A program made the translations under genes and the position numbers. The notes under the pieces are model-generated. The model saw nothing but the letters and a program-made list of their open reading frames with translations. It had not been told where the DNA came from and made no database searches. From IMG/VR virus record IMGVR_UViG_3300032006_002787, positions 1 to 54,564 of that record: 54,564 nucleotides of DNA, one strand, 5' to 3'. How positions within the stretch are numbered: position 1 is the first letter of the stretch; each line of letters starts with the position of its first letter. This stretch comes from a virus. Positions 1-54,564 of this stretch are shown in pieces.

Positions 1-1257
1 TCATTCGCACGTCTCAATTTCTATAGCGGACCCCTGGCCTCCGCCAACACAGAGCGAGGCGAGTCCTTTTTTTAGACCCCTTCTTTTTAACTCTTTAGCT
101 AAAGTAAGAATGATTCTTGCTCCAGAAGCTCCAACAGGATGTCCTAGCGCTATCGCTCCTCCATTAACGTTAAATTTCTCATCTGGAATTTCGCCAATAT
201 CGTTTTCGATTACTTTCTTGCATGCAAGTGTCTGTGCGGCAAACGCTTCATTTATTTCTATCAAATCCATGTCTTTAAGGTTGACTCCAAGTTTCTTGAT
301 TGCAAACACTGGGCCAAGGCCCATTCTTTTTGGGTCGCAGCCAACATGAGTGTAATTGTTTATTTTTGCAATAGGTTTTTTTCCTGTTTTATTTAATCCT
401 TCTTCAGTCATTAACAGCAAGGCAACTGCTCCGTCTGTTACTTGAGAAGAATTACCTGCGGTTACCGTTCCTTCTCTTTTGTCAAAAATAGCGCGAAGCC
501 TGTTGAGTTTTTCTGTCGTCGTATCTTCCCTGATTCCATTGTCTTTAGTGATAACTTCGCCGCTGGGAGAGTTAATGCAATCATCGTTTGAAATGTATAT
601 TGGTGATATTTCATCCGCTTGAATAAGACTGGTTGCCATGGAGGCTTTCCCGTGAGAAAGAAAGGAAAAAATGTCCTGCTCTTTTCTGCTGATTTCATAT
701 TCTCTCGCTAAAATTTCTGCAGTCTGCCCCATATTAATTCCAGACAGGGGATCGTGCAGGCCCATGCGTAAACTAATTTTTGGAGCTAAATCACTTAATC
801 TAAATTTTAAGATTGCTTTTAATTTCTCTTTTTTTGTTTTTGCCCCGAAGAGAGAAAATATCTTTTTAGACGTTGATCTTGAAAAAAGCAGGGGCATTTG
901 AGACATGCTTTCCGTTCCTCCTGCAAGGAATATATGGCCTTCATTAGCCTTTGCTTTTGCCGAGGCACACGTTACTGCTTCGAATCCAGAGGCGCAATTT
1001 CTATGAACGGTTACTGCTGGTATATTTTTGGGCAAACCAAGTCTTGTTCCAATAATCCTAGAAACATTCATTTCGTCAGCGGGCTGCCCAACGCAACCGA
1101 ATATAACTTCATCTATCAAACCTAGGTCTATGTCTACTTCAGATAGGACTCCTTTACTCGCTGCAATCCCTAATGCAGACGCAGATTCCTCTGCAAGAGA
1201 GGTTCCCATCTTGCAAAACGGGGTTCTTTTTCCCTCTACAATATATAAGTCAGACAT
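1..1257 (-). CDS. FadI-type 3-ketoacyl-CoA thiolase (auxiliary metabolic gene)
   Basis: A complete thiolase of 418 residues. Known chemistry of the family: thiolytic cleavage of 3-ketoacyl-CoA to acetyl-CoA plus a shortened acyl-CoA, or the reverse condensation. All catalytic signatures are visible: the nucleophilic Cys in HRNCASG (about residue 88), INEAFAA, the His in GHPVGASG (about 373) and the second Cys in CVGGGQG (about 403). A Lys/Leu-rich insertion near residues 135-170 (containing FRLSDLAP) resembles the FadI / trifunctional-beta loop and makes it longer than ordinary 390-residue thiolases. I chose the ATG at 1257 over a GTG two codons upstream because a TATACT box ends 6 bases before it. 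It follows the Nudix gene by 34 bases. No FadJ partner is in the window. Family assignment is firm; substrate chain length is unknown. Confidence 0.93.
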   Translation of the reverse strand: MSDLYIVEGKRTPFCKMGTSLAEESASALGIAASKGVLSEVDIDLGLIDEVIFGCVGQPADEMNVSRIIGTRLGLPKNIPAVTVHRNCASGFEAVTCASAKAKANEGHIFLAGGTESMSQMPLLFSRSTSKKIFSLFGAKTKKEKLKAILKFRLSDLAPKISLRMGLHDPLSGINMGQTAEILAREYEISRKEQDIFSFLSHGKASMATSLIQADEISPIYISNDDCINSPSGEVITKDNGIREDTTTEKLNRLRAIFDKREGTVTAGNSSQVTDGAVALLLMTEEGLNKTGKKPIAKINNYTHVGCDPKRMGLGPVFAIKKLGVNLKDMDLIEINEAFAAQTLACKKVIENDIGEIPDEKFNVNGGAIALGHPVGASGARIILTLAKELKRRGLKKGLASLCVGGGQGSAIEIETCE

Positions 1258-1263
1258 CGGCAC

Positions 1264-1269
1264 AGTATA
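1264..1269 (-). promoter_or_regulatory. -10-like box before the thiolase
   Basis: TATACT lies exactly 6 bases upstream of the thiolase ATG, the same distance seen at stronger promoters in this window. No good -35 hexamer is found at 16-18 bases, so the gene may also be read through from the Nudix gene upstream. Confidence 0.4.
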
Positions 1270-1291
1270 TAGTAAATAATCTGTGAGAAAA

Positions 1292-1696
1292 TTACATTTT
1301 CCTTAGCATTAATATTGTTTTTCTTAGGTCTGGGTCTATAGGTTCTGGCAATTTATCTATCGAAAAATAATCCCAGTCGTTATGCTCGTAGCCATCTGGA
1401 GCACAGACTAGGTTGGGCCTGATTCTTTTAGCGATAGGATAAAGATAGCAAAAGAAATGTCTATTGTTTGTTATGCGAAATTTATTAACGAAGGTTAGTG
1501 CGTATCTAGTTTTAATGAGAGTTTCTTCATACAGTTCTCTTTCTGCAGCCTTCCAGATCGGCTCTCCAGTTTCTACCATTCCGCATGGGACGCTCCAGTA
1601 GCCTTCTAGTTCTGTCCCCTTTATGCATCTTTTAAGCAATAAAACATCATTCTTGCATTTTAACAAAACTCCTGCGACCTTAAGAGAGGAAGTCAT
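1292..1696 (-). CDS. Nudix hydrolase
   Basis: A 134-residue protein with a Nudix box at residues 39-61: Gly39, Glu45, REL at 53-55 and EE at 57-58. This is the Mg2+-binding helix used to hydrolyse nucleoside diphosphate-linked compounds. The usual Gly near the end of the box is replaced by Leu (EETLI). The length fits a single-domain MutT-like enzyme. The start overlaps the end of the upstream nuclease gene by 17 bases, so the two are probably translationally coupled in the helicase-primase-nuclease operon. That context suggests housekeeping of nucleotide pools or mRNA caps during replication. The substrate cannot be read from the sequence. Confidence 0.88.
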   Translation of the reverse strand: MTSSLKVAGVLLKCKNDVLLLKRCIKGTELEGYWSVPCGMVETGEPIWKAAERELYEETLIKTRYALTFVNKFRITNNRHFFCYLYPIAKRIRPNLVCAPDGYEHNDWDYFSIDKLPEPIDPDLRKTILMLRKM

Positions 1697-2759
1697 CTAT
1701 GATCTCCTTGTTCTCCCAATGCGGACATCCGTCATATTGCATTATTTTAACTCTTTCTCCTTTTTTCTCCTTGGGACAAAGTGAGCCCCTGTCTTCGTAG
1801 AACGCAGTTTTAATTATGTTTTCATCTTTATCTAATAGGGCCACGTATTTCATAGGTTTTCTAAAAGGACATATATAATTTTTTATTTTTTTTCCTTTTG
1901 CATCAAGAAGGAACTCTCCTTTTCTTTTCTTGTATCCCTCCCTTCCGCAGGCCAGTGGTCCTCCGAAGCTTCCATCGCTTGGGTAATCTTTTTTAGCTGC
2001 ATACGAGGCCGTTGCGTTTTTGTAAGAGTAATTTTCTAAATATTTTTGTACTGCTGTCAATTCATGCTCAAAGCCTTCCAGCTCTTCTTCGCTTATTGAT
2101 GGCATTTGAATTATTCCTTTGCCTGTTTTTCCTAACAAATCAACTGATAGATCAAACTTAAGAAACACAAACTCACTGCTACTTTTGTATTCTGGGTATA
2201 AATGCTTAACCGCCAAAGAGTACATTAAATCCTGTAGGTTATCTGTTAGGTCTTTTCCTTTAAAGGTTTGCTTGCTTGATTTGAAATCTCTAATGTTTGC
2301 AGTGCCATCTTTGTACAAAAAAAGCTGGTCAATGAAACCTCTTATAGAATATTTTAACGAACCTTTATTTATGTCTATATTGAATTCTTTTTCTATAAAT
2401 CTCTTTTTAAGATCTTTATTTTCGTCTCCATAAAAATCATAGCCCAGGCCGTTGACAATCATTCTGTTCATGTCCTCCATGTTTTCGTCGTCAATAACGG
2501 AAAGTCTTTTTGCGTGGGATTCGATTAACTCTTTAATTTCTGGAACGCACCATACATTTCTTTCTTTTAATATTTTATTAAATTGCCTTTTTTTTCCTTT
2601 TTGAGCCAGTGTTTCAAAAACTAAATGGCAGATCCAGCCTTTGCTTGCCCCCTCGTTTGTTGTGTCTGGAAGTTTTAAGATGTACTTGCACCAATATGTC
2701 CACGAGCATTGCTGCGCGGTTTTTATTCTGCTCGCGGACAATTTGACAGGCTTATTCAT
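1680..2759 (-). CDS. RecB/Cas4-like PD-(D/E)XK exonuclease
   Basis: A 359-residue nuclease. The core motifs of the PD-(D/E)XK fold are visible: His45 in GWICHLVFE, Asp144 in GFIDQL, Asp158-x-Lys160 in IRDFKSSK and a Gln/Tyr helix at 176-180. Cys18 and Cys24 near the N-terminus and Cys271, Cys297, Cys328 and Cys345 near the C-terminus could form a 4Fe-4S cluster as in Cas4 and AddB, although the spacing is looser than usual. It overlaps the primase gene by 8 bases and sits with helicase, primase and Nudix genes, so a role in DNA end processing during replication or recombination is likely. The nuclease fold is well supported; the iron-sulfur cluster is an inference. Confidence 0.8.
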   Translation of the reverse strand: MNKPVKLSASRIKTAQQCSWTYWCKYILKLPDTTNEGASKGWICHLVFETLAQKGKKRQFNKILKERNVWCVPEIKELIESHAKRLSVIDDENMEDMNRMIVNGLGYDFYGDENKDLKKRFIEKEFNIDINKGSLKYSIRGFIDQLFLYKDGTANIRDFKSSKQTFKGKDLTDNLQDLMYSLAVKHLYPEYKSSSEFVFLKFDLSVDLLGKTGKGIIQMPSISEEELEGFEHELTAVQKYLENYSYKNATASYAAKKDYPSDGSFGGPLACGREGYKKRKGEFLLDAKGKKIKNYICPFRKPMKYVALLDKDENIIKTAFYEDRGSLCPKEKKGERVKIMQYDGCPHWENKEIIDDFLS

Positions 2760-3801
2760 TTATTAAGTCAAGAAGTATCTTTTTGTTTTTTAGCAACTGT
2801 TTTGATAACTCTTTATTCTCTTGCATTTCTTTAATTATTTCTAGAATAAATCTCCTCTGCTCTATTTCTTTAATTTCTGTTTTTTTATTTTCCCATTTAA
2901 GGAAGTCCTTCTCGTCCATATCTCCGAAGTCATTTTTTACTGGTAGACAGAGCATTATTTTTTCTGGCGGAAAATGAGATAAGAGCTTTAAATAATTTTT
3001 AACGGAAGCTTTAAGGCCTCTATTTTCTTCCTTGCCTAAATCGTTATTGAATGCAATTATTATTTTTTTTGGACATAAGGATATTAGCGCACAAATTAAT
3101 TTTGGTGAGATACTAAGACCGAAAGATACTAATGTGTTTTTATGGCCAAATTCTTGACACTTTAGTAAATCCCCTATGCTTTCCACTAGGATCACTTCAT
3201 CCTTCTTTAAAATGCACTCCCTGGTCTCGCTATCTGTATACAGTGGATATATCCAGCTACTTTTTCTTCCAACATGTTTCCACTTTGGTCTCATAGAATT
3301 TTGGAGCATATCTCTTCCTGAAAACCCGTGGATTTGTTTATGTTCGTTATATATAGGGAATACGAATCTCTGATTTAGTTGTCCCGAGGTCGCTCTCCCT
3401 CCTTTAAGATTCTTAAGTATCTTGCTTGAGATTCCTTTATCATTATAGAATTTATAATGTGGAAGTAGTCTTTCTAGGCAGGATTCGTCATGAATTTCTT
3501 CTAGTTCGATTTTTTGTGGAGCGCATCTTTTACTATAAAGTTCGTCGATTTTATTATTTTTAAAATATTTATTAATTTCTTTCGGGTCATTAGTTCCCAA
3601 GGTTGCTTGAATTAACCTTTTAAGCGGTGAGAATCGAGTGCCCTTAACGTAATCTTTCCACACTCCTGTATCTTTGTAGATTTGTATGGCTGTTGTATTG
3701 TCTCCATTTCTGAATATCGCATTCGTTTGCCAATAGGCGCCCCTGTCCGAGAGTTTGTATCCCAGGTCCTCTAGCACCTCCTTAATTTGTTCGCTATCCA
3801 T
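2752..3801 (-). CDS. DNA primase, Toprim family
   Basis: A 349-residue primase-like protein. The Toprim catalytic signatures are present: Glu207 in VILVESIGD and Asp254 in AFNNDLGKEENRG (the first Asp of the usual DxD is Asn or shifted). The N-terminal part (residues 20-60) resembles the region that carries the zinc finger in DnaG and T7-type primases, but it has no Cys residues, so zinc binding is absent. It starts 3 bases after the helicase stop and overlaps the nuclease start, forming a compact replication operon. Expected role: synthesis of RNA primers on the lagging strand together with the adjacent helicase. Confidence 0.82.
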   Translation of the reverse strand: MDSEQIKEVLEDLGYKLSDRGAYWQTNAIFRNGDNTTAIQIYKDTGVWKDYVKGTRFSPLKRLIQATLGTNDPKEINKYFKNNKIDELYSKRCAPQKIELEEIHDESCLERLLPHYKFYNDKGISSKILKNLKGGRATSGQLNQRFVFPIYNEHKQIHGFSGRDMLQNSMRPKWKHVGRKSSWIYPLYTDSETRECILKKDEVILVESIGDLLKCQEFGHKNTLVSFGLSISPKLICALISLCPKKIIIAFNNDLGKEENRGLKASVKNYLKLLSHFPPEKIMLCLPVKNDFGDMDEKDFLKWENKKTEIKEIEQRRFILEIIKEMQENKELSKQLLKNKKILLDLINE

Positions 3802-3804
3802 AAT

Positions 3805-5328
3805 TTAAAGAGTCGGGACTGTGTTCTCTCGGTCGCCCCCGTCATCAATTAAAGCTACATCTTCTAGGATCATATGGTCAACCATATCTCTTAGGTCGCC
3901 CTTTTCCGTTATTCCAAAGTTTTCTATCTCAAGGTTGATATAATTTTGTTTAGTGCTTCCGTCTGCTAATTCTACAGGCTGCAATGCTCTATAAACATCT
4001 GGACCTAAGTGCCTATGTTTAAAACAAATTAATTTATGGGTGCCAAAGCCTGCAGGCTCTGAATCTAGTTCGTCAAGCGTTTTCTTTCTTAGGCTAAATA
4101 GATGAGAACTAAATTGAGTAATTCTGTCAGAAAGAGAAACGATACTTTCATCGTCCACAATTGAATCTGAATTTCTATTCGTGGTTATTCCGTACCTATT
4201 ACTTTGAACACTGGTAATCATTGATATCATAGGATCTCCTTCGAAACATATTTCCTTTTGAACCAGGGCCTTAAACTTGTCTACCATTTCTCCGACCACC
4301 TGCCACTCGTTCTTATTTGAGAATTTCTCTGAGGTTGTCTTGATATAATCAAAACTAAAAATCATCTTGTTTCCTCTTCCTACTTTTGCATAATAAAACC
4401 TTTTTATAATATTTAACATTGCGTCCACCGAAAGCCCTGCTACGTTATAGTAATAGAATTTTAGACTTTTTACCTTAGGCCAAACTGCCCTAACCTTATT
4501 GATTACCTCATCCCCAGCTTGTCTCCATTTTCCTGTTTCAAGTAAATGAAGGGGAACCCCAGAAAGCGCCGCGCACTGACGCATAGTCAGCTCTTCTTTA
4601 CTCATTTCTCCGTTATCAAAGTGGAGAACTGGAAGGTTTTCTTGAGAGCCTGAAACTTTAATCGAAAAATCCATACAAAAATTTGTTTTCCCGACTCCAG
4701 ATCTTGCAACAATTACTGTTATATTTCCTGGCCTAAGGAGGGATCCGTAAAGATCGTTAATTCTAGAGTGAGGTCCTTCTGGGCCAAAGTCTTCTATGGG
4801 ATTATTTCCCCTCTCTTCGATCATTTGCTCCATCTCTTCGAATATGTTTTCTGGAGAATCGGAGCCTTCTTGGTAGGTGTTTATTTGCTCGTTGTAAATT
4901 GTATCCGCGCTATTAATTATCTCATCATAAGAGGTTGAGTCTGGTAGTGACCTCATTTTTTTTGCGACATTAACTGATGCGTCATAAATGCCCCTTCTTA
5001 CCGAAACTTTTTTTAACTCTTTAGCTGTTTTTATGACAGAGTTTTCTGATATTTTGCGCATAGACAGAGCTTTAATGTAGTCTCCTATATTTAGGTTATC
5101 CTCAAATGATATCCCCAATGAGCTAACCCTTTGGGCTAATATAACCTCATCAAGAATCTCTCCCGACTCCAAGGCCTGCTTCAGGACGCAGAATATAGTT
5201 TTATTTACTAACGAATTTTCATCGTAGAAGTCCTGCTCAGAGATGAATGGGGCAACCTCAACATATAAATTAGGATACTTCATCAAACCTGCGAGCAAAT
5301 GCTGTTCGTAATCTAGTGAATGGATCAT
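3805..5328 (-). CDS. DnaB-like replicative helicase
   Basis: A 507-residue DnaB-family protein. The N-terminus (HSLDYEQHLLAGLM) is the typical start of a DnaB N-terminal domain, and the Walker A motif ARSGVGKT lies at about residues 208-215, followed by a Walker B-like IFSFDYIK strand. Family role: a hexameric ATPase that unwinds duplex DNA at the fork and recruits primase, whose gene follows 3 bases downstream. An upstream in-frame TTG would add nine residues. I chose the ATG at 5328 because a consensus promoter (TTGACA-17-TATACT) ends 8 bases before it and the TTG lies inside the spacer of that promoter. Confidence 0.88.
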   Translation of the reverse strand: MIHSLDYEQHLLAGLMKYPNLYVEVAPFISEQDFYDENSLVNKTIFCVLKQALESGEILDEVILAQRVSSLGISFEDNLNIGDYIKALSMRKISENSVIKTAKELKKVSVRRGIYDASVNVAKKMRSLPDSTSYDEIINSADTIYNEQINTYQEGSDSPENIFEEMEQMIEERGNNPIEDFGPEGPHSRINDLYGSLLRPGNITVIVARSGVGKTNFCMDFSIKVSGSQENLPVLHFDNGEMSKEELTMRQCAALSGVPLHLLETGKWRQAGDEVINKVRAVWPKVKSLKFYYYNVAGLSVDAMLNIIKRFYYAKVGRGNKMIFSFDYIKTTSEKFSNKNEWQVVGEMVDKFKALVQKEICFEGDPMISMITSVQSNRYGITTNRNSDSIVDDESIVSLSDRITQFSSHLFSLRKKTLDELDSEPAGFGTHKLICFKHRHLGPDVYRALQPVELADGSTKQNYINLEIENFGITEKGDLRDMVDHMILEDVALIDDGGDRENTVPTL

Positions 5329-5336
5329 ATTGCTAT

Positions 5337-5365
5337 AGTATAGCAAACAATCCAACGAATGTCAA
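5337..5365 (-). promoter_or_regulatory. Sigma70-type promoter for the helicase operon
   Basis: TTGACA (5360-5365), a 17-bp spacer and TATACT (5337-5342), then 8 bases to the ATG at 5328. The -35 box overlaps the TGA stop of the gene before it. The predicted start point is within one or two bases of the ATG, so the mRNA would be almost leaderless. Confidence 0.8.
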
Positions 5366-5640
5366 TCGTTATCTTCGGAATTTAATCCTAAATCTACGGA
5401 CGTGCCCATTTCTTCCATTTGTGCTAGATATTGCTCCATTGCCTTCCTGAGGCCCATCTCTATAATTTGAGAGCTTGACTTCGAGATGATGGCAGGGGAT
5501 CCATTTTGAGCAACAAAGGCTAAAATTAGCCCTTTATTTTCTTCAGCGTCTCCAGTAAAGGAATATAATTGCTCTAATAGCCCTTCGGGGATAGTGAATT
5601 GAGGTAAAGATTCTGGATCAATTTCCATATTGTCATCCAT
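5362..5640 (-). CDS. Small acidic protein of unknown function
   Basis: A 92-residue protein with many acidic residues and Met, no Cys, no signal peptide and no membrane segment. I do not recognise a family. It lies 21 bases after the endonuclease gene and directly before the helicase promoter, which overlaps its stop codon. It carries its own GTG-TATATA element 5 bases before the ATG, so it may belong to a different expression class from the replication genes around it. Its reality is supported by good packing between neighbours. Confidence 0.6.
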   Translation of the reverse strand: MDDNMEIDPESLPQFTIPEGLLEQLYSFTGDAEENKGLILAFVAQNGSPAIISKSSSQIIEMGLRKAMEQYLAQMEEMGTSVDLGLNSEDND

Positions 5641-5645
5641 GTTAT

Positions 5646-5654
5646 TATATACAC
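5646..5654 (-). promoter_or_regulatory. GTG-TATATA element (second promoter class)
   Basis: GTG (5652-5654) followed by TATATA (5646-5651) and ATAAC before the ATG at 5640. It shares the GTG-TA core found upstream of eight other genes here and has no recognisable -35 box. Confidence 0.5.
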
Positions 5655-5661
5655 TACATCT

Positions 5662-6066
5662 TTATATAGCGAATTTTTTAAATAAACCAGAGTCTAAATC
5701 ATCCGAATCATGAATCTCTATGAGTTTGATATTATTTAATTCACAAAATTCTTTTTTTTGCTTGTCTCTGCGTAGCTGATGAAGGAAGTTTATTTTTTGA
5801 TTGTTGTGAAAATGAGGGACATATTTTGTGTGCTGTGCTCCTTGTACCTCTATTGCTATTTTTTTTGTAGCATTGTAAAAATCTATACTCATTTTTGTTC
5901 CTGCTACTGGGAGCTCCTCGAAAACTACTTGGTTTTCCCATCGCGCTTTTAAAAGCGTTTTTACCTTAAATTGCCTCTTGCTCCTACTGGGCGACTCCCA
6001 ATCTATTATATACTTTCTGATCTTGCGGACCCTTTTCGTTCCGCCGCTAATGGTTTTAAAGAGCAT
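5662..6066 (-). CDS. PD-(D/E)XK-like endonuclease
   Basis: A 134-residue basic protein. Asp62 in MSIDFY and Glu73-x-Gln75 in IAIEVQGAQH form the D...ExQ pattern seen in Vsr-like and other restriction-endonuclease-fold enzymes, followed by a conserved-looking His/Arg/Asp helix (QLRRDKQKKEF) and a final beta strand (IKLIEIHD). It overlaps the recombinase gene by 11 bases, so it is probably coupled to it. The context suggests a repair or junction-processing nuclease. A Holliday-junction resolvase is possible but not shown. Confidence 0.7.
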   Translation of the reverse strand: MLFKTISGGTKRVRKIRKYIIDWESPSRSKRQFKVKTLLKARWENQVVFEELPVAGTKMSIDFYNATKKIAIEVQGAQHTKYVPHFHNNQKINFLHQLRRDKQKKEFCELNNIKLIEIHDSDDLDSGLFKKFAI

Positions 6067-7141
6067 TGCTTATTTTCTGAAAATCCTTATACATAAATTC
6101 TGTAATTTCAGGATTTGACTCTAGGTATTCGAGCAGCTTTGGTTCGCCTTGTATTTTTTCTGGAACCTTTAATCCTGCGTCTTTCAATTCTTTGATAAGA
6201 GAGTCCGCAAAACTTATCCAAGCCCCCTTTTTTTGAATCATGTCAAAAAGGTACATCATATCTATAATTTCTCTTTCCTTCCATATTCCGCCATTTTTCC
6301 CGTATTTAATCGGGTATCTAACCTGAGATCCAGTTTTTTCATTTACGGATTTCCTGAATCGTATTTTACAATAGTGGCCTATGGGGTCTCCTTTATCTGC
6401 GAGCTTTGAGGCGGTGGGGTTTTTAAACATAATGTCATTATTATATCTTTCTTCGAACTCTAGTATGAAATTTGCGTAATGTTTTATTGCGTTTCCTCCA
6501 GCTTGCTTTACCTTGGGGCCTCCTCGTGCCGCATATGGATTGGTTGCAACCTCTACTCTTATCTGGGATGTAAGTATCATCATGTGTCCCATTTTGGTAA
6601 TTGGAAGAACCATCTTCTTTAAAAATACAGAAGTTATAAGCGCTCCTCCCGCCACTTGTTCTGATTCATCAAATGGCTTATCTATGTCTCCTATTCGACA
6701 TAATGCGTCAACGCTATCTATAAGAAATAAAAATCTTTTTTCTTCAGGATTGTCGAGGACTAGCTGTCTAATTAATTCAAAAACTTTTTCAAAGATATTG
6801 CAATCAAAAATAAATAATTTTTCTGGATCCCTATCTATTCCAAGCTTGTCTAGCATTTCATTTTGCAGTCTTCCTTCACTCTTGACTATCACGACCATGC
6901 CATCGTCTTTAAAATGTTCTTGAAAGTTTTTCGCAACAGTTAATGCGCAACTTGTTTTACCTCCCTCGTTTATTCCTGTAAGTCTATGTGCTCCCGCGCA
7001 AAATCCCCCGTCTAGAGCAATATCCAAATTGAGGCTCCCAGAGGAAATTTTATAGTCTGCATCAGCATAGCCATTGTAGTGATATTTTTTGTTTTCCTTA
7101 TTTGAGAGGAATTCGTTAATTTGATCTATTGCTCGGGTCAT
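6056..7141 (-). CDS. RecA/UvsX-like recombinase
   Basis: A 361-residue RecA-family ATPase. The Walker A motif is GINEGGKTS at residues 56-64 (the usual form is GPESSGKT), Walker B is FLFLIDS at about 136-142, and the DNA-binding loop region (SQIRVEV, RGGPKVKQAGGNA) follows. The N-terminal stretch IDQINEF and the ISSGSLNLD turn fit RecA. Expected role: strand exchange for recombination-dependent replication and repair. The start codon shares one base with the stop of the upstream gene (TAATG), indicating coupling to the promoter at 7471-7499. With SSB and a possible annealing protein elsewhere in the window, it completes a recombination set. Confidence 0.88.
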   Translation of the reverse strand: MTRAIDQINEFLSNKENKKYHYNGYADADYKISSGSLNLDIALDGGFCAGAHRLTGINEGGKTSCALTVAKNFQEHFKDDGMVVIVKSEGRLQNEMLDKLGIDRDPEKLFIFDCNIFEKVFELIRQLVLDNPEEKRFLFLIDSVDALCRIGDIDKPFDESEQVAGGALITSVFLKKMVLPITKMGHMMILTSQIRVEVATNPYAARGGPKVKQAGGNAIKHYANFILEFEERYNNDIMFKNPTASKLADKGDPIGHYCKIRFRKSVNEKTGSQVRYPIKYGKNGGIWKEREIIDMMYLFDMIQKKGAWISFADSLIKELKDAGLKVPEKIQGEPKLLEYLESNPEITEFMYKDFQKISNAL

Positions 7142-7464
7142 TATTTAAGAAAGTCTCTGACTGTTTTAAACCTCTTTTCAAAGGTTTTATCTTCACCAGT
7201 CTTTTCAGTTAGATTATAAGTTTTTGGCGGTGGAATTCTACGATTAAAGGCTTTGTATTTTTTGTCTAATAGTTTTTTGCCATATTTTGTTTTAAGAAAA
7301 AATAGAGTTTTTAATTTTTCTGGGAAATTGACGGTACTCCAAAAGTCTTCGTTTGGCATTTTTTTCATAAGCGCTCCCAGCATTTTATATTGTTTAATGT
7401 AGTCCGTTTTAGTTTTTAGGGACTCTTTTAAAAGGATTCTTTGCAGGACGGCTTTTTTGTTCAC
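7141..7464 (-). CDS. Lys-rich small protein, first gene of the recombinase operon
   Basis: A 107-residue strongly basic protein with no recognised domain. It starts with GTG at 7464, which is supported by a perfect consensus promoter whose -10 box ends 6 bases before the GTG, and by the TAATG junction with the recombinase gene. The charge suggests nucleic-acid binding, perhaps as a recombination mediator, but nothing more can be read. Confidence 0.7.
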   Translation of the reverse strand: MNKKAVLQRILLKESLKTKTDYIKQYKMLGALMKKMPNEDFWSTVNFPEKLKTLFFLKTKYGKKLLDKKYKAFNRRIPPPKTYNLTEKTGEDKTFEKRFKTVRDFLK

Positions 7465-7470
7465 CGTAGT

Positions 7471-7499
7471 ATTATAGCAAATTAATCTTTCAGTGTCAA
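7471..7499 (-). promoter_or_regulatory. Consensus sigma70 promoter for the recombinase operon
   Basis: TTGACA (7494-7499), 17-bp spacer, TATAAT (7471-7476), then 6 bases to the GTG start at 7464. Both hexamers match the sigma70 consensus exactly. The -35 box lies inside the end of the upstream coding sequence. The predicted transcript would begin at or next to the start codon. Confidence 0.88.
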
Positions 7500-9263
7500 G
7501 ATTTGATGTGTGGGAAAATTGCTAGACACTCGTTTTTTGATAAAGTTATCAAATTTAAGATCAATAGCTTCCTTGGTTGGCAAAGAATCCATCTCTCCGA
7601 CTAAACTTTGAAATTCGGACTCTTTGAGTGTTGCATGGGTTTTTGAAATGTTAAATTGATGTACCCTTCCAACTGGAGACTTTATGATAAGAATCTTATC
7701 CATAGACTCATCATGCTCAACGATCTTCTGTATTTCTGGCTTATCTATGAGCGCTTTTCTGTTAATCGTATTTTTAACTTGTTCGTATTTTTTGGTTATT
7801 TTTTCAGTAAGGTTAAAAAGTTCTTCGTTTCGTTTTTTGCTAAGGGCTATTTGCTTTTGAATACTGGCTAATTCTTCCGCGAGATCGCCTCTTCTTTGTT
7901 CTATATCTTGCTTGTCTCGTGTTAATTTTTTAATTTCTTTCTCAAGTTTATCTTTGCTTTTTAGCTTTTCTCTCGATACTTCGTCTAGTTCTTGCTTGTC
8001 TTTGTTTAATGCGCTAAGCTTTTCCCCTATTTCTTGACGAGCTTCGCTAAGTGCAACATCTCTTTTTTCAAGCTTACTCATCTCTTCTTCAATTTTTAAT
8101 TTTCTTTCCTTAATGCAAGCGTCTTGATCGTCGAGGCTTTTACTTAAATCTTCGAGTTTTTTTTCTTTTTCGGTTAGCTTTCTCTCGTTAAAAGAAAGCT
8201 TTGGGAAATGTTTAATTAAGCTAATATTTGCCGCGATGACGAGTAATATTGCCAATGGATCAAATACAAAAATTAATATAATTATTACTATCCTTACTGC
8301 TTGTGAGTTGTCAAAGGTTTTGCCTGTAGTATCTGTAATGAGCGCGGCAACATATTTTATAGGCCCCACTTCCGCTTCCACTTCAAGCAGGGCGTCCTTA
8401 AGACTAAATTTCTCCTTATCTAAATCGTCTATCCTGTCCATTGCTTCGGCGATTAATTGGTTATATTTTTCAACATCTTCAACTACATTGTCTTCTGCGC
8501 TGTATTCTGATTCTTGGTAATTTTCTATTTTTTCCCTAAGTATTGCAACTTGTTTCTCTGTTGAACCCCGAGCTTCTTGGATTCTGGTGTTAATTGCTAG
8601 CATTTGTTTTGCTATAGATTCTCTTTCGGGCTTTTGCTTTTCTTTTAGCTCCTCTAGTTTTTTCTTTTTGTTCGAAAATAGCCCGCCCTTTGACTCCTCT
8701 AGGTCTGCGACCTCTTTGTTTAGTTCGTCTAGCCTTTTCTGGAGTCTCCCTAATTCTTCTCTGTCGTATTCGATACTTCTTTCTAGGGCTTCATATAAAT
8801 CTTTTATTTTTTGCCGCTCTCTTTCGATGTTGACTTCGCTTTTGTCTTCTGAGGACTCAACTCTCTGTTCTGTTTTTTCTATTAGCTCTTTTTGGCGAGC
8901 AATATATTCTTTCTCTCTATTAATTTTATCGTCTATTTGCTTAATGGATGCTGCTGATTTATCCATAGTATGTTGGTGTTCTATATGAGCTTTAGAGAGA
9001 AATCCGAATATGCCCATGCTTGTTATCCCCATCAGGACGATTACTGCGCCAGTTAGGTAAGCTTTGATTAATCTCGGCGCCTCTTTCCAATTCCTATGGA
9101 GCCAGACCGCTGCGGCAATTTTACCTACTTCTAAAACTGCCCCCATGATTATTACTGCAGAAGTAGAGCCAGGGAATATTGTGGCCAAGCCTATAATACT
9201 AAAATACGCTGCGATAGCAGATATACTAAGCGCGCAAAATAAAGTAAGTAATGCAAAGTACAT
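7482..9263 (-). CDS. Multi-pass membrane protein with long coiled coils
   Basis: A 593-residue protein. Three hydrophobic segments lie near the N-terminus (about 2-28, 34-54, 66-90), then a long charged coiled coil (about 98-295), another membrane stretch (about 322-349), and a second coiled coil (about 358-490) before a small C-terminal domain. From memory, proteins with this N-terminal pattern (segments around LEVGK and NWK) recur in marine phage genomes as uncharacterised genes. The architecture suggests an envelope-anchored scaffold. Lysis, host takeover or virion membrane contact are all possible. It follows the virion-like gene at 9268 by 4 bases. Confidence 0.8.
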   Translation of the reverse strand: MYFALLTLFCALSISAIAAYFSIIGLATIFPGSTSAVIIMGAVLEVGKIAAAVWLHRNWKEAPRLIKAYLTGAVIVLMGITSMGIFGFLSKAHIEHQHTMDKSAASIKQIDDKINREKEYIARQKELIEKTEQRVESSEDKSEVNIERERQKIKDLYEALERSIEYDREELGRLQKRLDELNKEVADLEESKGGLFSNKKKKLEELKEKQKPERESIAKQMLAINTRIQEARGSTEKQVAILREKIENYQESEYSAEDNVVEDVEKYNQLIAEAMDRIDDLDKEKFSLKDALLEVEAEVGPIKYVAALITDTTGKTFDNSQAVRIVIIILIFVFDPLAILLVIAANISLIKHFPKLSFNERKLTEKEKKLEDLSKSLDDQDACIKERKLKIEEEMSKLEKRDVALSEARQEIGEKLSALNKDKQELDEVSREKLKSKDKLEKEIKKLTRDKQDIEQRRGDLAEELASIQKQIALSKKRNEELFNLTEKITKKYEQVKNTINRKALIDKPEIQKIVEHDESMDKILIIKSPVGRVHQFNISKTHATLKESEFQSLVGEMDSLPTKEAIDLKFDNFIKKRVSSNFPTHQILTLKD

Positions 9264-9267
9264 TGAT

Positions 9268-10422
9268 TTATGTATTATTTAAGTTTCTACTGGAGTTTGG
9301 ATATTGAAATGCTGCGTCGAATTCTGAAGATCCAGCTATTGTCGCTCTATTGCTATTTGCGTAATGCCCTTTTTTGTCATTTCCGTAATAGCCAGTCTCG
9401 CCTTTAACTTTTGTAAGATCTGGCGTTTGGTTAGAGGTGGGAATGTGAATTGTTTCTCCAGCGGCATTAATTGCATATTTATAAGTCGCCCAAGATGCCC
9501 CGTCAATCACTAAATTTTGGTCAGTCCATATTGAGTTATCGCCGCTGGTTGTTTCTTCGAGTAAATTTAAAAACTCATACCTTTGTAATCTCGAAGTTAG
9601 CGTCCCAAGGTCGCCTGTATCATTTTCATTGCCTGTAAATCCGTCCTCTGGCACCTGTTTCCCAAGTGGAATCCAGGAAGGAAGGATAGTGTTGTCCGCG
9701 CTACGCCTTGGAAAGGAGGGTGAGGGGTGTGTGGTTGGAGGTACTGTCCCGCTTGCTTTATAATACATTCCGTCCGAGTCCTTAATGATGGAGTTGTTTG
9801 AGTATGTGGCTAGAGGGTCTCTATTCGATGCGCCATCTATTTGCGCCTGAGTTAAGGTTGACATCGCTGCAATAACTAGCGGCTGACTTGCAGTTTCTGA
9901 ATCGGATATTCTGGCGATTATGAGCGGGGCCGAGTTTGTCCCATCCGCCTTAGTACCATGAGTTCCCCTTGACCAATGCGAAAAAGAGGTATTCCAATAA
10001 GGCTCGTTTGCTAAGGGCGCAAAGCATGCATACCTTACTTTAATTTTTTTCCATTTATTACTTAAGCTAGGGCTTGTTGCTAAATCTCCTCCGCTAATAT
10101 CACTAATCAGCTGAAAGTAGTCTTCAGAGTCAGACCCGACAATGTCCCCTATGACATAAGGCTGTCCGTTTACCCATGGCGCTATATTGGGGTCGTCATA
10201 GTTGAGTTTAGTTGTAAATTCTGCGGTCCCCGCATTTACTGTGGATTCTGTTTTATTATCTAGCCAATGTTGCACCCAGAATGTTTGATTATATCTGTAT
10301 TCACCAGCTCCAATGCTAATGCCAGTGATTTTAAACGTTTCCTTTGGTACGGGAGATCGAAAGTCAACAATTGTGTAGGGGTGGGGGCGGGAATCGTTTG
10401 AATATCTAAAGGAGGAGTTCAT
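9268..10422 (-). CDS. Probable virion or tail protein
   Basis: A 384-residue protein rich in Thr, Ser, Asn and aromatic residues, low in Lys and Cys, with no signal peptide or membrane segment. This composition and the beta-rich look match phage tail or fibre proteins. A stretch near residues 85-125 (WVNGQPYVIGDIV) resembles the small aromatic modules of carbohydrate-binding adhesins, but this is weak. It has its own GTG-TAATAA element and sits between two other structural-looking genes. Confidence 0.6.
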   Translation of the reverse strand: MNSSFRYSNDSRPHPYTIVDFRSPVPKETFKITGISIGAGEYRYNQTFWVQHWLDNKTESTVNAGTAEFTTKLNYDDPNIAPWVNGQPYVIGDIVGSDSEDYFQLISDISGGDLATSPSLSNKWKKIKVRYACFAPLANEPYWNTSFSHWSRGTHGTKADGTNSAPLIIARISDSETASQPLVIAAMSTLTQAQIDGASNRDPLATYSNNSIIKDSDGMYYKASGTVPPTTHPSPSFPRRSADNTILPSWIPLGKQVPEDGFTGNENDTGDLGTLTSRLQRYEFLNLLEETTSGDNSIWTDQNLVIDGASWATYKYAINAAGETIHIPTSNQTPDLTKVKGETGYYGNDKKGHYANSNRATIAGSSEFDAAFQYPNSSRNLNNT

Positions 10423-10427
10423 GTCTT

Positions 10428-10436
10428 TTATTACAC
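10428..10436 (-). promoter_or_regulatory. GTG-TAATAA element (second promoter class)
   Basis: GTG (10434-10436) and TAATAA (10428-10433) end 5 bases before the ATG at 10422. The element overlaps the stop codon of the J-domain gene. AGGTG could look like a ribosome site, but it ends 11 bases before the ATG. Confidence 0.5.
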
Positions 10437-11006
10437 CTCTTTGTTTGGCTTCGGGCAGATTTTTGAAATCATTTGATTTCTATTTTTCCCCGCATAGTAC
10501 CAATGCCAGGCAATATCTTCCCTCATTTTTTTAATTTCAGCCTCCTTTTTATTGAGTTGATTCTCTAGTAGATCTAAGCACCTCATGTCAAGATGTGATA
10601 GGTCAATTTCTAACTCGACTGCTATCTTTAGTAGAGAATCTACGTCCTTTTTGTTTTTTGCCTTCGTTGCTTTATTATAGAGGGCTTGTTTTTTCTCTGC
10701 TTCGCTTTTTGGTTTATTTATAAGTTTGTCTGGGTGGGTTAGGATTACAATTTTTCTATAAAGGTCTTTTATCTGTGTTGAGGAAAATATTAGATCCTCT
10801 TGTTCTGTTGCTGCTTTTTTTCCTGGAGGGTCTTGGGTTAGGGGGTTTGGTATGTCGTTTTCTTTGCAATGAGTTATTATTGCCTCTACCCATTCCTTTT
10901 TAGCTTCTAGGAAAATTTCTCTGGTTTCATTATAATCTAATTCTATATATTTAGATTTATATTTAAGTTTTCGAAACCTGGAGGATTTTTGTTCGTCAGG
11001 ATTCAT
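10431..11006 (-). CDS. J-domain (DnaJ-like) protein
   Basis: A 191-residue charged protein. Residues 76-115 resemble helices II and III of a J domain, with the invariant HPD motif at 91-93 inside VILTHPDKL. Known role of J domains: stimulation of an Hsp70 (DnaK) ATPase. The rest is alpha-helical, ending in a coiled coil. No zinc-finger or C-terminal DnaJ domains are present, so it is a specialised adaptor rather than a full DnaJ. It lies among structural genes directly after a strong terminator, suggesting its own promoter and perhaps a role in virion protein folding using host DnaK. Confidence 0.75.
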   Translation of the reverse strand: MNPDEQKSSRFRKLKYKSKYIELDYNETREIFLEAKKEWVEAIITHCKENDIPNPLTQDPPGKKAATEQEDLIFSSTQIKDLYRKIVILTHPDKLINKPKSEAEKKQALYNKATKAKNKKDVDSLLKIAVELEIDLSHLDMRCLDLLENQLNKKEAEIKKMREDIAWHWYYAGKNRNQMISKICPKPNKEV

Positions 11007-11011
11007 GCAGC

Positions 11012-11020
11012 TAAATACAC
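11012..11020 (-). promoter_or_regulatory. GTG-TATTTA element (second promoter class)
   Basis: GTG (11018-11020) and TATTTA (11012-11017) end 5 bases before the ATG at 11006. It begins directly downstream of the terminator T-run, which supports it as a fresh transcription start. Confidence 0.55.
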
Positions 11021-11051
11021 AAAAAAAAGGGCGGGGAAAGCCCCCGCCCTT
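11019..11051 (-). terminator. Rho-independent terminator after the repeat fibre gene
   Basis: A GC-rich 10-bp perfect stem (11027-11036 pairing with 11042-11051, AAGGGCGGGG type) with a 5-base loop is followed, on the minus strand, by eight consecutive T residues. It lies 24 bases beyond the stop of the fibre gene at 11075. It is the clearest terminator in the window. Confidence 0.93.
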
Positions 11052-11074
11052 AGGTTAACAGTTTATCTCAACTA

Positions 11075-12037
11075 TTACAATGAAGCAATATAGTCGAGGC
11101 TATAATCTGCGCTAGGCGTTTCATCCGAGAAGATGAAGGTAGCCCCCGAGGTGGAGACTCCACTTAGCTGTACAGCAAGAATAGGATCGCCTGCAGAATT
11201 CCTAAGCATTCCCATGATTTTGGGAGCAGAGGAAAACGTTTGAGAGAACGTAATTGCCTTGGAGGCAAGGTTGTTCCCTATTGCGACAGAACCTACTTCG
11301 GATTCACCGTCAAGATCGCTTACGGCAGTACTTAGCGTAGCGATGTTGGTCGAATTAGCCTTCATGCCTGTAGAAACGGTGTTCTTCGCGGCACTCAATG
11401 TGCTGATCGCCTGAGAGCGAGCTGTAGACTCACTGACTACTGCGGAAGAAACGGTGTTCTTCGAGGCACTCAATGTGCTAACGGCATTCGAACGAGCTGT
11501 AGACTCACTGACTACTGCGGAAGAAACGGTGTTCTTTGCGGCACTCAATGTGCTGATCGCCTGGGAACGAGCTGTAGACTCACTGATTACTGCGGAAGAA
11601 ACGGTGTTCTTCGCGGCACTCAATGTGCTGATCGCCTGGGAACGAGCTGTAGACTCACTGACTACTGCGGAAGAAACGGTGTTCTTCGCGGCACTCAATG
11701 TGCTAACGGCATTCGAACGAGCTGTAGACTCACTGACTACTGCGGAAGAAACGGTGTTCTTCGCGGCACTCAATGTGCTGATCGCCTGAGAGCGAGCTGT
11801 AGACTCACTGACTACTGCGGAAGAAACGGTGTTCTTCGCGGCACTCAATGTGCTAACGGCATTCGAACGAGCTGTAGACTCAGTGGTTACTGCGGAAGAA
11901 ACGGTGTTAAGATCATCGTCGAGGGCGAGATCTTTTGCACCGCTACCAGAGTCAACCGTGAGCTTGCTCGAGACTGCGTTATTAGCTAGAATGGCTCCGC
12001 CATTTAGCTTGACTTTCTCTGTGTTGAAGATAGCCAT
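11075..12037 (-). CDS. Repeat-rich fibre protein (25-residue repeats)
   Basis: A 320-residue protein. Residues 44-218 are seven tandem copies of a 25-residue Ser/Ala/Thr-rich unit (NTVSSAVVSEST...LSAAK), two versions of which alternate (SNAVS and SQAIS). The C-terminal 100 residues form a non-repetitive beta-rich domain. This resembles the shaft and tip of a trimeric phage fibre. It stands alone as a transcription unit: it has an upstream TTG-TACATA element and a strong terminator downstream. High expression as a virion protein is likely. The exact place in the virion is unknown. Confidence 0.8.
   Translation of the reverse strand: MAIFNTEKVKLNGGAILANNAVSSKLTVDSGSGAKDLALDDDLNTVSSAVTTESTARSNAVSTLSAAKNTVSSAVVSESTARSQAISTLSAAKNTVSSAVVSESTARSNAVSTLSAAKNTVSSAVVSESTARSQAISTLSAAKNTVSSAVISESTARSQAISTLSAAKNTVSSAVVSESTARSNAVSTLSASKNTVSSAVVSESTARSQAISTLSAAKNTVSTGMKANSTNIATLSTAVSDLDGESEVGSVAIGNNLASKAITFSQTFSSAPKIMGMLRNSAGDPILAVQLSGVSTSGATFIFSDETPSADYSLDYIASL
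11384..11908 (-). repeat. Seven 75-bp in-frame tandem repeats
   Basis: Seven units of exactly 75 bases encode the 25-residue fibre repeats at residues 44-218. They are nearly identical at DNA level, differing at a few sites that separate two alternating subtypes. Such arrays can expand or contract by recombination. Confidence 0.95.
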
Positions 12038-12042
12038 ACTTA

Positions 12043-12051
12043 TATGTACAA
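12043..12051 (-). promoter_or_regulatory. TTG-TACATA element before the repeat fibre gene
   Basis: TACATA (12043-12048) preceded by TTG ends 5 bases before the ATG at 12037. It is a variant of the GTG-TA element with one mismatch. A short inverted repeat (ACAAAG / CTTTGT) lies just upstream. Confidence 0.4.
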
Positions 12052-12088
12052 AGAAAACTAGCTTTGTGGGAACAGTCTGATATGATTT

Positions 12089-13468
12089 TTATAAAATATT
12101 TTCAGCATACATTTTCATATACAAAAATTTACTGCTTTCGGTGTAACTAGAGAAGTTCCGTAAGAAAGGATTCTTTTCGCTTTGAGGGCAATGGTCGAGG
12201 CAAAGTCTCTCGTCATCAATAATTTTAAAATTAAAGCCAGACGGGTCCGAGGCTTTTAATATTTCTTTAAAATCTGATTCCCCATTTGCTTTTTCTAATA
12301 AATTTTTGGTATACTGATGACACTTAATCATGCACGCTTCACTTTTTTCGCTTAATATTAAATACTTAGTAGTGTTTTTGAAAAAATCTTCAATCATATT
12401 TTCTGGATTACAAATAAGCATGGAGTCTGTAATAAAGAGTATGTATTTATGTTCATTAATATGACTTGCTATGGCTCGATACTTTTCCGTTCCTTGTTCT
12501 CTATATATATAAGCAGTATAATTATGTTTGTTTGCGTATCTTAAAACGTTATTCTCTGCCTCGATCGAATGACGCCCTTCGTTGGAGATGGTTATCACTG
12601 CAACATCCTGGCCAGTGTTGTAGGAAATGTTCCCTTCTTTTGTTGAGGCTTCTTGTACTGAGGTGGGAACGTATCTACTTGCAAATTCTGTTACATCTTG
12701 CTTCTTTTGGGTTTTTTGTGCAATTGGACTTTCGAAAGAATAGTTAAATAACTCTAGGTCTTTTTTGTATACAGACTCAACAATAGCTCTGGATTCTTCG
12801 TCGTAATACTCGCTGTAATGCTTTTTTCTTTTTTGATTTCTTATTTTGGGGAGAGTTGCATTTTTAATGTTAATTTTTTTACAGATATAGTTGAAATCTT
12901 TTTCAATATTCTCAAATTTTCCTACATATGAAACAAAAGGTTTTCCGTTATCGGAATCCGCCTCTTCGGGATCATAGAGGAATTTATATTGCGGGAGGAA
13001 GTGGACGTTATATTTTGTCACTGGGTCACAAAGATCATCTTTAGTTAGATAGCTTTTACAGAATTCTGTGAAGCTTGAAAAATTAAAGTCTGGATCTGTA
13101 TTTCCCTCGTTACCCTCAAACTCTTTCCTTCTTGAAGCGTAAGTATAGGCTGAAACTACCCTATCAAAAGGGTTTCTTACGAAGGCGCAGGAAAAATAGG
13201 ATGGGTCATCGATGTAGGGCTGAACCAGGAATTTATTAATTGGGTAAAACGGATGGGCATAATCAACTGAATTTTCAAAATATAAAGAATTCTTTTTTTC
13301 GTTAAATATAGAGACTCGAATCTTTTTAAAGCCATCCGAGGATTCTACGCCTCTTATCATGGCTTGTTGAGAGCCGTAATTCCCCTCTCCCCAGACCATA
13401 TTCATGCTAGAGCCTGCTGTTTTGGGAATATGGATAAATATAAATTTATGTTCTTTTGAGATAATCAT
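12089..13468 (-). CDS. Sulfotransferase fused to a glycosyltransferase-like domain
   Basis: A 459-residue, two-domain protein. Residues 1-240 are a Sulfotransfer_2-type domain: the PAPS 5'-phosphosulfate loop IHIPKTAGSS at 12-21 and the 3'-phosphate motif FVRNPFDRVVSAY at 96-108. Residues about 280-440 have a GT-A-like pattern (VITISNEGRHS, NKHNYTAYIYRE, KYILFITDSML) like that of galactosyltransferase/mannosyltransferase families that act on glycans. Expected activity: transfer of sulfate from PAPS to a sugar, perhaps after the same protein adds the sugar. It directly abuts the single-domain sulfotransferase gene (TAAATG). The sulfotransferase half is firm; the second domain is a moderate call. 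Confidence 0.82.
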   Translation of the reverse strand: MIISKEHKFIFIHIPKTAGSSMNMVWGEGNYGSQQAMIRGVESSDGFKKIRVSIFNEKKNSLYFENSVDYAHPFYPINKFLVQPYIDDPSYFSCAFVRNPFDRVVSAYTYASRRKEFEGNEGNTDPDFNFSSFTEFCKSYLTKDDLCDPVTKYNVHFLPQYKFLYDPEEADSDNGKPFVSYVGKFENIEKDFNYICKKINIKNATLPKIRNQKRKKHYSEYYDEESRAIVESVYKKDLELFNYSFESPIAQKTQKKQDVTEFASRYVPTSVQEASTKEGNISYNTGQDVAVITISNEGRHSIEAENNVLRYANKHNYTAYIYREQGTEKYRAIASHINEHKYILFITDSMLICNPENMIEDFFKNTTKYLILSEKSEACMIKCHQYTKNLLEKANGESDFKEILKASDPSGFNFKIIDDERLCLDHCPQSEKNPFLRNFSSYTESSKFLYMKMYAENIL

Positions 13469-14137
13469 TTAAAAATCGTATTTGAAAAAATCTATGTCTT
13501 TTTTGTATATGCTTGCCACCTCGTCTATGCATTTTTGTGATTTATAGTACTCTTGGTAGGGCCTGGGGTCGGGAGTTGAATTTACGTGAGGTAGCGTTTC
13601 TTCGGTTATGTTTAATTTTTTACACACGTAATTAAAATCATTTTGAAGATTTTCAAATCTTCCGATAAAATCTAAATTCATCTCATTTTTCTCGTTTGTG
13701 ATAAAATTTAACTGTGGTCCGCTAAACATATATTTTCTGTGTGGGTTCCACCAATGCGCATTTTGAGCTAATTTTATCATCTTCCAGAAATCAAAAACAA
13801 ACTCCTCGAATCCTATGTTTGGTATTGAGGTCCCTCCAATATCCGCCCATCCTAGACTTTGGGAAGCAGGAGCTTTGGGGCACTTTAGATGTTTCCAAAG
13901 AGATACCATACGACTCCATGGGTTTCGCACAAAGGTAAAGGTGAAGTAATCGTTAAGGGGATCCGTCATTGATACGTCATATTCAATTATTGAGTCATGT
14001 TTTGTGGGCCAATTCCAATTAGGATCCTCAGATATTGTGGTGGCGTCCTTGAATTTTTCTTTTAAAACCAACTCAATACTGCAACCTGCAGTCTTAGGTA
14101 TATGAATGTAGATGAACTTGTCTATTTTTGAGATCAT
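13469..14137 (-). CDS. Sulfotransferase
   Basis: A 222-residue Sulfotransfer_2-like enzyme with the PAPS-binding loop IHIPKTAGCS at residues 11-20 and the 3'-phosphate motif FVRNPWSRMVSL at 69-80. It overlaps the upstream DUF2827-like gene by 4 bases and abuts the fusion gene downstream, forming one operon from the promoter near 16350. It resembles the N-terminal half of its neighbour, so the pair probably arose by duplication. Likely role: sulfation of a glycan built by the adjacent glycosyltransferases. Confidence 0.88.
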   Translation of the reverse strand: MISKIDKFIYIHIPKTAGCSIELVLKEKFKDATTISEDPNWNWPTKHDSIIEYDVSMTDPLNDYFTFTFVRNPWSRMVSLWKHLKCPKAPASQSLGWADIGGTSIPNIGFEEFVFDFWKMIKLAQNAHWWNPHRKYMFSGPQLNFITNEKNEMNLDFIGRFENLQNDFNYVCKKLNITEETLPHVNSTPDPRPYQEYYKSQKCIDEVASIYKKDIDFFKYDF

Positions 14138-15243
14138 AAGATTTTGACTATTGTATCATAAGCGTTAATATTTTTTTGATTAGTTGTGCTGAATTTCGCT
14201 AGGCATTCTTTTGCTTGGCCTTTGTAATAATCTAGATTTTCATCGTGCATTGTTAGGGCATAGCGAAGCTGATTTACTGCATTTTGTATGTTTCTTACGT
14301 CATAATAGTAAGCAAACTCTTTAATTGCTTCCGAGTTATGAAGTAAGGGAAACCCTAGGTGAAGAAATTCTAAATGTCTAACTTCGAGATCTCCCTGCAA
14401 GTGGTTTGTTATTATTACTTTGCCCCACCTACTTAAGGCTTGCGGGTTTCTCCATTTATTGTTTAAAAAGACTTTCGGTGGGGTCAACTTACAAATGGAT
14501 AGGTTTGCTGACAGTTGTTTAAAGCGGGTGCTTGTTCGTATCTTTTCGCAATTTGTAATAATAACTTTATCTATTATATCTGGATGTTTATGGTTGAGCT
14601 TTTCGCATATTGCAAGCGGTAGTAGACATGTTGAGGTTATATTTTTATTTTCCTCGAATATGCAAACCGTATTCTTTTCTTCGCTTTTATAAAAAGGAGA
14701 TTTTCCTTTTATTTTTAAGTCTCTTATCTCTTCTCCAAGAAACTTGGAGTCCCAAATTAGCGGTACGGTTTTCGCTGGACAGGCGTACGTTGCCTCTAAA
14801 TAAGGAATCGTTCTCGCTAAATGGTCCCAGGTCCAAATTTGATCAAATTGACGAATTAATCTTTGGGGAGGATTTGGGTGATTTGAGGTGGACATTTCAC
14901 TGTCTAACATGTAGTGATCTTCAAGGCATAGATAAATGAATTTACAAGTTGGATTTTTACGCTTTAGTTCCTTGGCTACGTCTGCTTCATATTGAAAACC
15001 AGCTTCAATGCAAACATCAAAAGGAGTTGGTGATTTTTCATGAGGATCGAATCTGGCTAAAAAATGACCCGCCCTTAATATGTCAAACCCAGAGCTTTTG
15101 TGTCGTGGATTGAATTTTTTATTTGTTACCAAAAAACATTTATGGCCAGCACGAGCTAAGGTATCCGCAATAAAAATTATTAACTGATTTATTGAGGAGT
15201 TTCTTGGGTTGATTGCTGTGTTAATTGTTATCCCTATGTTCAT
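14134..15243 (-). CDS. DUF2827-like glycosyltransferase
   Basis: A 369-residue protein with a GT-B-like layout. The N-terminus MNIGITINTAINPRNSS and the C-terminal block LEFLHLGFPLLHNSEAIKE followed by a DYYKGQAKECL helix match what I recall of the DUF2827 family, which is associated with polysaccharide clusters. The start overlaps the upstream paralogue by 4 bases (ATGA). It probably acts in the cytoplasm on a nucleotide sugar; donor and acceptor are unknown. Confidence 0.7.
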   Translation of the reverse strand: MNIGITINTAINPRNSSINQLIIFIADTLARAGHKCFLVTNKKFNPRHKSSGFDILRAGHFLARFDPHEKSPTPFDVCIEAGFQYEADVAKELKRKNPTCKFIYLCLEDHYMLDSEMSTSNHPNPPQRLIRQFDQIWTWDHLARTIPYLEATYACPAKTVPLIWDSKFLGEEIRDLKIKGKSPFYKSEEKNTVCIFEENKNITSTCLLPLAICEKLNHKHPDIIDKVIITNCEKIRTSTRFKQLSANLSICKLTPPKVFLNNKWRNPQALSRWGKVIITNHLQGDLEVRHLEFLHLGFPLLHNSEAIKEFAYYYDVRNIQNAVNQLRYALTMHDENLDYYKGQAKECLAKFSTTNQKNINAYDTIVKIL

Positions 15244-16340
15244 AGAAGATCTTTATAAGCCTGTTGGACGGCGGGGTTGTCTGGGTTGTATCTCCAAATT
15301 ATTTGTTTACCCCTTTCTTTGTAATCTTCTAGATTATCATTATGGTTTGATATTGCATTTTTTAATGCTGAAACTCCTTGTTTTAGAGCAAATCCAGGAT
15401 AATAGTAGCCTGCTTCATTTTTTATAAATTCTGAATTATGAATAAGGGGTATACCCAGATAGAGCGCTTCTAAATAGGTATAGTTTAGCGCGTTCATGTG
15501 TTGATGGGAAACAATGTAGTTGCAGTGCTCTGAAAAAATAAATGGGAATGGAAATCTTTTTTCGAAGAACATCTTCCCGTCTTGCACTAAATCTAATTGC
15601 AGAAAATAGTTAGAAAAGTAACTTTCATCTGCAAAGTGATCACTGCCCCAAATATGAACCGAGTTTATTGCGTCTGCATTTTCATTATAAAGCCCCTCTG
15701 ATATAAGTGCGGGACATATGCAATTTTTTACAATATTATTCGGTTCCGTTATTGCAATGTTTACATTTTCTGAAGGACTGTAAAAGGCGGTTTTGTCTTT
15801 TTGGTTTAATTTCTTTTCTTCATTTTCTATAGTTTCTGAGGACCATATGTAGGGAATGAATTTTACGCTCTCTGTTTCATTTGTAATTTTATAGTAATCT
15901 ATAGAATAGTCATAATGGGGGGAGGTCCATACTTCGTCTACGCTTCTCTGTCTTCCCATTCCTCCTCCATTTGATCCATTGATGCAAAATTCAAGATCTA
16001 TGAAGAGTCTTGGGCCATAATTGACTTGTATGATTTTAATTGATGGATTTCGGTTTCTTAATATTTTTATCCAATCCTCTCCCCAGGTTATAGCTGCTTG
16101 TATAAATAGATCACATTTTATATCCTGATCCATGACCTCCTTCATTGAACAAACTTCGTAGTTGTCCAATAAAACTTTTTTATTTACCGCTATGTTTTCG
16201 TCTTCTAGGGCATGTTTTTCTGCAACAAGTAAGGTTTCGTGCCCAAGAGACTGAAATATATTATATAAAGCGAAAATATTTTGATTTTGTCCGTTCGAAA
16301 ATATTCCCGTGCTAAAGTCTGCTGTTATAAGAATCCTCAT
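15240..16340 (-). CDS. DUF2827-like glycosyltransferase, paralogue
   Basis: A 366-residue protein sharing the ends of its downstream neighbour: MRILITADFSTGIFSNGQN at the start and YLEALYLGIPLIHNSEFI plus LEDYKERGKQ near the C-terminus. I use the ATG at 16340 rather than the ORF start 6 codons upstream because the MRILITADF segment aligns with the paralogue and a GTG-TACATT element lies 9 bases before it. It is the first gene of a four-gene glycosyltransferase/sulfotransferase operon. Confidence 0.7.
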   Translation of the reverse strand: MRILITADFSTGIFSNGQNQNIFALYNIFQSLGHETLLVAEKHALEDENIAVNKKVLLDNYEVCSMKEVMDQDIKCDLFIQAAITWGEDWIKILRNRNPSIKIIQVNYGPRLFIDLEFCINGSNGGGMGRQRSVDEVWTSPHYDYSIDYYKITNETESVKFIPYIWSSETIENEEKKLNQKDKTAFYSPSENVNIAITEPNNIVKNCICPALISEGLYNENADAINSVHIWGSDHFADESYFSNYFLQLDLVQDGKMFFEKRFPFPFIFSEHCNYIVSHQHMNALNYTYLEALYLGIPLIHNSEFIKNEAGYYYPGFALKQGVSALKNAISNHNDNLEDYKERGKQIIWRYNPDNPAVQQAYKDLL

Positions 16341-16349
16341 CTTGATCAG

Positions 16350-16358
16350 AATGTACAC
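16350..16358 (-). promoter_or_regulatory. GTG-TACATT element for the leftward glycan operon
   Basis: GTG (16356-16358) and TACATT (16350-16355) end 9 bases before the ATG at 16340. It is divergent from a matching element at 16446-16454. Confidence 0.5.
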
Positions 16359-16409
16359 TGTTATTTAAAAGGAAAGAATAAAACTCTGCCTATTAAAAAG
16401 TCTCCAAAG

Positions 16410-16435
16410 TAACTTTTAACTTTTCATGTAACTTT
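16410..16435 (+). repeat. Three copies of TAACTTT in the divergent promoter region
   Basis: TAACTTT occurs at 16410, 16417 and 16429, upstream of the portal gene element where a -35 box would be expected. It could bind an activator of late transcription, but the spacing is irregular (7 and 12 bases) and the region is AT-rich. Confidence 0.35.
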
Positions 16436-16445
16436 AATAAAGTTT

Positions 16446-16454
16446 GTGTATTAT
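16446..16454 (+). promoter_or_regulatory. GTG-TATTAT element for the structural operon
   Basis: GTG (16446-16448) and TATTAT (16449-16454) end 7 bases before the ATG at 16462. No TTGACA-like box is found at 16-18 bases. It heads the 14-kb rightward structural operon. Confidence 0.6.
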
Positions 16455-16461
16455 AACTCTG

Positions 16462-18525
16462 ATGGGCAAGCGAAAATACATTAAAAAGTCTTCCTATTGG
16501 GACCAATTCTCCAGGGCAGACCAAGTAGAGATTCAGCCTTCTCCTAATCCAATTTTAACTGGAGATCCATACTTGGGAGATGGGACAGAATCTTTTGAGG
16601 TCCTTAAGGGTAGTTACTCTAGGACTGGGTCAAGAATTGTTGACGCTGCCAGAAAAAATAAAATACATAAATCAATTAAGAAGGAGAAGCATGGTAATAT
16701 TGCTTCTGGCTTACTTCCTTATCAGGTTGGTGAAGATGGAGTTTCTGTACAGGATGCTATCGAGCTCTGTCAAAAGGCTTATACAAATATAGCAGTGTTT
16801 CGCAATGCGGTTGACGTTATGTCTGAGTTCGCTAATTCTACATTATATTTAGAGGGTGGAGTTTCTAAGTCTGTCGATTTTATTTATAAATGGTTCGATA
16901 GGGTTAAAATGGGGAACCTTAAAGATCAATATTTTAGAGAATACTATAGGTCTGGCAATATATTTTTATATAGAATTGATGGTAAATTTGATCAAACAGC
17001 CTTTAAGGAAATGAGTAGGGTTTATGGCGAGGAGGGCTTAATGCAACCTGGGACTTTGCCTGTTAAATATATAATGCTTAATCCTTTTGACATCTCTGCT
17101 AAGCGAGCTACTTCGTTTGCTGAGGGAGCATACTTCAAAGTCTTATCCGAATACGATATCGAGGTCCTGGCGAATCCCAAGACTGATTACGATAAAGAAG
17201 TGTTAGAAGGTTTACCTCCAGAAATTAAAACAAAAATCAAAGAGGGTAATTATCAGCAAACTGGCTTGGAGTATCAGCTTGACCCTGCAAAATTGAGCTA
17301 TTCTTTTTATAAGAAGCAGGATTATGAGCCGTTTGCCATTCCCTTTGGTTACCCAGTATTGGAGGATATTAATTTTAAAATCGAATTAAAGAAGATAGAT
17401 CAGGCTATTTGTCGTACTATTGAAAATGTAATTCTTTTAATTACGATGGGAGCAAAACCTGATGACGGAGGTATAAATCCTAATAATATGGCAGCAATGC
17501 AGGAGCTTTTTAAAAATGAAAGCGTGGGGCGTGTGCTTGTCAGTGATTATACTACCAATGCAGAGTTTGTTATTCCTGATTTAAATAAAGTTTTAGGATC
17601 TGAAAAATATAAAATTGTAGATCAGGATATTAAAGAGGGGCTTCAGAATATTATCGTTGGGGATGAAAGGTATAGTAATACTCAGGTTAAGGCTCAAATA
17701 TTTTTAGAAAGACTAAAGGAGGCAAGGAACGCATTTTTGACTGATTTCCTTCAGCCTCAAATCAAAATGATTTGTCAGAATCTTGGATTTAGGAAATATC
17801 CTATCGCAAAATTTGAAGAAATTGATATTAAGGATGAGGTTCAGCTTCAGAGGGTTGCGACCAGACTTTTAGAGCTGGGTATAATTACCCCCGAGCAAGG
17901 TATTAATGCAATTAAGACAGGAATCTATCCAAAGCCTGAGGAGCTCGCATCTTCCCAGGAGGAGTATTTAGTTAACCGAGAGCAGGGTTACTTTAATCCA
18001 CTCGTAGGAGGAATGCCCACCGTTGAAGCTGCAGGTGCGGACGAAGAGCGAAAGCTTAAGGAAAAAATTTCAGAAAATACCCTAAATCAGCAGGCTGAAA
18101 TGCGCCAACAGTCTCAAACTGGAACCCCTCCGAAGGAATCTGGTCGACCAACGGGTGCCACGGGACCGCAGGGGCAAGCTTCTAGCGTTATATCAACAGA
18201 AGATATAAAAAATATAATTTATAAGGCAGAAAATTTAAAGTCTTACGCAGTAAGTGTTATAAAAAAGGAAAAAAACAAAAAGAGAATCAGTAAGGCTCAA
18301 TCAGAGATATTAGATGAGCTTTGCAAGTCGGTTATTGCGTCTAAGGTAGAGAATGAATGGGAACAGGCTATAGAGTCATGCGTTCGGGACAATAATGAAA
18401 TCGTTAAGCTTGTCCCCATGAAGGAAATCTTAGATATTTCGGAACGCGATTCATTGGACCTGTACGCTGCGGCACTTTACTACCACAGTAGGAATCAGGA
18501 GAATGATAGCGAACGTAACAGTTAA
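16462..18525 (+). CDS. Portal-like protein
   Basis: A 687-residue protein. Its length, mixed alpha/beta pattern and N-terminal plan fit phage portal (head-tail connector) proteins: a region around residues 110-180 with YREYYRSGN-like sequence and FLYR, a middle part with PVKYIMLNPFDI, a central GDERYSNTQVKAQIF helix, and a charged C-terminal tail after a Gly/Pro/Gln linker (about 555-590). I start at the ATG at 16462, 7 bases after the TATTAT box, not at the upstream TTG. It is first in the rightward structural operon, where a portal is commonly found. Terminase and capsid genes are not in the window, so the call rests on sequence pattern and position. Confidence 0.65.
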   Translation: MGKRKYIKKSSYWDQFSRADQVEIQPSPNPILTGDPYLGDGTESFEVLKGSYSRTGSRIVDAARKNKIHKSIKKEKHGNIASGLLPYQVGEDGVSVQDAIELCQKAYTNIAVFRNAVDVMSEFANSTLYLEGGVSKSVDFIYKWFDRVKMGNLKDQYFREYYRSGNIFLYRIDGKFDQTAFKEMSRVYGEEGLMQPGTLPVKYIMLNPFDISAKRATSFAEGAYFKVLSEYDIEVLANPKTDYDKEVLEGLPPEIKTKIKEGNYQQTGLEYQLDPAKLSYSFYKKQDYEPFAIPFGYPVLEDINFKIELKKIDQAICRTIENVILLITMGAKPDDGGINPNNMAAMQELFKNESVGRVLVSDYTTNAEFVIPDLNKVLGSEKYKIVDQDIKEGLQNIIVGDERYSNTQVKAQIFLERLKEARNAFLTDFLQPQIKMICQNLGFRKYPIAKFEEIDIKDEVQLQRVATRLLELGIITPEQGINAIKTGIYPKPEELASSQEEYLVNREQGYFNPLVGGMPTVEAAGADEERKLKEKISENTLNQQAEMRQQSQTGTPPKESGRPTGATGPQGQASSVISTEDIKNIIYKAENLKSYAVSVIKKEKNKKRISKAQSEILDELCKSVIASKVENEWEQAIESCVRDNNEIVKLVPMKEILDISERDSLDLYAAALYYHSRNQENDSERNS

Positions 18526-19927
18526 TAGTAATTATACCACTCTGTTATCCGCTGGAGCGGGGGTTAGGTTGGCTAATGTTGGAATGTATTTTTGTAATCA
18601 TGGAAATCAGCCTAACGTTATTAGTATTTATGCATTATCTAATAACTCTCAGCCGTCGAAATCTAATGTTTTAGCGTATAACGTGGCTGTCGCTCCTAGT
18701 GAAACCTTTTATTTTGGACAGGAGAAGTTTATATTGGATGAAGGTGAAAGGCTCGTTGCAAAGACTGGAATGAGTACAATGACATCCACCTTAACCTTCA
18801 TGAGCATTGGTTCTAGCGATTATTCCAGCAATGCTAAGGGAACTGCAACGCTTGATGGTGATGGTGTTGGCGCTGTTGTAGTTACTGCTCCAGGAGCTGG
18901 GTATACATCCCCGCCAACCATCACTTTCACTGGTTGTCAGGGTCAAAACGCGACCGCAACGGTAACGTTAACTGATAGTGGTCAAGTTCACGAAGTTGTA
19001 ATTACAAATCCAGGAACTGGCTATATTTGTCCTCCTGTAGTTGAGCTTCAGGGTGGAAATGATCCAGTGGTAGAGGGTTGTACTGATTCCGCTGCAACAA
19101 ATTACAATCACTTGGCCACGGTAGATGATGGATCTTGTACTTATCCAGCTGCAGTAACCAGGCAGGCGAATATTGTTAATTGGTGGAAATTTGATGAAAG
19201 CTCTGGTTCGAATGCTGCGGACTCAGTTGGGGCAGTTACTGCGGAAATTAAAAATCCAGGAGCAGACGACGATCAATGGGTTGCGGGAAAGAAAAATAAT
19301 TCCTTACATTTAAATGGCCTCGGAGATGCAAATAACTTAGGTGTGGGTAATTACATGGATATAGGAGCAAGCAACAGCTCTTTTAAATTTGAGCAAAAGC
19401 CTTTCTCCATAAGTCTTTGGCTTAAGAGTGAAGCAGATTCCTCATGGAATGGTAATTCAGCTATAATGGCTACTAAAAAATATTTTCAGCCAGACGACAC
19501 TCAGGGAAATTTTATATTAGGCGCTCGGGAGGGGGCATCAAGCCCGCGAATAGGTTTCTTTATGTACAACAGCAATACCATTGGCACTCAGTATGGGGCG
19601 GATTTTGCTCATACTGATGGCGGCGGGAATCGTATTAATATTTTTGATGGAGGGTGGCATCACCTTTCTGTTACTAGTAGCGGAGGTGCGCTTCGAATAT
19701 ATCTTGACGGCATTCTTGGTACTGGAATAAATCATAGCGCACCTGGGGGGGAGACTTTCTTTAATTATGATTACCCTATTAATGATGGATTTGATAGTGG
19801 AATTTATTTTGGTTTTGTTGAATGGCACTGGTATAAGTGGGATGGATTAATGGATGATATAAGAATTTACGATATTCAACTTTCCGATTCCGAGGTTCAA
19901 AATATTTCAACGGGGGATTGGGGGTAA
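18503..19927 (+). CDS. Virion protein with C-terminal LamG/ConA-like lectin domain
   Basis: A 474-residue protein. Residues 1-115 are a small beta-rich virion-type domain. About 120-185 contain two related Gly/Thr repeats (VVVTAPGAGYTSPPTITF and VVITNPGTGYICPPVVEL). About 190-215 hold a Cys-paired motif (GCTDSAATNYNH, DDGSC) of a kind common in marine Bacteroidetes surface proteins. Residues 225-474 form a LamG/concanavalin A-like sandwich (FSISLWLKS, WHHLSVTS, LRIYLDG, MDDIRIYD). The likely job is carbohydrate binding on the virion surface. It overlaps the portal gene by 23 bases and shares a base with the next start (TAATG). Confidence 0.8.
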   Translation: MIANVTVNSNYTTLLSAGAGVRLANVGMYFCNHGNQPNVISIYALSNNSQPSKSNVLAYNVAVAPSETFYFGQEKFILDEGERLVAKTGMSTMTSTLTFMSIGSSDYSSNAKGTATLDGDGVGAVVVTAPGAGYTSPPTITFTGCQGQNATATVTLTDSGQVHEVVITNPGTGYICPPVVELQGGNDPVVEGCTDSAATNYNHLATVDDGSCTYPAAVTRQANIVNWWKFDESSGSNAADSVGAVTAEIKNPGADDDQWVAGKKNNSLHLNGLGDANNLGVGNYMDIGASNSSFKFEQKPFSISLWLKSEADSSWNGNSAIMATKKYFQPDDTQGNFILGAREGASSPRIGFFMYNSNTIGTQYGADFAHTDGGGNRINIFDGGWHHLSVTSSGGALRIYLDGILGTGINHSAPGGETFFNYDYPINDGFDSGIYFGFVEWHWYKWDGLMDDIRIYDIQLSDSEVQNISTGDWG

Positions 19928-22089
19928 TGCCAGATTTTATTAACCAGTTTGGAGATGTTTCTCATACCTATATTTCTGGGGATACTTTTGTTCGCACGAA
20001 TAACGATCAGGTCATATTTGGAGAAAAGACTTTTATTAGTGACGTTTATATTTCTGGTGACTTGATTGTGTCTGGGGAAACTAGAACTCAAAGCATTGTT
20101 GACCTTGACGTTACGGGTGATATTAGTGGTTATATTTTTAGGGGAAGGACTGGATATTTTGATACAATAGTAACCGAAGGTCTTCAAGGGCCTGGAGGGG
20201 GTAAGATTGCTGGAGGAGGAGGTATCGATGGAGGGCCAATTTTTATAGATAATGTGACCGCATCTGTTGGAAGTATTAATATCGAATCTCGCGATGATCA
20301 AAATTTTATTACTGATATTTCTACTGCGGAAAACAGTTTTAAGGTTGACCTTATGGTGGAAAGAGGGGACTCTCAATTATATAGGCCAACTGGAGTTTTA
20401 TATTATCAAACTGGACAAGCTGGGGAAACTCCTAATGAAGATAATCCAGTTTACGTTGACCCTATGTCTTTACAGCAAGATTCTAACGGCTACTCGTGGA
20501 ATAAGCAAGTTACTCTCTCAATTAATGATAGCTTAATTGATGCAAGCAAAAGGGTTTACTACGTCTTTAAGAATGGGGAACGCTCAACCGAATTAAGCGC
20601 AAAACTTGAAACTGCTCCAGAGGTTACTGCTGCTGAATTTATCCAGCAAGATGGTGTGTCTATATACCCCGCCTATAGTGCAAGCTTTACGGATCAAGCA
20701 GGGGTTCAGCATTCTGCTAATGCTGGGGCTGGCCAAATTACTCATCAAACCAAAGTAAGGAATGGGAATACTGTAAAGATTAAAGTTGCCGCAGATAAGG
20801 ACTTTGAGCAAATTCAATTAGGAGGAGGGCTTAGTGGAATAATTAGTGTTACAACTTTAGAGTCTGGCGGTAGTTATAGTTGCGAAGTTGACAGAACCAT
20901 TTCAGTAGGTAATACCTCCGACCAAAATAAATCCTTTACCGTCAAGGTGAAAGATGATAAGGGTAATTGGTCTGATGTTAAAGCTAGTACAGATTTTTCC
21001 CCAGGGACTTCTGGAGGGTCCGCAACTATAGTATCAAATAACTACAGCCCTACAATGAGCATTAGCTCTCCAAATTACGACAACGGAAATCCCGCCATAC
21101 AGCAGGGAGCTCAAACTGATCCGTTTACTTATAATCTTACTTATTCTGGCCCTGCAGAAGTTTATTGGAAGGTTGAATTTTTGAGTTTTGTTGGCACAGA
21201 TGGAAACAGTGGAGAGGCTGTATTATGGGATTGGAATGTGCCCAGTGGAGCGAATGATCAAAGCGGGAACACTCCAACTACTGCTCAACCTGCCTCAGGC
21301 TCTGTACAGTTCATGGATGGATCTGATATAATGTCTGAGGAGGAAGCCTCAAAGCAACCATTTAGGGTTAAACTTTTTTATAAACCCACGGGCAAAGAGA
21401 GTTCGTGGATTAATGCGCCTTCTGTTTTTCTTCAACAGTATATGAAGATTCCAACGTTAACCGTTGGCAATAAAACTATTCGGGCTGGTGATGACAATGG
21501 AAATAATGAGAATATTAGTATAAATTCTTCTTCTCAATTAAGTGGGGGCCTAGAGGATGAAGGGGTTCCTGCGGCTGATTCAAGTGGCAATACTAGCTTT
21601 GTGTCTATGGGACCAACTTCAGTAACCATTTATAACGGCGCAAGCCCTGGAGCTTTTCAAAGTTACCCAACGTATAAAATAACGAAGGTTTCTGGGGAAG
21701 AGATGTTCGCAGTTCCGATTCAGCAGGGACAAATAACCGTAAAAGGTTTTACAACTAAAGTAATTACGACCGATCAAAATGGGGTTGTAAATGCAGCGGG
21801 CGTACTAATTAAAGGTGATAATGACTCCTATGCTACTACTGTCGAAAACGTCAACAAGATTAAAAGCAAAACTGGAACCTCTCAGGCTATTACTGTTAAG
21901 GTTGGGACTGGCGATGAGGGTAATATTCCATATAATTCAAACATTACCGAGGTAGGAGAGGCGGATGCCTCCAGCTCTGCTGAGTTTAATTTGAATCATG
22001 ATAAAAGTCGTATATGGTTTGATAGTCAGTTTCTTGCGCAAGTGGGACAGGGTGCGACAGTAATAATTCACATACAGGAGGCGGTGTAG
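19927..22089 (+). CDS. Large tail-fibre-like protein, paralogue A
   Basis: A 720-residue beta-rich protein. The N-terminal 70 residues (YISGDTFVRTNN, DVYISGDLIVSGET, DVTGDISGYIFRG) have the short repeating beta pattern of phage fibre shafts, then a Gly-rich linker. The rest is matched along most of its length by the next protein (VERGDSQ, YYQTGQA, NGERSTE, KIKSK, and a similar C-terminus), so the two are tandem duplicates. The ATG at 19927 shares its A with the upstream stop. Confidence 0.75.
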   Translation: MPDFINQFGDVSHTYISGDTFVRTNNDQVIFGEKTFISDVYISGDLIVSGETRTQSIVDLDVTGDISGYIFRGRTGYFDTIVTEGLQGPGGGKIAGGGGIDGGPIFIDNVTASVGSINIESRDDQNFITDISTAENSFKVDLMVERGDSQLYRPTGVLYYQTGQAGETPNEDNPVYVDPMSLQQDSNGYSWNKQVTLSINDSLIDASKRVYYVFKNGERSTELSAKLETAPEVTAAEFIQQDGVSIYPAYSASFTDQAGVQHSANAGAGQITHQTKVRNGNTVKIKVAADKDFEQIQLGGGLSGIISVTTLESGGSYSCEVDRTISVGNTSDQNKSFTVKVKDDKGNWSDVKASTDFSPGTSGGSATIVSNNYSPTMSISSPNYDNGNPAIQQGAQTDPFTYNLTYSGPAEVYWKVEFLSFVGTDGNSGEAVLWDWNVPSGANDQSGNTPTTAQPASGSVQFMDGSDIMSEEEASKQPFRVKLFYKPTGKESSWINAPSVFLQQYMKIPTLTVGNKTIRAGDDNGNNENISINSSSQLSGGLEDEGVPAADSSGNTSFVSMGPTSVTIYNGASPGAFQSYPTYKITKVSGEEMFAVPIQQGQITVKGFTTKVITTDQNGVVNAAGVLIKGDNDSYATTVENVNKIKSKTGTSQAITVKVGTGDEGNIPYNSNITEVGEADASSSAEFNLNHDKSRIWFDSQFLAQVGQGATVIIHIQEAV

Positions 22090-22090
22090 T

Positions 22091-24151
22091 ATGAGCTTTA
22101 GTTTAAATGATGCCAAGAGCCAACTCGGGAATGTCTTAACTGTTCTTCCGTCTAAATTGTCAAGGTTTGAGGTTGCTGATGATTATGATTTTAATTCAGA
22201 AGTTCCTTTGCAAGAAAATCTTTTTGCAATTAGTTCTGCAGGCTTAAGTTATGTCTCAATTAAAGATGATGCTGATAATTTGATTTGGCAGTCTGTTGGT
22301 GGGGGTGGCGGCGGAGGCTTCTCCGAAGACTCTCCGAAGGGAGGCCCTATATTCGTTACAGGCCTTTATTCTAGCGCTGGAGCCGTAAGTATGGAGGGCG
22401 ACCTGCAATACGGGGCGGTTTGGACTGGTGCATCTACGCCAGAAGATTCGGTTACCGTTAACCTTTTGGTTGAACGTGGGGATTCTCAAAATTATAAACC
22501 TACTGGAGTTTACTATTATCAAACTGGACAAGCGAGCGAAACTCCTAACGAAGCTGCGCCAGTTTATATTTCTGCAGATAATTTAACTCTTGATCAAAAT
22601 GATTACTCTTGGAAAACAGAGGTGGATATCTCAACCTTAGACTCTTTAATGTATGACGATGGGGATAGTTTATCTACATATTATTTGTTTTTTAACGGAG
22701 AAAGGAGTACTGAAATATCTATTAAGCGCTCCGCTTTACCAGAAGTTGAGGATGCTATTTTTGAAATTCAGGATGGTAGCTATGGGGATTGTGGCAGCGG
22801 TAATGAATATCCTTTTATGGGTTCTCACTTAGGTGGATTCATTACCCCTGGGAATACTACTGGGTTTGATATGCATACTCAAACCGCAGTGAAAAATGGA
22901 GATGAAGTCTTAATCAAGGTAACCTCTGATAAGCCTCTTTCGTCTGTGATATTTAAGAATGATGCTGGGATTATTCGTTCTTTGGAGTCTCTAGAAGCAA
23001 CCTGGTATGGGCCATCTGTGGATAATGGAGGTTCATGGGATACTCATTTTTTAGTTAATATTACTAATGCGGACGCTATTGCGTCTGATCAAACGTTTCA
23101 AATTAAGATTAAAGATCTTCAGGGGAATGTTTCTGAGGATTGGTTTGAATCAACTAATGGATTAAATACTGATAATACTTCCCCCTCTTTTTCTGTTGGA
23201 AATCCAGCGTATTCTCATGGCGGCCTTGCTATAGGACCAGGGGATGGCGTCGCGGAATATAATGTAGCTGGAAACTTTGGAGGTACAGACTATTTCCAGT
23301 TTGATTTGCAATATAGTGACATTGTTCTGGATGTGAGTCATGCTTGGGATGATAGTAACTTATTAAATGATGGGCAGAAAATAAAGGTTAAAGCTTCAAG
23401 TGGGCCAAGTTCCGCCGAGCAAACTCTTTCACCGTTCTCTTTGAAGGTTTTAAGATCAACCAATGGAGCTTTCGTCGAATATAACTCGGTCCCTTCCCTT
23501 ATAGTTCAGGATGGAAACGATCCAGTTTTAACTTTAAATGTTGATGCTGTCAGATCTGGGCCAGGCGATGGCCATGAAGATGAAATCATTGTGACTTCAA
23601 ACGTTTCTTTAAGTAGTCTTGATTTATTTGCAGATCAGGATCCGTTTGGTGACGGAACTGTAATCACATCCCCTGGGGCTAGTTCGGCGGTTCAGGTTGA
23701 TGCAAAAAATTGGAAAATTAAAGTCAAATCTCTGGACTCTGCGGCAAGAGAAACTCCTTTTGATATCATTCTTACTACCACAAAATACTCTTCACAAGGT
23801 TCTCCAATAACAGTTAGTAGTCAGGTTCGTGGGTTCGTTCAAAGGGAAATATCTAAAAATGGCGTAGAGGCTCTTTCGGAAATTCCAATTGGCACTGTTG
23901 TGGTGAACCCTGCAAAAATTAAAAGCAAGAGTGGGTTGATGGAAAATTTAACCCTTAAGGTTAATTCTGGAAACGAGGCTAATGTGCCTTTTAACTCCGA
24001 AGTGTCTTCTTCTAGTCTTGGGGGTGGAGTGGGCGCAGAGTTCGGACTCTCGGCGGATTCTTCATCTATAATTTTAGATTCAGATGCGAGGGCTCAATGG
24101 TCCCCTCAGGACTCTACCACCGTATACATAACATTGGAGGAGCTTATATAA
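22091..24151 (+). CDS. Large tail-fibre-like protein, paralogue B
   Basis: A 686-residue protein, homologous to paralogue A from about residue 110 to the end. Its first 70 residues (QLGNVLTVLPSKL, YDF, SEVP) are instead related to the start of the next gene, so it is a mosaic of its two neighbours. A Gly-rich hinge follows at about 75-85. An AGGAGG ribosome site lies 7 bases before the ATG inside the end of the previous gene, showing that genes inside this operon use Shine-Dalgarno initiation. Confidence 0.75.
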   Translation: MSFSLNDAKSQLGNVLTVLPSKLSRFEVADDYDFNSEVPLQENLFAISSAGLSYVSIKDDADNLIWQSVGGGGGGGFSEDSPKGGPIFVTGLYSSAGAVSMEGDLQYGAVWTGASTPEDSVTVNLLVERGDSQNYKPTGVYYYQTGQASETPNEAAPVYISADNLTLDQNDYSWKTEVDISTLDSLMYDDGDSLSTYYLFFNGERSTEISIKRSALPEVEDAIFEIQDGSYGDCGSGNEYPFMGSHLGGFITPGNTTGFDMHTQTAVKNGDEVLIKVTSDKPLSSVIFKNDAGIIRSLESLEATWYGPSVDNGGSWDTHFLVNITNADAIASDQTFQIKIKDLQGNVSEDWFESTNGLNTDNTSPSFSVGNPAYSHGGLAIGPGDGVAEYNVAGNFGGTDYFQFDLQYSDIVLDVSHAWDDSNLLNDGQKIKVKASSGPSSAEQTLSPFSLKVLRSTNGAFVEYNSVPSLIVQDGNDPVLTLNVDAVRSGPGDGHEDEIIVTSNVSLSSLDLFADQDPFGDGTVITSPGASSAVQVDAKNWKIKVKSLDSAARETPFDIILTTTKYSSQGSPITVSSQVRGFVQREISKNGVEALSEIPIGTVVVNPAKIKSKSGLMENLTLKVNSGNEANVPFNSEVSSSSLGGGVGAEFGLSADSSSIILDSDARAQWSPQDSTTVYITLEELI

Positions 24152-24152
24152 G

Positions 24153-25031
24153 ATGAGTACTGACTCTGACGCAAGGGCTCAATTAGGAAACGTATTAAGC
24201 GTTCTTCCGCAGAAGCTTCATAAGATAGAATTCGATGCATCTTATGATTTCGCCTCAGAAATTCCCGTTTCTAAAAATATGCTTTCCCTTGATTCCCTTG
24301 GGGTCGCCTGGATTTCGGAAGATAATCCTAATGCAATTAACGATGGCAACCTTTATTTGTGGAAGAAAATTGGCGGGTCCTCTGTTGTTGGCGACGGGGG
24401 CGGAGCTGGTGGCGGAGGTGGATTAACCTTAAGCGGGGTCGGCGACGGCGTTGGTTCGGGAGTCGGGTATATTGATTCTCTATTTTTGGATATTGAAACC
24501 GATCCTAATGGACTGGAGCTTGTTAAGCCCCCAGGAAAAAATCCCACAGTTAAACTTTCAGATCAACTCGCCCAAGCCTCAAATGAGTTGGTTATTATGT
24601 GGACTATTCCTGAAGGTTTCAGGAAAGGCTTAGTTCCATTTCCCGACACTTTTAATGTTCCCGCGAATACGACGCCGACAGTATTTACTCAACTTATTGC
24701 AAGTGGCAATCCTACTCCCAGTTATGCAACTACAGTTTCTAATGTCACTTCTAGTGGTTTTGAGCTGGAATTGAGCGCTCAGGTTAATGAGCCTCATCAG
24801 TCGATGAATATATTAATTAAAACTAATGAGCCCGTGGAGATGGTGGGTATACCTGAGCTTCCAGTTGGTTGGGATTGGTTCGTTTTTGATACTGAGGCGG
24901 AGATTTTGGGCCTTTACCAGCTTAACCAATTAATTGTTAATAGTATTTATTACGCAAAGGACACTAATCGTATGTATATTTTATCCTCAGAAACTAATGA
25001 ATTAGTGTACTATCAAGGGAGCCCTGTATAA
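24153..25031 (+). CDS. Tail-associated protein with N-terminus shared with paralogue B
   Basis: A 292-residue protein. The first 65 residues (QLGNVLSVLPQKLHKIEFD, SEIP) match the start of paralogue B. A Gly/Val-rich hinge at 72-105 and a beta-rich domain follow. The last 45 residues (SIYYAKDTNRMYIL, ETNELVYYQ) carry a short aromatic motif also seen at the start of the two following proteins. A GGAGGAG sequence about 11 bases before the ATG can serve as ribosome site. Probably a virion adaptor or tail-fibre segment; no specific role can be assigned. Confidence 0.7.
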   Translation: MSTDSDARAQLGNVLSVLPQKLHKIEFDASYDFASEIPVSKNMLSLDSLGVAWISEDNPNAINDGNLYLWKKIGGSSVVGDGGGAGGGGGLTLSGVGDGVGSGVGYIDSLFLDIETDPNGLELVKPPGKNPTVKLSDQLAQASNELVIMWTIPEGFRKGLVPFPDTFNVPANTTPTVFTQLIASGNPTPSYATTVSNVTSSGFELELSAQVNEPHQSMNILIKTNEPVEMVGIPELPVGWDWFVFDTEAEILGLYQLNQLIVNSIYYAKDTNRMYILSSETNELVYYQGSPV

Positions 25032-25033
25032 AA

Positions 25034-28000
25034 ATGTCGTTAATTAATTTAGATGCCCTAGAGATTGAGAACGCCGCTTCTATTGTGGGTAATGATCCGT
25101 CATCTCCCATTAATCCAGGTCAAGCAGGAAGAATTGCTTTTGCTAAGGATACTAACGTGTTATATTTTGCAGAGGATGAAACTACATGGATAAAGTTTTT
25201 ACCTCAAGAGGCGACCGTGGGTGGAGTAGGTTCTACTCCAACGGCGCCCGTCGGGAGCGATGTTGATGATGACGGGCTGGCTCAACTAGCTACTGGTACT
25301 GGGTTTTTAAATGGATATTACACTATGGATGCCGAGAGGAAGGAGATTGGTATTTATTATAGCGGCACTTTTGATAACCCTATAGATCCGAGAGTTTTTA
25401 TTTTTGAGACGGAGGCATCTTATGAAAGTATTCTTCAGGAGAATATTTTAGGCCCTGCGGAAACCTTAACTTATGCTGGCCAAGTATTTAGCGCTCCAGA
25501 TTATTGTTGGGACCCTGAGTGGTTTGCGACTGCAGTAGATCAAATCCAGAACATTACCCTTGACTCAATTACTGAAGGCGACGAGGTTTCTCTTTCCGTT
25601 AATGGTCAGACTACCACCATAACTACAAGCGGAGATGATGATTCAGATTTTGCGGTGCAATTGAAGGTTATTCTTCAAAACAATCATTCGAATTTTTCTT
25701 GGAGTGTTAATGGTTCAACCGTCTCCATATCCGCTCCAATTGGGTCTGTTATTCTTACTGAAGGCTCTTCCAGTGGGACTGGTTCCGTAACTTTCACTGA
25801 AATTCAAGCTGGCCATGCCGCAGCACCTATGCTAGAAGATAATAGCATGATAATGTTTAAGAATTTCAAGGATCGTGCTGGCAAAAATACCGTGATTGCT
25901 CCGAAGTATCCATATAGCTACTATGCGAGCCACCCCCTTTATAGGGCTGAAAACTATGACATATATAATGATGGCTCTTTAATTGAATCTAGGATTACTG
26001 GATGGTCGGGAAGTTACGTGACTTCACGAGCTTTGGACAAGCAGAAATCATGGTTAAATCAGGGGAGAACTGGGGTGACTCCTAGAATCAAAAAAAATAA
26101 AATCACCGTAGGTGGTCAACTTTTTTATCATACTGGTATAGAGTTCGGGTGGACTGGCATGAGTGGCGACGCATTGGGGAATCGAGAGCATTGGAACTAT
26201 TCGGCGAAGCAATACGGTCAGGTCGATGGCAACTTTAGGAGTACCGATAAATATGTACATGGGCGGCAATCGGGAATGAATATACCTAAAAAATCTAATC
26301 TTTTTTATACCACCGATAAAGGGGACGACGCTTTCGCGGCACTGGATTTTTCCAATACTAAAGTTAACCCCATTTACTATAATCATGTAGTCTTAGGTTT
26401 TGGGGGCGCAAGTCAAAGTTCAAAGATTCATGGTAAGCCAAGGAGAAGCTATGAGAATAGGCACCACGCCATTATAGGCAATTCTCAAATGTTAGGTTTT
26501 GGCGGCAATGGCAATGATGGGCAAGGTGGGAATTCCGTGGTGGCCAGCTATGGACCTCAGGGGATTTTGATTCATAACTATGGCTACAAGACTTCGTCTG
26601 ATAAAAATTATGACTCACTTTGGCTTAGTCCAGCGGGGGGCTTTTTCTCTAATAGAGTAACTGGATATAATACATATTATGAAGCGTATGGTCATAGTCA
26701 GGACGCGCCGTGGGGAGGAGGTATGGACGATCCTTTTGATTGGATGTGGAGTGATATGGCCTATAACTCTTATTATACTGGGCTAGGTTATAGTGGTATA
26801 GGTAGGCGACACATTTTACCGTGGACGTTCAATACTGGCGCCGTGGACTTACCTGCAACCGAGGATAGTGCGCATTGGCTTTCTAATGACTTTGCAGGCC
26901 CAACGGATTTGAGTGATCATTCACATAGAATGCAATTTAAGAATCATTATACAACTGGCTTGCTTCCATATTCATATGGCACCACTGCTCAAAATAGATC
27001 CCCAGACTACTATGGCAAGCTGGAGGAAAATGTTGATGTAACCATGCCTACCACAAATGAAGTGGTTACGTTTGAAAAATATCCTGTTATAAAAAATGGC
27101 TACTATTTTTGGAATGGCTCACAGGCTGGGGATTATAGGACGAACGACCCTGATAACGATGGGGGAGATTGGGGTAATCCCAATAACGGAACCACACAGG
27201 GTGGTTATTATTACTATATAAAGCAAAGATTACCAGGGCCAGGCGCTCCATCAACAAGTTCTCAGTATCCTTTTAATTATATAAATAAATCCAGACAGTG
27301 GCCATATAATATGTGCACCCTAAAGGATGGCGCCTTTAGTGTCCCTCCTAAAGAAACTATTCAGGGGATTAAGGATGGAAAATGGTCTTGGGGCCCTGAG
27401 GATGAAGTTACTTTTGAGTTTATTTATAAAGCTACCCCTATAAAGCCTAATTATGGAGATAACTATTGGGAGTGGACGCAAAATAATTCTTCATATAATA
27501 GTGCAGGATTTAATAACACTTACAATTATGCCGCCGCCCAGCAAGAGGGAACGGATCATCCCAACAGCTTTGAGAATATGGTCTTAAATGACATACATCC
27601 TGGCAACTACGCAAATGTTCAGGGTTCTTTTATAAATTTAGGCGGGCACCAATCTTACTATTGGTTAACTATTGGGGTTTGTGCTGGTAGATTAACGGTA
27701 GTAAATCAAAGGCCAGGGAAGCAGTCTAGAGCTGGTGAATATCCAGCAAGTCACCCGTTTTTAATGGGAGAAACCTTGCTTGAGAATAATAAATGGTATC
27801 ACTTTGCAGTAGTTAAGCATAAGGCTTCTGAAAAAAATAGACTAGAGCTTTACGTTAATGGAAAACTTGACGGATGCGCCTCACTGGTCGCTGACGTTTC
27901 TCAGCATGGCTCTAATTATAATGGTGGAACTTATTATACTGATACAAGTGTTGTCCCGAATATAGAAAATTTGCCAGTTGACAATGTGTCTGTTCCTCAT

Positions 28001-28909
28001 TTTGTTTCTCACCCCTCTGATCTCCCTGATGGTAAAGGTCATGGTAATTATTCTTGGATGGGAGAATATTGGGGTTATCCTGTAAAGGGAAATGCGAAAT
28101 ATAGTCCAGATGGAGCTGGCGGAAAAAATAACACAGATCCTATTCAGCCTGATGGGGCTGGTACTGAATATTCCTATGGGTGGCTTAATGTAGATAAGGT
28201 TATAGCTGCCACCGCTGGAGAGTATCCTGTCGAAGAGGGTAGTAATATGAAGGTTTATTATCATGGAGATTTGAGAGAAAAAACATCAGGCGGCTATGGA
28301 ACTCAGTCGGCATACGATATGGATAATTTTGAAGAAACGGTTGGGAATAGCGCTGAGCATACTATAATTAACTTTGGTTCCCCTTATTATCAAACGTCGA
28401 GTAATTGTAGATTTGGGCCTCTGCAGGTTGCGAATAAAGCTATTTACGATGGCGATTTCTCTAGCAGCTTCACTATTGATGATGATCTTGGGATTATAGA
28501 TGGGCCAATCGCCCCTAAAATTAATGAGAGTCTGGTTTACGTTGATTGGAGTAACGCGCCTTCCACTTCTTGGGATTATGAGGATTTGGCTTATTTCGAT
28601 TTCAAATTCAGTGTGCAGGATAATTTCCAGATGCGTGATAATATAAAAATGGAAACCTATATTCGAATTGGAGACTTTGAATATGATTGGGTTATGCCCA
28701 CTAATTGGGTTACTGCTAAAAAGATGGCAAGTTGGCATTGGGATACCTCTACATATGTTAGCGCTGAGAATTCTCAAATGCGCTCTGTGGACTTGTATTT
28801 AAGGATGGGATATTTTGGGGAAGAGGGTCCAAATAGAAATAAAAACCTGGATGACAAAAGAAATAGTGTAAGAAATTATCTACTTAGTAAATATTTAAAT
28901 ATAACATAA
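25034..28909 (+). CDS. Very large adhesin-like virion protein
   Basis: A 1291-residue protein, the largest here. It starts with the short motif seen in its neighbours (GRIAFAKDTNVLYFAEDE), has a beta domain at about 175-260, then long Tyr/Asn/Gly-rich regions, and near residues 905-955 a LamG/ConA-like segment (NKWYHFAVVKHKA, LELYVNGKLDG). It is very rich in Tyr, Trp, Asn and Gly and poor in Lys, as in carbohydrate-binding tail proteins. No catalytic motif is recognised. It probably contacts the host surface or capsule. Confidence 0.75.
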   Translation: MSLINLDALEIENAASIVGNDPSSPINPGQAGRIAFAKDTNVLYFAEDETTWIKFLPQEATVGGVGSTPTAPVGSDVDDDGLAQLATGTGFLNGYYTMDAERKEIGIYYSGTFDNPIDPRVFIFETEASYESILQENILGPAETLTYAGQVFSAPDYCWDPEWFATAVDQIQNITLDSITEGDEVSLSVNGQTTTITTSGDDDSDFAVQLKVILQNNHSNFSWSVNGSTVSISAPIGSVILTEGSSSGTGSVTFTEIQAGHAAAPMLEDNSMIMFKNFKDRAGKNTVIAPKYPYSYYASHPLYRAENYDIYNDGSLIESRITGWSGSYVTSRALDKQKSWLNQGRTGVTPRIKKNKITVGGQLFYHTGIEFGWTGMSGDALGNREHWNYSAKQYGQVDGNFRSTDKYVHGRQSGMNIPKKSNLFYTTDKGDDAFAALDFSNTKVNPIYYNHVVLGFGGASQSSKIHGKPRRSYENRHHAIIGNSQMLGFGGNGNDGQGGNSVVASYGPQGILIHNYGYKTSSDKNYDSLWLSPAGGFFSNRVTGYNTYYEAYGHSQDAPWGGGMDDPFDWMWSDMAYNSYYTGLGYSGIGRRHILPWTFNTGAVDLPATEDSAHWLSNDFAGPTDLSDHSHRMQFKNHYTTGLLPYSYGTTAQNRSPDYYGKLEENVDVTMPTTNEVVTFEKYPVIKNGYYFWNGSQAGDYRTNDPDNDGGDWGNPNNGTTQGGYYYYIKQRLPGPGAPSTSSQYPFNYINKSRQWPYNMCTLKDGAFSVPPKETIQGIKDGKWSWGPEDEVTFEFIYKATPIKPNYGDNYWEWTQNNSSYNSAGFNNTYNYAAAQQEGTDHPNSFENMVLNDIHPGNYANVQGSFINLGGHQSYYWLTIGVCAGRLTVVNQRPGKQSRAGEYPASHPFLMGETLLENNKWYHFAVVKHKASEKNRLELYVNGKLDGCASLVADVSQHGSNYNGGTYYTDTSVVPNIENLPVDNVSVPHFVSHPSDLPDGKGHGNYSWMGEYWGYPVKGNAKYSPDGAGGKNNTDPIQPDGAGTEYSYGWLNVDKVIAATAGEYPVEEGSNMKVYYHGDLREKTSGGYGTQSAYDMDNFEETVGNSAEHTIINFGSPYYQTSSNCRFGPLQVANKAIYDGDFSSSFTIDDDLGIIDGPIAPKINESLVYVDWSNAPSTSWDYEDLAYFDFKFSVQDNFQMRDNIKMETYIRIGDFEYDWVMPTNWVTAKKMASWHWDTSTYVSAENSQMRSVDLYLRMGYFGEEGPNRNKNLDDKRNSVRNYLLSKYLNIT

Positions 28910-28910
28910 A

Positions 28911-30572
28911 ATGCCAGATTCAACACAATTAACTGCAAATGCTAATTATACAGAAGCTTATATTTTAAGCGCTAGTGCGTATCATGCACAAAATAATCCA
29001 ACGGGAGTAAAGAACGGGGAAATATTTTTTGCAACGGATACTAAAAAAGTTTTCCTTGGCGTTGTAGACGCTCAAAGCAACCTCACATGGAGAGTATTAG
29101 AGTCTATTAATGCTGGTTCAACTTCAGACACAAATCCTATTAGTGCATCAGGCCCTGCTTGTTGGTATGACGCTAATAATAATTACTCTAATGATGGTGT
29201 TGCTCCTGGAATTAGGATGCGGTGCATAAGGGATATGTCTGGTAATGATTATCATATGGTTTCAAACCATGCCTCAAGTCAATTTACTTTATCTAAGGAC
29301 GGCGGGGTTTATTATTTTGGCGACGGGGGGACTGCAGACCCCGATTCCACCTTAAGGTATAAGTGTGTTGATTCGGTTTTAAATTTAAGCGGTTTGAGAA
29401 TAGGGGGTAATTTAGCCTTCAGCAATGGAGGCTGTAGCGGACTTGTTGTATTTAAACTTAAGTCTCCTTATGCTATGGGAACTGGCGATGATCAAAGCGG
29501 CCTACATGACGCTTATGCGCATTCTCTGCCATATGAGGAAATTGATACGGTTTATGCTAACGAAAGTGATCAAGAGCGCTTCTGGAGAAAAATGAATTGC
29601 AAGCCTGCTGATGTTACGAATCATTCTTTTTTCCCTTGGTATTCTGCGTATTTCTTTGGTAGAAACTATGTCCACGGTACATCAATGAAGCATGGGGGCG
29701 GCTATTACTGGTATTCGGTTAGAAACCACACAGCGGGATATGTTCATCCCAGGGCAGGTATTTTTAATAATTGTCATCTAGGTTGGAATACTTTATTTTT
29801 TAGATCTGCAGGGGATGGCAAAGCTGCAGAAATTTTATTAAACGGACGAAATTTTATAGCCTTATCGGCTCCCATGGCAGAGGGTTCGATTAAAGCGGAT
29901 TATGATGGTGACTTTGGGCAGGCCCTTTGGGTCACAAACCCTCCTGGTGATAAAGATTTCCTGCGACCCATAAACACTAAATGGGAACTTCCTGACGCAG
30001 ATGCGAATGGAGTGAAGACTACCCCGAAGAGTGAATATATCATGCATAATGGTTATGCATATGGCCATGCGTACGCGAAATATTGGAGATACCCCTACGT
30101 TGAACCTGGCTATGAATGGTATGCGGGGGATAATGTGGATGGCACAAACACGGCGGATACTGCTTATAGGAAGGGTAGCATGATGAGTTACGGCTACAAT
30201 AATACGACTACGAGAAATGGGCTAGGTGAGTCGTTATTGGCCCCTGCGAATAGGCCTAATAGCATATGGTATAATAGTATTATGTCGAATTACAATGGCA
30301 ATATGCCTAATAAAGATACTATATCTACAAATGACGTTTCTGTTACCGTAGCTAATAACCAGCTTGATCTGACTGGCACTCAAACATCCTTATGGTCTGA
30401 GAATATAATGTGGAATAAGAGAATTTCTGATGATGACAGAGACGCAGTCCTCAAGGAGGTTCATACAAAATATCAAGCTAATGGGAGTGCTATGCCGCAA
30501 TTGCCTGGAGGTAATACAAGTCCAGTTATGATGCCATCTAAAAATAGTCTGAGGGAAGGCCCCTGGGTGTGA
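28911..30572 (+). CDS. Adhesin-like virion protein
   Basis: A 553-residue protein beginning with the shared motif (GEIFFATDTKKVFLGV) and continuing as an aromatic, Asn/Gly-rich beta protein (CWYDANNNYSNDGVAPG, IRDMSGNDYHM), a pattern like LamG/ConA-like or other lectin domains placed on phage fibres. It begins 1 base after the stop of the larger adhesin, in the same operon, and shares its composition. No enzyme motif is seen. Confidence 0.7.
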   Translation: MPDSTQLTANANYTEAYILSASAYHAQNNPTGVKNGEIFFATDTKKVFLGVVDAQSNLTWRVLESINAGSTSDTNPISASGPACWYDANNNYSNDGVAPGIRMRCIRDMSGNDYHMVSNHASSQFTLSKDGGVYYFGDGGTADPDSTLRYKCVDSVLNLSGLRIGGNLAFSNGGCSGLVVFKLKSPYAMGTGDDQSGLHDAYAHSLPYEEIDTVYANESDQERFWRKMNCKPADVTNHSFFPWYSAYFFGRNYVHGTSMKHGGGYYWYSVRNHTAGYVHPRAGIFNNCHLGWNTLFFRSAGDGKAAEILLNGRNFIALSAPMAEGSIKADYDGDFGQALWVTNPPGDKDFLRPINTKWELPDADANGVKTTPKSEYIMHNGYAYGHAYAKYWRYPYVEPGYEWYAGDNVDGTNTADTAYRKGSMMSYGYNNTTTRNGLGESLLAPANRPNSIWYNSIMSNYNGNMPNKDTISTNDVSVTVANNQLDLTGTQTSLWSENIMWNKRISDDDRDAVLKEVHTKYQANGSAMPQLPGGNTSPVMMPSKNSLREGPWV

Positions 30573-30576
30573 TGTA

Positions 30577-30798
30577 ATGAAGGTGTTTTTATACGAAAGC
30601 CTTGAGGATGCAGATTCAGAGAATCAAATCTTCTCTTCGATATTCGGAAGTGTTTGGTCTCAACCAATGGAAATTACCACTGGTGACGCTAATGGCAAAT
30701 TTTGGCTACCTTACTTAGCGGAACTTCAGCTGTATCAAGCGACTGGAGTTGTCGCAGACATTCCGAAAAACGAGATTTATTTACCCGAAGATAATTGA
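30577..30798 (+). CDS. Small protein ending the structural operon
   Basis: A 73-residue acidic protein with no recognised domain (MKVFLYESLEDADSENQIF start). It begins 4 bases after the previous stop and its last 18 bases overlap the tail of the opposite-strand fibre gene. The tight join to the upstream gene and the length of the open frame support it. A head-tail, tail-fibre chaperone or assembly role is possible but not shown. Confidence 0.6.
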   Translation: MKVFLYESLEDADSENQIFSSIFGSVWSQPMEITTGDANGKFWLPYLAELQLYQATGVVADIPKNEIYLPEDN

Positions 30799-31491
30799 GT
30801 AGGCTATCGCTTCTTGGTGAGTGACATAACCTTCGTGGTCATGATCTGGAGTACCAACGTTAGGATCTATAGCATCTATTCTTGCGGACAATAATTGTCC
30901 AGTAGCATTAAGCTCTCCCGATAGGAGGGAAATATAATTTTGAAGGTTTTCCCCCGTTTTATTTAACTCTCCAGAGAGTAAAAGTATTCCGTTTTGAAGA
31001 TTCTGACCCGTTTGGAATAGTTCTCCAGAGAGATTCTTGTGGAGGGCGTAGAGATTCTGACCCGTTTGGAATAGTTCTCCAGAGAGATTCTTGTGGAGGG
31101 CGTAGAGATTCTGACCCGTTTGGAATAGTTCTCCAGAGAGATTCTTGTGGAGAGCGTAGAGATTCTGACCCGTTTGGAATAGTTCTCCAGAGAGATTCTT
31201 GTGGAGAGCGTAGAGATTCTGACCCGTTTGGAATAGTTCTCCAGAGAGATTCTTATGAAGAACATAAAGGTCTTTTCCTGTAACGAATAAATTTCCGCTT
31301 GACGCGAATCCAAATTCGCTTGGGCCTCCCCATCCCCATGCTTCCGCTCCAGATATATATTGGGTATAAACTCCATCTACTATTACGTTGTGTCCAGAGA
31401 CCCATACAAGGGGGTCTAAAACGTTTTCTCCTATTACGAATTCCTCTGGGCCTGTTCGTTTTAGGTAGTGCTTTATTTGTCTGATTTCCAT
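30781..31491 (-). CDS. Fibre protein with 18-residue SGEL repeats
   Basis: A 236-residue protein. Residues 75-200 are seven 18-residue units (LYALHKNLSGELFQTGQN type), five of them nearly identical and two diverged, predicted as a helical or coiled fibre shaft. The C-terminus contains DHDHEGYVTHQEA, like the ends of many phage fibres. The LSGEL core recurs in the next gene upstream, so the two probably share ancestry or assemble together. The gene follows that larger gene by 21 bases on the same strand. Confidence 0.75.
   Translation of the reverse strand: MEIRQIKHYLKRTGPEEFVIGENVLDPLVWVSGHNVIVDGVYTQYISGAEAWGWGGPSEFGFASSGNLFVTGKDLYVLHKNLSGELFQTGQNLYALHKNLSGELFQTGQNLYALHKNLSGELFQTGQNLYALHKNLSGELFQTGQNLYALHKNLSGELFQTGQNLQNGILLLSGELNKTGENLQNYISLLSGELNATGQLLSARIDAIDPNVGTPDHDHEGYVTHQEAIAYSIIFG
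30892..31269 (-). repeat. Seven 54-bp in-frame tandem repeats
   Basis: Units of 54 bases encode the 18-residue repeats. The five units at 31000-31269 are almost identical in DNA, which points to recent expansion or ongoing homogenisation; the two at 30892-30999 have diverged. Confidence 0.93.
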
Positions 31492-31512
31492 ATTGGGAGA
31501 TCGAGTTTATGG

Positions 31513-33996
31513 TTAAAGGTTGAAAGCTTCGCTCCATACGGAGATTCCGTCTTCATTTGTAGCTTTTACTCTGCTGTAATATGTTGGGGCGGAGTCTGGC
31601 TTTTCTAATCCGAGGATAACTTTGCTAAAGCTCTCGTTGCTCTTTTCGCCAAGTGCTGCAAAGTCATCCCACTCCTCATAGTCATCCACTCCTTCTTCTG
31701 TTTCGCCCCAAACTATAATAATAGCGGCTGGTTTTGCTCCATATACTTTACCCTCCACTATATATGAGATTGCTCCATTGTCTAGTAGTCCCGCATAACC
31801 TGCTGATATTTCTCTGACTATAGGAGTTTCGCTTATTAGCCACCCCTGCACTTCTGGGCTTTCTGTGGCAACTGGCGGTTCTGGAGCTAAGGGTGCTTGA
31901 GGGGCCCATGTTGTCCATCTTGTTTCTGGGAGAGGCTCGGGAGGATCAAACGCTCCGACTACCCTCTCTAGGTTTATTTCTGCGTTAGGATCTAGATACG
32001 TAATCGTATAGTCCACGTTGAAGTCGGATATTAAATGATCTCTCTTAATCATTATGTCGCTAGCATTGGTGTTGTCTATAGAGACGCTGTGTCCATCGTA
32101 TAGGTAAAAACTCTTGTAGTTTGTTTCGCTTGAATATATTTTAATAGGATAAATAGAATCATTTAAAATTGTTACGTTTTGTATATTATCTAGCCCGTGA
32201 TCACTTAGTCTTTGTGCGCCATCTTGATTCCCTAGGAATGAGTCTAGCTTTAGTGCATATTGAGCCTCCGTGTCAAATGCATATTTTCTTTGCTTTGGGC
32301 GGTCATCTGGAGCGCTTTCGTCTAATATAAAAAACTGGCCCGCCTCTGGAGTATTGGGATTGTCTCTACCGTTTTTATACTGAGTGTTAAATAGGTCGTC
32401 AAGGATGTCTCTATCTACTCCGTATTGAGGTGGAGGATTATTTCCGTATACATCAGAGTCTGGAGCCTCCATTAGAATATGGTCCGCTTCTATTTTTTCT
32501 GTAAACGTGTCTGTTCTTTTTGTAAATTGAAGTCTTGATAAAGCGTTGTTTACTTCTGCTAATCCAGATATATTAACTAGCGCCTGATGGGTTTTTGCGT
32601 CAGATGTTATAAGTTTTCCACTGAGAATCGGTATGATTTTATCTAGATCTTGCCTTGCTAGGAGGGCCTCTCCTGAAATTGATCGAAGTAATCCATGCGC
32701 CGTTTCATCAGAATCCACGGTAACTCCAACCTCTATGTCTGCAAGTTCTCCTGAGATGCCTTTAAGCCATCTATTCGTTTCCGTCATTTGACCAGTAAGA
32801 GTACCTGAAACGCTTTCTAGTAGTCCATGGGTTTTTACGTCTGCGTCTGTTGAGACGTGGACCTCTATGTCCGCAAGTTCTCCTGAGATGCCTTTGAGCC
32901 ATCTATTCGTTTCCGTCATTTGACCAGTGAGAGTACCTGAAACGCTTTCTAGTAGTCCATGGGTTTTTACGTCTGCGTCTGTTGAGACGTGGACCTCTAT
33001 GTCCGCAAGTTCTCCAGAGATTCCAGATAATTGGATATTAGTTTGCTTTGCTTTGTTTAAAAGTTCCGTTTCAAGTTGCACGCTCCAAAGGGTTTGATCC
33101 TTGATGTCTGCAAGTTTTAAGTATTGGCTGGATGCTGTCTCTTTAAGCGTCTCTAACTTTGCACTGGTCTCACTTTGTTCAAATAGGTTTCCCGTTAGAG
33201 TTCCTGAGATATTTTCCAATAGGCCATGGCTTTTAATATCCGCATCCGTAGAGACATGGACCTCTATATCAGAAAGTTCGCCAGATATACCAGAAAGCCA
33301 CGTGTTGGATGATGTTATTTTATCGTTTATTTTTTGGGATTGATTATCTATGTCTTCCGAGACTGCAATAACGTCATCTAAACTATTGTTTATGGTAATG
33401 AGTCGAGAAATGGAATCTTTTTGTTCGAAGAGTGATCCTGTAAGTGTTCCAGAAACGCTTTCAAGTAATTCATGTGTTTTAGTGTCCGCATCTGTAGAAA
33501 CATGAACTTCTATGTCTGCCAGTTCTCCAGAGATTCCTGAAAGCCACGTGTTGGATTTTACGTTTTCAGTTAAGGTGTTTGCCGCAATGGGAAGGCTTGT
33601 TTCCGCGAGAGATTTTATCCCTTGTAGTTCACTTAGGTTACCCGCTAGGAGTCCTACTTGCTGGTTGAGTTGAGGGCTAATAGTTTCTTCTAAGAGATTG
33701 TTGGTTTTATTCACCAACAGTAAACTTCCAGAGGTTGACCCAGATATACTGCTCAAATATGTGTGAGCAACGGTATCATGATCGAGTTTTGCTTCTACAT
33801 GTATACCGCTTAATTGACCAGAGAAAACTCTTAGTATAGTATCTAACTTATCTTCATTAGTATCTGGGGTCCAGACGCCAGATTGACTATCCCATCTGTA
33901 CTGTAACGAAGGCGATGCGGCATTGCCTTGAAACTTCGTGTATTCGTCGGAATATGTGGGATTTTTTTTATAATCAGGCTGGTCTTGGTTGGTCAT
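31513..33996 (-). CDS. Large repeat-rich tail fibre
   Basis: An 827-residue protein. Residues about 60-480 repeat a 44-residue or longer unit with the cores ISGELADIEVHVSTDAD and LLESVSGTLTG; two adjacent units are nearly identical. After about residue 500 the sequence is non-repetitive, and the last 110 residues look like a fibronectin type III-like domain (YYSRVKATNEDGISVWSEAF). This fits a long fibre with a globular tip. It has a GTG-TAAACA element 9 bases before the ATG. Confidence 0.75.
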   Translation of the reverse strand: MTNQDQPDYKKNPTYSDEYTKFQGNAASPSLQYRWDSQSGVWTPDTNEDKLDTILRVFSGQLSGIHVEAKLDHDTVAHTYLSSISGSTSGSLLLVNKTNNLLEETISPQLNQQVGLLAGNLSELQGIKSLAETSLPIAANTLTENVKSNTWLSGISGELADIEVHVSTDADTKTHELLESVSGTLTGSLFEQKDSISRLITINNSLDDVIAVSEDIDNQSQKINDKITSSNTWLSGISGELSDIEVHVSTDADIKSHGLLENISGTLTGNLFEQSETSAKLETLKETASSQYLKLADIKDQTLWSVQLETELLNKAKQTNIQLSGISGELADIEVHVSTDADVKTHGLLESVSGTLTGQMTETNRWLKGISGELADIEVHVSTDADVKTHGLLESVSGTLTGQMTETNRWLKGISGELADIEVGVTVDSDETAHGLLRSISGEALLARQDLDKIIPILSGKLITSDAKTHQALVNISGLAEVNNALSRLQFTKRTDTFTEKIEADHILMEAPDSDVYGNNPPPQYGVDRDILDDLFNTQYKNGRDNPNTPEAGQFFILDESAPDDRPKQRKYAFDTEAQYALKLDSFLGNQDGAQRLSDHGLDNIQNVTILNDSIYPIKIYSSETNYKSFYLYDGHSVSIDNTNASDIMIKRDHLISDFNVDYTITYLDPNAEINLERVVGAFDPPEPLPETRWTTWAPQAPLAPEPPVATESPEVQGWLISETPIVREISAGYAGLLDNGAISYIVEGKVYGAKPAAIIIVWGETEEGVDDYEEWDDFAALGEKSNESFSKVILGLEKPDSAPTYYSRVKATNEDGISVWSEAFNL
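32741..33004 (-). repeat. Two near-identical 132-bp repeats in the tail fibre gene
   Basis: The same 44-codon block occurs twice in a row at exactly 132-base spacing (32741, 32873, 33005 phases), with very few differences. More diverged copies continue toward about 33560. Confidence 0.9.
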
Positions 33997-34005
33997 ACCA
34001 AGATA

Positions 34006-34014
34006 TGTTTACAC
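34006..34014 (-). promoter_or_regulatory. GTG-TAAACA element before the large fibre gene
   Basis: GTG (34012-34014) and TAAACA (34006-34011) end 9 bases before the ATG at 33996. The hexamer is a poor -10 box, so this is one of the weaker members of the class. Confidence 0.4.
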
Positions 34015-34031
34015 CTAAATGTTAGCCGTTT

Positions 34032-34373
34032 CTACCTATCTTGCGGGTGTTTTTTCCCTCCGCGCTCTTTACTCCAGTTTTTAAACCACTTTGATTGGAC
34101 TGGATCCCTTCCGTCTTTATCTTTCCTTTTTTCGGAAAGCTCTTTACTTCGATCTAGTAAATCTCCGTAAGTTTCTTTCTTGTTTGCCGTTGAAGCTAAA
34201 AAATCTTTTGAAGAGTAAGGGTCAACTAAGGTGTCAAATGAGGGGTTCGGCGCAGTAAATAACCTTACCCATTCAAGTCCGTCTTCATCTATGTATACTT
34301 TTTCGTCATTCATCCCTAATATAACCTCTTTAATCTCAAGGGTTTTGGGGTTCTGGAAATCGTACGCTGGCAT
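34032..34373 (-). CDS. Small FmdB-like protein lacking zinc-binding Cys
   Basis: A 113-residue protein starting MPAYDFQNPKTLEIKE, followed by WVRLFTAPNP and a charged Lys-rich tail. The start resembles the MPTYxF proteins of T4-like marine phages that databases annotate as FmdB-type zinc ribbons, but no Cys is present. It is downstream of the glycosyltransferase gene and upstream of the large fibre gene. TAATAT ends 5 bases before the ATG with a weak TTAGAA at 17 bases, so it may have its own promoter. Function is unknown. Confidence 0.6.
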   Translation of the reverse strand: MPAYDFQNPKTLEIKEVILGMNDEKVYIDEDGLEWVRLFTAPNPSFDTLVDPYSSKDFLASTANKKETYGDLLDRSKELSEKRKDKDGRDPVQSKWFKNWSKERGGKKHPQDR

Positions 34374-34386
34374 ATATAATATTATG

Positions 34387-35472
34387 CTATGAACCTATAA
34401 TTTCTAAAATTGAAGACATGGAGTTATCGTATTTAAATTCTTCCTGAAGCTCAAGACCTTTAGCGTTTTCCTTTCCGACCCTTTCTTCTGCTTCTTTCAT
34501 TGCGTTAATCATATCGCTATCTTCAAAATTATATATATTCCCTACATTGAAGTCCCCTTCTTCTTGAAAAAACATTCCGTCCGCTGCAGGTTCTTTACCA
34601 ACTGGATCAATCATGATTGCATTTGAGGGGTTTGCCCAATCTTTATGAGCCCCACAATTTAACACAATGCTCCATTTCCCTAGTGCTGATGAATTGAACG
34701 CAGGTAAATTCCAGCCTTCTGCGCCACTTAGACCAGATAGATCTATGTCGATAGCATTAAGATAATCATTAACTTGCGAGTTTTTAGGGAGAAAAGGTAA
34801 GAAATTTATATTCCCTATTCTTTCTCCGTTTGTAGGTTTTAGCAAGAGCTGTTTCATTTGGTCTTCTTTTATGAAGGGATTTGATACGCAGCATGTTAGT
34901 TGGTATTTATAGTTATTTCCATAAGTCTCCGCCCATAGTTTTATTATCTTTTCTGTATGCTTTCGTTTTTCCCATTTTCCCATTAATCCAAAATGAATCT
35001 TATCTTTTAGATATTCTTTATTGGTTTTGTGAAAATCGGGGTCGAAACCTAGGGGTACAAAATGAACATTCTCGCACCCTTTCCTTTTGAATAAGTCAGC
35101 CGCGCAGCTGCTACTAAAGATTACCTTATCTTGTAGGTTGACTAGGTTAACCTCTGTCTCTGTTGGGTTGTCAAGCTCGTAAAATGTATATAAAGTTTGA
35201 TTTCGAGTTATTCTATTTTCTGAGCCATTTATGTGCCACATTTGAATCGTGGGGGAGTCTGAACTAACCTTACGAAATCTAGAGTCAACCCCTTCTTGGA
35301 GCCAAGCCCTAAAATCTTGAGGCAGTAAATCAAATGCAGAAAGGTCCCCCTTTTCTCCTATGGGAAAAATAGAGACTTCCTTTTTTAAGTTCCTAAGAGA
35401 TCTTAAGAAATTTAAAGAAACGTTCCCAAATGAAAGGGAATTTAGGGGACCTTTGAATACAATATTGTCCAT
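34387..35472 (-). CDS. GT-B glycosyltransferase
   Basis: A 361-residue glycosyltransferase. The C-terminal half has the GT4-like pattern: IHFGLMGKWEKRKHTEKIIK, NINFLPFLP, and the donor-binding block DIDLSGLSGAEGWNLPAF. The N-terminal half lacks a signal peptide. It shares one base with the stop of the SSB gene (TAATG) and is last in the operon that includes the dNMP kinase and sigma factor. The sugar donor is unknown. Confidence 0.8.
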   Translation of the reverse strand: MDNIVFKGPLNSLSFGNVSLNFLRSLRNLKKEVSIFPIGEKGDLSAFDLLPQDFRAWLQEGVDSRFRKVSSDSPTIQMWHINGSENRITRNQTLYTFYELDNPTETEVNLVNLQDKVIFSSSCAADLFKRKGCENVHFVPLGFDPDFHKTNKEYLKDKIHFGLMGKWEKRKHTEKIIKLWAETYGNNYKYQLTCCVSNPFIKEDQMKQLLLKPTNGERIGNINFLPFLPKNSQVNDYLNAIDIDLSGLSGAEGWNLPAFNSSALGKWSIVLNCGAHKDWANPSNAIMIDPVGKEPAADGMFFQEEGDFNVGNIYNFEDSDMINAMKEAEERVGKENAKGLELQEEFKYDNSMSSILEIIGS

Positions 35473-35855
35473 TAAAATGGAATCTCTTCTAAAACTTCAT
35501 CCTCTGTCTTTTTATTCTCTTGAGAATCTTTCGTTTGCTCCGAATCCTTTTGGTCACTGAGGAAATGAACCCTTTCTGCGGCGCAGAATAGTTTGGTTCG
35601 TTTTTCCTGTTCCTTGGTTTCCCATCTTTTAAGTTCGAGCCTACCTTCCACGATAACCTTGCGCCCCTTTTCAAGGAATTTACTACAATTGTCCGCAAGC
35701 TTGTTCCAAGCTTCTACGTCAATATAGGTTGGTTCATTCTCCTTATATGGGTTATTGATAGCTATGCCGAATTTACAGACGGTGTACTTTTCGTTGATGT
35801 TTGAGGATTCTGGATCCCTGGTGAGGTTTCCTTCTGCTATGAATTTATTTAACAT
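35472..35855 (-). CDS. ssb: Single-stranded DNA-binding protein
   Basis: A 127-residue SSB. The N-terminal 100 residues form the OB fold with familiar blocks (NKFIAEGNLTRDPE, YIDVEAWNKLADNCSKFL, GRKVIVEGRLELKRWE). A disordered acidic tail ends in EEIPF, matching the conserved DDIPF tip that recruits partner proteins. It belongs to the operon dNMP kinase, sigma factor, SSB, and overlaps the sigma gene by 11 bases. It should coat ssDNA at forks and recombination intermediates. Confidence 0.92.
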   Translation of the reverse strand: MLNKFIAEGNLTRDPESSNINEKYTVCKFGIAINNPYKENEPTYIDVEAWNKLADNCSKFLEKGRKVIVEGRLELKRWETKEQEKRTKLFCAAERVHFLSDQKDSEQTKDSQENKKTEDEVLEEIPF

Positions 35856-36456
35856 AATTTATAATTTCCTTGTTAAGGGTTTGTTTTACATATGAAATCG
35901 CTGCATTATGAATATTTATGCAACCTTGAATACTTAGGCCCATTTCTTTTGCCACATCTTTCCAGGGCATAAGTTTATTTTGTTTTCCCTCTTCATATCT
36001 TAAATTAAAGATTCTTCCCACACGATTATCCTTGTGTTCTTTTACTATTTCTAGTATTTTTTCATAAGAGTCGATATCTAATGATTCTTTCGGATCTGGT
36101 GCGTGAGTCTTCATTAAAAATTCGAGGTTATTGTATTTGTGATTGAAGATTTTAGATTGCTTTTTGTGTTTATTGTAAGTATTTAAACATAACCATCTCG
36201 CTTCATTTCCTAGGAATGTAGAAAATTTTGTTTTCTTTGATGGGTTGTATTTAAGTGCTGCTTGATAAATATAGTAATCCTTTTCCTGTATTAGTTCTAA
36301 ACCAAATTTCAGAAAGTTCGATCGTTCGAAATGAGATGTTACTATGGATATAAAAATTCCACTATGTCTCAGGATCAATTCTTTGATCGCAGAATCTGCG
36401 GCGTTATTGTCCTTAACGTTTTGGACTAATTGGTTATCTGTAAGTTTTTTAGGCAT
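35845..36456 (-). CDS. Phage RNA polymerase sigma factor
   Basis: A 203-residue sigma70-family protein. Region 2 is seen around residues 60-110 (the AALKYNPSKKTKFSTFLGNE block is the -10-recognition and core-binding type), and region 4 around 140-195 (RIFNLRYEEGK, WKDVAKEMGLS, a helix-turn-helix for -35 contact). No region 1.1 or 3 is visible. The size is near that of T4 gp55, the late sigma factor. It starts inside the end of the dNMP kinase gene (31-base overlap). It is the obvious candidate to read the GTG-TANNNN promoters described here. Confidence 0.83.
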   Translation of the reverse strand: MPKKLTDNQLVQNVKDNNAADSAIKELILRHSGIFISIVTSHFERSNFLKFGLELIQEKDYYIYQAALKYNPSKKTKFSTFLGNEARWLCLNTYNKHKKQSKIFNHKYNNLEFLMKTHAPDPKESLDIDSYEKILEIVKEHKDNRVGRIFNLRYEEGKQNKLMPWKDVAKEMGLSIQGCINIHNAAISYVKQTLNKEIINYVK

Positions 36457-37004
36457 TGTTTTACTATTGATCTACATTCCTCTATATCCTCGAAGGTATC
36501 CCAATTGATTAATTGATCTGCGCACTCCATTAATAGGGGATCGCTTTCCTCTTCTTCATTGTTAGATGGAGGAAGGAGGGTAGGCTGGCCATCAAGTGAG
36601 ATTGTCCTTGAAATATGAATTAGTTTCCCACCGAGACTGTGAATCCAGTCTGCTTCATTTCTATATCTCACATCCGTGACTACAGGCAGTACTTCATCTT
36701 TAATATAAGATCTTGCATCTTCTTCAATCTTTTTTATCCAGCAAGATGAGTCAAGCTTCCTTCTTAAGTGAGTTCCATAGGTTACTAAAAAAGGTCTAAT
36801 AACTTCCTTTTCCTTTGGGTCGTTAGTAAAAGGAGATATTCCTATATTTTTAACTAAAAACTCTCTGCACTCATCCTTGAGTGCATCTGCAAATGCCAAC
36901 CTGCGGGCACCTATTCTTGAAGAGATAAATGAATAGAAGGTGTCTTTTCCGCTTCTAGCGACTCCTGAAATTCCTAAGATTGAAGGCTTATGATTCATCT
37001 TCAT
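36426..37004 (-). CDS. Deoxynucleoside monophosphate kinase
   Basis: A 192-residue P-loop kinase. GVARSGKDTF at about residues 14-23 is the phosphate-binding loop, and the rest (ARRLAFADALKDE, TDVRYRNEADWI) fits T4 gp1-type dNMP kinases. Expected role: phosphorylation of dNMPs to dNDPs for phage DNA synthesis. The exact start is open: the two closest Met codons are at 37004 and 36998, with others upstream inside the preceding gene. It overlaps both neighbours, indicating a coupled operon. Confidence 0.82.
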   Translation of the reverse strand: MKMNHKPSILGISGVARSGKDTFYSFISSRIGARRLAFADALKDECREFLVKNIGISPFTNDPKEKEVIRPFLVTYGTHLRRKLDSSCWIKKIEEDARSYIKDEVLPVVTDVRYRNEADWIHSLGGKLIHISRTISLDGQPTLLPPSNNEEEESDPLLMECADQLINWDTFEDIEECRSIVKQCLKNLQITN

Positions 37005-37305
37005 TGTAAAGATCCAGCGCCTGATCAAATGATTCTGCTAGATCATCCATTCCCGCCAAGATCAGGACCGCCTTGGTCGGTATGAATGTATAGCTGGCGG
37101 AAGTTGTTATCTCTGTAAGTGTTGAGGTGATATCCATACATCCAATTGTAGGGGACAGTTGGGTTTTTGTTCCAAATTTCTCAAAAATACTAGAAATTGC
37201 TAGTATGCAAGCATCATTTCTTGTAGGAGCCTTTATTGCCATTTCCCAGTTACCTGAAGTTATGGCATAAAGTCGGTCGGAATCGGATTCTAGTTTTAAT
37301 ATCAT
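36988..37305 (-). CDS. Small unknown protein heading the sigma-factor operon
   Basis: A 105-residue protein with no recognised family (MILKLESDSDRLYAI start, alternating beta and helix, acidic C-terminus). The ATG at 37305 is chosen over an upstream codon because a consensus promoter ends 7 bases before it. It is first in the operon with dNMP kinase, sigma factor and SSB, so it may be an early regulator or nucleotide-metabolism protein. Confidence 0.65.
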   Translation of the reverse strand: MILKLESDSDRLYAITSGNWEMAIKAPTRNDACILAISSIFEKFGTKTQLSPTIGCMDITSTLTEITTSASYTFIPTKAVLILAGMDDLAESFDQALDLYNEDES

Positions 37306-37312
37306 GGCTCCT

Positions 37313-37341
37313 ATAATACAACATATATCCAATAATGTCAA
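37313..37341 (-). promoter_or_regulatory. Sigma70-type promoter for the sigma-factor operon
   Basis: TTGACA (37336-37341), 17-bp spacer, TATTAT (37313-37318), then AGGAGCC (7 bases) before the ATG at 37305. The AGGAG inside the last 7 bases would mostly be lost if transcription starts at the ATG. Confidence 0.85.
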
Positions 37342-37412
37342 GGATAAATTCTGTTTAAAGATGCTTCTTATCTAAAGGTTACTATTTAAATAATATTTAT
37401 ATTAATACATGA

Positions 37413-37445
37413 TTGAATTTTCACACTACGGCGTTTGAATTTTCA
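37413..37445 (+). repeat. 11-bp direct repeat at two-turn spacing, candidate operator
   Basis: TTGAATTTTCA occurs at 37413-37423 and 37435-37445, 22 bases apart (about two helical turns), ending 9 bases before the -35 box of the rightward promoter. This spacing suits two protein dimers on one face of the helix. The winged-helix product of the next gene is the natural candidate binder. Confidence 0.6.
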
Positions 37446-37454
37446 AACTTAGAC

Positions 37455-37483
37455 TTGACAATTTTATTTTAGAATGATAGTAT
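37455..37483 (+). promoter_or_regulatory. Sigma70-type promoter for the glycan operon
   Basis: TTGACA (37455-37460), 17-bp spacer, TAGTAT (37478-37483), then 6 bases to the ATG at 37490. A leaderless mRNA is predicted. Confidence 0.83.
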
Positions 37484-37489
37484 AGAACA

Positions 37490-37801
37490 ATGCAAAAGTT
37501 TATAGCTGTTCCATGGAAGATTCAAGAAGACGTGATTAAGGGGAAACTAATAGGCACCGATCTTGCGGTTTTCATGCACCTCGCCTCAAAATGTGGTCAC
37601 GGAGAAAGGATATTCACATCGAGAGAGTCCATACAAAAGGCAATGGGAGGGATCTCCCTCAGTAGAGTTGCAGATAGTTTAGGAAGACTTAATAAGGCGG
37701 GTCACATTGAGAGAAAAAGATTAAATGGCACAACCTCAACGAGGTTACTCACGTTCGTGAAAGACGCAAGACACATCTACATCAAGGGGAAGATAAGTTG
37801 A
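37490..37801 (+). CDS. Winged-helix DNA-binding protein
   Basis: A 103-residue protein with a helix-turn-helix/winged-helix plan: helices at about 23-36 (GTDLAVFMHLASKCG), 44-53 and 57-70 (SLSRVADSLGRLNKAG), then a wing (HIERKRLN, STRLLTFV). This resembles HTH_36-type regulators or replication-initiator domains. It is the first gene of the rightward glycan operon, next to the two direct repeats and opposite the sigma-factor operon, so it probably controls one or both promoters. An initiator role is an alternative given the possible origin at this site. Confidence 0.72.
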   Translation: MQKFIAVPWKIQEDVIKGKLIGTDLAVFMHLASKCGHGERIFTSRESIQKAMGGISLSRVADSLGRLNKAGHIERKRLNGTTSTRLLTFVKDARHIYIKGKIS

Positions 37802-38757
37802 AAATTTCAGTCAGAATGGAAGGCGGTCTAGGAGATCACTTTGCGGCAAACCGCTTCATACCAGCAATAAGAGAGAGGCATCCAAATTGTACGATAGATT
37901 TATTTTCAGACACCGAAGGGAATACGGCTCAGTCAGAAATACTAAATAAAATGTGGCCATCTCATTTTAATGAAACTTTTATAATCGAAGAAAAAAAATA
38001 CAAAAATTTCAGAATAAAGTCTACCAACTTTCCAGAAGAGGATCATAGAGGAAATATCAAAAATATTCCAGATGATAAATATAAGACAATGACCGAGGAG
38101 TACGACAAGTTTTATGATCTTCATATCGATTCACTAGAATGGTTGAACCACGATTACGACTGGCTCAAACATTTTTATACTTTTCCGAAGCCAGAAACCT
38201 CAGGGAGGTTAAAGGGAGACTCCTGCTGGTTTCCAGAGAAATTCATATTAGCTCATTTATACGCAAGAGACGATGCGGATTCAAACATGGAGAGCTGGTA
38301 CATAGAAAGATTGCTTAAAAATATAACACAAGAATTTGACGTTATCGTACTCTATGACGACAAATCAGAAGATCAATATAAGGAGCTCATGAAACAAAAA
38401 AATGAAAAGCTTCATTTTATGAGAGAGAGCCTAGTAAACATATTTGATATCGCCTCAAGATGTTCAGCGATGTTTGGAATTGATTCGGGAATCAGGTTTA
38501 TACCATACCATTACGGAAAGCCAGTATTTACATTCTCAAAATACTGCAAGGAGTACGGCGTTGTTCAGTACTCGTATTTAATTCGATGGCTCTTCAACGA
38601 CAGGTATGTATTTCCGCTCCATTACGAAGTGACCAGTGCAGCCAAAATTCTAAAAAACTGCTTAAAAAATCCAGCCTACCGACTCTACCCCCACCTCCTC
38701 GACGACATCGAAAGACTTGTCGCCCAGAGAGATATAACAGAATATATAACAGAATGA
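37798..38757 (+). CDS. GT9-like (heptosyltransferase-type) glycosyltransferase
   Basis: A 319-residue protein starting with TTG in a 4-base TTGA overlap with the previous stop. The N-terminus (EGGLGDHFAANRFIPAIRE) is the GxGD-type opening of GT9/heptosyltransferase families, and CSAMFGIDSGIRFIPYHYGKP near 225-245 is the donor-binding loop. These enzymes add heptose or related sugars to lipopolysaccharide-like acceptors; the real donor here is unknown. Confidence 0.75.
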   Translation: MKISVRMEGGLGDHFAANRFIPAIRERHPNCTIDLFSDTEGNTAQSEILNKMWPSHFNETFIIEEKKYKNFRIKSTNFPEEDHRGNIKNIPDDKYKTMTEEYDKFYDLHIDSLEWLNHDYDWLKHFYTFPKPETSGRLKGDSCWFPEKFILAHLYARDDADSNMESWYIERLLKNITQEFDVIVLYDDKSEDQYKELMKQKNEKLHFMRESLVNIFDIASRCSAMFGIDSGIRFIPYHYGKPVFTFSKYCKEYGVVQYSYLIRWLFNDRYVFPLHYEVTSAAKILKNCLKNPAYRLYPHLLDDIERLVAQRDITEYITE

Positions 38758-39545
38758 AAGTAGCTTTATGTTTTAGTGGCAAGCTTGGAGACTGGGACCA
38801 GTGCACGGATTCCATTCTTCAAAATATAATTACCCCGCTCAAGCCAGATATCTTTCTAGTAACATGGGATGACGAAGACTATCAAAGCTTCGTGCAATTC
38901 TACAAACCAAAAAAATGGAAAACATTTAATTTTAAAGAAAAAAAAGAATCTTTAGACAATTTAACCTTCGACGTGGTACAGCAACCAAATGCAGGACTTA
39001 TCCCAATGCTGTATAATCTGCACGCCTGCAGCAGCTTAAGGACGCAGTACGAGCACGCAGCCAAAATTAAGTACGACCTAATAATAAGAATGCGCCCAGA
39101 CTTAATGATCCTTGAGCAAATTAAAAAACATGAAATAGACGATTGCATAAAAAACAACATAATCAGATTACCATATTTCGAGAGCACTAATATTTATAAT
39201 CATGAAGAGGAGATGGCTAAAGAATTTAGCTTCAGCTTTGTATACGACAAAGCATCACTACCAGAACAGATAAATGATCAAATAGCAATTGGGCCACACA
39301 AAGCTATGCTTAAATACATGACCGCATCAACTCGCGCAAGAGAAGCGATCAACTACTTATGGAATGAAGGCTATCCAGAATACATGATCAAGGTGCCAGA
39401 ATCGGTTTTCACGACTTGCTTAAAATTAAACAACTGCAAATATAAACAACTCACAGGAACAAACTCCTTTGGAAACATACAAACCATCCTTCATAAAGAT
39501 GGCAAAAAATGGCATACAGCAGGACACAACTCAATACAACAATGA
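38754..39545 (+). CDS. Probable glycosyltransferase
   Basis: A 263-residue protein. The ATG at 38754 overlaps the previous stop by 4 bases (ATGA). MKVALCFSGKLGDW and ILQNIITPLKPDIFLVTWDDE match the start of a group of phage and capsule-cluster glycosyltransferase-like proteins, and YDLIIRMRPDLMI is the conserved middle block. No DXD is obvious. Context strongly supports a role in glycan assembly. Confidence 0.65.
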   Translation: MKVALCFSGKLGDWDQCTDSILQNIITPLKPDIFLVTWDDEDYQSFVQFYKPKKWKTFNFKEKKESLDNLTFDVVQQPNAGLIPMLYNLHACSSLRTQYEHAAKIKYDLIIRMRPDLMILEQIKKHEIDDCIKNNIIRLPYFESTNIYNHEEEMAKEFSFSFVYDKASLPEQINDQIAIGPHKAMLKYMTASTRAREAINYLWNEGYPEYMIKVPESVFTTCLKLNNCKYKQLTGTNSFGNIQTILHKDGKKWHTAGHNSIQQ

Positions 39546-40384
39546 AAATATATCTTTGCGCAATAACACAAAACGAAAAAGAAAATATGGATGAGCTTAC
39601 TCGAGAAATCCATAAAGATCTAGATGGACTAATTATCGTAGACGGTGGGTCTACGGATGGAACTGTTGAGTTAATGAAAAAGCGCGAAGGTAATGGCGCG
39701 GTAGTTCATAGAAAATGGACCAACGACCATGACTTTCAAATGAATGAATTCCTAAGGCAGGGCCCAATGAAAAACGGAGACTGGTTTATCTTAAGAGATT
39801 CTACAGAAAGGTTAAATCCTGACTTCACAAAAAAATGTCACGATTTATGCGCAAGGTTCGACAGAGCAGGAATCCAAACTGTATACGATAGAAGCAAGAT
39901 CCTAATGGCAAGATACTATGACGATCAATTTTTTCTAGGTTCGCCGCATTGGGGATTACAAGGTCAAAGACAGAAGATTATTCGACTAAGTGACGTGGAA
40001 GGCTTTGAGGATTCCAACAGTTACGGCTGGACCGTTAGAATAAAGAATAGGTCCCCAGAATACAATTATCGCCATCAATTAAAATACTATTATGTTTATG
40101 GAAGGTCCAATCATATGCTTCTTGGAAATGAGGAAAACAAAGAGGAATACTTTAGGCTAGAAACGCAAAGACAGAGGTTCAGAAAAATATGCGAAGAAAA
40201 ATATAAATTAAATCATACAATAAAAGACCTAGAATCTTTTTTGTCAACAAACAAATGGCATAAAGATAATGAATTTATAGAAATAATAAACGACGAAAGA
40301 ATTCTATCAAAATTTTACAGGAACGCTATATTAAATGAAAGCCCCGATAGTATTAACAGCACACAATCGCCCAGAATACCTTAA
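39542..40384 (+). CDS. Family 2-type glycosyltransferase
   Basis: A 280-residue GT-A protein. LIIVDGGSTDGTVELM at about residues 31-46 is the GT2 nucleotide-binding signature and WFILRDSTERLNP fills the place of the DXD metal site. The start overlaps the previous gene by 4 bases. The acceptor is unknown. Confidence 0.8.
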   Translation: MKIYLCAITQNEKENMDELTREIHKDLDGLIIVDGGSTDGTVELMKKREGNGAVVHRKWTNDHDFQMNEFLRQGPMKNGDWFILRDSTERLNPDFTKKCHDLCARFDRAGIQTVYDRSKILMARYYDDQFFLGSPHWGLQGQRQKIIRLSDVEGFEDSNSYGWTVRIKNRSPEYNYRHQLKYYYVYGRSNHMLLGNEENKEEYFRLETQRQRFRKICEEKYKLNHTIKDLESFLSTNKWHKDNEFIEIINDERILSKFYRNAILNESPDSINSTQSPRIP

Positions 40385-41240
40385 GTTGGTTATTGACTCT
40401 CTAGCTGGTCAATGCGACGACAGGGATACCTTTTGTTTTATAGACGGGCCCCGCTTCAAAGAGGATGTAGATAAGGTTATTGAGTGTTACGAGATATGTA
40501 AGAATGACTTACCCAATGCTCAAACCTTTTGTGCCAACCAGAATTTAGGAGTCGCCTTCTTAATGAAAGCTGCGAGAGAAAAAGCCTTCGAAGAAAATGA
40601 CTTCCTGATATTAATAGAAGACGATTCCGTACTTCAACCCCATTACATCAGACAGCTCGATATGCTTATTGATAAATTTAGAGATGACGAGCGAGTAGCT
40701 ATGATAAATTGCTTCGGAGAACACCACCGCTCAAAGACATCACATAGGTATTCCTACATTAACTATACGGATGACCTTGATCTTAAAACCCCCTACAGAG
40801 AACAGGAGGAGAATAAAGACAAGTTAATCCTTATGGATCATCTCTGGGCTTACGCAATGAGAAAAAGTTCATATGAAAAAATATACGATATAATGGAGGG
40901 GTACTGGCAGTTGCTACCTCAAGAATATAGAGCCAGGCCGCATCAATTAATACATGAGCATATGTCTAAATTTGGAATAGATCCAAATAAAATAGTTTCC
41001 AGCCAAGACTCATGTACCTCTTCGGCATTCGCCGCAAGAGGAATGATTAAGCTCTCGACGTTTACGAATAACTTTGAATATATAGGAGCTACTGGAGAGC
41101 ATAGCAGGCCAGAGTTCTTCAAGAAGGCGGGTTGGGACGATCAAGATGTCTATGACAAATATCAAGACGACTTCATTTGGAACGAAAAAGTTTATTTAGA
41201 AATAGAACAACATATAAAAAAGAAATATTTAAAATGTTAA
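40335..41240 (+). CDS. GT-A glycosyltransferase (GNT-I / GT2-like)
   Basis: A 301-residue protein. PIVLTAHNRPEYLKLVIDSL opens the GT-A fold, and LILIEDDSVLQPHYI holds the EDD metal-binding triad typical of GNT-I-like and many GT2 enzymes. It overlaps the previous gene by 50 bases. Confidence 0.8.
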   Translation: MKAPIVLTAHNRPEYLKLVIDSLAGQCDDRDTFCFIDGPRFKEDVDKVIECYEICKNDLPNAQTFCANQNLGVAFLMKAAREKAFEENDFLILIEDDSVLQPHYIRQLDMLIDKFRDDERVAMINCFGEHHRSKTSHRYSYINYTDDLDLKTPYREQEENKDKLILMDHLWAYAMRKSSYEKIYDIMEGYWQLLPQEYRARPHQLIHEHMSKFGIDPNKIVSSQDSCTSSAFAARGMIKLSTFTNNFEYIGATGEHSRPEFFKKAGWDDQDVYDKYQDDFIWNEKVYLEIEQHIKKKYLKC

Positions 41241-41887
41241 AATACGATATATGCATGGCAACATGGAATCGGCCCAATGCATTAAAACTAACCCTAGATA
41301 CCCTGCTATGCAGTGACTTATCACGATGCAACAAAATCTATATTCACGACGACCACTCAACCAATCAGGATACACTAGATCTACTAGCTTCGCTTAGCTG
41401 CCACGAAAAAATCAAAATATTTAGACAGCCCCAAAACTTAAAGCCTAAAGAAAATACAAGCATGTGCATGAAGGCGTCAACAACAGAAGAGTTAGTAATA
41501 ATAGGATCCGACTCAAAATTCAACAAAAACTGGCTGAATAAAATGCACGAAATAAAAGAAAAAGCTTCCCGCCTAGGAAACTGGGGAGCAGTAAGCGTTA
41601 CGAATTTTAAAAATCACAAAGTAATAAAAAAACTCGAAGAAGATTTTGTACTAAAAAATAGCATATCCAGTTTTGCTACAATGTACAGAAGAGAAATACT
41701 CAACATGCTCTACGAGGAGGGCGAGGCAAAGACATGGAAGAGGGGGTATGACTGGATGTACTCAGATAAGTGCGTAAGCCTAGGACTCCCAATATACTCC
41801 ACCAACCACTCATATGTAAGCCACGTCCTCCATCAAGGAGAGGGCGGAATACATGGACACGTTAAAGAATTTAGCTTCATAGAATGA
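41234..41887 (+). CDS. Family 2-type glycosyltransferase
   Basis: A 217-residue GT-A protein starting MLKYDICMATWNRPNALKL, with IYIHDDHSTNQDT as the nucleotide-binding loop and IIGSDSKFNKNW as the metal-site region. The start lies 7 bases before the end of the upstream gene. It is shorter than usual GT2 enzymes and lacks a C-terminal extension. Confidence 0.78.
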   Translation: MLKYDICMATWNRPNALKLTLDTLLCSDLSRCNKIYIHDDHSTNQDTLDLLASLSCHEKIKIFRQPQNLKPKENTSMCMKASTTEELVIIGSDSKFNKNWLNKMHEIKEKASRLGNWGAVSVTNFKNHKVIKKLEEDFVLKNSISSFATMYRREILNMLYEEGEAKTWKRGYDWMYSDKCVSLGLPIYSTNHSYVSHVLHQGEGGIHGHVKEFSFIE

Positions 41888-42606
41888 TTCCTAAAAAAAT
41901 ATTTACCTCATTCAAACCTAACCTCGGCGAATGCGAGGAGTGCAGGAGAACTATAGAGGAATGGAAAAGCCTTAATGAGAGTTTCGAGGTATTATACTTT
42001 TCAGATGAGGAAGTAGGACAATTCTTTAAAGACTACGAACCAGGTAGAATGGCTTACGATATTCTCAACAACGGAACCTCCATAGCGGATTTCTTCAGGA
42101 TCTGTTACATACATGCAGAAGGCGGAATATGGGTTGATTTTGACATGGCCCCCTTCAGTTTACTAAACCATATTAAGGAATCTTACCTAGAGAATGAGAA
42201 CCTCTTCTTTGATCTAGGCCACAAAAACATAAGCTACATGTTGATATCTGGAGCAGTAAAGAGTAATCTTTTTCAAAAAGCAGTTGAACAAATTGCTGAA
42301 AACATATTTTCCATAAAGGATCAGATTTACGGAAAAAACATATACCCCTCCAAGGTAGGCAGCGGCTCAGACCTAGACATAACGGGACCACATGCATTTC
42401 AAAACTTTATATCAGAAGAATTTGGTATGCGAATATTCGACGGGAACTTCCCTGGGGACAATTACAAGCGCCATTCTTCAAGCGACATGAATTTCTTCTA
42501 TACCCCAGTTTATGGACTAACAAAGAAAACAGAAGCCTACAAGCAACTTCAACAAAAGCATCAACTAAAATATTGGAGAGACCACCTCAAAAGGGAATCA
42601 GCATGA
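41884..42606 (+). CDS. GT32-type glycosyltransferase with DXD sugar-binding region
   Basis: A 240-residue enzyme. MIPKKIFTSFKPN is the GT32/OCH1-like opening, and RICYIHAEGGIWVDFDM contains the GG(I/V)W-x-D-x-D motif that binds a metal-nucleotide sugar. Overlaps of 4 bases on both sides place it firmly in the operon. Confidence 0.82.
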   Translation: MIPKKIFTSFKPNLGECEECRRTIEEWKSLNESFEVLYFSDEEVGQFFKDYEPGRMAYDILNNGTSIADFFRICYIHAEGGIWVDFDMAPFSLLNHIKESYLENENLFFDLGHKNISYMLISGAVKSNLFQKAVEQIAENIFSIKDQIYGKNIYPSKVGSGSDLDITGPHAFQNFISEEFGMRIFDGNFPGDNYKRHSSSDMNFFYTPVYGLTKKTEAYKQLQQKHQLKYWRDHLKRESA

Positions 42607-43355
42607 AGACTTCTAAAAAAATAATTAAAATCTTTGGTCTTAAAAGGTCAGGAACAAACTATCTGGAATGGATTCTAAAGAATAACTTTAAAGACCTACT
42701 CGTCTTCACTAATCAGTTTCAAGAAAAGGGCGGGGTGCCCCAAGAATTATCAAACATCCTCGGAGACAATATAGGCAACAAGCACGAAAGTCCAACGCAG
42801 CTTATGAGTAAAATCTGCACAGGAGCCCCCCTTACGAAACATGAGAAGGACAGGCTATTCTCACACGCCTATTTCAATAAAGAAAATAGGCTAGAGGCAG
42901 AGAGTATCATCTCAGCAAGAAACGTATACTATATATTCAATACTAAAAATCCATTTTCATGGTACGAGAGTTTTTGCAAGTTCTTTGGACACAACATGCA
43001 CCCGATCCAAAAAAAATATCTAATTAAATATTCTAGCATATACGAGAGCTACTACGATTTCCTTGACAAACATGAGGATCGATGCCTAATAGTGAGGTAC
43101 GAAGATCTACTAAGCAAGACAGAGAACTCCCTTTCCTTAATTTCTAAAAAACTTAACATAAATACTACAGCAAGCGTACGCCGACCGCCATCAAGAATAG
43201 GGCCAGATTTATGTAAAACAGGAAAACCATTTGATAAAAAGAGTTATTTTTTAAATGAGGAATTCATGGAGAAGTATTCCCAAGAAGAAATAAAACTAAT
43301 AGGAAGCCTACTCACTGATAGGTCTAGAAACTTATATCGCAGCTCCATCATTTAA
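42603..43355 (+). CDS. Sulfotransferase-like protein
   Basis: A 250-residue protein. IFGLKRSGTNYLEW at residues 10-23 is a PAPS-type P-loop (RSGTxxL), and FNTKNPFSWYESFCKFFG around 120-135 fills the place of the 3'-phosphate motif. It is the third sulfotransferase-like gene in the window, but of a different subtype from the pair at 12089-14137. Expected role: sulfation within the glycan pathway. Confidence 0.75.
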   Translation: MKTSKKIIKIFGLKRSGTNYLEWILKNNFKDLLVFTNQFQEKGGVPQELSNILGDNIGNKHESPTQLMSKICTGAPLTKHEKDRLFSHAYFNKENRLEAESIISARNVYYIFNTKNPFSWYESFCKFFGHNMHPIQKKYLIKYSSIYESYYDFLDKHEDRCLIVRYEDLLSKTENSLSLISKKLNINTTASVRRPPSRIGPDLCKTGKPFDKKSYFLNEEFMEKYSQEEIKLIGSLLTDRSRNLYRSSII

Positions 43356-43361
43356 AATAAA

Positions 43362-44165
43362 ATGACAAACGCCCAGAAAATAATTTTCCCCTGCTTTATT
43401 GGGGAGTTTGGGCATGAGCTATTTAATTGGCAGGCGCACCTTCGAAAGTTATCCAGATCTTATTCACACGTAATCACTTATTGTAGGGATAGAAATACTG
43501 AATTGTATAAAGATTTTTCCCACGAAATAATAACAATAGACAGTGAATCACTTCCTGCCGACCTAAACTCCGAGAGTAGCATGGTGGTGCTACCGAAGCA
43601 ATTCAGTAATAGCGAGAACAATTCCCTCTTTATATGTCCACCAACCCTACCCCCAACACGGAAAGAGTGGGAGGAGTGTGAACCCCACCCCGAATATGTA
43701 CCCCTTGGTAATAAAGAAACAAAAAAAACCTATGATGCGGTATTGCACTTACGAAACAGGGTTCACAGGCAACACGGCAATGATAGTTTAGACTGGAGCT
43801 TGAAACTTACAGAGAGGTTATCAAGAGAATACAATATATGCATCATAGGTGCGACTGGTGGAGCGGTGAACCCGAACGACCACGGCCTTAATGTACCAGC
43901 CTTTTTTGATAAAAACTTGCGCGATCTAGCCCTTATTTGCCGAAGCTCTAAAATTTGCGTTGGAGTCTCAAGCGGCCCGATGCACTTTTCAGCCCTATGC
44001 GAAACCCCCGTATGCGTATGGACAAACGAGCGCGGCATGAAACTCCACAATAGATACAAAACAACATGGAACCCGTTTAAAGTAGGGGTTGATTATTTCC
44101 CAAATAGGCCATCTATAGAACAAATACTTGAATCTGTCAGCTTAAAACAAAATAATACAACATGA
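43362..44165 (+). CDS. GT9-like glycosyltransferase
   Basis: A 267-residue protein. CFIGEFGHELFNWQAHLRKL replaces the usual GxGD opening, and VGVSSGPMHFSALCETPVCV near residues 205-225 is the GT9-type donor loop. It begins 6 bases after the previous stop, one of the few non-overlapping junctions in the cluster. Confidence 0.7.
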   Translation: MTNAQKIIFPCFIGEFGHELFNWQAHLRKLSRSYSHVITYCRDRNTELYKDFSHEIITIDSESLPADLNSESSMVVLPKQFSNSENNSLFICPPTLPPTRKEWEECEPHPEYVPLGNKETKKTYDAVLHLRNRVHRQHGNDSLDWSLKLTERLSREYNICIIGATGGAVNPNDHGLNVPAFFDKNLRDLALICRSSKICVGVSSGPMHFSALCETPVCVWTNERGMKLHNRYKTTWNPFKVGVDYFPNRPSIEQILESVSLKQNNTT

Positions 44166-44752
44166 TCCCCAAAGATAAAGTTATTTCGTCCTGGAAAAAC
44201 AGGGCAATCAAACAAGGGGAGAGGACAGTTGGTTACCTCAATAGAAGCATGGACGTTCAGGATAATGAGCACGAAATTCGTTCTAGCTTTATTTCAAGTC
44301 ATATAGATAAAACAAAAAAAGTCCTAGATTACGGTTGTGGAACAGGAAGGCAGACCTGTCTATTCAATAAAGGGAATTATATAGGAGCGGACATTACAGC
44401 GGAGTTGCTTGAAATTGCAAAAAAGCTCTATCCTGAGCATAACTTCCTTCAATTAAGCGAGGTGGGAGAAGTTCCAGATGTAGAATTCGATATGTTTTTC
44501 ACATCGACGGTTTTACAACACAACTCGGATGAAACAGTAAACCTAATATTCTCCAATCTTAAAAAAATAAAGCCAGACAACCTAGAGTTTGTATTATACG
44601 AAAACTCCAGGACCCAATGCGGGCACGTAAAGGGAAGAAGCTCAAGCGAATACGTTAATTTAATTTCCAACTTCTTTAACATTAAGAGTCATTCAGGGAG
44701 TACTCACGTCATTCACGGACAGGAGCATGGGGTTAGTATTATCAAAACATGA
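44162..44752 (+). CDS. SAM-dependent methyltransferase
   Basis: A 196-residue class I methyltransferase. VLDYGCGTGRQT at about 54-65 is the SAM-binding motif I, with YIGADITAELLE as motif II and MFFTSTVLQHN as the motif after strand 4. The position in the glycan cluster suggests sugar or glycan methylation, for example as a chain-capping step. Confidence 0.87.
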   Translation: MIPKDKVISSWKNRAIKQGERTVGYLNRSMDVQDNEHEIRSSFISSHIDKTKKVLDYGCGTGRQTCLFNKGNYIGADITAELLEIAKKLYPEHNFLQLSEVGEVPDVEFDMFFTSTVLQHNSDETVNLIFSNLKKIKPDNLEFVLYENSRTQCGHVKGRSSSEYVNLISNFFNIKSHSGSTHVIHGQEHGVSIIKT

Positions 44753-46125
44753 ACAAAGGAGTCCAGTTAATAATTTTCGACCTCGATGGAGTCATCATAG
44801 ACTCCAGGGAACTTCATTATGAATGCTTAAACGCTGCCCTATCAACCATTAACCCTAAATATATAATAAAAAGAGAAGAACACCTTTCTGTTTTTGACGG
44901 CCTACCAACTACAAAAAAATTAAGACTACTCACAAAAAGAAAAGGTCTACCAGAAAACCTTTACGATAAAATCTGGAACCTAAAACAGAAGGCTACGCGA
45001 GAAAGACTTCTTGATCTAGAAAGGGACTACAAATTAATAGAGATAATGATGTCACTTAAGGATCGTGGGATTAAAATTGCAGTCGCATCAAACTCTGTAA
45101 GAGAAAGCGTTAAAATGACCCTCCTAGGAAAGGGTTTAATGAAATATGTAGATTGCTTTTATTCAAACGAAGATGTAATGAGAGGGAAACCTAATCCCGA
45201 AATGTATTATAAGTGCATGATAAAATTAGGTATTCCAGCAAAAAATACTATAATAATAGAGGACTCCCATACAGGTAGGATGGCAGCAGAATCCTCTGGA
45301 GGTAACCTACTTGCAGTTAAAAATTGTGAGGATGTAACTTTAGAAAATATAAATTTTAAAATAGAAAAAATGACTAAAACAGAAAAAGTACCTTGGCAAG
45401 GTGAAGATATGAACGTGTTGATACCCATGGCGGGAGCGGGAACCAGATTCGAGCAAGCGGGTTATACGTTCCCAAAACCTTTAATAGATGTAAGAGGCAA
45501 GCCTATGATTCAATGGGTGGTAGAAAGCCTAAACATGAACGCGAATTACATTTTTATCGTTCAAGACGAGCATTACAAAAGGTATGCCCTACAGCATACC
45601 CTCAGCCTTATAGCCCCCAATTGTAAAATTGTCACAGTGAGCGAATTAACAGAAGGTGCGGCATGCACTACTCTACTAGCTAAAGAATTCATCAATAACG
45701 ATCGGCCGCTACTACTTGCAAATTCAGATCAATTTGTCGACTGGGAAAGTAATGAGTTCATGTACTCAATGATTGCTGATGAAATTGACGGAGGCATATT
45801 AACATTTAAATCAACCCACCCCAAATGGAGCTATGCAAAGCTAAACGAAGACGGCTTCGTGACAGAGGTTGCAGAAAAAATTCCTATCAGTGAACACGCT
45901 ACGGTAGGAATCTACTACTGGAAACACGGGTCAGATTACGTTAAGTATACAGAGCAAATGATAGAAAAAAATATCAGAGTAAACAATGAATTCTACGTTT
46001 GCCCAGTATACAACGAAGCCATACAAGACGATAAAAAAATAAAAATCTCCCACATTGAGTTTGAAAACATGTGGGGACTGGGAACTCCAGAGGATTTAAA
46101 ATATTTCATAGACAACTATAAATGA
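44749..46125 (+). CDS. Fused HAD phosphatase and sugar nucleotidyltransferase
   Basis: A 458-residue bifunctional protein. Residues 1-205 are a HAD hydrolase of the beta-phosphoglucomutase type (FDLDGVIIDS with Asp11 and Asp13, Ser115 region VASNS, Lys148 in GKPNP, IIIEDSHTG with Glu171-Asp172). Residues 221-458 are a GlmU/RmlA-type nucleotidyltransferase (LIPMAGAGTRF, FPKPLIDVRGKPM, NSDQFVDW). It should dephosphorylate or isomerise a sugar phosphate and activate a sugar-1-phosphate with an NTP. It is directly followed by the GDP-mannose dehydratase, so nucleotide-sugar supply is its likely job. Confidence 0.88.
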   Translation: MNKGVQLIIFDLDGVIIDSRELHYECLNAALSTINPKYIIKREEHLSVFDGLPTTKKLRLLTKRKGLPENLYDKIWNLKQKATRERLLDLERDYKLIEIMMSLKDRGIKIAVASNSVRESVKMTLLGKGLMKYVDCFYSNEDVMRGKPNPEMYYKCMIKLGIPAKNTIIIEDSHTGRMAAESSGGNLLAVKNCEDVTLENINFKIEKMTKTEKVPWQGEDMNVLIPMAGAGTRFEQAGYTFPKPLIDVRGKPMIQWVVESLNMNANYIFIVQDEHYKRYALQHTLSLIAPNCKIVTVSELTEGAACTTLLAKEFINNDRPLLLANSDQFVDWESNEFMYSMIADEIDGGILTFKSTHPKWSYAKLNEDGFVTEVAEKIPISEHATVGIYYWKHGSDYVKYTEQMIEKNIRVNNEFYVCPVYNEAIQDDKKIKISHIEFENMWGLGTPEDLKYFIDNYK

Positions 46126-47150
46126 GCACAATCATATTAACAGGAGTCACAGGTCAAGATGGAAGCCACATGGCAGACTATCTCCTAAAAAATACGGATC
46201 ATAAAATTCATGGAGGAGTGAGAAGATTAAGCGTTCCGAATCATAAAAATATTAAACATATAAAATCTAACAAGTTCAACTTGATCAGTTTAGATTTAAC
46301 AGATAGCCATAGCATAGAGAAAAGTATAATAGACCTATCTCCAGATTATTTTATCAATTTTGCAGCGCAATCTTTTGTGGGAGGGAGCTGGGATTACCCA
46401 AAGCAAACCTTCGAAACAAACGCGACAGCTGTGCTAGATATCTTAGAATCAATAAGAAAGCATGCTCCGTCCTGTAGATTCTATAACGCAGGAACAAGTG
46501 AAGAATTTGGGGACGTGGAATACTCCCCTCAAGACGAGCTACACCCACTAAAGCCTCGCAGTCCATATGGAGCAAGTAAAGCTGCGGCAAGACATTTAGT
46601 AAAAGTTTATAGGGAATCTTACAATTTGTATGCAGTGCAGGGCTGGTTATTTAATCACGAAGGCACCAGAAGGGGCGAGGAGTTCGTGACTAGAAAAATT
46701 ACAAAGTCTGTTGCAAAAATAAAGAAGGCAATAGAAGAAAACCTAGAATGGGAACCCCTTGAATTAGGAAACTTGGACGCTCATAGAGATTGGAGCGACG
46801 CAGAAGACTTCGTGGATGGAATATGGAAAATGCTTAATCAAGAGAAGCCAAAGGATTATATCCTTTCAAGCGGAAAAGCTCATACTATTAGGGATTTTGT
46901 AGAAACTGCGTTTCGTTTTGTAGGCATAGATGGGTATTGGGTATCTAGCGGTATAAAAGAAAAGTATAAAACTGCGTCAATCGATCAAGAACTAGTAAAA
47001 ATAAACCCTAAATTTTATAGACCTGCTGAAGTGGAATACCTTTTAGGGAATTCAAATGCGGCGAAGGAAGGAATCGGATGGTTACCCAAGGTTTCGTTCA
47101 AAAAACTAGTAGAAAAAATGGTGATTAATGATCAAAAGCAACTAGAATGA
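46122..47150 (+). CDS. gmd: GDP-mannose 4,6-dehydratase
   Basis: A 342-residue short-chain dehydrogenase/reductase enzyme. ILTGVTGQDGSHMADYL at residues 5-21 is the NAD(P)-binding start typical of Gmd; AGTSEEFG (Thr125, Glu127) and the Tyr149/Lys153 pair in YGASKAA form the active site. Family reaction: GDP-mannose to GDP-4-keto-6-deoxymannose, the precursor of fucose, rhamnose and perosamine types. It is slightly shorter than the E. coli enzyme but complete. No GDP-fucose synthase follows, so the next step must come from the host, an unrecognised gene, or elsewhere in the genome. Confidence 0.92.
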   Translation: MSTIILTGVTGQDGSHMADYLLKNTDHKIHGGVRRLSVPNHKNIKHIKSNKFNLISLDLTDSHSIEKSIIDLSPDYFINFAAQSFVGGSWDYPKQTFETNATAVLDILESIRKHAPSCRFYNAGTSEEFGDVEYSPQDELHPLKPRSPYGASKAAARHLVKVYRESYNLYAVQGWLFNHEGTRRGEEFVTRKITKSVAKIKKAIEENLEWEPLELGNLDAHRDWSDAEDFVDGIWKMLNQEKPKDYILSSGKAHTIRDFVETAFRFVGIDGYWVSSGIKEKYKTASIDQELVKINPKFYRPAEVEYLLGNSNAAKEGIGWLPKVSFKKLVEKMVINDQKQLE

Positions 47151-47572
47151 GAAGTATAGCTCATAGAGGAAACACTGAAGGAAGAAATAAAAAGCTAGAA
47201 AACCACCCCAATTATATTTCTAACGCAATCCACGAAGGTTACGATGCAGAGGTTGACGTTTGGTTGTCTGACGGTCTCGATTTAGGACACGATAAACCCC
47301 AGTACTCAATTGAATTAGATTACCTATTGAGTTTTAGCGAATTCCTATGGATTCATTGTAAAAACCTAGAGGCCTTACATTTCCTTAATGAATTCCCAGA
47401 GTTAAATGTATTCTGGCATCAAAAGGATGACTTCACACTTACTTCTAAAAACTTTATATGGACCTATCCAGGAAAGCAGGTGACGCAAAATTCAATTTTA
47501 GTAATAGGAGACGCTTGTAAATACGAAGGACCCTCGTGTTATGGACTTTGTGCGGATAATTTTAAAGAATGA
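47147..47572 (+). CDS. Short GDPD/PI-PLC-like protein
   Basis: A 141-residue protein keeping the catalytic pattern of glycerophosphodiester phosphodiesterases: AHRGN (residues 5-9), AEVDVW (Glu35, Asp37) and LGHD (about 46-49). It is far shorter than a full 230-250-residue TIM barrel, so either it is a minimal form or the family is divergent. Overlaps of 4 bases on both sides show it is expressed with the glycan genes. Hydrolysis of a phosphodiester in a glycan or lipid carrier is possible. Confidence 0.65.
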   Translation: MRSIAHRGNTEGRNKKLENHPNYISNAIHEGYDAEVDVWLSDGLDLGHDKPQYSIELDYLLSFSEFLWIHCKNLEALHFLNEFPELNVFWHQKDDFTLTSKNFIWTYPGKQVTQNSILVIGDACKYEGPSCYGLCADNFKE

Positions 47573-48396
47573 AACCATCAATTTCAGACCCCAAGTGGCG
47601 CCTTAGATTTTTTAAAGATCTGCAAAAAAGATTTTTTGAGTTAGAGAGAAAAATCTCTATTGTAATTCAAGGTCCGCTCCATAAGAGGTCGATCAGAACT
47701 ATTCCACATTATCTAAAATATGGAGATGTTGTAGTTTCCTGCTGGGACAAAGATGACTTAAGCTTACTGAGGGAGTATAGAGATAAAGTAACACTTGTTG
47801 TAAATAAACGGGAAGAGGTTCCACGCAGCAGACTCAGATCATTTGGAAGGCATGGGCCAAACCCATGGATTTTACAAAATTATTCTTCATATCACGGAGT
47901 AAGTGCGGCAGATGGATTCTTTGCGATTAAACTAAGGTCGGATGAGTCGTATCCAGACCTTAATGCAATAATTCATAAATTATATTTCTGGAATGAGGAT
48001 ACAAAATTTTCCACAAAATTCATAACCTCAGATATTTATTTCAGATTCGATAGGGAAGAACCATTTCACCCATCAGATCATATAATCGCAGGCAAAAGAG
48101 ATCAATTAAAAAGAGGTTTCGAGAGAGCTATATTTAATGCAAGGGCAGAAATTCAAAAAAAATACGCTTTCCCAGAAAGATTGATTTGCGAATCCTTTTT
48201 AGAGACGATCTGGGATCCTGAAGCCAAATGCTTTATTCGTGCAGAGAAAAGCAGGTCAAAGGAATTAATGAAAAAGTATTTTGATATAATACCTATTCGT
48301 CTATTAAAAGATTTTACATGGTCTTCAAGCTATAGGAAGTATGAGGGATTAAAACAGCCAGAATTGGGGTGGTGCCAGGATATAAGTGCAATATAA
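47569..48396 (+). CDS. WavE-like lipopolysaccharide synthesis protein
   Basis: A 275-residue protein. ISIVIQGPLHKRSIRTIPHY, YGDVVVSCWDKDDL and FFAIKLRSDESYPDL match the pattern of the WavE family of lipopolysaccharide core synthesis glycosyltransferase-like proteins. It is last in the chain of overlapping genes that begins at 37490. No terminator is visible behind it, but a new promoter-like element starts 46 bases downstream. Confidence 0.75.
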   Translation: MKPSISDPKWRLRFFKDLQKRFFELERKISIVIQGPLHKRSIRTIPHYLKYGDVVVSCWDKDDLSLLREYRDKVTLVVNKREEVPRSRLRSFGRHGPNPWILQNYSSYHGVSAADGFFAIKLRSDESYPDLNAIIHKLYFWNEDTKFSTKFITSDIYFRFDREEPFHPSDHIIAGKRDQLKRGFERAIFNARAEIQKKYAFPERLICESFLETIWDPEAKCFIRAEKSRSKELMKKYFDIIPIRLLKDFTWSSSYRKYEGLKQPELGWCQDISAI

Positions 48397-48441
48397 TTTT
48401 CGTTGAAATTCTTGTTTTTAAGACTACTATTCAAATAGAGG

Positions 48442-48450
48442 GTGTACATT
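48442..48450 (+). promoter_or_regulatory. GTG-TACATT element before the protease gene
   Basis: GTG (48442-48444) and TACATT (48445-48450) end 8 bases before the ATG at 48459. The TACATT hexamer is identical to that at 16350-16355. Confidence 0.5.
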
Positions 48451-48458
48451 TATACATT

Positions 48459-49397
48459 ATGAAATATCTTACCACTACTATATTAAGCATACTATTACTA
48501 ACAACCTACTTGCCTGGAGAAGGTAAGAGCAGAAAAGAGGTGGCAGACCATTTGCAAAACATCTCTGTAACAATTAAATCTGAAGGTCGTTGGTCTAAAT
48601 CTGAGGGCTCTGGCGTTTTAGTCAATAGAGAGATAGAGGGAGAGAAAATAACTTTTGTGTGGACCGCTGCGCATGTCATAGATAACCTAAGGACAATTAG
48701 AGAGGTTGTAGACAGCGAAGGGAACACAAAAAAGCTTGTAGAATTTAGAGATGCCAGAATAGTAAAAGAGCTTGTAGAATCTGGTAGACGCGTAGGAGAA
48801 ATAAAAATGGACGCTTCAGTAATTAAATATAGTGATGCGGAAAATGGCCACGACCTAGCCCTACTAATGGTAAGAGCAAGGGATTATGGAAAAGATAGCG
48901 CCAAATTCTTAGAAAAAACAAAAGATGAAAAAATTGTTCCAATCGGCACTCGCCTCTATCACGTAGGAAGTCTCTTGGGACAAGTAGGCTCCAACAGCAT
49001 GACTACAGGAATAGTTTCTCAAGTAGGGAGAGTTCTTGGAGATATTGCTCGGGGCGCAGAATTTGATCAAACAACAGTCACAGCATTCCCAGGAAGCAGC
49101 GGCGGTGGAGTTTTTCTTGAAAATGGGGAATATGTAGGGATGGTCGTTCGTGGCGCAGGAGAAGGATTTAATTTCATAGTCCCAATTCGACGCATGGAAG
49201 ATTGGGCGAAAGAAAATAATATACTTTGGGCAATTGACACAAAAGTAAAAATGCCAACATTCAATGAAATCAAAAAGATACCCGTTGAAGGAAATTCTGA
49301 CGAAAAGAAAACTAGAGAACACGAAGGCTCAGAAGAAAACTTTTCCTCTCCAGCGGACCAGTTCCCATTCTTAATTAAAAAGACAAGTAAGAAATAA
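48459..49397 (+). CDS. Exported trypsin-like serine protease
   Basis: A 312-residue secreted protease. MKYLTTTILSILLLTTYLPG is a signal peptide. The catalytic triad is complete: His72 in TAAHV, Asp132 in GHDLALL and Ser214 in GSSGG, as in DegP/trypsin-like enzymes; a C-terminal 50-residue Lys/Glu-rich tail replaces any PDZ domain. I start at 48459, not at the longer frame, because the signal peptide begins there and the promoter element fits. It probably acts in the periplasm or envelope, on host or phage surface proteins. Confidence 0.88.
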   Translation: MKYLTTTILSILLLTTYLPGEGKSRKEVADHLQNISVTIKSEGRWSKSEGSGVLVNREIEGEKITFVWTAAHVIDNLRTIREVVDSEGNTKKLVEFRDARIVKELVESGRRVGEIKMDASVIKYSDAENGHDLALLMVRARDYGKDSAKFLEKTKDEKIVPIGTRLYHVGSLLGQVGSNSMTTGIVSQVGRVLGDIARGAEFDQTTVTAFPGSSGGGVFLENGEYVGMVVRGAGEGFNFIVPIRRMEDWAKENNILWAIDTKVKMPTFNEIKKIPVEGNSDEKKTREHEGSEENFSSPADQFPFLIKKTSKK

Positions 49398-49401
49398 GTA
49401 G

Positions 49402-49429
49402 TTGACTTAAGGAGGAAGTGACGTATAAT
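49402..49429 (+). promoter_or_regulatory. Sigma70-type promoter for the last operon
   Basis: TTGACT (49402-49407), 16-bp spacer, TATAAT (49424-49429), then 6 bases to the ATG at 49436. An AGGAGG sits inside the spacer, too far (about 19 bases) from the ATG to be its ribosome site. Confidence 0.8.
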
Positions 49430-49435
49430 ATATAA

Positions 49436-50005
49436 ATGTCACTTTCGCTTTATAAACCTAATAGTAAAAATACTGGTTGCGCATTCAATTTTAAGATTGG
49501 CACTAGTAAAAAACACGAACCGACACTATACGTCAGCTCTATCCAGCAGCACAGCTGGGACCCCAAGACAAATACTGGAAACTTCTCTGGAAACAAGGAT
49601 GATACTGATAAAAACATCCATGTAAAATTTAATGAATGGGAAGTTGGAAGCATTATAAGCGCGTTCGATAATAGAACGGAGTATAGTACATTTCATGCGT
49701 TTGAGGAAAATAAAACAACCATCAAATTTACCCCATGGGATAAACAGGTTAAGGTCAAAAAGCAGGATCCTAAAACCAAGAAGTATGTGGAGGAGACGGT
49801 AATTTCTCCAGCATTCGGAATGGTATTTACTCGAAATGGAAACCAAAGCTTTAGAATCCCAATTGAGGCGGGAGAAGTAGAGACGATAAAACAATTCCTC
49901 AAAATGTTTTTGTCAAATTTAATGAATGACAGATATAAAAAGGAACAAGATCGAGTAAGTCAGGCGAAAGCTAAAGAGCCAGCAGGCGACCTACCCCCGT
50001 TTTAA
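49436..50005 (+). CDS. Possible ssDNA-binding protein with SSB-like C-terminal tip
   Basis: A 189-residue protein. From memory, MSLSLYKPNSKNTG and the later NKDDTDKNIHVKFNEWEVG and EYSTFHAFEENKTTIKFTPW blocks resemble a phage family suspected to be PC4/SSB-like. The body is beta-rich and basic. The C-terminal sequence AGDLPPF resembles the acidic-PF tip of SSB proteins. It heads an operon with a consensus promoter, consistent with early expression. DNA binding is inferred. Confidence 0.55.
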   Translation: MSLSLYKPNSKNTGCAFNFKIGTSKKHEPTLYVSSIQQHSWDPKTNTGNFSGNKDDTDKNIHVKFNEWEVGSIISAFDNRTEYSTFHAFEENKTTIKFTPWDKQVKVKKQDPKTKKYVEETVISPAFGMVFTRNGNQSFRIPIEAGEVETIKQFLKMFLSNLMNDRYKKEQDRVSQAKAKEPAGDLPPF

Positions 50006-50011
50006 GCAAAA

Positions 50012-52018
50012 ATGCCAATCCTAGGCGCTGCAATACATGACCTTTCAAAATTGCGAGCAGAGACTTGGTCTGATAACAAAGGGTCTAGTACTATGAAAAA
50101 AAAGAAAATTTTATATCATAGCAATTACTGCAAGGCGTTTACGGGCTTTGGAAAAAATGCAAAAAATATATTATCCTACCTATCTAGAACAGGTAAGTAT
50201 GAATTAGTAGAGTTTTGCAATGGGGTTAAGTGGGGAAATAAAGATCTAGAAATGCTCCCTTGGACATGCGAAGGATCAATACCCGAAAACGATAGGTTGA
50301 TACAAGAAATACAGAAAGACGAGACAAGAGCGAGGCAAATGGGTTATGGGGCAAATTGCATTGATGATATAATTGAAAGAGAAAAGCCAGATATATATTT
50401 AGGAGTAGAGGACATTTGGGCGTTCTCAAAATACTGGGATAAAAAATGGTGGAATAAACTAAATTGCATGGTTTGGACAACCCTGGACAGTTTGCCAATT
50501 TTACCAGACGCAGTAAAGGCAGCAGAAAAAATAAAGCACTATTATACCTGGTCAACATTTGCAACAAGAGAGTTAAATAAACTAGGTCACAAGCACGTAG
50601 AGTGTTTACATGGCTCCGTAGACACAAAGACCTTCTTTAGATATCCTGATGAGGCAAGAAAAGACATAAGAAAAGGGAATAACATTTCGGATGATGATTT
50701 CATAATAGGTTTTGTATTCAGAAATCAATTAAGGAAAAGTGCGCCCAATTTACTAGATGGGTTTAAGGAATTTTTACAAAGAAATCCAAAAGCAAAAGGA
50801 AAATTATTGTTGCATACTTCATGGTCAGAGGGTTGGGACATTCCAAGGCTACTACATGAAAAAGGGATAGATAAGTCCTTAGTCCTAACAACATATTTCT
50901 GTTCTAATTGTAATGCCTATGAAATAAAACCATTCGAGGGCGAGGATAAGAATAGCGGAGAGCGCCAGCCTTGTAAATTTTGCGGAGAGAAAAATAGTAT
51001 GAATACAACCAGTGTTAAATCTGGAGTTAACGAAAGGCAGCTGAATGAGATATATAACGCTATGGATGTTTACTGTCACCCATTTACCAGTGGCGGGCAA
51101 GAGCTTCCAATTCAAGAAGCGAAACTAACGGAGCTTATTACTTTAGTTACAAACTATAGTTGCGGAGAGGATGGCTGCAATCAAGAAAGTGGAGGAATGC
51201 CTTTAGAGTGGGCGGAGTACAGGGAACCAGGAACTCAATTCATAAAAGCCAGCACACACCCATCCAGCATTGCAAGACAATTAACAAAAGTCCACAAAAT
51301 GCCAAAAGATAAACGAAGAAGGATGGGACAAAAAGCAAGAAAATATGTCGTAGATAATTACAGTATAGAAGTAATAGGCAAGCGCCTTGAAAACATTTTT
51401 GATTCAATGCCATTCTCAGATTGGGATTTTAATTTTGACTCCCTAAAACCAGACCCAACCTACAATCCACCAGAAATAGAGAGTGACGAAGAATGGCTAA
51501 TTGACATCTATCACAACATCTTAAAAATGAATGTAGATAAAGAGGAATCTGGACACAAACATTGGACAAAAGAATTAAAAAAAGGAAAAAGCAGGAATGA
51601 CATCCTTCGGTATTTTAAAAAGGTTGCAGAGAAGGATCATGAGGCGGCAAATAAATTAAAAATCGAAGACTTTCTAGATAAAGAAGATGAAGGCAAGCGT
51701 GTCCTGTGTGTTATGCCTCAATCAATTGGGGATGTATTCCTGACAACCTCCTTAATTTCAAATATTAAAAAAACTTATCCAGAGTATAACATATATTATG
51801 CGACCAAACAAGAATACTTTGAAATACTAGACGGGAACCCGCACATCCATAAGGTTATTCCATACTCAAAAGAAATGGAAAACCTTGCAATACTAGAAGG
51901 GCAAGGAAAGCATAAGGGTTATTTTGAAATAGCATTCCTTCCATTTATTGGAACCCAGAGAATTTTAAATTATATGCACAACGGAAAAGATAAAATACAA
52001 TTCGATATATGCACTTAA
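50012..52018 (+). CDS. Multidomain glycosyltransferase: GT4, DUF4214-like, N-half of GT9
   Basis: A 668-residue protein. Residues 30-465 form a GT-B/GT4 enzyme (ILYHSNYCKAFTGFG, GSVDTKTFF, HPFTSGGQELPIQEAKL with Glu364) carrying a zinc-ribbon-like insert at 297-324 (CSNC ... CKFC). Residues 491-541 match the DUF4214 pattern (WLIDIYHNILKMNVD, GHKHWTKELKKGKS). Residues 562-668 are the first half of a GT9 domain (VLCVMPQSIGDVFLTTSLIS) and stop abruptly. The second half begins in another frame in the next gene. The start could also be the ATG at 50093. Confidence 0.8.
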   Translation: MPILGAAIHDLSKLRAETWSDNKGSSTMKKKKILYHSNYCKAFTGFGKNAKNILSYLSRTGKYELVEFCNGVKWGNKDLEMLPWTCEGSIPENDRLIQEIQKDETRARQMGYGANCIDDIIEREKPDIYLGVEDIWAFSKYWDKKWWNKLNCMVWTTLDSLPILPDAVKAAEKIKHYYTWSTFATRELNKLGHKHVECLHGSVDTKTFFRYPDEARKDIRKGNNISDDDFIIGFVFRNQLRKSAPNLLDGFKEFLQRNPKAKGKLLLHTSWSEGWDIPRLLHEKGIDKSLVLTTYFCSNCNAYEIKPFEGEDKNSGERQPCKFCGEKNSMNTTSVKSGVNERQLNEIYNAMDVYCHPFTSGGQELPIQEAKLTELITLVTNYSCGEDGCNQESGGMPLEWAEYREPGTQFIKASTHPSSIARQLTKVHKMPKDKRRRMGQKARKYVVDNYSIEVIGKRLENIFDSMPFSDWDFNFDSLKPDPTYNPPEIESDEEWLIDIYHNILKMNVDKEESGHKHWTKELKKGKSRNDILRYFKKVAEKDHEAANKLKIEDFLDKEDEGKRVLCVMPQSIGDVFLTTSLISNIKKTYPEYNIYYATKQEYFEILDGNPHIHKVIPYSKEMENLAILEGQGKHKGYFEIAFLPFIGTQRILNYMHNGKDKIQFDICT

Positions 52019-53226
52019 TAGAACAATATGCACTTAACTGTGGAGTTAAAATAGATCAGCCTCAAGTTGAAGAGAGCTTTTACCCAGTACCTTTTGAGAA
52101 ATATATAACACTTCACGCGAGTAGCGGAATGGCGGCAAAAAACTACGATCATTACAATGATGTAATGAAAATGATTTATCCCTATTTAAAAAAAGAGGGG
52201 ATCGAAGTAATACAAATAGGAGGGGAATCAGATGCGCCCATCTCTTATGCCCATAGTTATCGAGGGACGACAACCCTTAAGCAAACTTTTTATTTAATTA
52301 AAAATTCACTATTGCACTTTGGGAACGATTCATTCAGCACTCATGTTGCATCAGGATATAATAAGCCGATAGTTTCCCTATATAGCGTTTTATACAAGGA
52401 GTGTTGCGGGCCCTACTTTGGAGACAAAGACATACAAGTCATGCTGGAGCCAGACATGACTAATAAAAAATGCTCCTTTTCCGATAAAGAGAATCCTAAG
52501 AGAGTGAATGAGATTCTCCCAGAGGAGGTAGCAAGAAGCGTTTTGGATCAATTAAAAATAGAACATAACTTACATAGAATAAAAACAGTTCACATCGGGA
52601 GCTTTTTTCACACGCCGATCATAGAGGTTATTCCAAATTTTATTATGGATCCAGGCTTCATGTCTGGGTCGGTATTAAATATAAGAATGGACCTTGCTTT
52701 TGAAGAAAGAAATTTAGCACATTGGGCCCAACAGAAAAAAATTAACATTTTCACAGACAAGGAAATAGAAACAACTTATTTAGTAGCCATAAAAGATCAA
52801 ATAATGGGCATTACCTACGAAGTAGGGGTTGACTCCAGCCCAGAATATATATCCCAATTAAAAGCCCTAGGCTTCAATGTAGTACTTCACACAAAAGACA
52901 GGGATAACCTAAAAAGGATAAGATTAGACTTCTTCGATTGGCAGGTTCAGTATTTTGAACCTAAAACAAAAAAAATGCTTGACAATTACTCCGAATTATG
53001 TGATAATAGCCACTATGAAAGTTCAAAAATACTATTATCGAATGGACAAAAATATCCCTCCAAGGCTGCGTGGCTCAGAGACCTTCCTGGAGTGGATTCC
53101 GACCACCCGATTCTAGATTGTTCAGAATTTTGGGAAGAGCAAGATTACTTAAAAATATATAACGGAGAAATAGAAGATGGCACGGAAGAAAACACAAAAT
53201 ACCAGCGAGAGCACAGTAGAGAATAG
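52009..53226 (+). CDS. C-half of GT9 glycosyltransferase plus unknown domain
   Basis: A 405-residue protein overlapping the previous gene by 10 bases in a different frame. Residues 1-185 continue the GT9 fold cut off upstream: MHLIEQYALNCGVK matches the linker helix, KYITLHASSG opens the C-domain, and LLHFGNDSFSTHVASGYNKP is the donor loop. Residues 190-405 are a separate domain I do not recognise. The protein may assemble with, or be translated as an extension of, the upstream product. Confidence 0.75.
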   Translation: MHLIEQYALNCGVKIDQPQVEESFYPVPFEKYITLHASSGMAAKNYDHYNDVMKMIYPYLKKEGIEVIQIGGESDAPISYAHSYRGTTTLKQTFYLIKNSLLHFGNDSFSTHVASGYNKPIVSLYSVLYKECCGPYFGDKDIQVMLEPDMTNKKCSFSDKENPKRVNEILPEEVARSVLDQLKIEHNLHRIKTVHIGSFFHTPIIEVIPNFIMDPGFMSGSVLNIRMDLAFEERNLAHWAQQKKINIFTDKEIETTYLVAIKDQIMGITYEVGVDSSPEYISQLKALGFNVVLHTKDRDNLKRIRLDFFDWQVQYFEPKTKKMLDNYSELCDNSHYESSKILLSNGQKYPSKAAWLRDLPGVDSDHPILDCSEFWEEQDYLKIYNGEIEDGTEENTKYQREHSRE

Positions 53227-53986
53227 CGTAACAATTTCAGATGCAGGGGTGGATAACTCGTTTGGCCCTTCTTTATTCCAAAGAGACGAGAATGGTTTGC
53301 TAAAGAATACTCAGTACGAATTTAATGAAGACGGCTCCGTAAACTGGAGGGCGATGATTAAAGAGGAGCACCTCTTCCCCAATAAAGGCTGGTTTGAATC
53401 CAGAAAGAGGGAGGTTCCCTCTTCAGCGGAAGGCCTGGCAGATCATCAACTCTTGATTAAACTAAGTGGAATTAAGGAGCTTGCAAAACTTAGGGGATTT
53501 AATCACATTAGTTACCGAACGGAAAAATGCGAACAGAATCATGTTGCTGTAAATTGCACCATAAGTTTTATACCAAATTACGAAACAGGAGGAGCTTGCG
53601 TTTCATATGAAGATATGGCCAATGCAACGCTAGAAAACACAAGCAGTTTTGCAACTAAATTCCTAGAAACCATTGCCTGCAACAGAGCTTTTGTTAGAGC
53701 TGTTAGAAATTTTTTAAATGTTCACATTGTTGGCGATGATGAAATCGACAAGTCCAACAATCCAATGATTACAGCATCAGCACCATCCTCACTTACCCCC
53801 TCCAGCATCCTAGAGAGTCAGGTTAGGGATAAGTTAAATTGCGGAAACTTCGATGCCTTTAAGCAGGTGCTAAGGAATTGGTGGCAAGAAAAGAAATACA
53901 ACAATCAAGAGGTAGGCAAATGGGCCTCATTTGACGATGTCCCAGCAAAGGAAGCTAGGGTCTTATTGAAACTCATAAATGATTGA
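53177..53986 (+). CDS. Putative recombination/annealing protein
   Basis: A 269-residue protein. After a disordered start, residues 75-200 contain a beta-beta-alpha core ending in FATKFLETIACNRAFVRAVR, which resembles the AETRAxxRALR helix of ERF/Rad52-like ssDNA-annealing and related phage proteins. The C-terminal 70 residues are a small helical domain. A GGAGA ribosome site lies 8 bases before the ATG, which is inside the previous gene (50-base overlap). Assignment is tentative. Confidence 0.5.
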   Translation: MARKKTQNTSESTVENSVTISDAGVDNSFGPSLFQRDENGLLKNTQYEFNEDGSVNWRAMIKEEHLFPNKGWFESRKREVPSSAEGLADHQLLIKLSGIKELAKLRGFNHISYRTEKCEQNHVAVNCTISFIPNYETGGACVSYEDMANATLENTSSFATKFLETIACNRAFVRAVRNFLNVHIVGDDEIDKSNNPMITASAPSSLTPSSILESQVRDKLNCGNFDAFKQVLRNWWQEKKYNNQEVGKWASFDDVPAKEARVLLKLIND

Positions 53987-54010
53987 TTTAAAGGCATATT
54001 GGTGTAATAT
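53983..54010 (+). promoter_or_regulatory. Promoter-like site before the edge gene
   Basis: TTGATT (53983-53988), 16 bases, TAATAT (54005-54010), 8 bases, ATG at 54019. The -10 box is also preceded by GTG, so the site combines features of both promoter classes. Confidence 0.5.
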
Positions 54011-54026
54011 AAACCAGTATGCCTTT
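53990..54026 (+). repeat. 13-bp inverted repeat around the -10 box and start codon
   Basis: AAAGGCATATTGG (53990-54002) pairs with CCAGTATGCCTTT (54014-54026) with one G-T pair; the loop is 11 bases. The loop contains the TAATAT box and the right arm contains the ATG at 54019. It could be a terminator for the gene ending at 53986, but no good T-run follows; an operator or start-codon hairpin is the alternative. Confidence 0.6.
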
Positions 54027-54564
54027 CGATTTACCACCAAACGCCAAGATTGGAGACGAATACGTTTTTGCGGGCCGTAAGTATATAGCTCGACAAGACC
54101 CAGCACCTCGTCGCCCAAGCGATTTTCGAACAAAAGACGAAGCTGTAGCGGCGTTTGTTCCAGATATTTATAGACTAGAAAACGTAGGCTTAGCGAGCTG
54201 GACCGATGAAAGTCTTCGAGATCACTTCGAGAACAGCGGTTACAAAGAATGCAAATTTTACAATCCATCTACAGGTCAATTCGAAAGCTTTCCTATTTAC
54301 GAGCACTTTGCAAGGTGCAACTTTTTTTGGCCTTATAGTTCTGTAGAGGATCTAGGGGATCCAGTCCTTGCCCTCGAGGATGCTCTTCAAAATTTTAATC
54401 CTGAGGCATTTATCGCAGATAGCCTGTGGCCAGACCAAGCGAGTTTTGACGCATGGTATACAACTAACCAATCGACAGCACACAATTGGATGACTCATTA
54501 TCCAGATGTTAATTTCTATTCACAACAAGCAGGTAAAACTTGGGCGGATTACGGAATAACCCAA
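54019..54564 (+). CDS. Truncated structural-type protein at the window edge
   Basis: An open frame of at least 182 codons runs off the window end without a stop. It begins MPFDLPPNAKIGDEYVFAG and contains YNPSTGQFESFPIYEHF and many aromatic and acidic residues. The composition and the opening (a GDEYVFAGRKYIA segment like small virion beta modules) suggest a tail or adhesin protein. The promoter-like site just upstream supports the start. The function cannot be decided from this part. Confidence 0.65.
   Translation, partial: MPFDLPPNAKIGDEYVFAGRKYIARQDPAPRRPSDFRTKDEAVAAFVPDIYRLENVGLASWTDESLRDHFENSGYKECKFYNPSTGQFESFPIYEHFARCNFFWPYSSVEDLGDPVLALEDALQNFNPEAFIADSLWPDQASFDAWYTTNQSTAHNWMTHYPDVNFYSQQAGKTWADYGITQ

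Follow-up and report, generated by a model that had tools for sequence, protein, structure and literature searches.

Many genes of an uncultivated phage and its relatives carry the pentamer GTGTA about 14–18 bases before the start codon. Here we report the distribution of this element and its surroundings, from which we infer, with high confidence, a one-box phage promoter: GTGTA and the roughly five A/T bases behind it would be the only element by which RNA polymerase, equipped with a sigma factor from the phage, recognizes promoters of this phage-specific class, without a −35 box, and transcription would begin some 14 bases downstream of the first G. Across the group the start point would usually coincide with the A of the ATG or precede it by a few bases, so that the messages would be leaderless or nearly so. 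GTGTA offers a sequence-based aid to delimiting transcription units and picking the true start codons in the group, and makes it possible to test directly whether genes are expressed leaderlessly by way of a sigma factor that the phage encodes.

The element and its place before start codons

The original prediction named eight exact GTGTA cores and one TTGTA variant in the window, that is, the whole 54,564-nucleotide (nt) stretch of DNA analysed here. All nine are present with their predicted hexamers, letter for letter. The hexamers of the eight GTGTA sites end, in order of gene start, 5, 5, 5, 9, 7, 9, 8 and 8 bases before the ATG, within the predicted range of 5–9, and that of the variant ends 5 bases before. 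The hyphen in the following list denotes no gap.

5646..5654 (−), GTG-TATATA element, 5 nt before ATG 5640 of a 92-residue gene; PWM 9.8
10428..10436 (−), GTG-TAATAA element before ATG 10422 (384 residues); PWM 9.5
11012..11020 (−), GTG-TATTTA element before ATG 11006 (191 residues); PWM 11.2
11021..11049 (−), intrinsic terminator from sequence (GC hairpin and T8 run), adjoining the preceding element
12043..12051 (−), TTG-TACATA variant, a weak match, before ATG 12037 of a 320-residue repetitive protein; PWM 1.6
16350..16358 (−), GTG-TACATT element before ATG 16340 (DUF2827 protein); PWM 9.9
16406..16443 (+), AACTTT/AAAGT repeat array, from sequence, upstream of the putative portal promoter
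16446..16454 (+), GTG-TATTAT element before ATG 16462; PWM 11.8
16462..18525 (+), portal-like gene, first in a run of plus-strand genes, named via a distant relative
34006..34014 (−), GTG-TAAACA element before ATG 33996 (827 residues); PWM 11.2
48442..48450 (+), GTG-TACATT element before ATG 48459 (trypsin-like protein); PWM 4.8
54002..54010 (+), GTG-TAATAT element before ATG 54019

Both strands of the window together hold 20 GTGTA occurrences. The terminator lies directly upstream of the element at 11012..11020, and the element at 16350..16358 is divergent from the putative portal promoter, whose repeat array has similar counterparts in relatives. The portal-like gene itself has no PHROG or Pfam match; its distant relative matches the annotated portals of Bacillus phages Slash and G at 20–22% identity. 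As predicted, the element precedes structural and other genes alike and is not confined to the former: other examples include the genes for an ATP-dependent protease and a DUF1501 protein, and the gene ahead of the DnaB helicase. The latter, the 92-residue gene, lies immediately before the DnaB, primase and exonuclease genes, and DnaB has, in addition, its own sigma70-like site.

The excess of GTGTA at this place is real. Seven of the 53 genes called in the window have its G at −20 to −14, against 0.068 expected (Poisson P ~1e-12), the highest count of all 1,024 pentamers; the gene at 54019, which runs off the window end, was left out. Genes were called by a greedy open-reading-frame script that takes the first ATG by preference, and individual starts may therefore be wrong. 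Against another background, GTGTA has the third-highest z in the window by itself (7 versus 0.4) and the highest in a 107-kb record of this phage (15 versus 0.7). In each of three sets of relatives no pentamer is more enriched there than GTGTA (162 versus 4.2, 47 versus 1.8 and 90 versus 4.8), and the same holds for a more distant clade (90 versus 0.9); these counts include homologous promoters and are thus not independent. Applied to the first 40 kb of phiEco32, the k-mer test missed the known motif of that phage, indicating that the method needs many sites.

GTGTA lies within 45 nt of the portal gene start in 80 of 80 relatives, and within the last 22 nt in 75 of them (69 after removal of near-copies). 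The portal set reveals a hard positional edge: the G is at −14 in 61 cases, −15 in 34, −16 in 24, −17 in 18 and −18 in 14, and never at −13, and the T of TA falls at −11 in the modal class. In the second clade, where the TA box lies further from the start codon, the edge is looser (−20 in 31 cases, −29 in 13 and −22 in 10, with one at −13 and three at −12). Among the 118 sites at −20 to −16, offset 14 is a purine in 70% (P 4e-8 against an assumed 45%) and offset 13 a pyrimidine in 66%. Sites at −45 to −21 have their excess of purines at offset 15 (75%) and not at offset 14 (49%), and their offset 10 equals offset 13 of the closer sites in pyrimidine content. Together, the positional edge and the pyrimidine–purine step suggest an RNA start at offset 14. 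The comparative data favour what was predicted, a second class of phage promoters from which RNA would begin at the ATG or beside it.

Judged from these genomes, the element characterizes a large group of uncultivated phages, of which IMG/VR holds at least 600 portal-encoding stretches. A tblastn search with the sigma and portal proteins found no isolate relative among 50,697 phage records, and RecA, Pol III, terminase and the distant portal gave only remote matches among isolate records. Nine portal-bearing contigs occur in metagenome-assembled genomes (MAGs) of mixed taxa.

Phage sigma factors and sigma70-type promoters

Records of the group hold up to three types of sigma factor. The features of the window that bear on the reader of the element are as follows.

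35845..36456 (−), type-A phage sigma factor, 203 residues, candidate reader of the element (phrog_351, E 4e-5)
7471..7499 (−), sigma70-type promoter from sequence, TTGACA-17-TATAAT, 6 nt before GTG 7464
37313..37341 (−), sigma70-type promoter from sequence, TTGACA-17-TATTAT, 7 nt before ATG 37305
37455..37483 (+), sigma70-type promoter from sequence, TTGACA-17-TAGTAT, 6 nt before ATG 37490

Type A has a sigma2 domain by its matches to phrog_351 and to SigA region 2 in the PDB (E 0.0013), and scores below the cut-offs of Pfam PF04542 (14.8 bits; cut-off 24) and of TIGR02937 (residues 23–191, 25.1 bits; cut-off 42.9). Foldseek returns sigma factors at probability 1.00, with low TM over the whole chain. 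Its AlphaFold model (pLDDT 74.7) contains a C-terminal helical bundle, and Pfam Sigma70_r4 (PF04545) has no match in either entry searched (G000 and G001); a sigma4-like domain, if real, would be without a visible −35 partner. The type-A gene is present in all seven virus records of at least 120 kb that were searched, and no clear copy was found in five second-clade records (fragments and one MAG). Type B is a two-domain ECF-type sigma factor resembling the Rhodopirellula/Verrucomicrobium family TIGR02989 (114 bits; cut-off 124.55), a likeness that gives only a hint of the host. Comparisons by hhalign did not relate these proteins to phiEco32 gp36 (probability 0.1 for type A, 0.1 for type C and 6.7 for type B, with gp36 entered as one sequence, which limits sensitivity) or type A to T4 gp55 (0.4, also against a single sequence).

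A phage sigma factor probably reads GTGTA, and on balance we favour type A. The largest records carry all three types, so presence cannot tell the readers apart, and 16 of the 61 sigma loci have no motif gene. Of 60 gene runs containing type A, 35 begin with a sigma70 pattern and none with GTGTA, and 21 ended without a recognized promoter, whereas GTGTA stands at the head of 26 of 51 type-C runs. The promoter at 37313..37341 heads the run that contains type A in this phage, and type A itself would be made from a host-type sigma70 promoter. That promoter also overlaps a one-mismatch TTGTA (PWM 2.8).

There is a smaller though appreciable chance that the GTGTA promoter is instead read by type C, by the ECF-like type B or by a host alternative sigma factor. 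Type C lies near structural genes (terminase and portal) in both clades that have the element, and the type-C run of this phage has no GTGTA; yet the GTGTA-headed runs elsewhere place type C downstream of the element or under its own control. Type B fits as a two-domain ECF-type protein, but is highly variable (24–31% identity to the first row), whereas the element does not vary so.

With type A as reader, a tiered programme using up to three phage sigma factors can tentatively be drawn, which we put somewhat short of an even chance: host sigma70 would make type A, which would read the one-box promoter fused to start codons; GTGTA-headed runs would make type C in many members; most recognized promoters would yield leaderless mRNAs, so that promoter and start of translation would make up a single unit of about 20 bases; and the portal operon would carry an additional phased ACTTT regulatory array.

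It is improbable that the element is a variant of the host sigma70 promoter in which a −10 box stands without a −35, although TA followed by an A/T-rich stretch near −10 is what such a box would offer. TTGAC and TATAAT-like promoters coexist in the same genomes. Their −10 boxes start at −20 to −10 in 67 of 104 cases, an edge like that of GTGTA, with the T mostly at −12/−13, whereas at GTGTA sites the core dominates and the modal T is at −11. No −35 partner is visible: across 245 non-portal sites, no column upstream of −6 exceeds 0.12 bits, and TTGACA about 17 bp upstream of the box, which defines the sigma70 pattern, is not found. An extended −10 box has the order TGn, which GTGTA does not match. 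The claim that GTGTA marks most unit heads lacking TTGACA proved too strong: in the 107-kb record it occurs at −40 to −12 in 14 of 47 heads, one of which also fits the sigma70 pattern; 8 fit that pattern only and 25 neither, at least three of the latter resembling sigma70 sites missed by the strict pattern.

Gene gaps, terminators and translation signals

The promoter reading was to fall if GTGTA proved equally frequent inside operons. It is nearly absent there, at 3 of 1,056 overlapping starts and 8 of 301 starts after gaps of 1–10 bases, against 127 of 305 after gaps of 11–30 bases, although the coding of the upstream gene restricts the sequence possible before overlapping and close starts. 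Intrinsic terminators (score ≥10) adjoin GTGTA in 21 of 293 cases versus 15 of 2,217 elsewhere; where one adjoins the element, the downstream gene needs a start between the T-run and the ATG.

These counts also bear on a slightly less probable alternative still, that the element works at the RNA level, signalling translation initiation from a fixed distance ahead of the AUG. Its set spacing to the start codon would suit such a role, as would the scarcity of Shine–Dalgarno (SD)-like sequence at motif genes (5 of 109 versus 153 of 979), where the element itself fills the SD space; long-leader motif genes have SD sites in 9 of 35 (few cases) against the same 153 of 979. However, overlapping and closely spaced operon genes need translation signals too, and nearly all lack the element, which is instead enriched right after terminators. 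It also lies 17 nt upstream of the sole tRNA gene found in 150 loci. Moreover, at sites at −16, −17 and −18 the pyrimidine–purine step moves with the element and not with the ATG.

That GTGTA is an artefact of chance or base composition can practically be discarded: TA is common in A/T-rich leaders, but the reversed pentamer ATGTG has no comparable peak, and when all pentamers are ranked GTGTA tops both the enrichment in relatives and the count in the window.

Comparison with known promoters

The late promoters of T4 (TATAAATA) are −10-only and are read by the phage sigma factor gp55; the element described here would likewise be a −10-only promoter for a phage sigma factor, with a different sequence. 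By analogy, these and the single-element promoters of phiEco32 gp36 appear to be the closest known systems. The phage sigma factor gp36 acts on the host polymerase at middle and late promoters with the consensus tAATGTAtA, no −35 box and a start 6–8 bp downstream (PMC8948821). The single element, the TGTA core and the lack of a −35 box are shared; however, the core here is GTGTA with A/T around it, which does not fit that consensus, and the element adjoins start codons. For the start point, the edge and step suggest offset 14 here. The phage sigma-dependent late promoters of phage 7-11 gp47 (GTAAtg-16-aCTA; PMC8948821) are bipartite, in contrast to the single box here.

In bacteria, a TA box about 10–12 bp before the start codon is taken as a sign of leaderless genes (PMC3160421), and the TA of GTGTA lies at this distance in the modal class; the cellular signal is a Pribnow-like TANNNT, whereas the core here is phage-specific. 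AR9 late promoters (AACA-6N-TA/G) likewise rely on a single short element that is specific to the phage and lies a constant distance upstream of the start site, but are used by a phage multisubunit RNA polymerase and give untranslated regions of 26–491 nt (PMC5312081). That paper also calls leaderless transcripts common in phages, so such transcripts are already known. Judged by title or abstract opening, no paper found describes the GTGTA element; the novelty lies in the element, in the way it is fused to start codons throughout a lineage and in its association with several sigma genes of the phages.

The GTGTA element in the window and among relatives

The nine elements originally predicted, each placed just before a start codon, are all present exactly as described when the sequence is re-checked. 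The window is identical over all 54,564 bases to positions 52,847–107,410 of a 107,410-base viral contig (the 107-kb record). GTGTA with its first G 14–20 bases before the start codon precedes 7 of the 53 called window genes, against 0.068 expected from GTGTA density, and its count at −20 to −14 is the highest among all 1,024 5-mers. In the 107-kb record, 14 of 115 genes carry it at this distance, which accounts for 14 of the 47 GTGTA occurrences on both strands. A scoring matrix trained on relatives, with which 0.25% of 2,398 control coding segments score at least 4, gives 9.5–11.8 for six window genes, 4.8 for the gene at 48459 and 1.6 for that at 12037.

In the 107-kb record, the element precedes the genes for the portal, a trypsin-like protein, a DUF1501 protein (46236–47519 of G001) and an ATP-dependent protease (G at −12), a 92-residue gene before those for DnaB, primase and exonuclease, and further genes without a family match. 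It therefore lies before structural and other genes alike, as had been claimed, and the class is not restricted to structural-gene promoters.

IMG/VR scans provided portal loci (the best 80 of at least 600, 50–58% identity), 26 RecA loci and sigma loci (the best 80 of 239). Excluding the single RecA and single sigma locus of the 107-kb record itself left 25 and 79, and removal of near-copies left 69 portal, 21 RecA and 61 sigma loci. GTGTA is the top 5-mer at −20 to −10 in each set (observed versus expected: portal, 162 versus 4.2; RecA, 47 versus 1.8; sigma, 90 versus 4.8), and at least one motif gene occurs in 69/69, 21/21 and 45/61 loci, respectively; some of the 16 sigma loci lacking a motif gene are pieces of records in which the motif occurs elsewhere (L158 of G002 and L216 of G008). 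A second, more distant clade, found by way of a portal sharing about 38% identity (80 loci reduced to 47), also has the element (90 versus 0.9 expected; 42/47 loci). Upstream of the portal genes of 80 first-clade relatives, near-copies included, GTGTA lies within 45 nt in all 80 and within the last 22 nt in 75.

At 245 non-portal sites, the sole signal is GTGTA, preceded by A/T bases and followed by about five more; a search of these sites for a −35 box found none. The 55 portal sites additionally carry ACTTT repeats (3.24 per 80 bases versus 0.20), which start most often 6–8, 15–17, 27–29 and 35–37 bases before GTGTA, with distances of about 7, 11, 22 and 29 common. This AACTTT/AAAGTT array, which might act as a set of operators or as an origin, is typical of first-clade portal promoters (L001–L080), is rare at other motif sites and was absent from the few second-clade portal genes inspected. 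The window holds a shorter version:

16406–16443: AACTTT/AAAGTT array flanked by two divergent GTGTA elements

Probable promoter function and RNA start

The genomic placement of the element argues for a promoter rather than a translation signal. Its frequency inside operons, where an equal frequency would count against a promoter, is low: 3/1,056 overlapping or touching starts carry it, compared with 127/305 starts after gaps of 11–30 bases, a contrast partly due to the coding need of the upstream gene. The remaining classes give 8/301 (1–10 bases), 90/347 (31–100 bases), 12/157 (more than 100 bases) and 47/276 (opposite-strand neighbour). The T-run of an intrinsic terminator abuts 21/293 elements but 15/2,217 starts without one (P = 1e-11; our own terminator scan, score at least 10; the lowest threshold, 8, gives 22 versus 33), the window gene at 11006 being one case. 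Shine–Dalgarno-like sequences occur at 5/109 motif genes versus 153/979 others (background 10.6%), although the element itself occupies much of that stretch. The sole tRNA found in 150 loci has the element 17 bases before it, a single case.

Across nine contigs, the first G lies at −14 in 44 cases, −15 in 25, −16 in 9, −17 in 17 and −18 in 7, with none at −13 and a single case at −12; no comparable peak appears for the reversed 5-mer in these contigs. Spacing is looser in the second clade (−20, 31; −17, 15; −18, 13; −29, 13; −14, 12; −22, 10; −13, 1; −12, 3). Among the 150 first-clade loci, the A of ATG falls on offset 14, counted in bases after the first G, at −14 sites, and the −20 to −16 sites (n = 118) have a purine at offset 14 in 70% and a pyrimidine at offset 13 in 66%, although offset 10 is equally pyrimidine-rich. 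The step stands out most for sites at −16, −17 and −18 and is weak for those at −15 (54% purine); among the 84 sites at −45 to −21, purines are instead most frequent at offset 15 (75%, against 49% at offset 14). Because of this edge and base pattern, we read the RNA start as lying about 14 bases downstream of the G, either on the ATG or a few bases upstream. The predicted promoter class with starts at or next to the ATG is thus favoured by spacing, base step, gap and terminator counts, the start point itself being inferred.

A comparable edge is seen for the sigma70-type −10 boxes of these loci (67/104 begin at −20 to −10, most at −12 to −15; 4 matches in the coding control). Sigma70-dependent RNAs begin about 12 bases downstream of the first T in the −10 box, so these genes also look leaderless. 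A TA box near −10/−12 relative to the start codon has been described as a mark of leaderless genes (PMC3160421).

Sigma genes and a candidate cascade

The window sigma (type A; 35845–36456, minus strand; 203 residues) contains a segment, SIQGCINIH, almost invariant in relatives (13 rows). Type A occurs in all 7 virus records of 120 kb or longer and in 15/29 of all sizes searched, in 8 of them together with the portal. A different sigma-region-2 gene is present in each of the 15 records (one of them a MAG) that lack a clear type A, and records with type A often hold further sigma genes. Type B is ECF-like (169–202 residues in 11 rows); type C (about 225–285 residues), encoded near the terminase or portal, contains four conserved cysteines, possibly zinc ligands. 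All three occur in the 194-kb and 163-kb records, and up to three different sigma genes were seen per phage record (G022, G011 and others). The 107-kb record has A and C; a search for type B there found none.

We walked upstream from each sigma gene to the first promoter pattern, edge, gap or opposite gene. The 60 type A runs gave a sigma70 pattern in 35 and GTGTA in none (opposite gene, 21; edge, 3; gap, 1). The 51 type C runs gave GTGTA in 26 (8 also with a sigma70 match), sigma70 only in 11, edge in 6, opposite gene in 4 and gap in 4; the run of this phage itself, in the 107-kb record, has no GTGTA. The 24 type B rows, duplicates included, gave sigma70 in 15 and GTGTA in 2. These counts are consistent with a cascade in which, in many members, host sigma70 would drive A (perhaps B), followed by the GTGTA genes, C included. 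On this circumstantial evidence, type A is rather probably the reader of GTGTA. The entire tiered programme, in which sigma70 makes A, A reads GTGTA and GTGTA runs make C in many members, with mostly leaderless mRNAs and a regulatory ACTTT array at the portal, is more tentative, because second-clade spacing is looser and type C of this phage lacks GTGTA.

Two ECF sigmas (L140:12240–12788 and L121:16713–17252) are close to the Rhodopirellula/Verrucomicrobium family TIGR02989; with DUF1501, which we take as a pointer to Planctomycetota/Verrucomicrobiota, they hint at such a host. Adjoining minus-strand genes (window 1–1263 and G001 49055–54103) encode a thiolase (named from sequence), a FadB-like enoyl-CoA hydratase/3-hydroxyacyl-CoA dehydrogenase and an acyl-CoA dehydrogenase, so that this phage contig would hold a cassette for fatty-acid beta-oxidation. 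Tandem amino-acid repeats mark the perhaps fibre-like proteins of window 11075–12037 and 30781–31491, and a long run at 37490–54000 holds putative glycosyltransferases, epimerases and other sugar-modifying enzymes, judged by eye.

Comparison with known phage promoters

No homology of the window sigma to phiEco32 gp36 was found when it was compared with the single gp36 sequence. The gp36 promoters are the nearest in kind to the GTGTA element (PMC8948821): a single box containing TGTA, without a −35 box, and a start 6–8 bp downstream. The one-box type is itself known; the sequence of the GTGTA element, its candidate sigma and its fusion to start codons differ.
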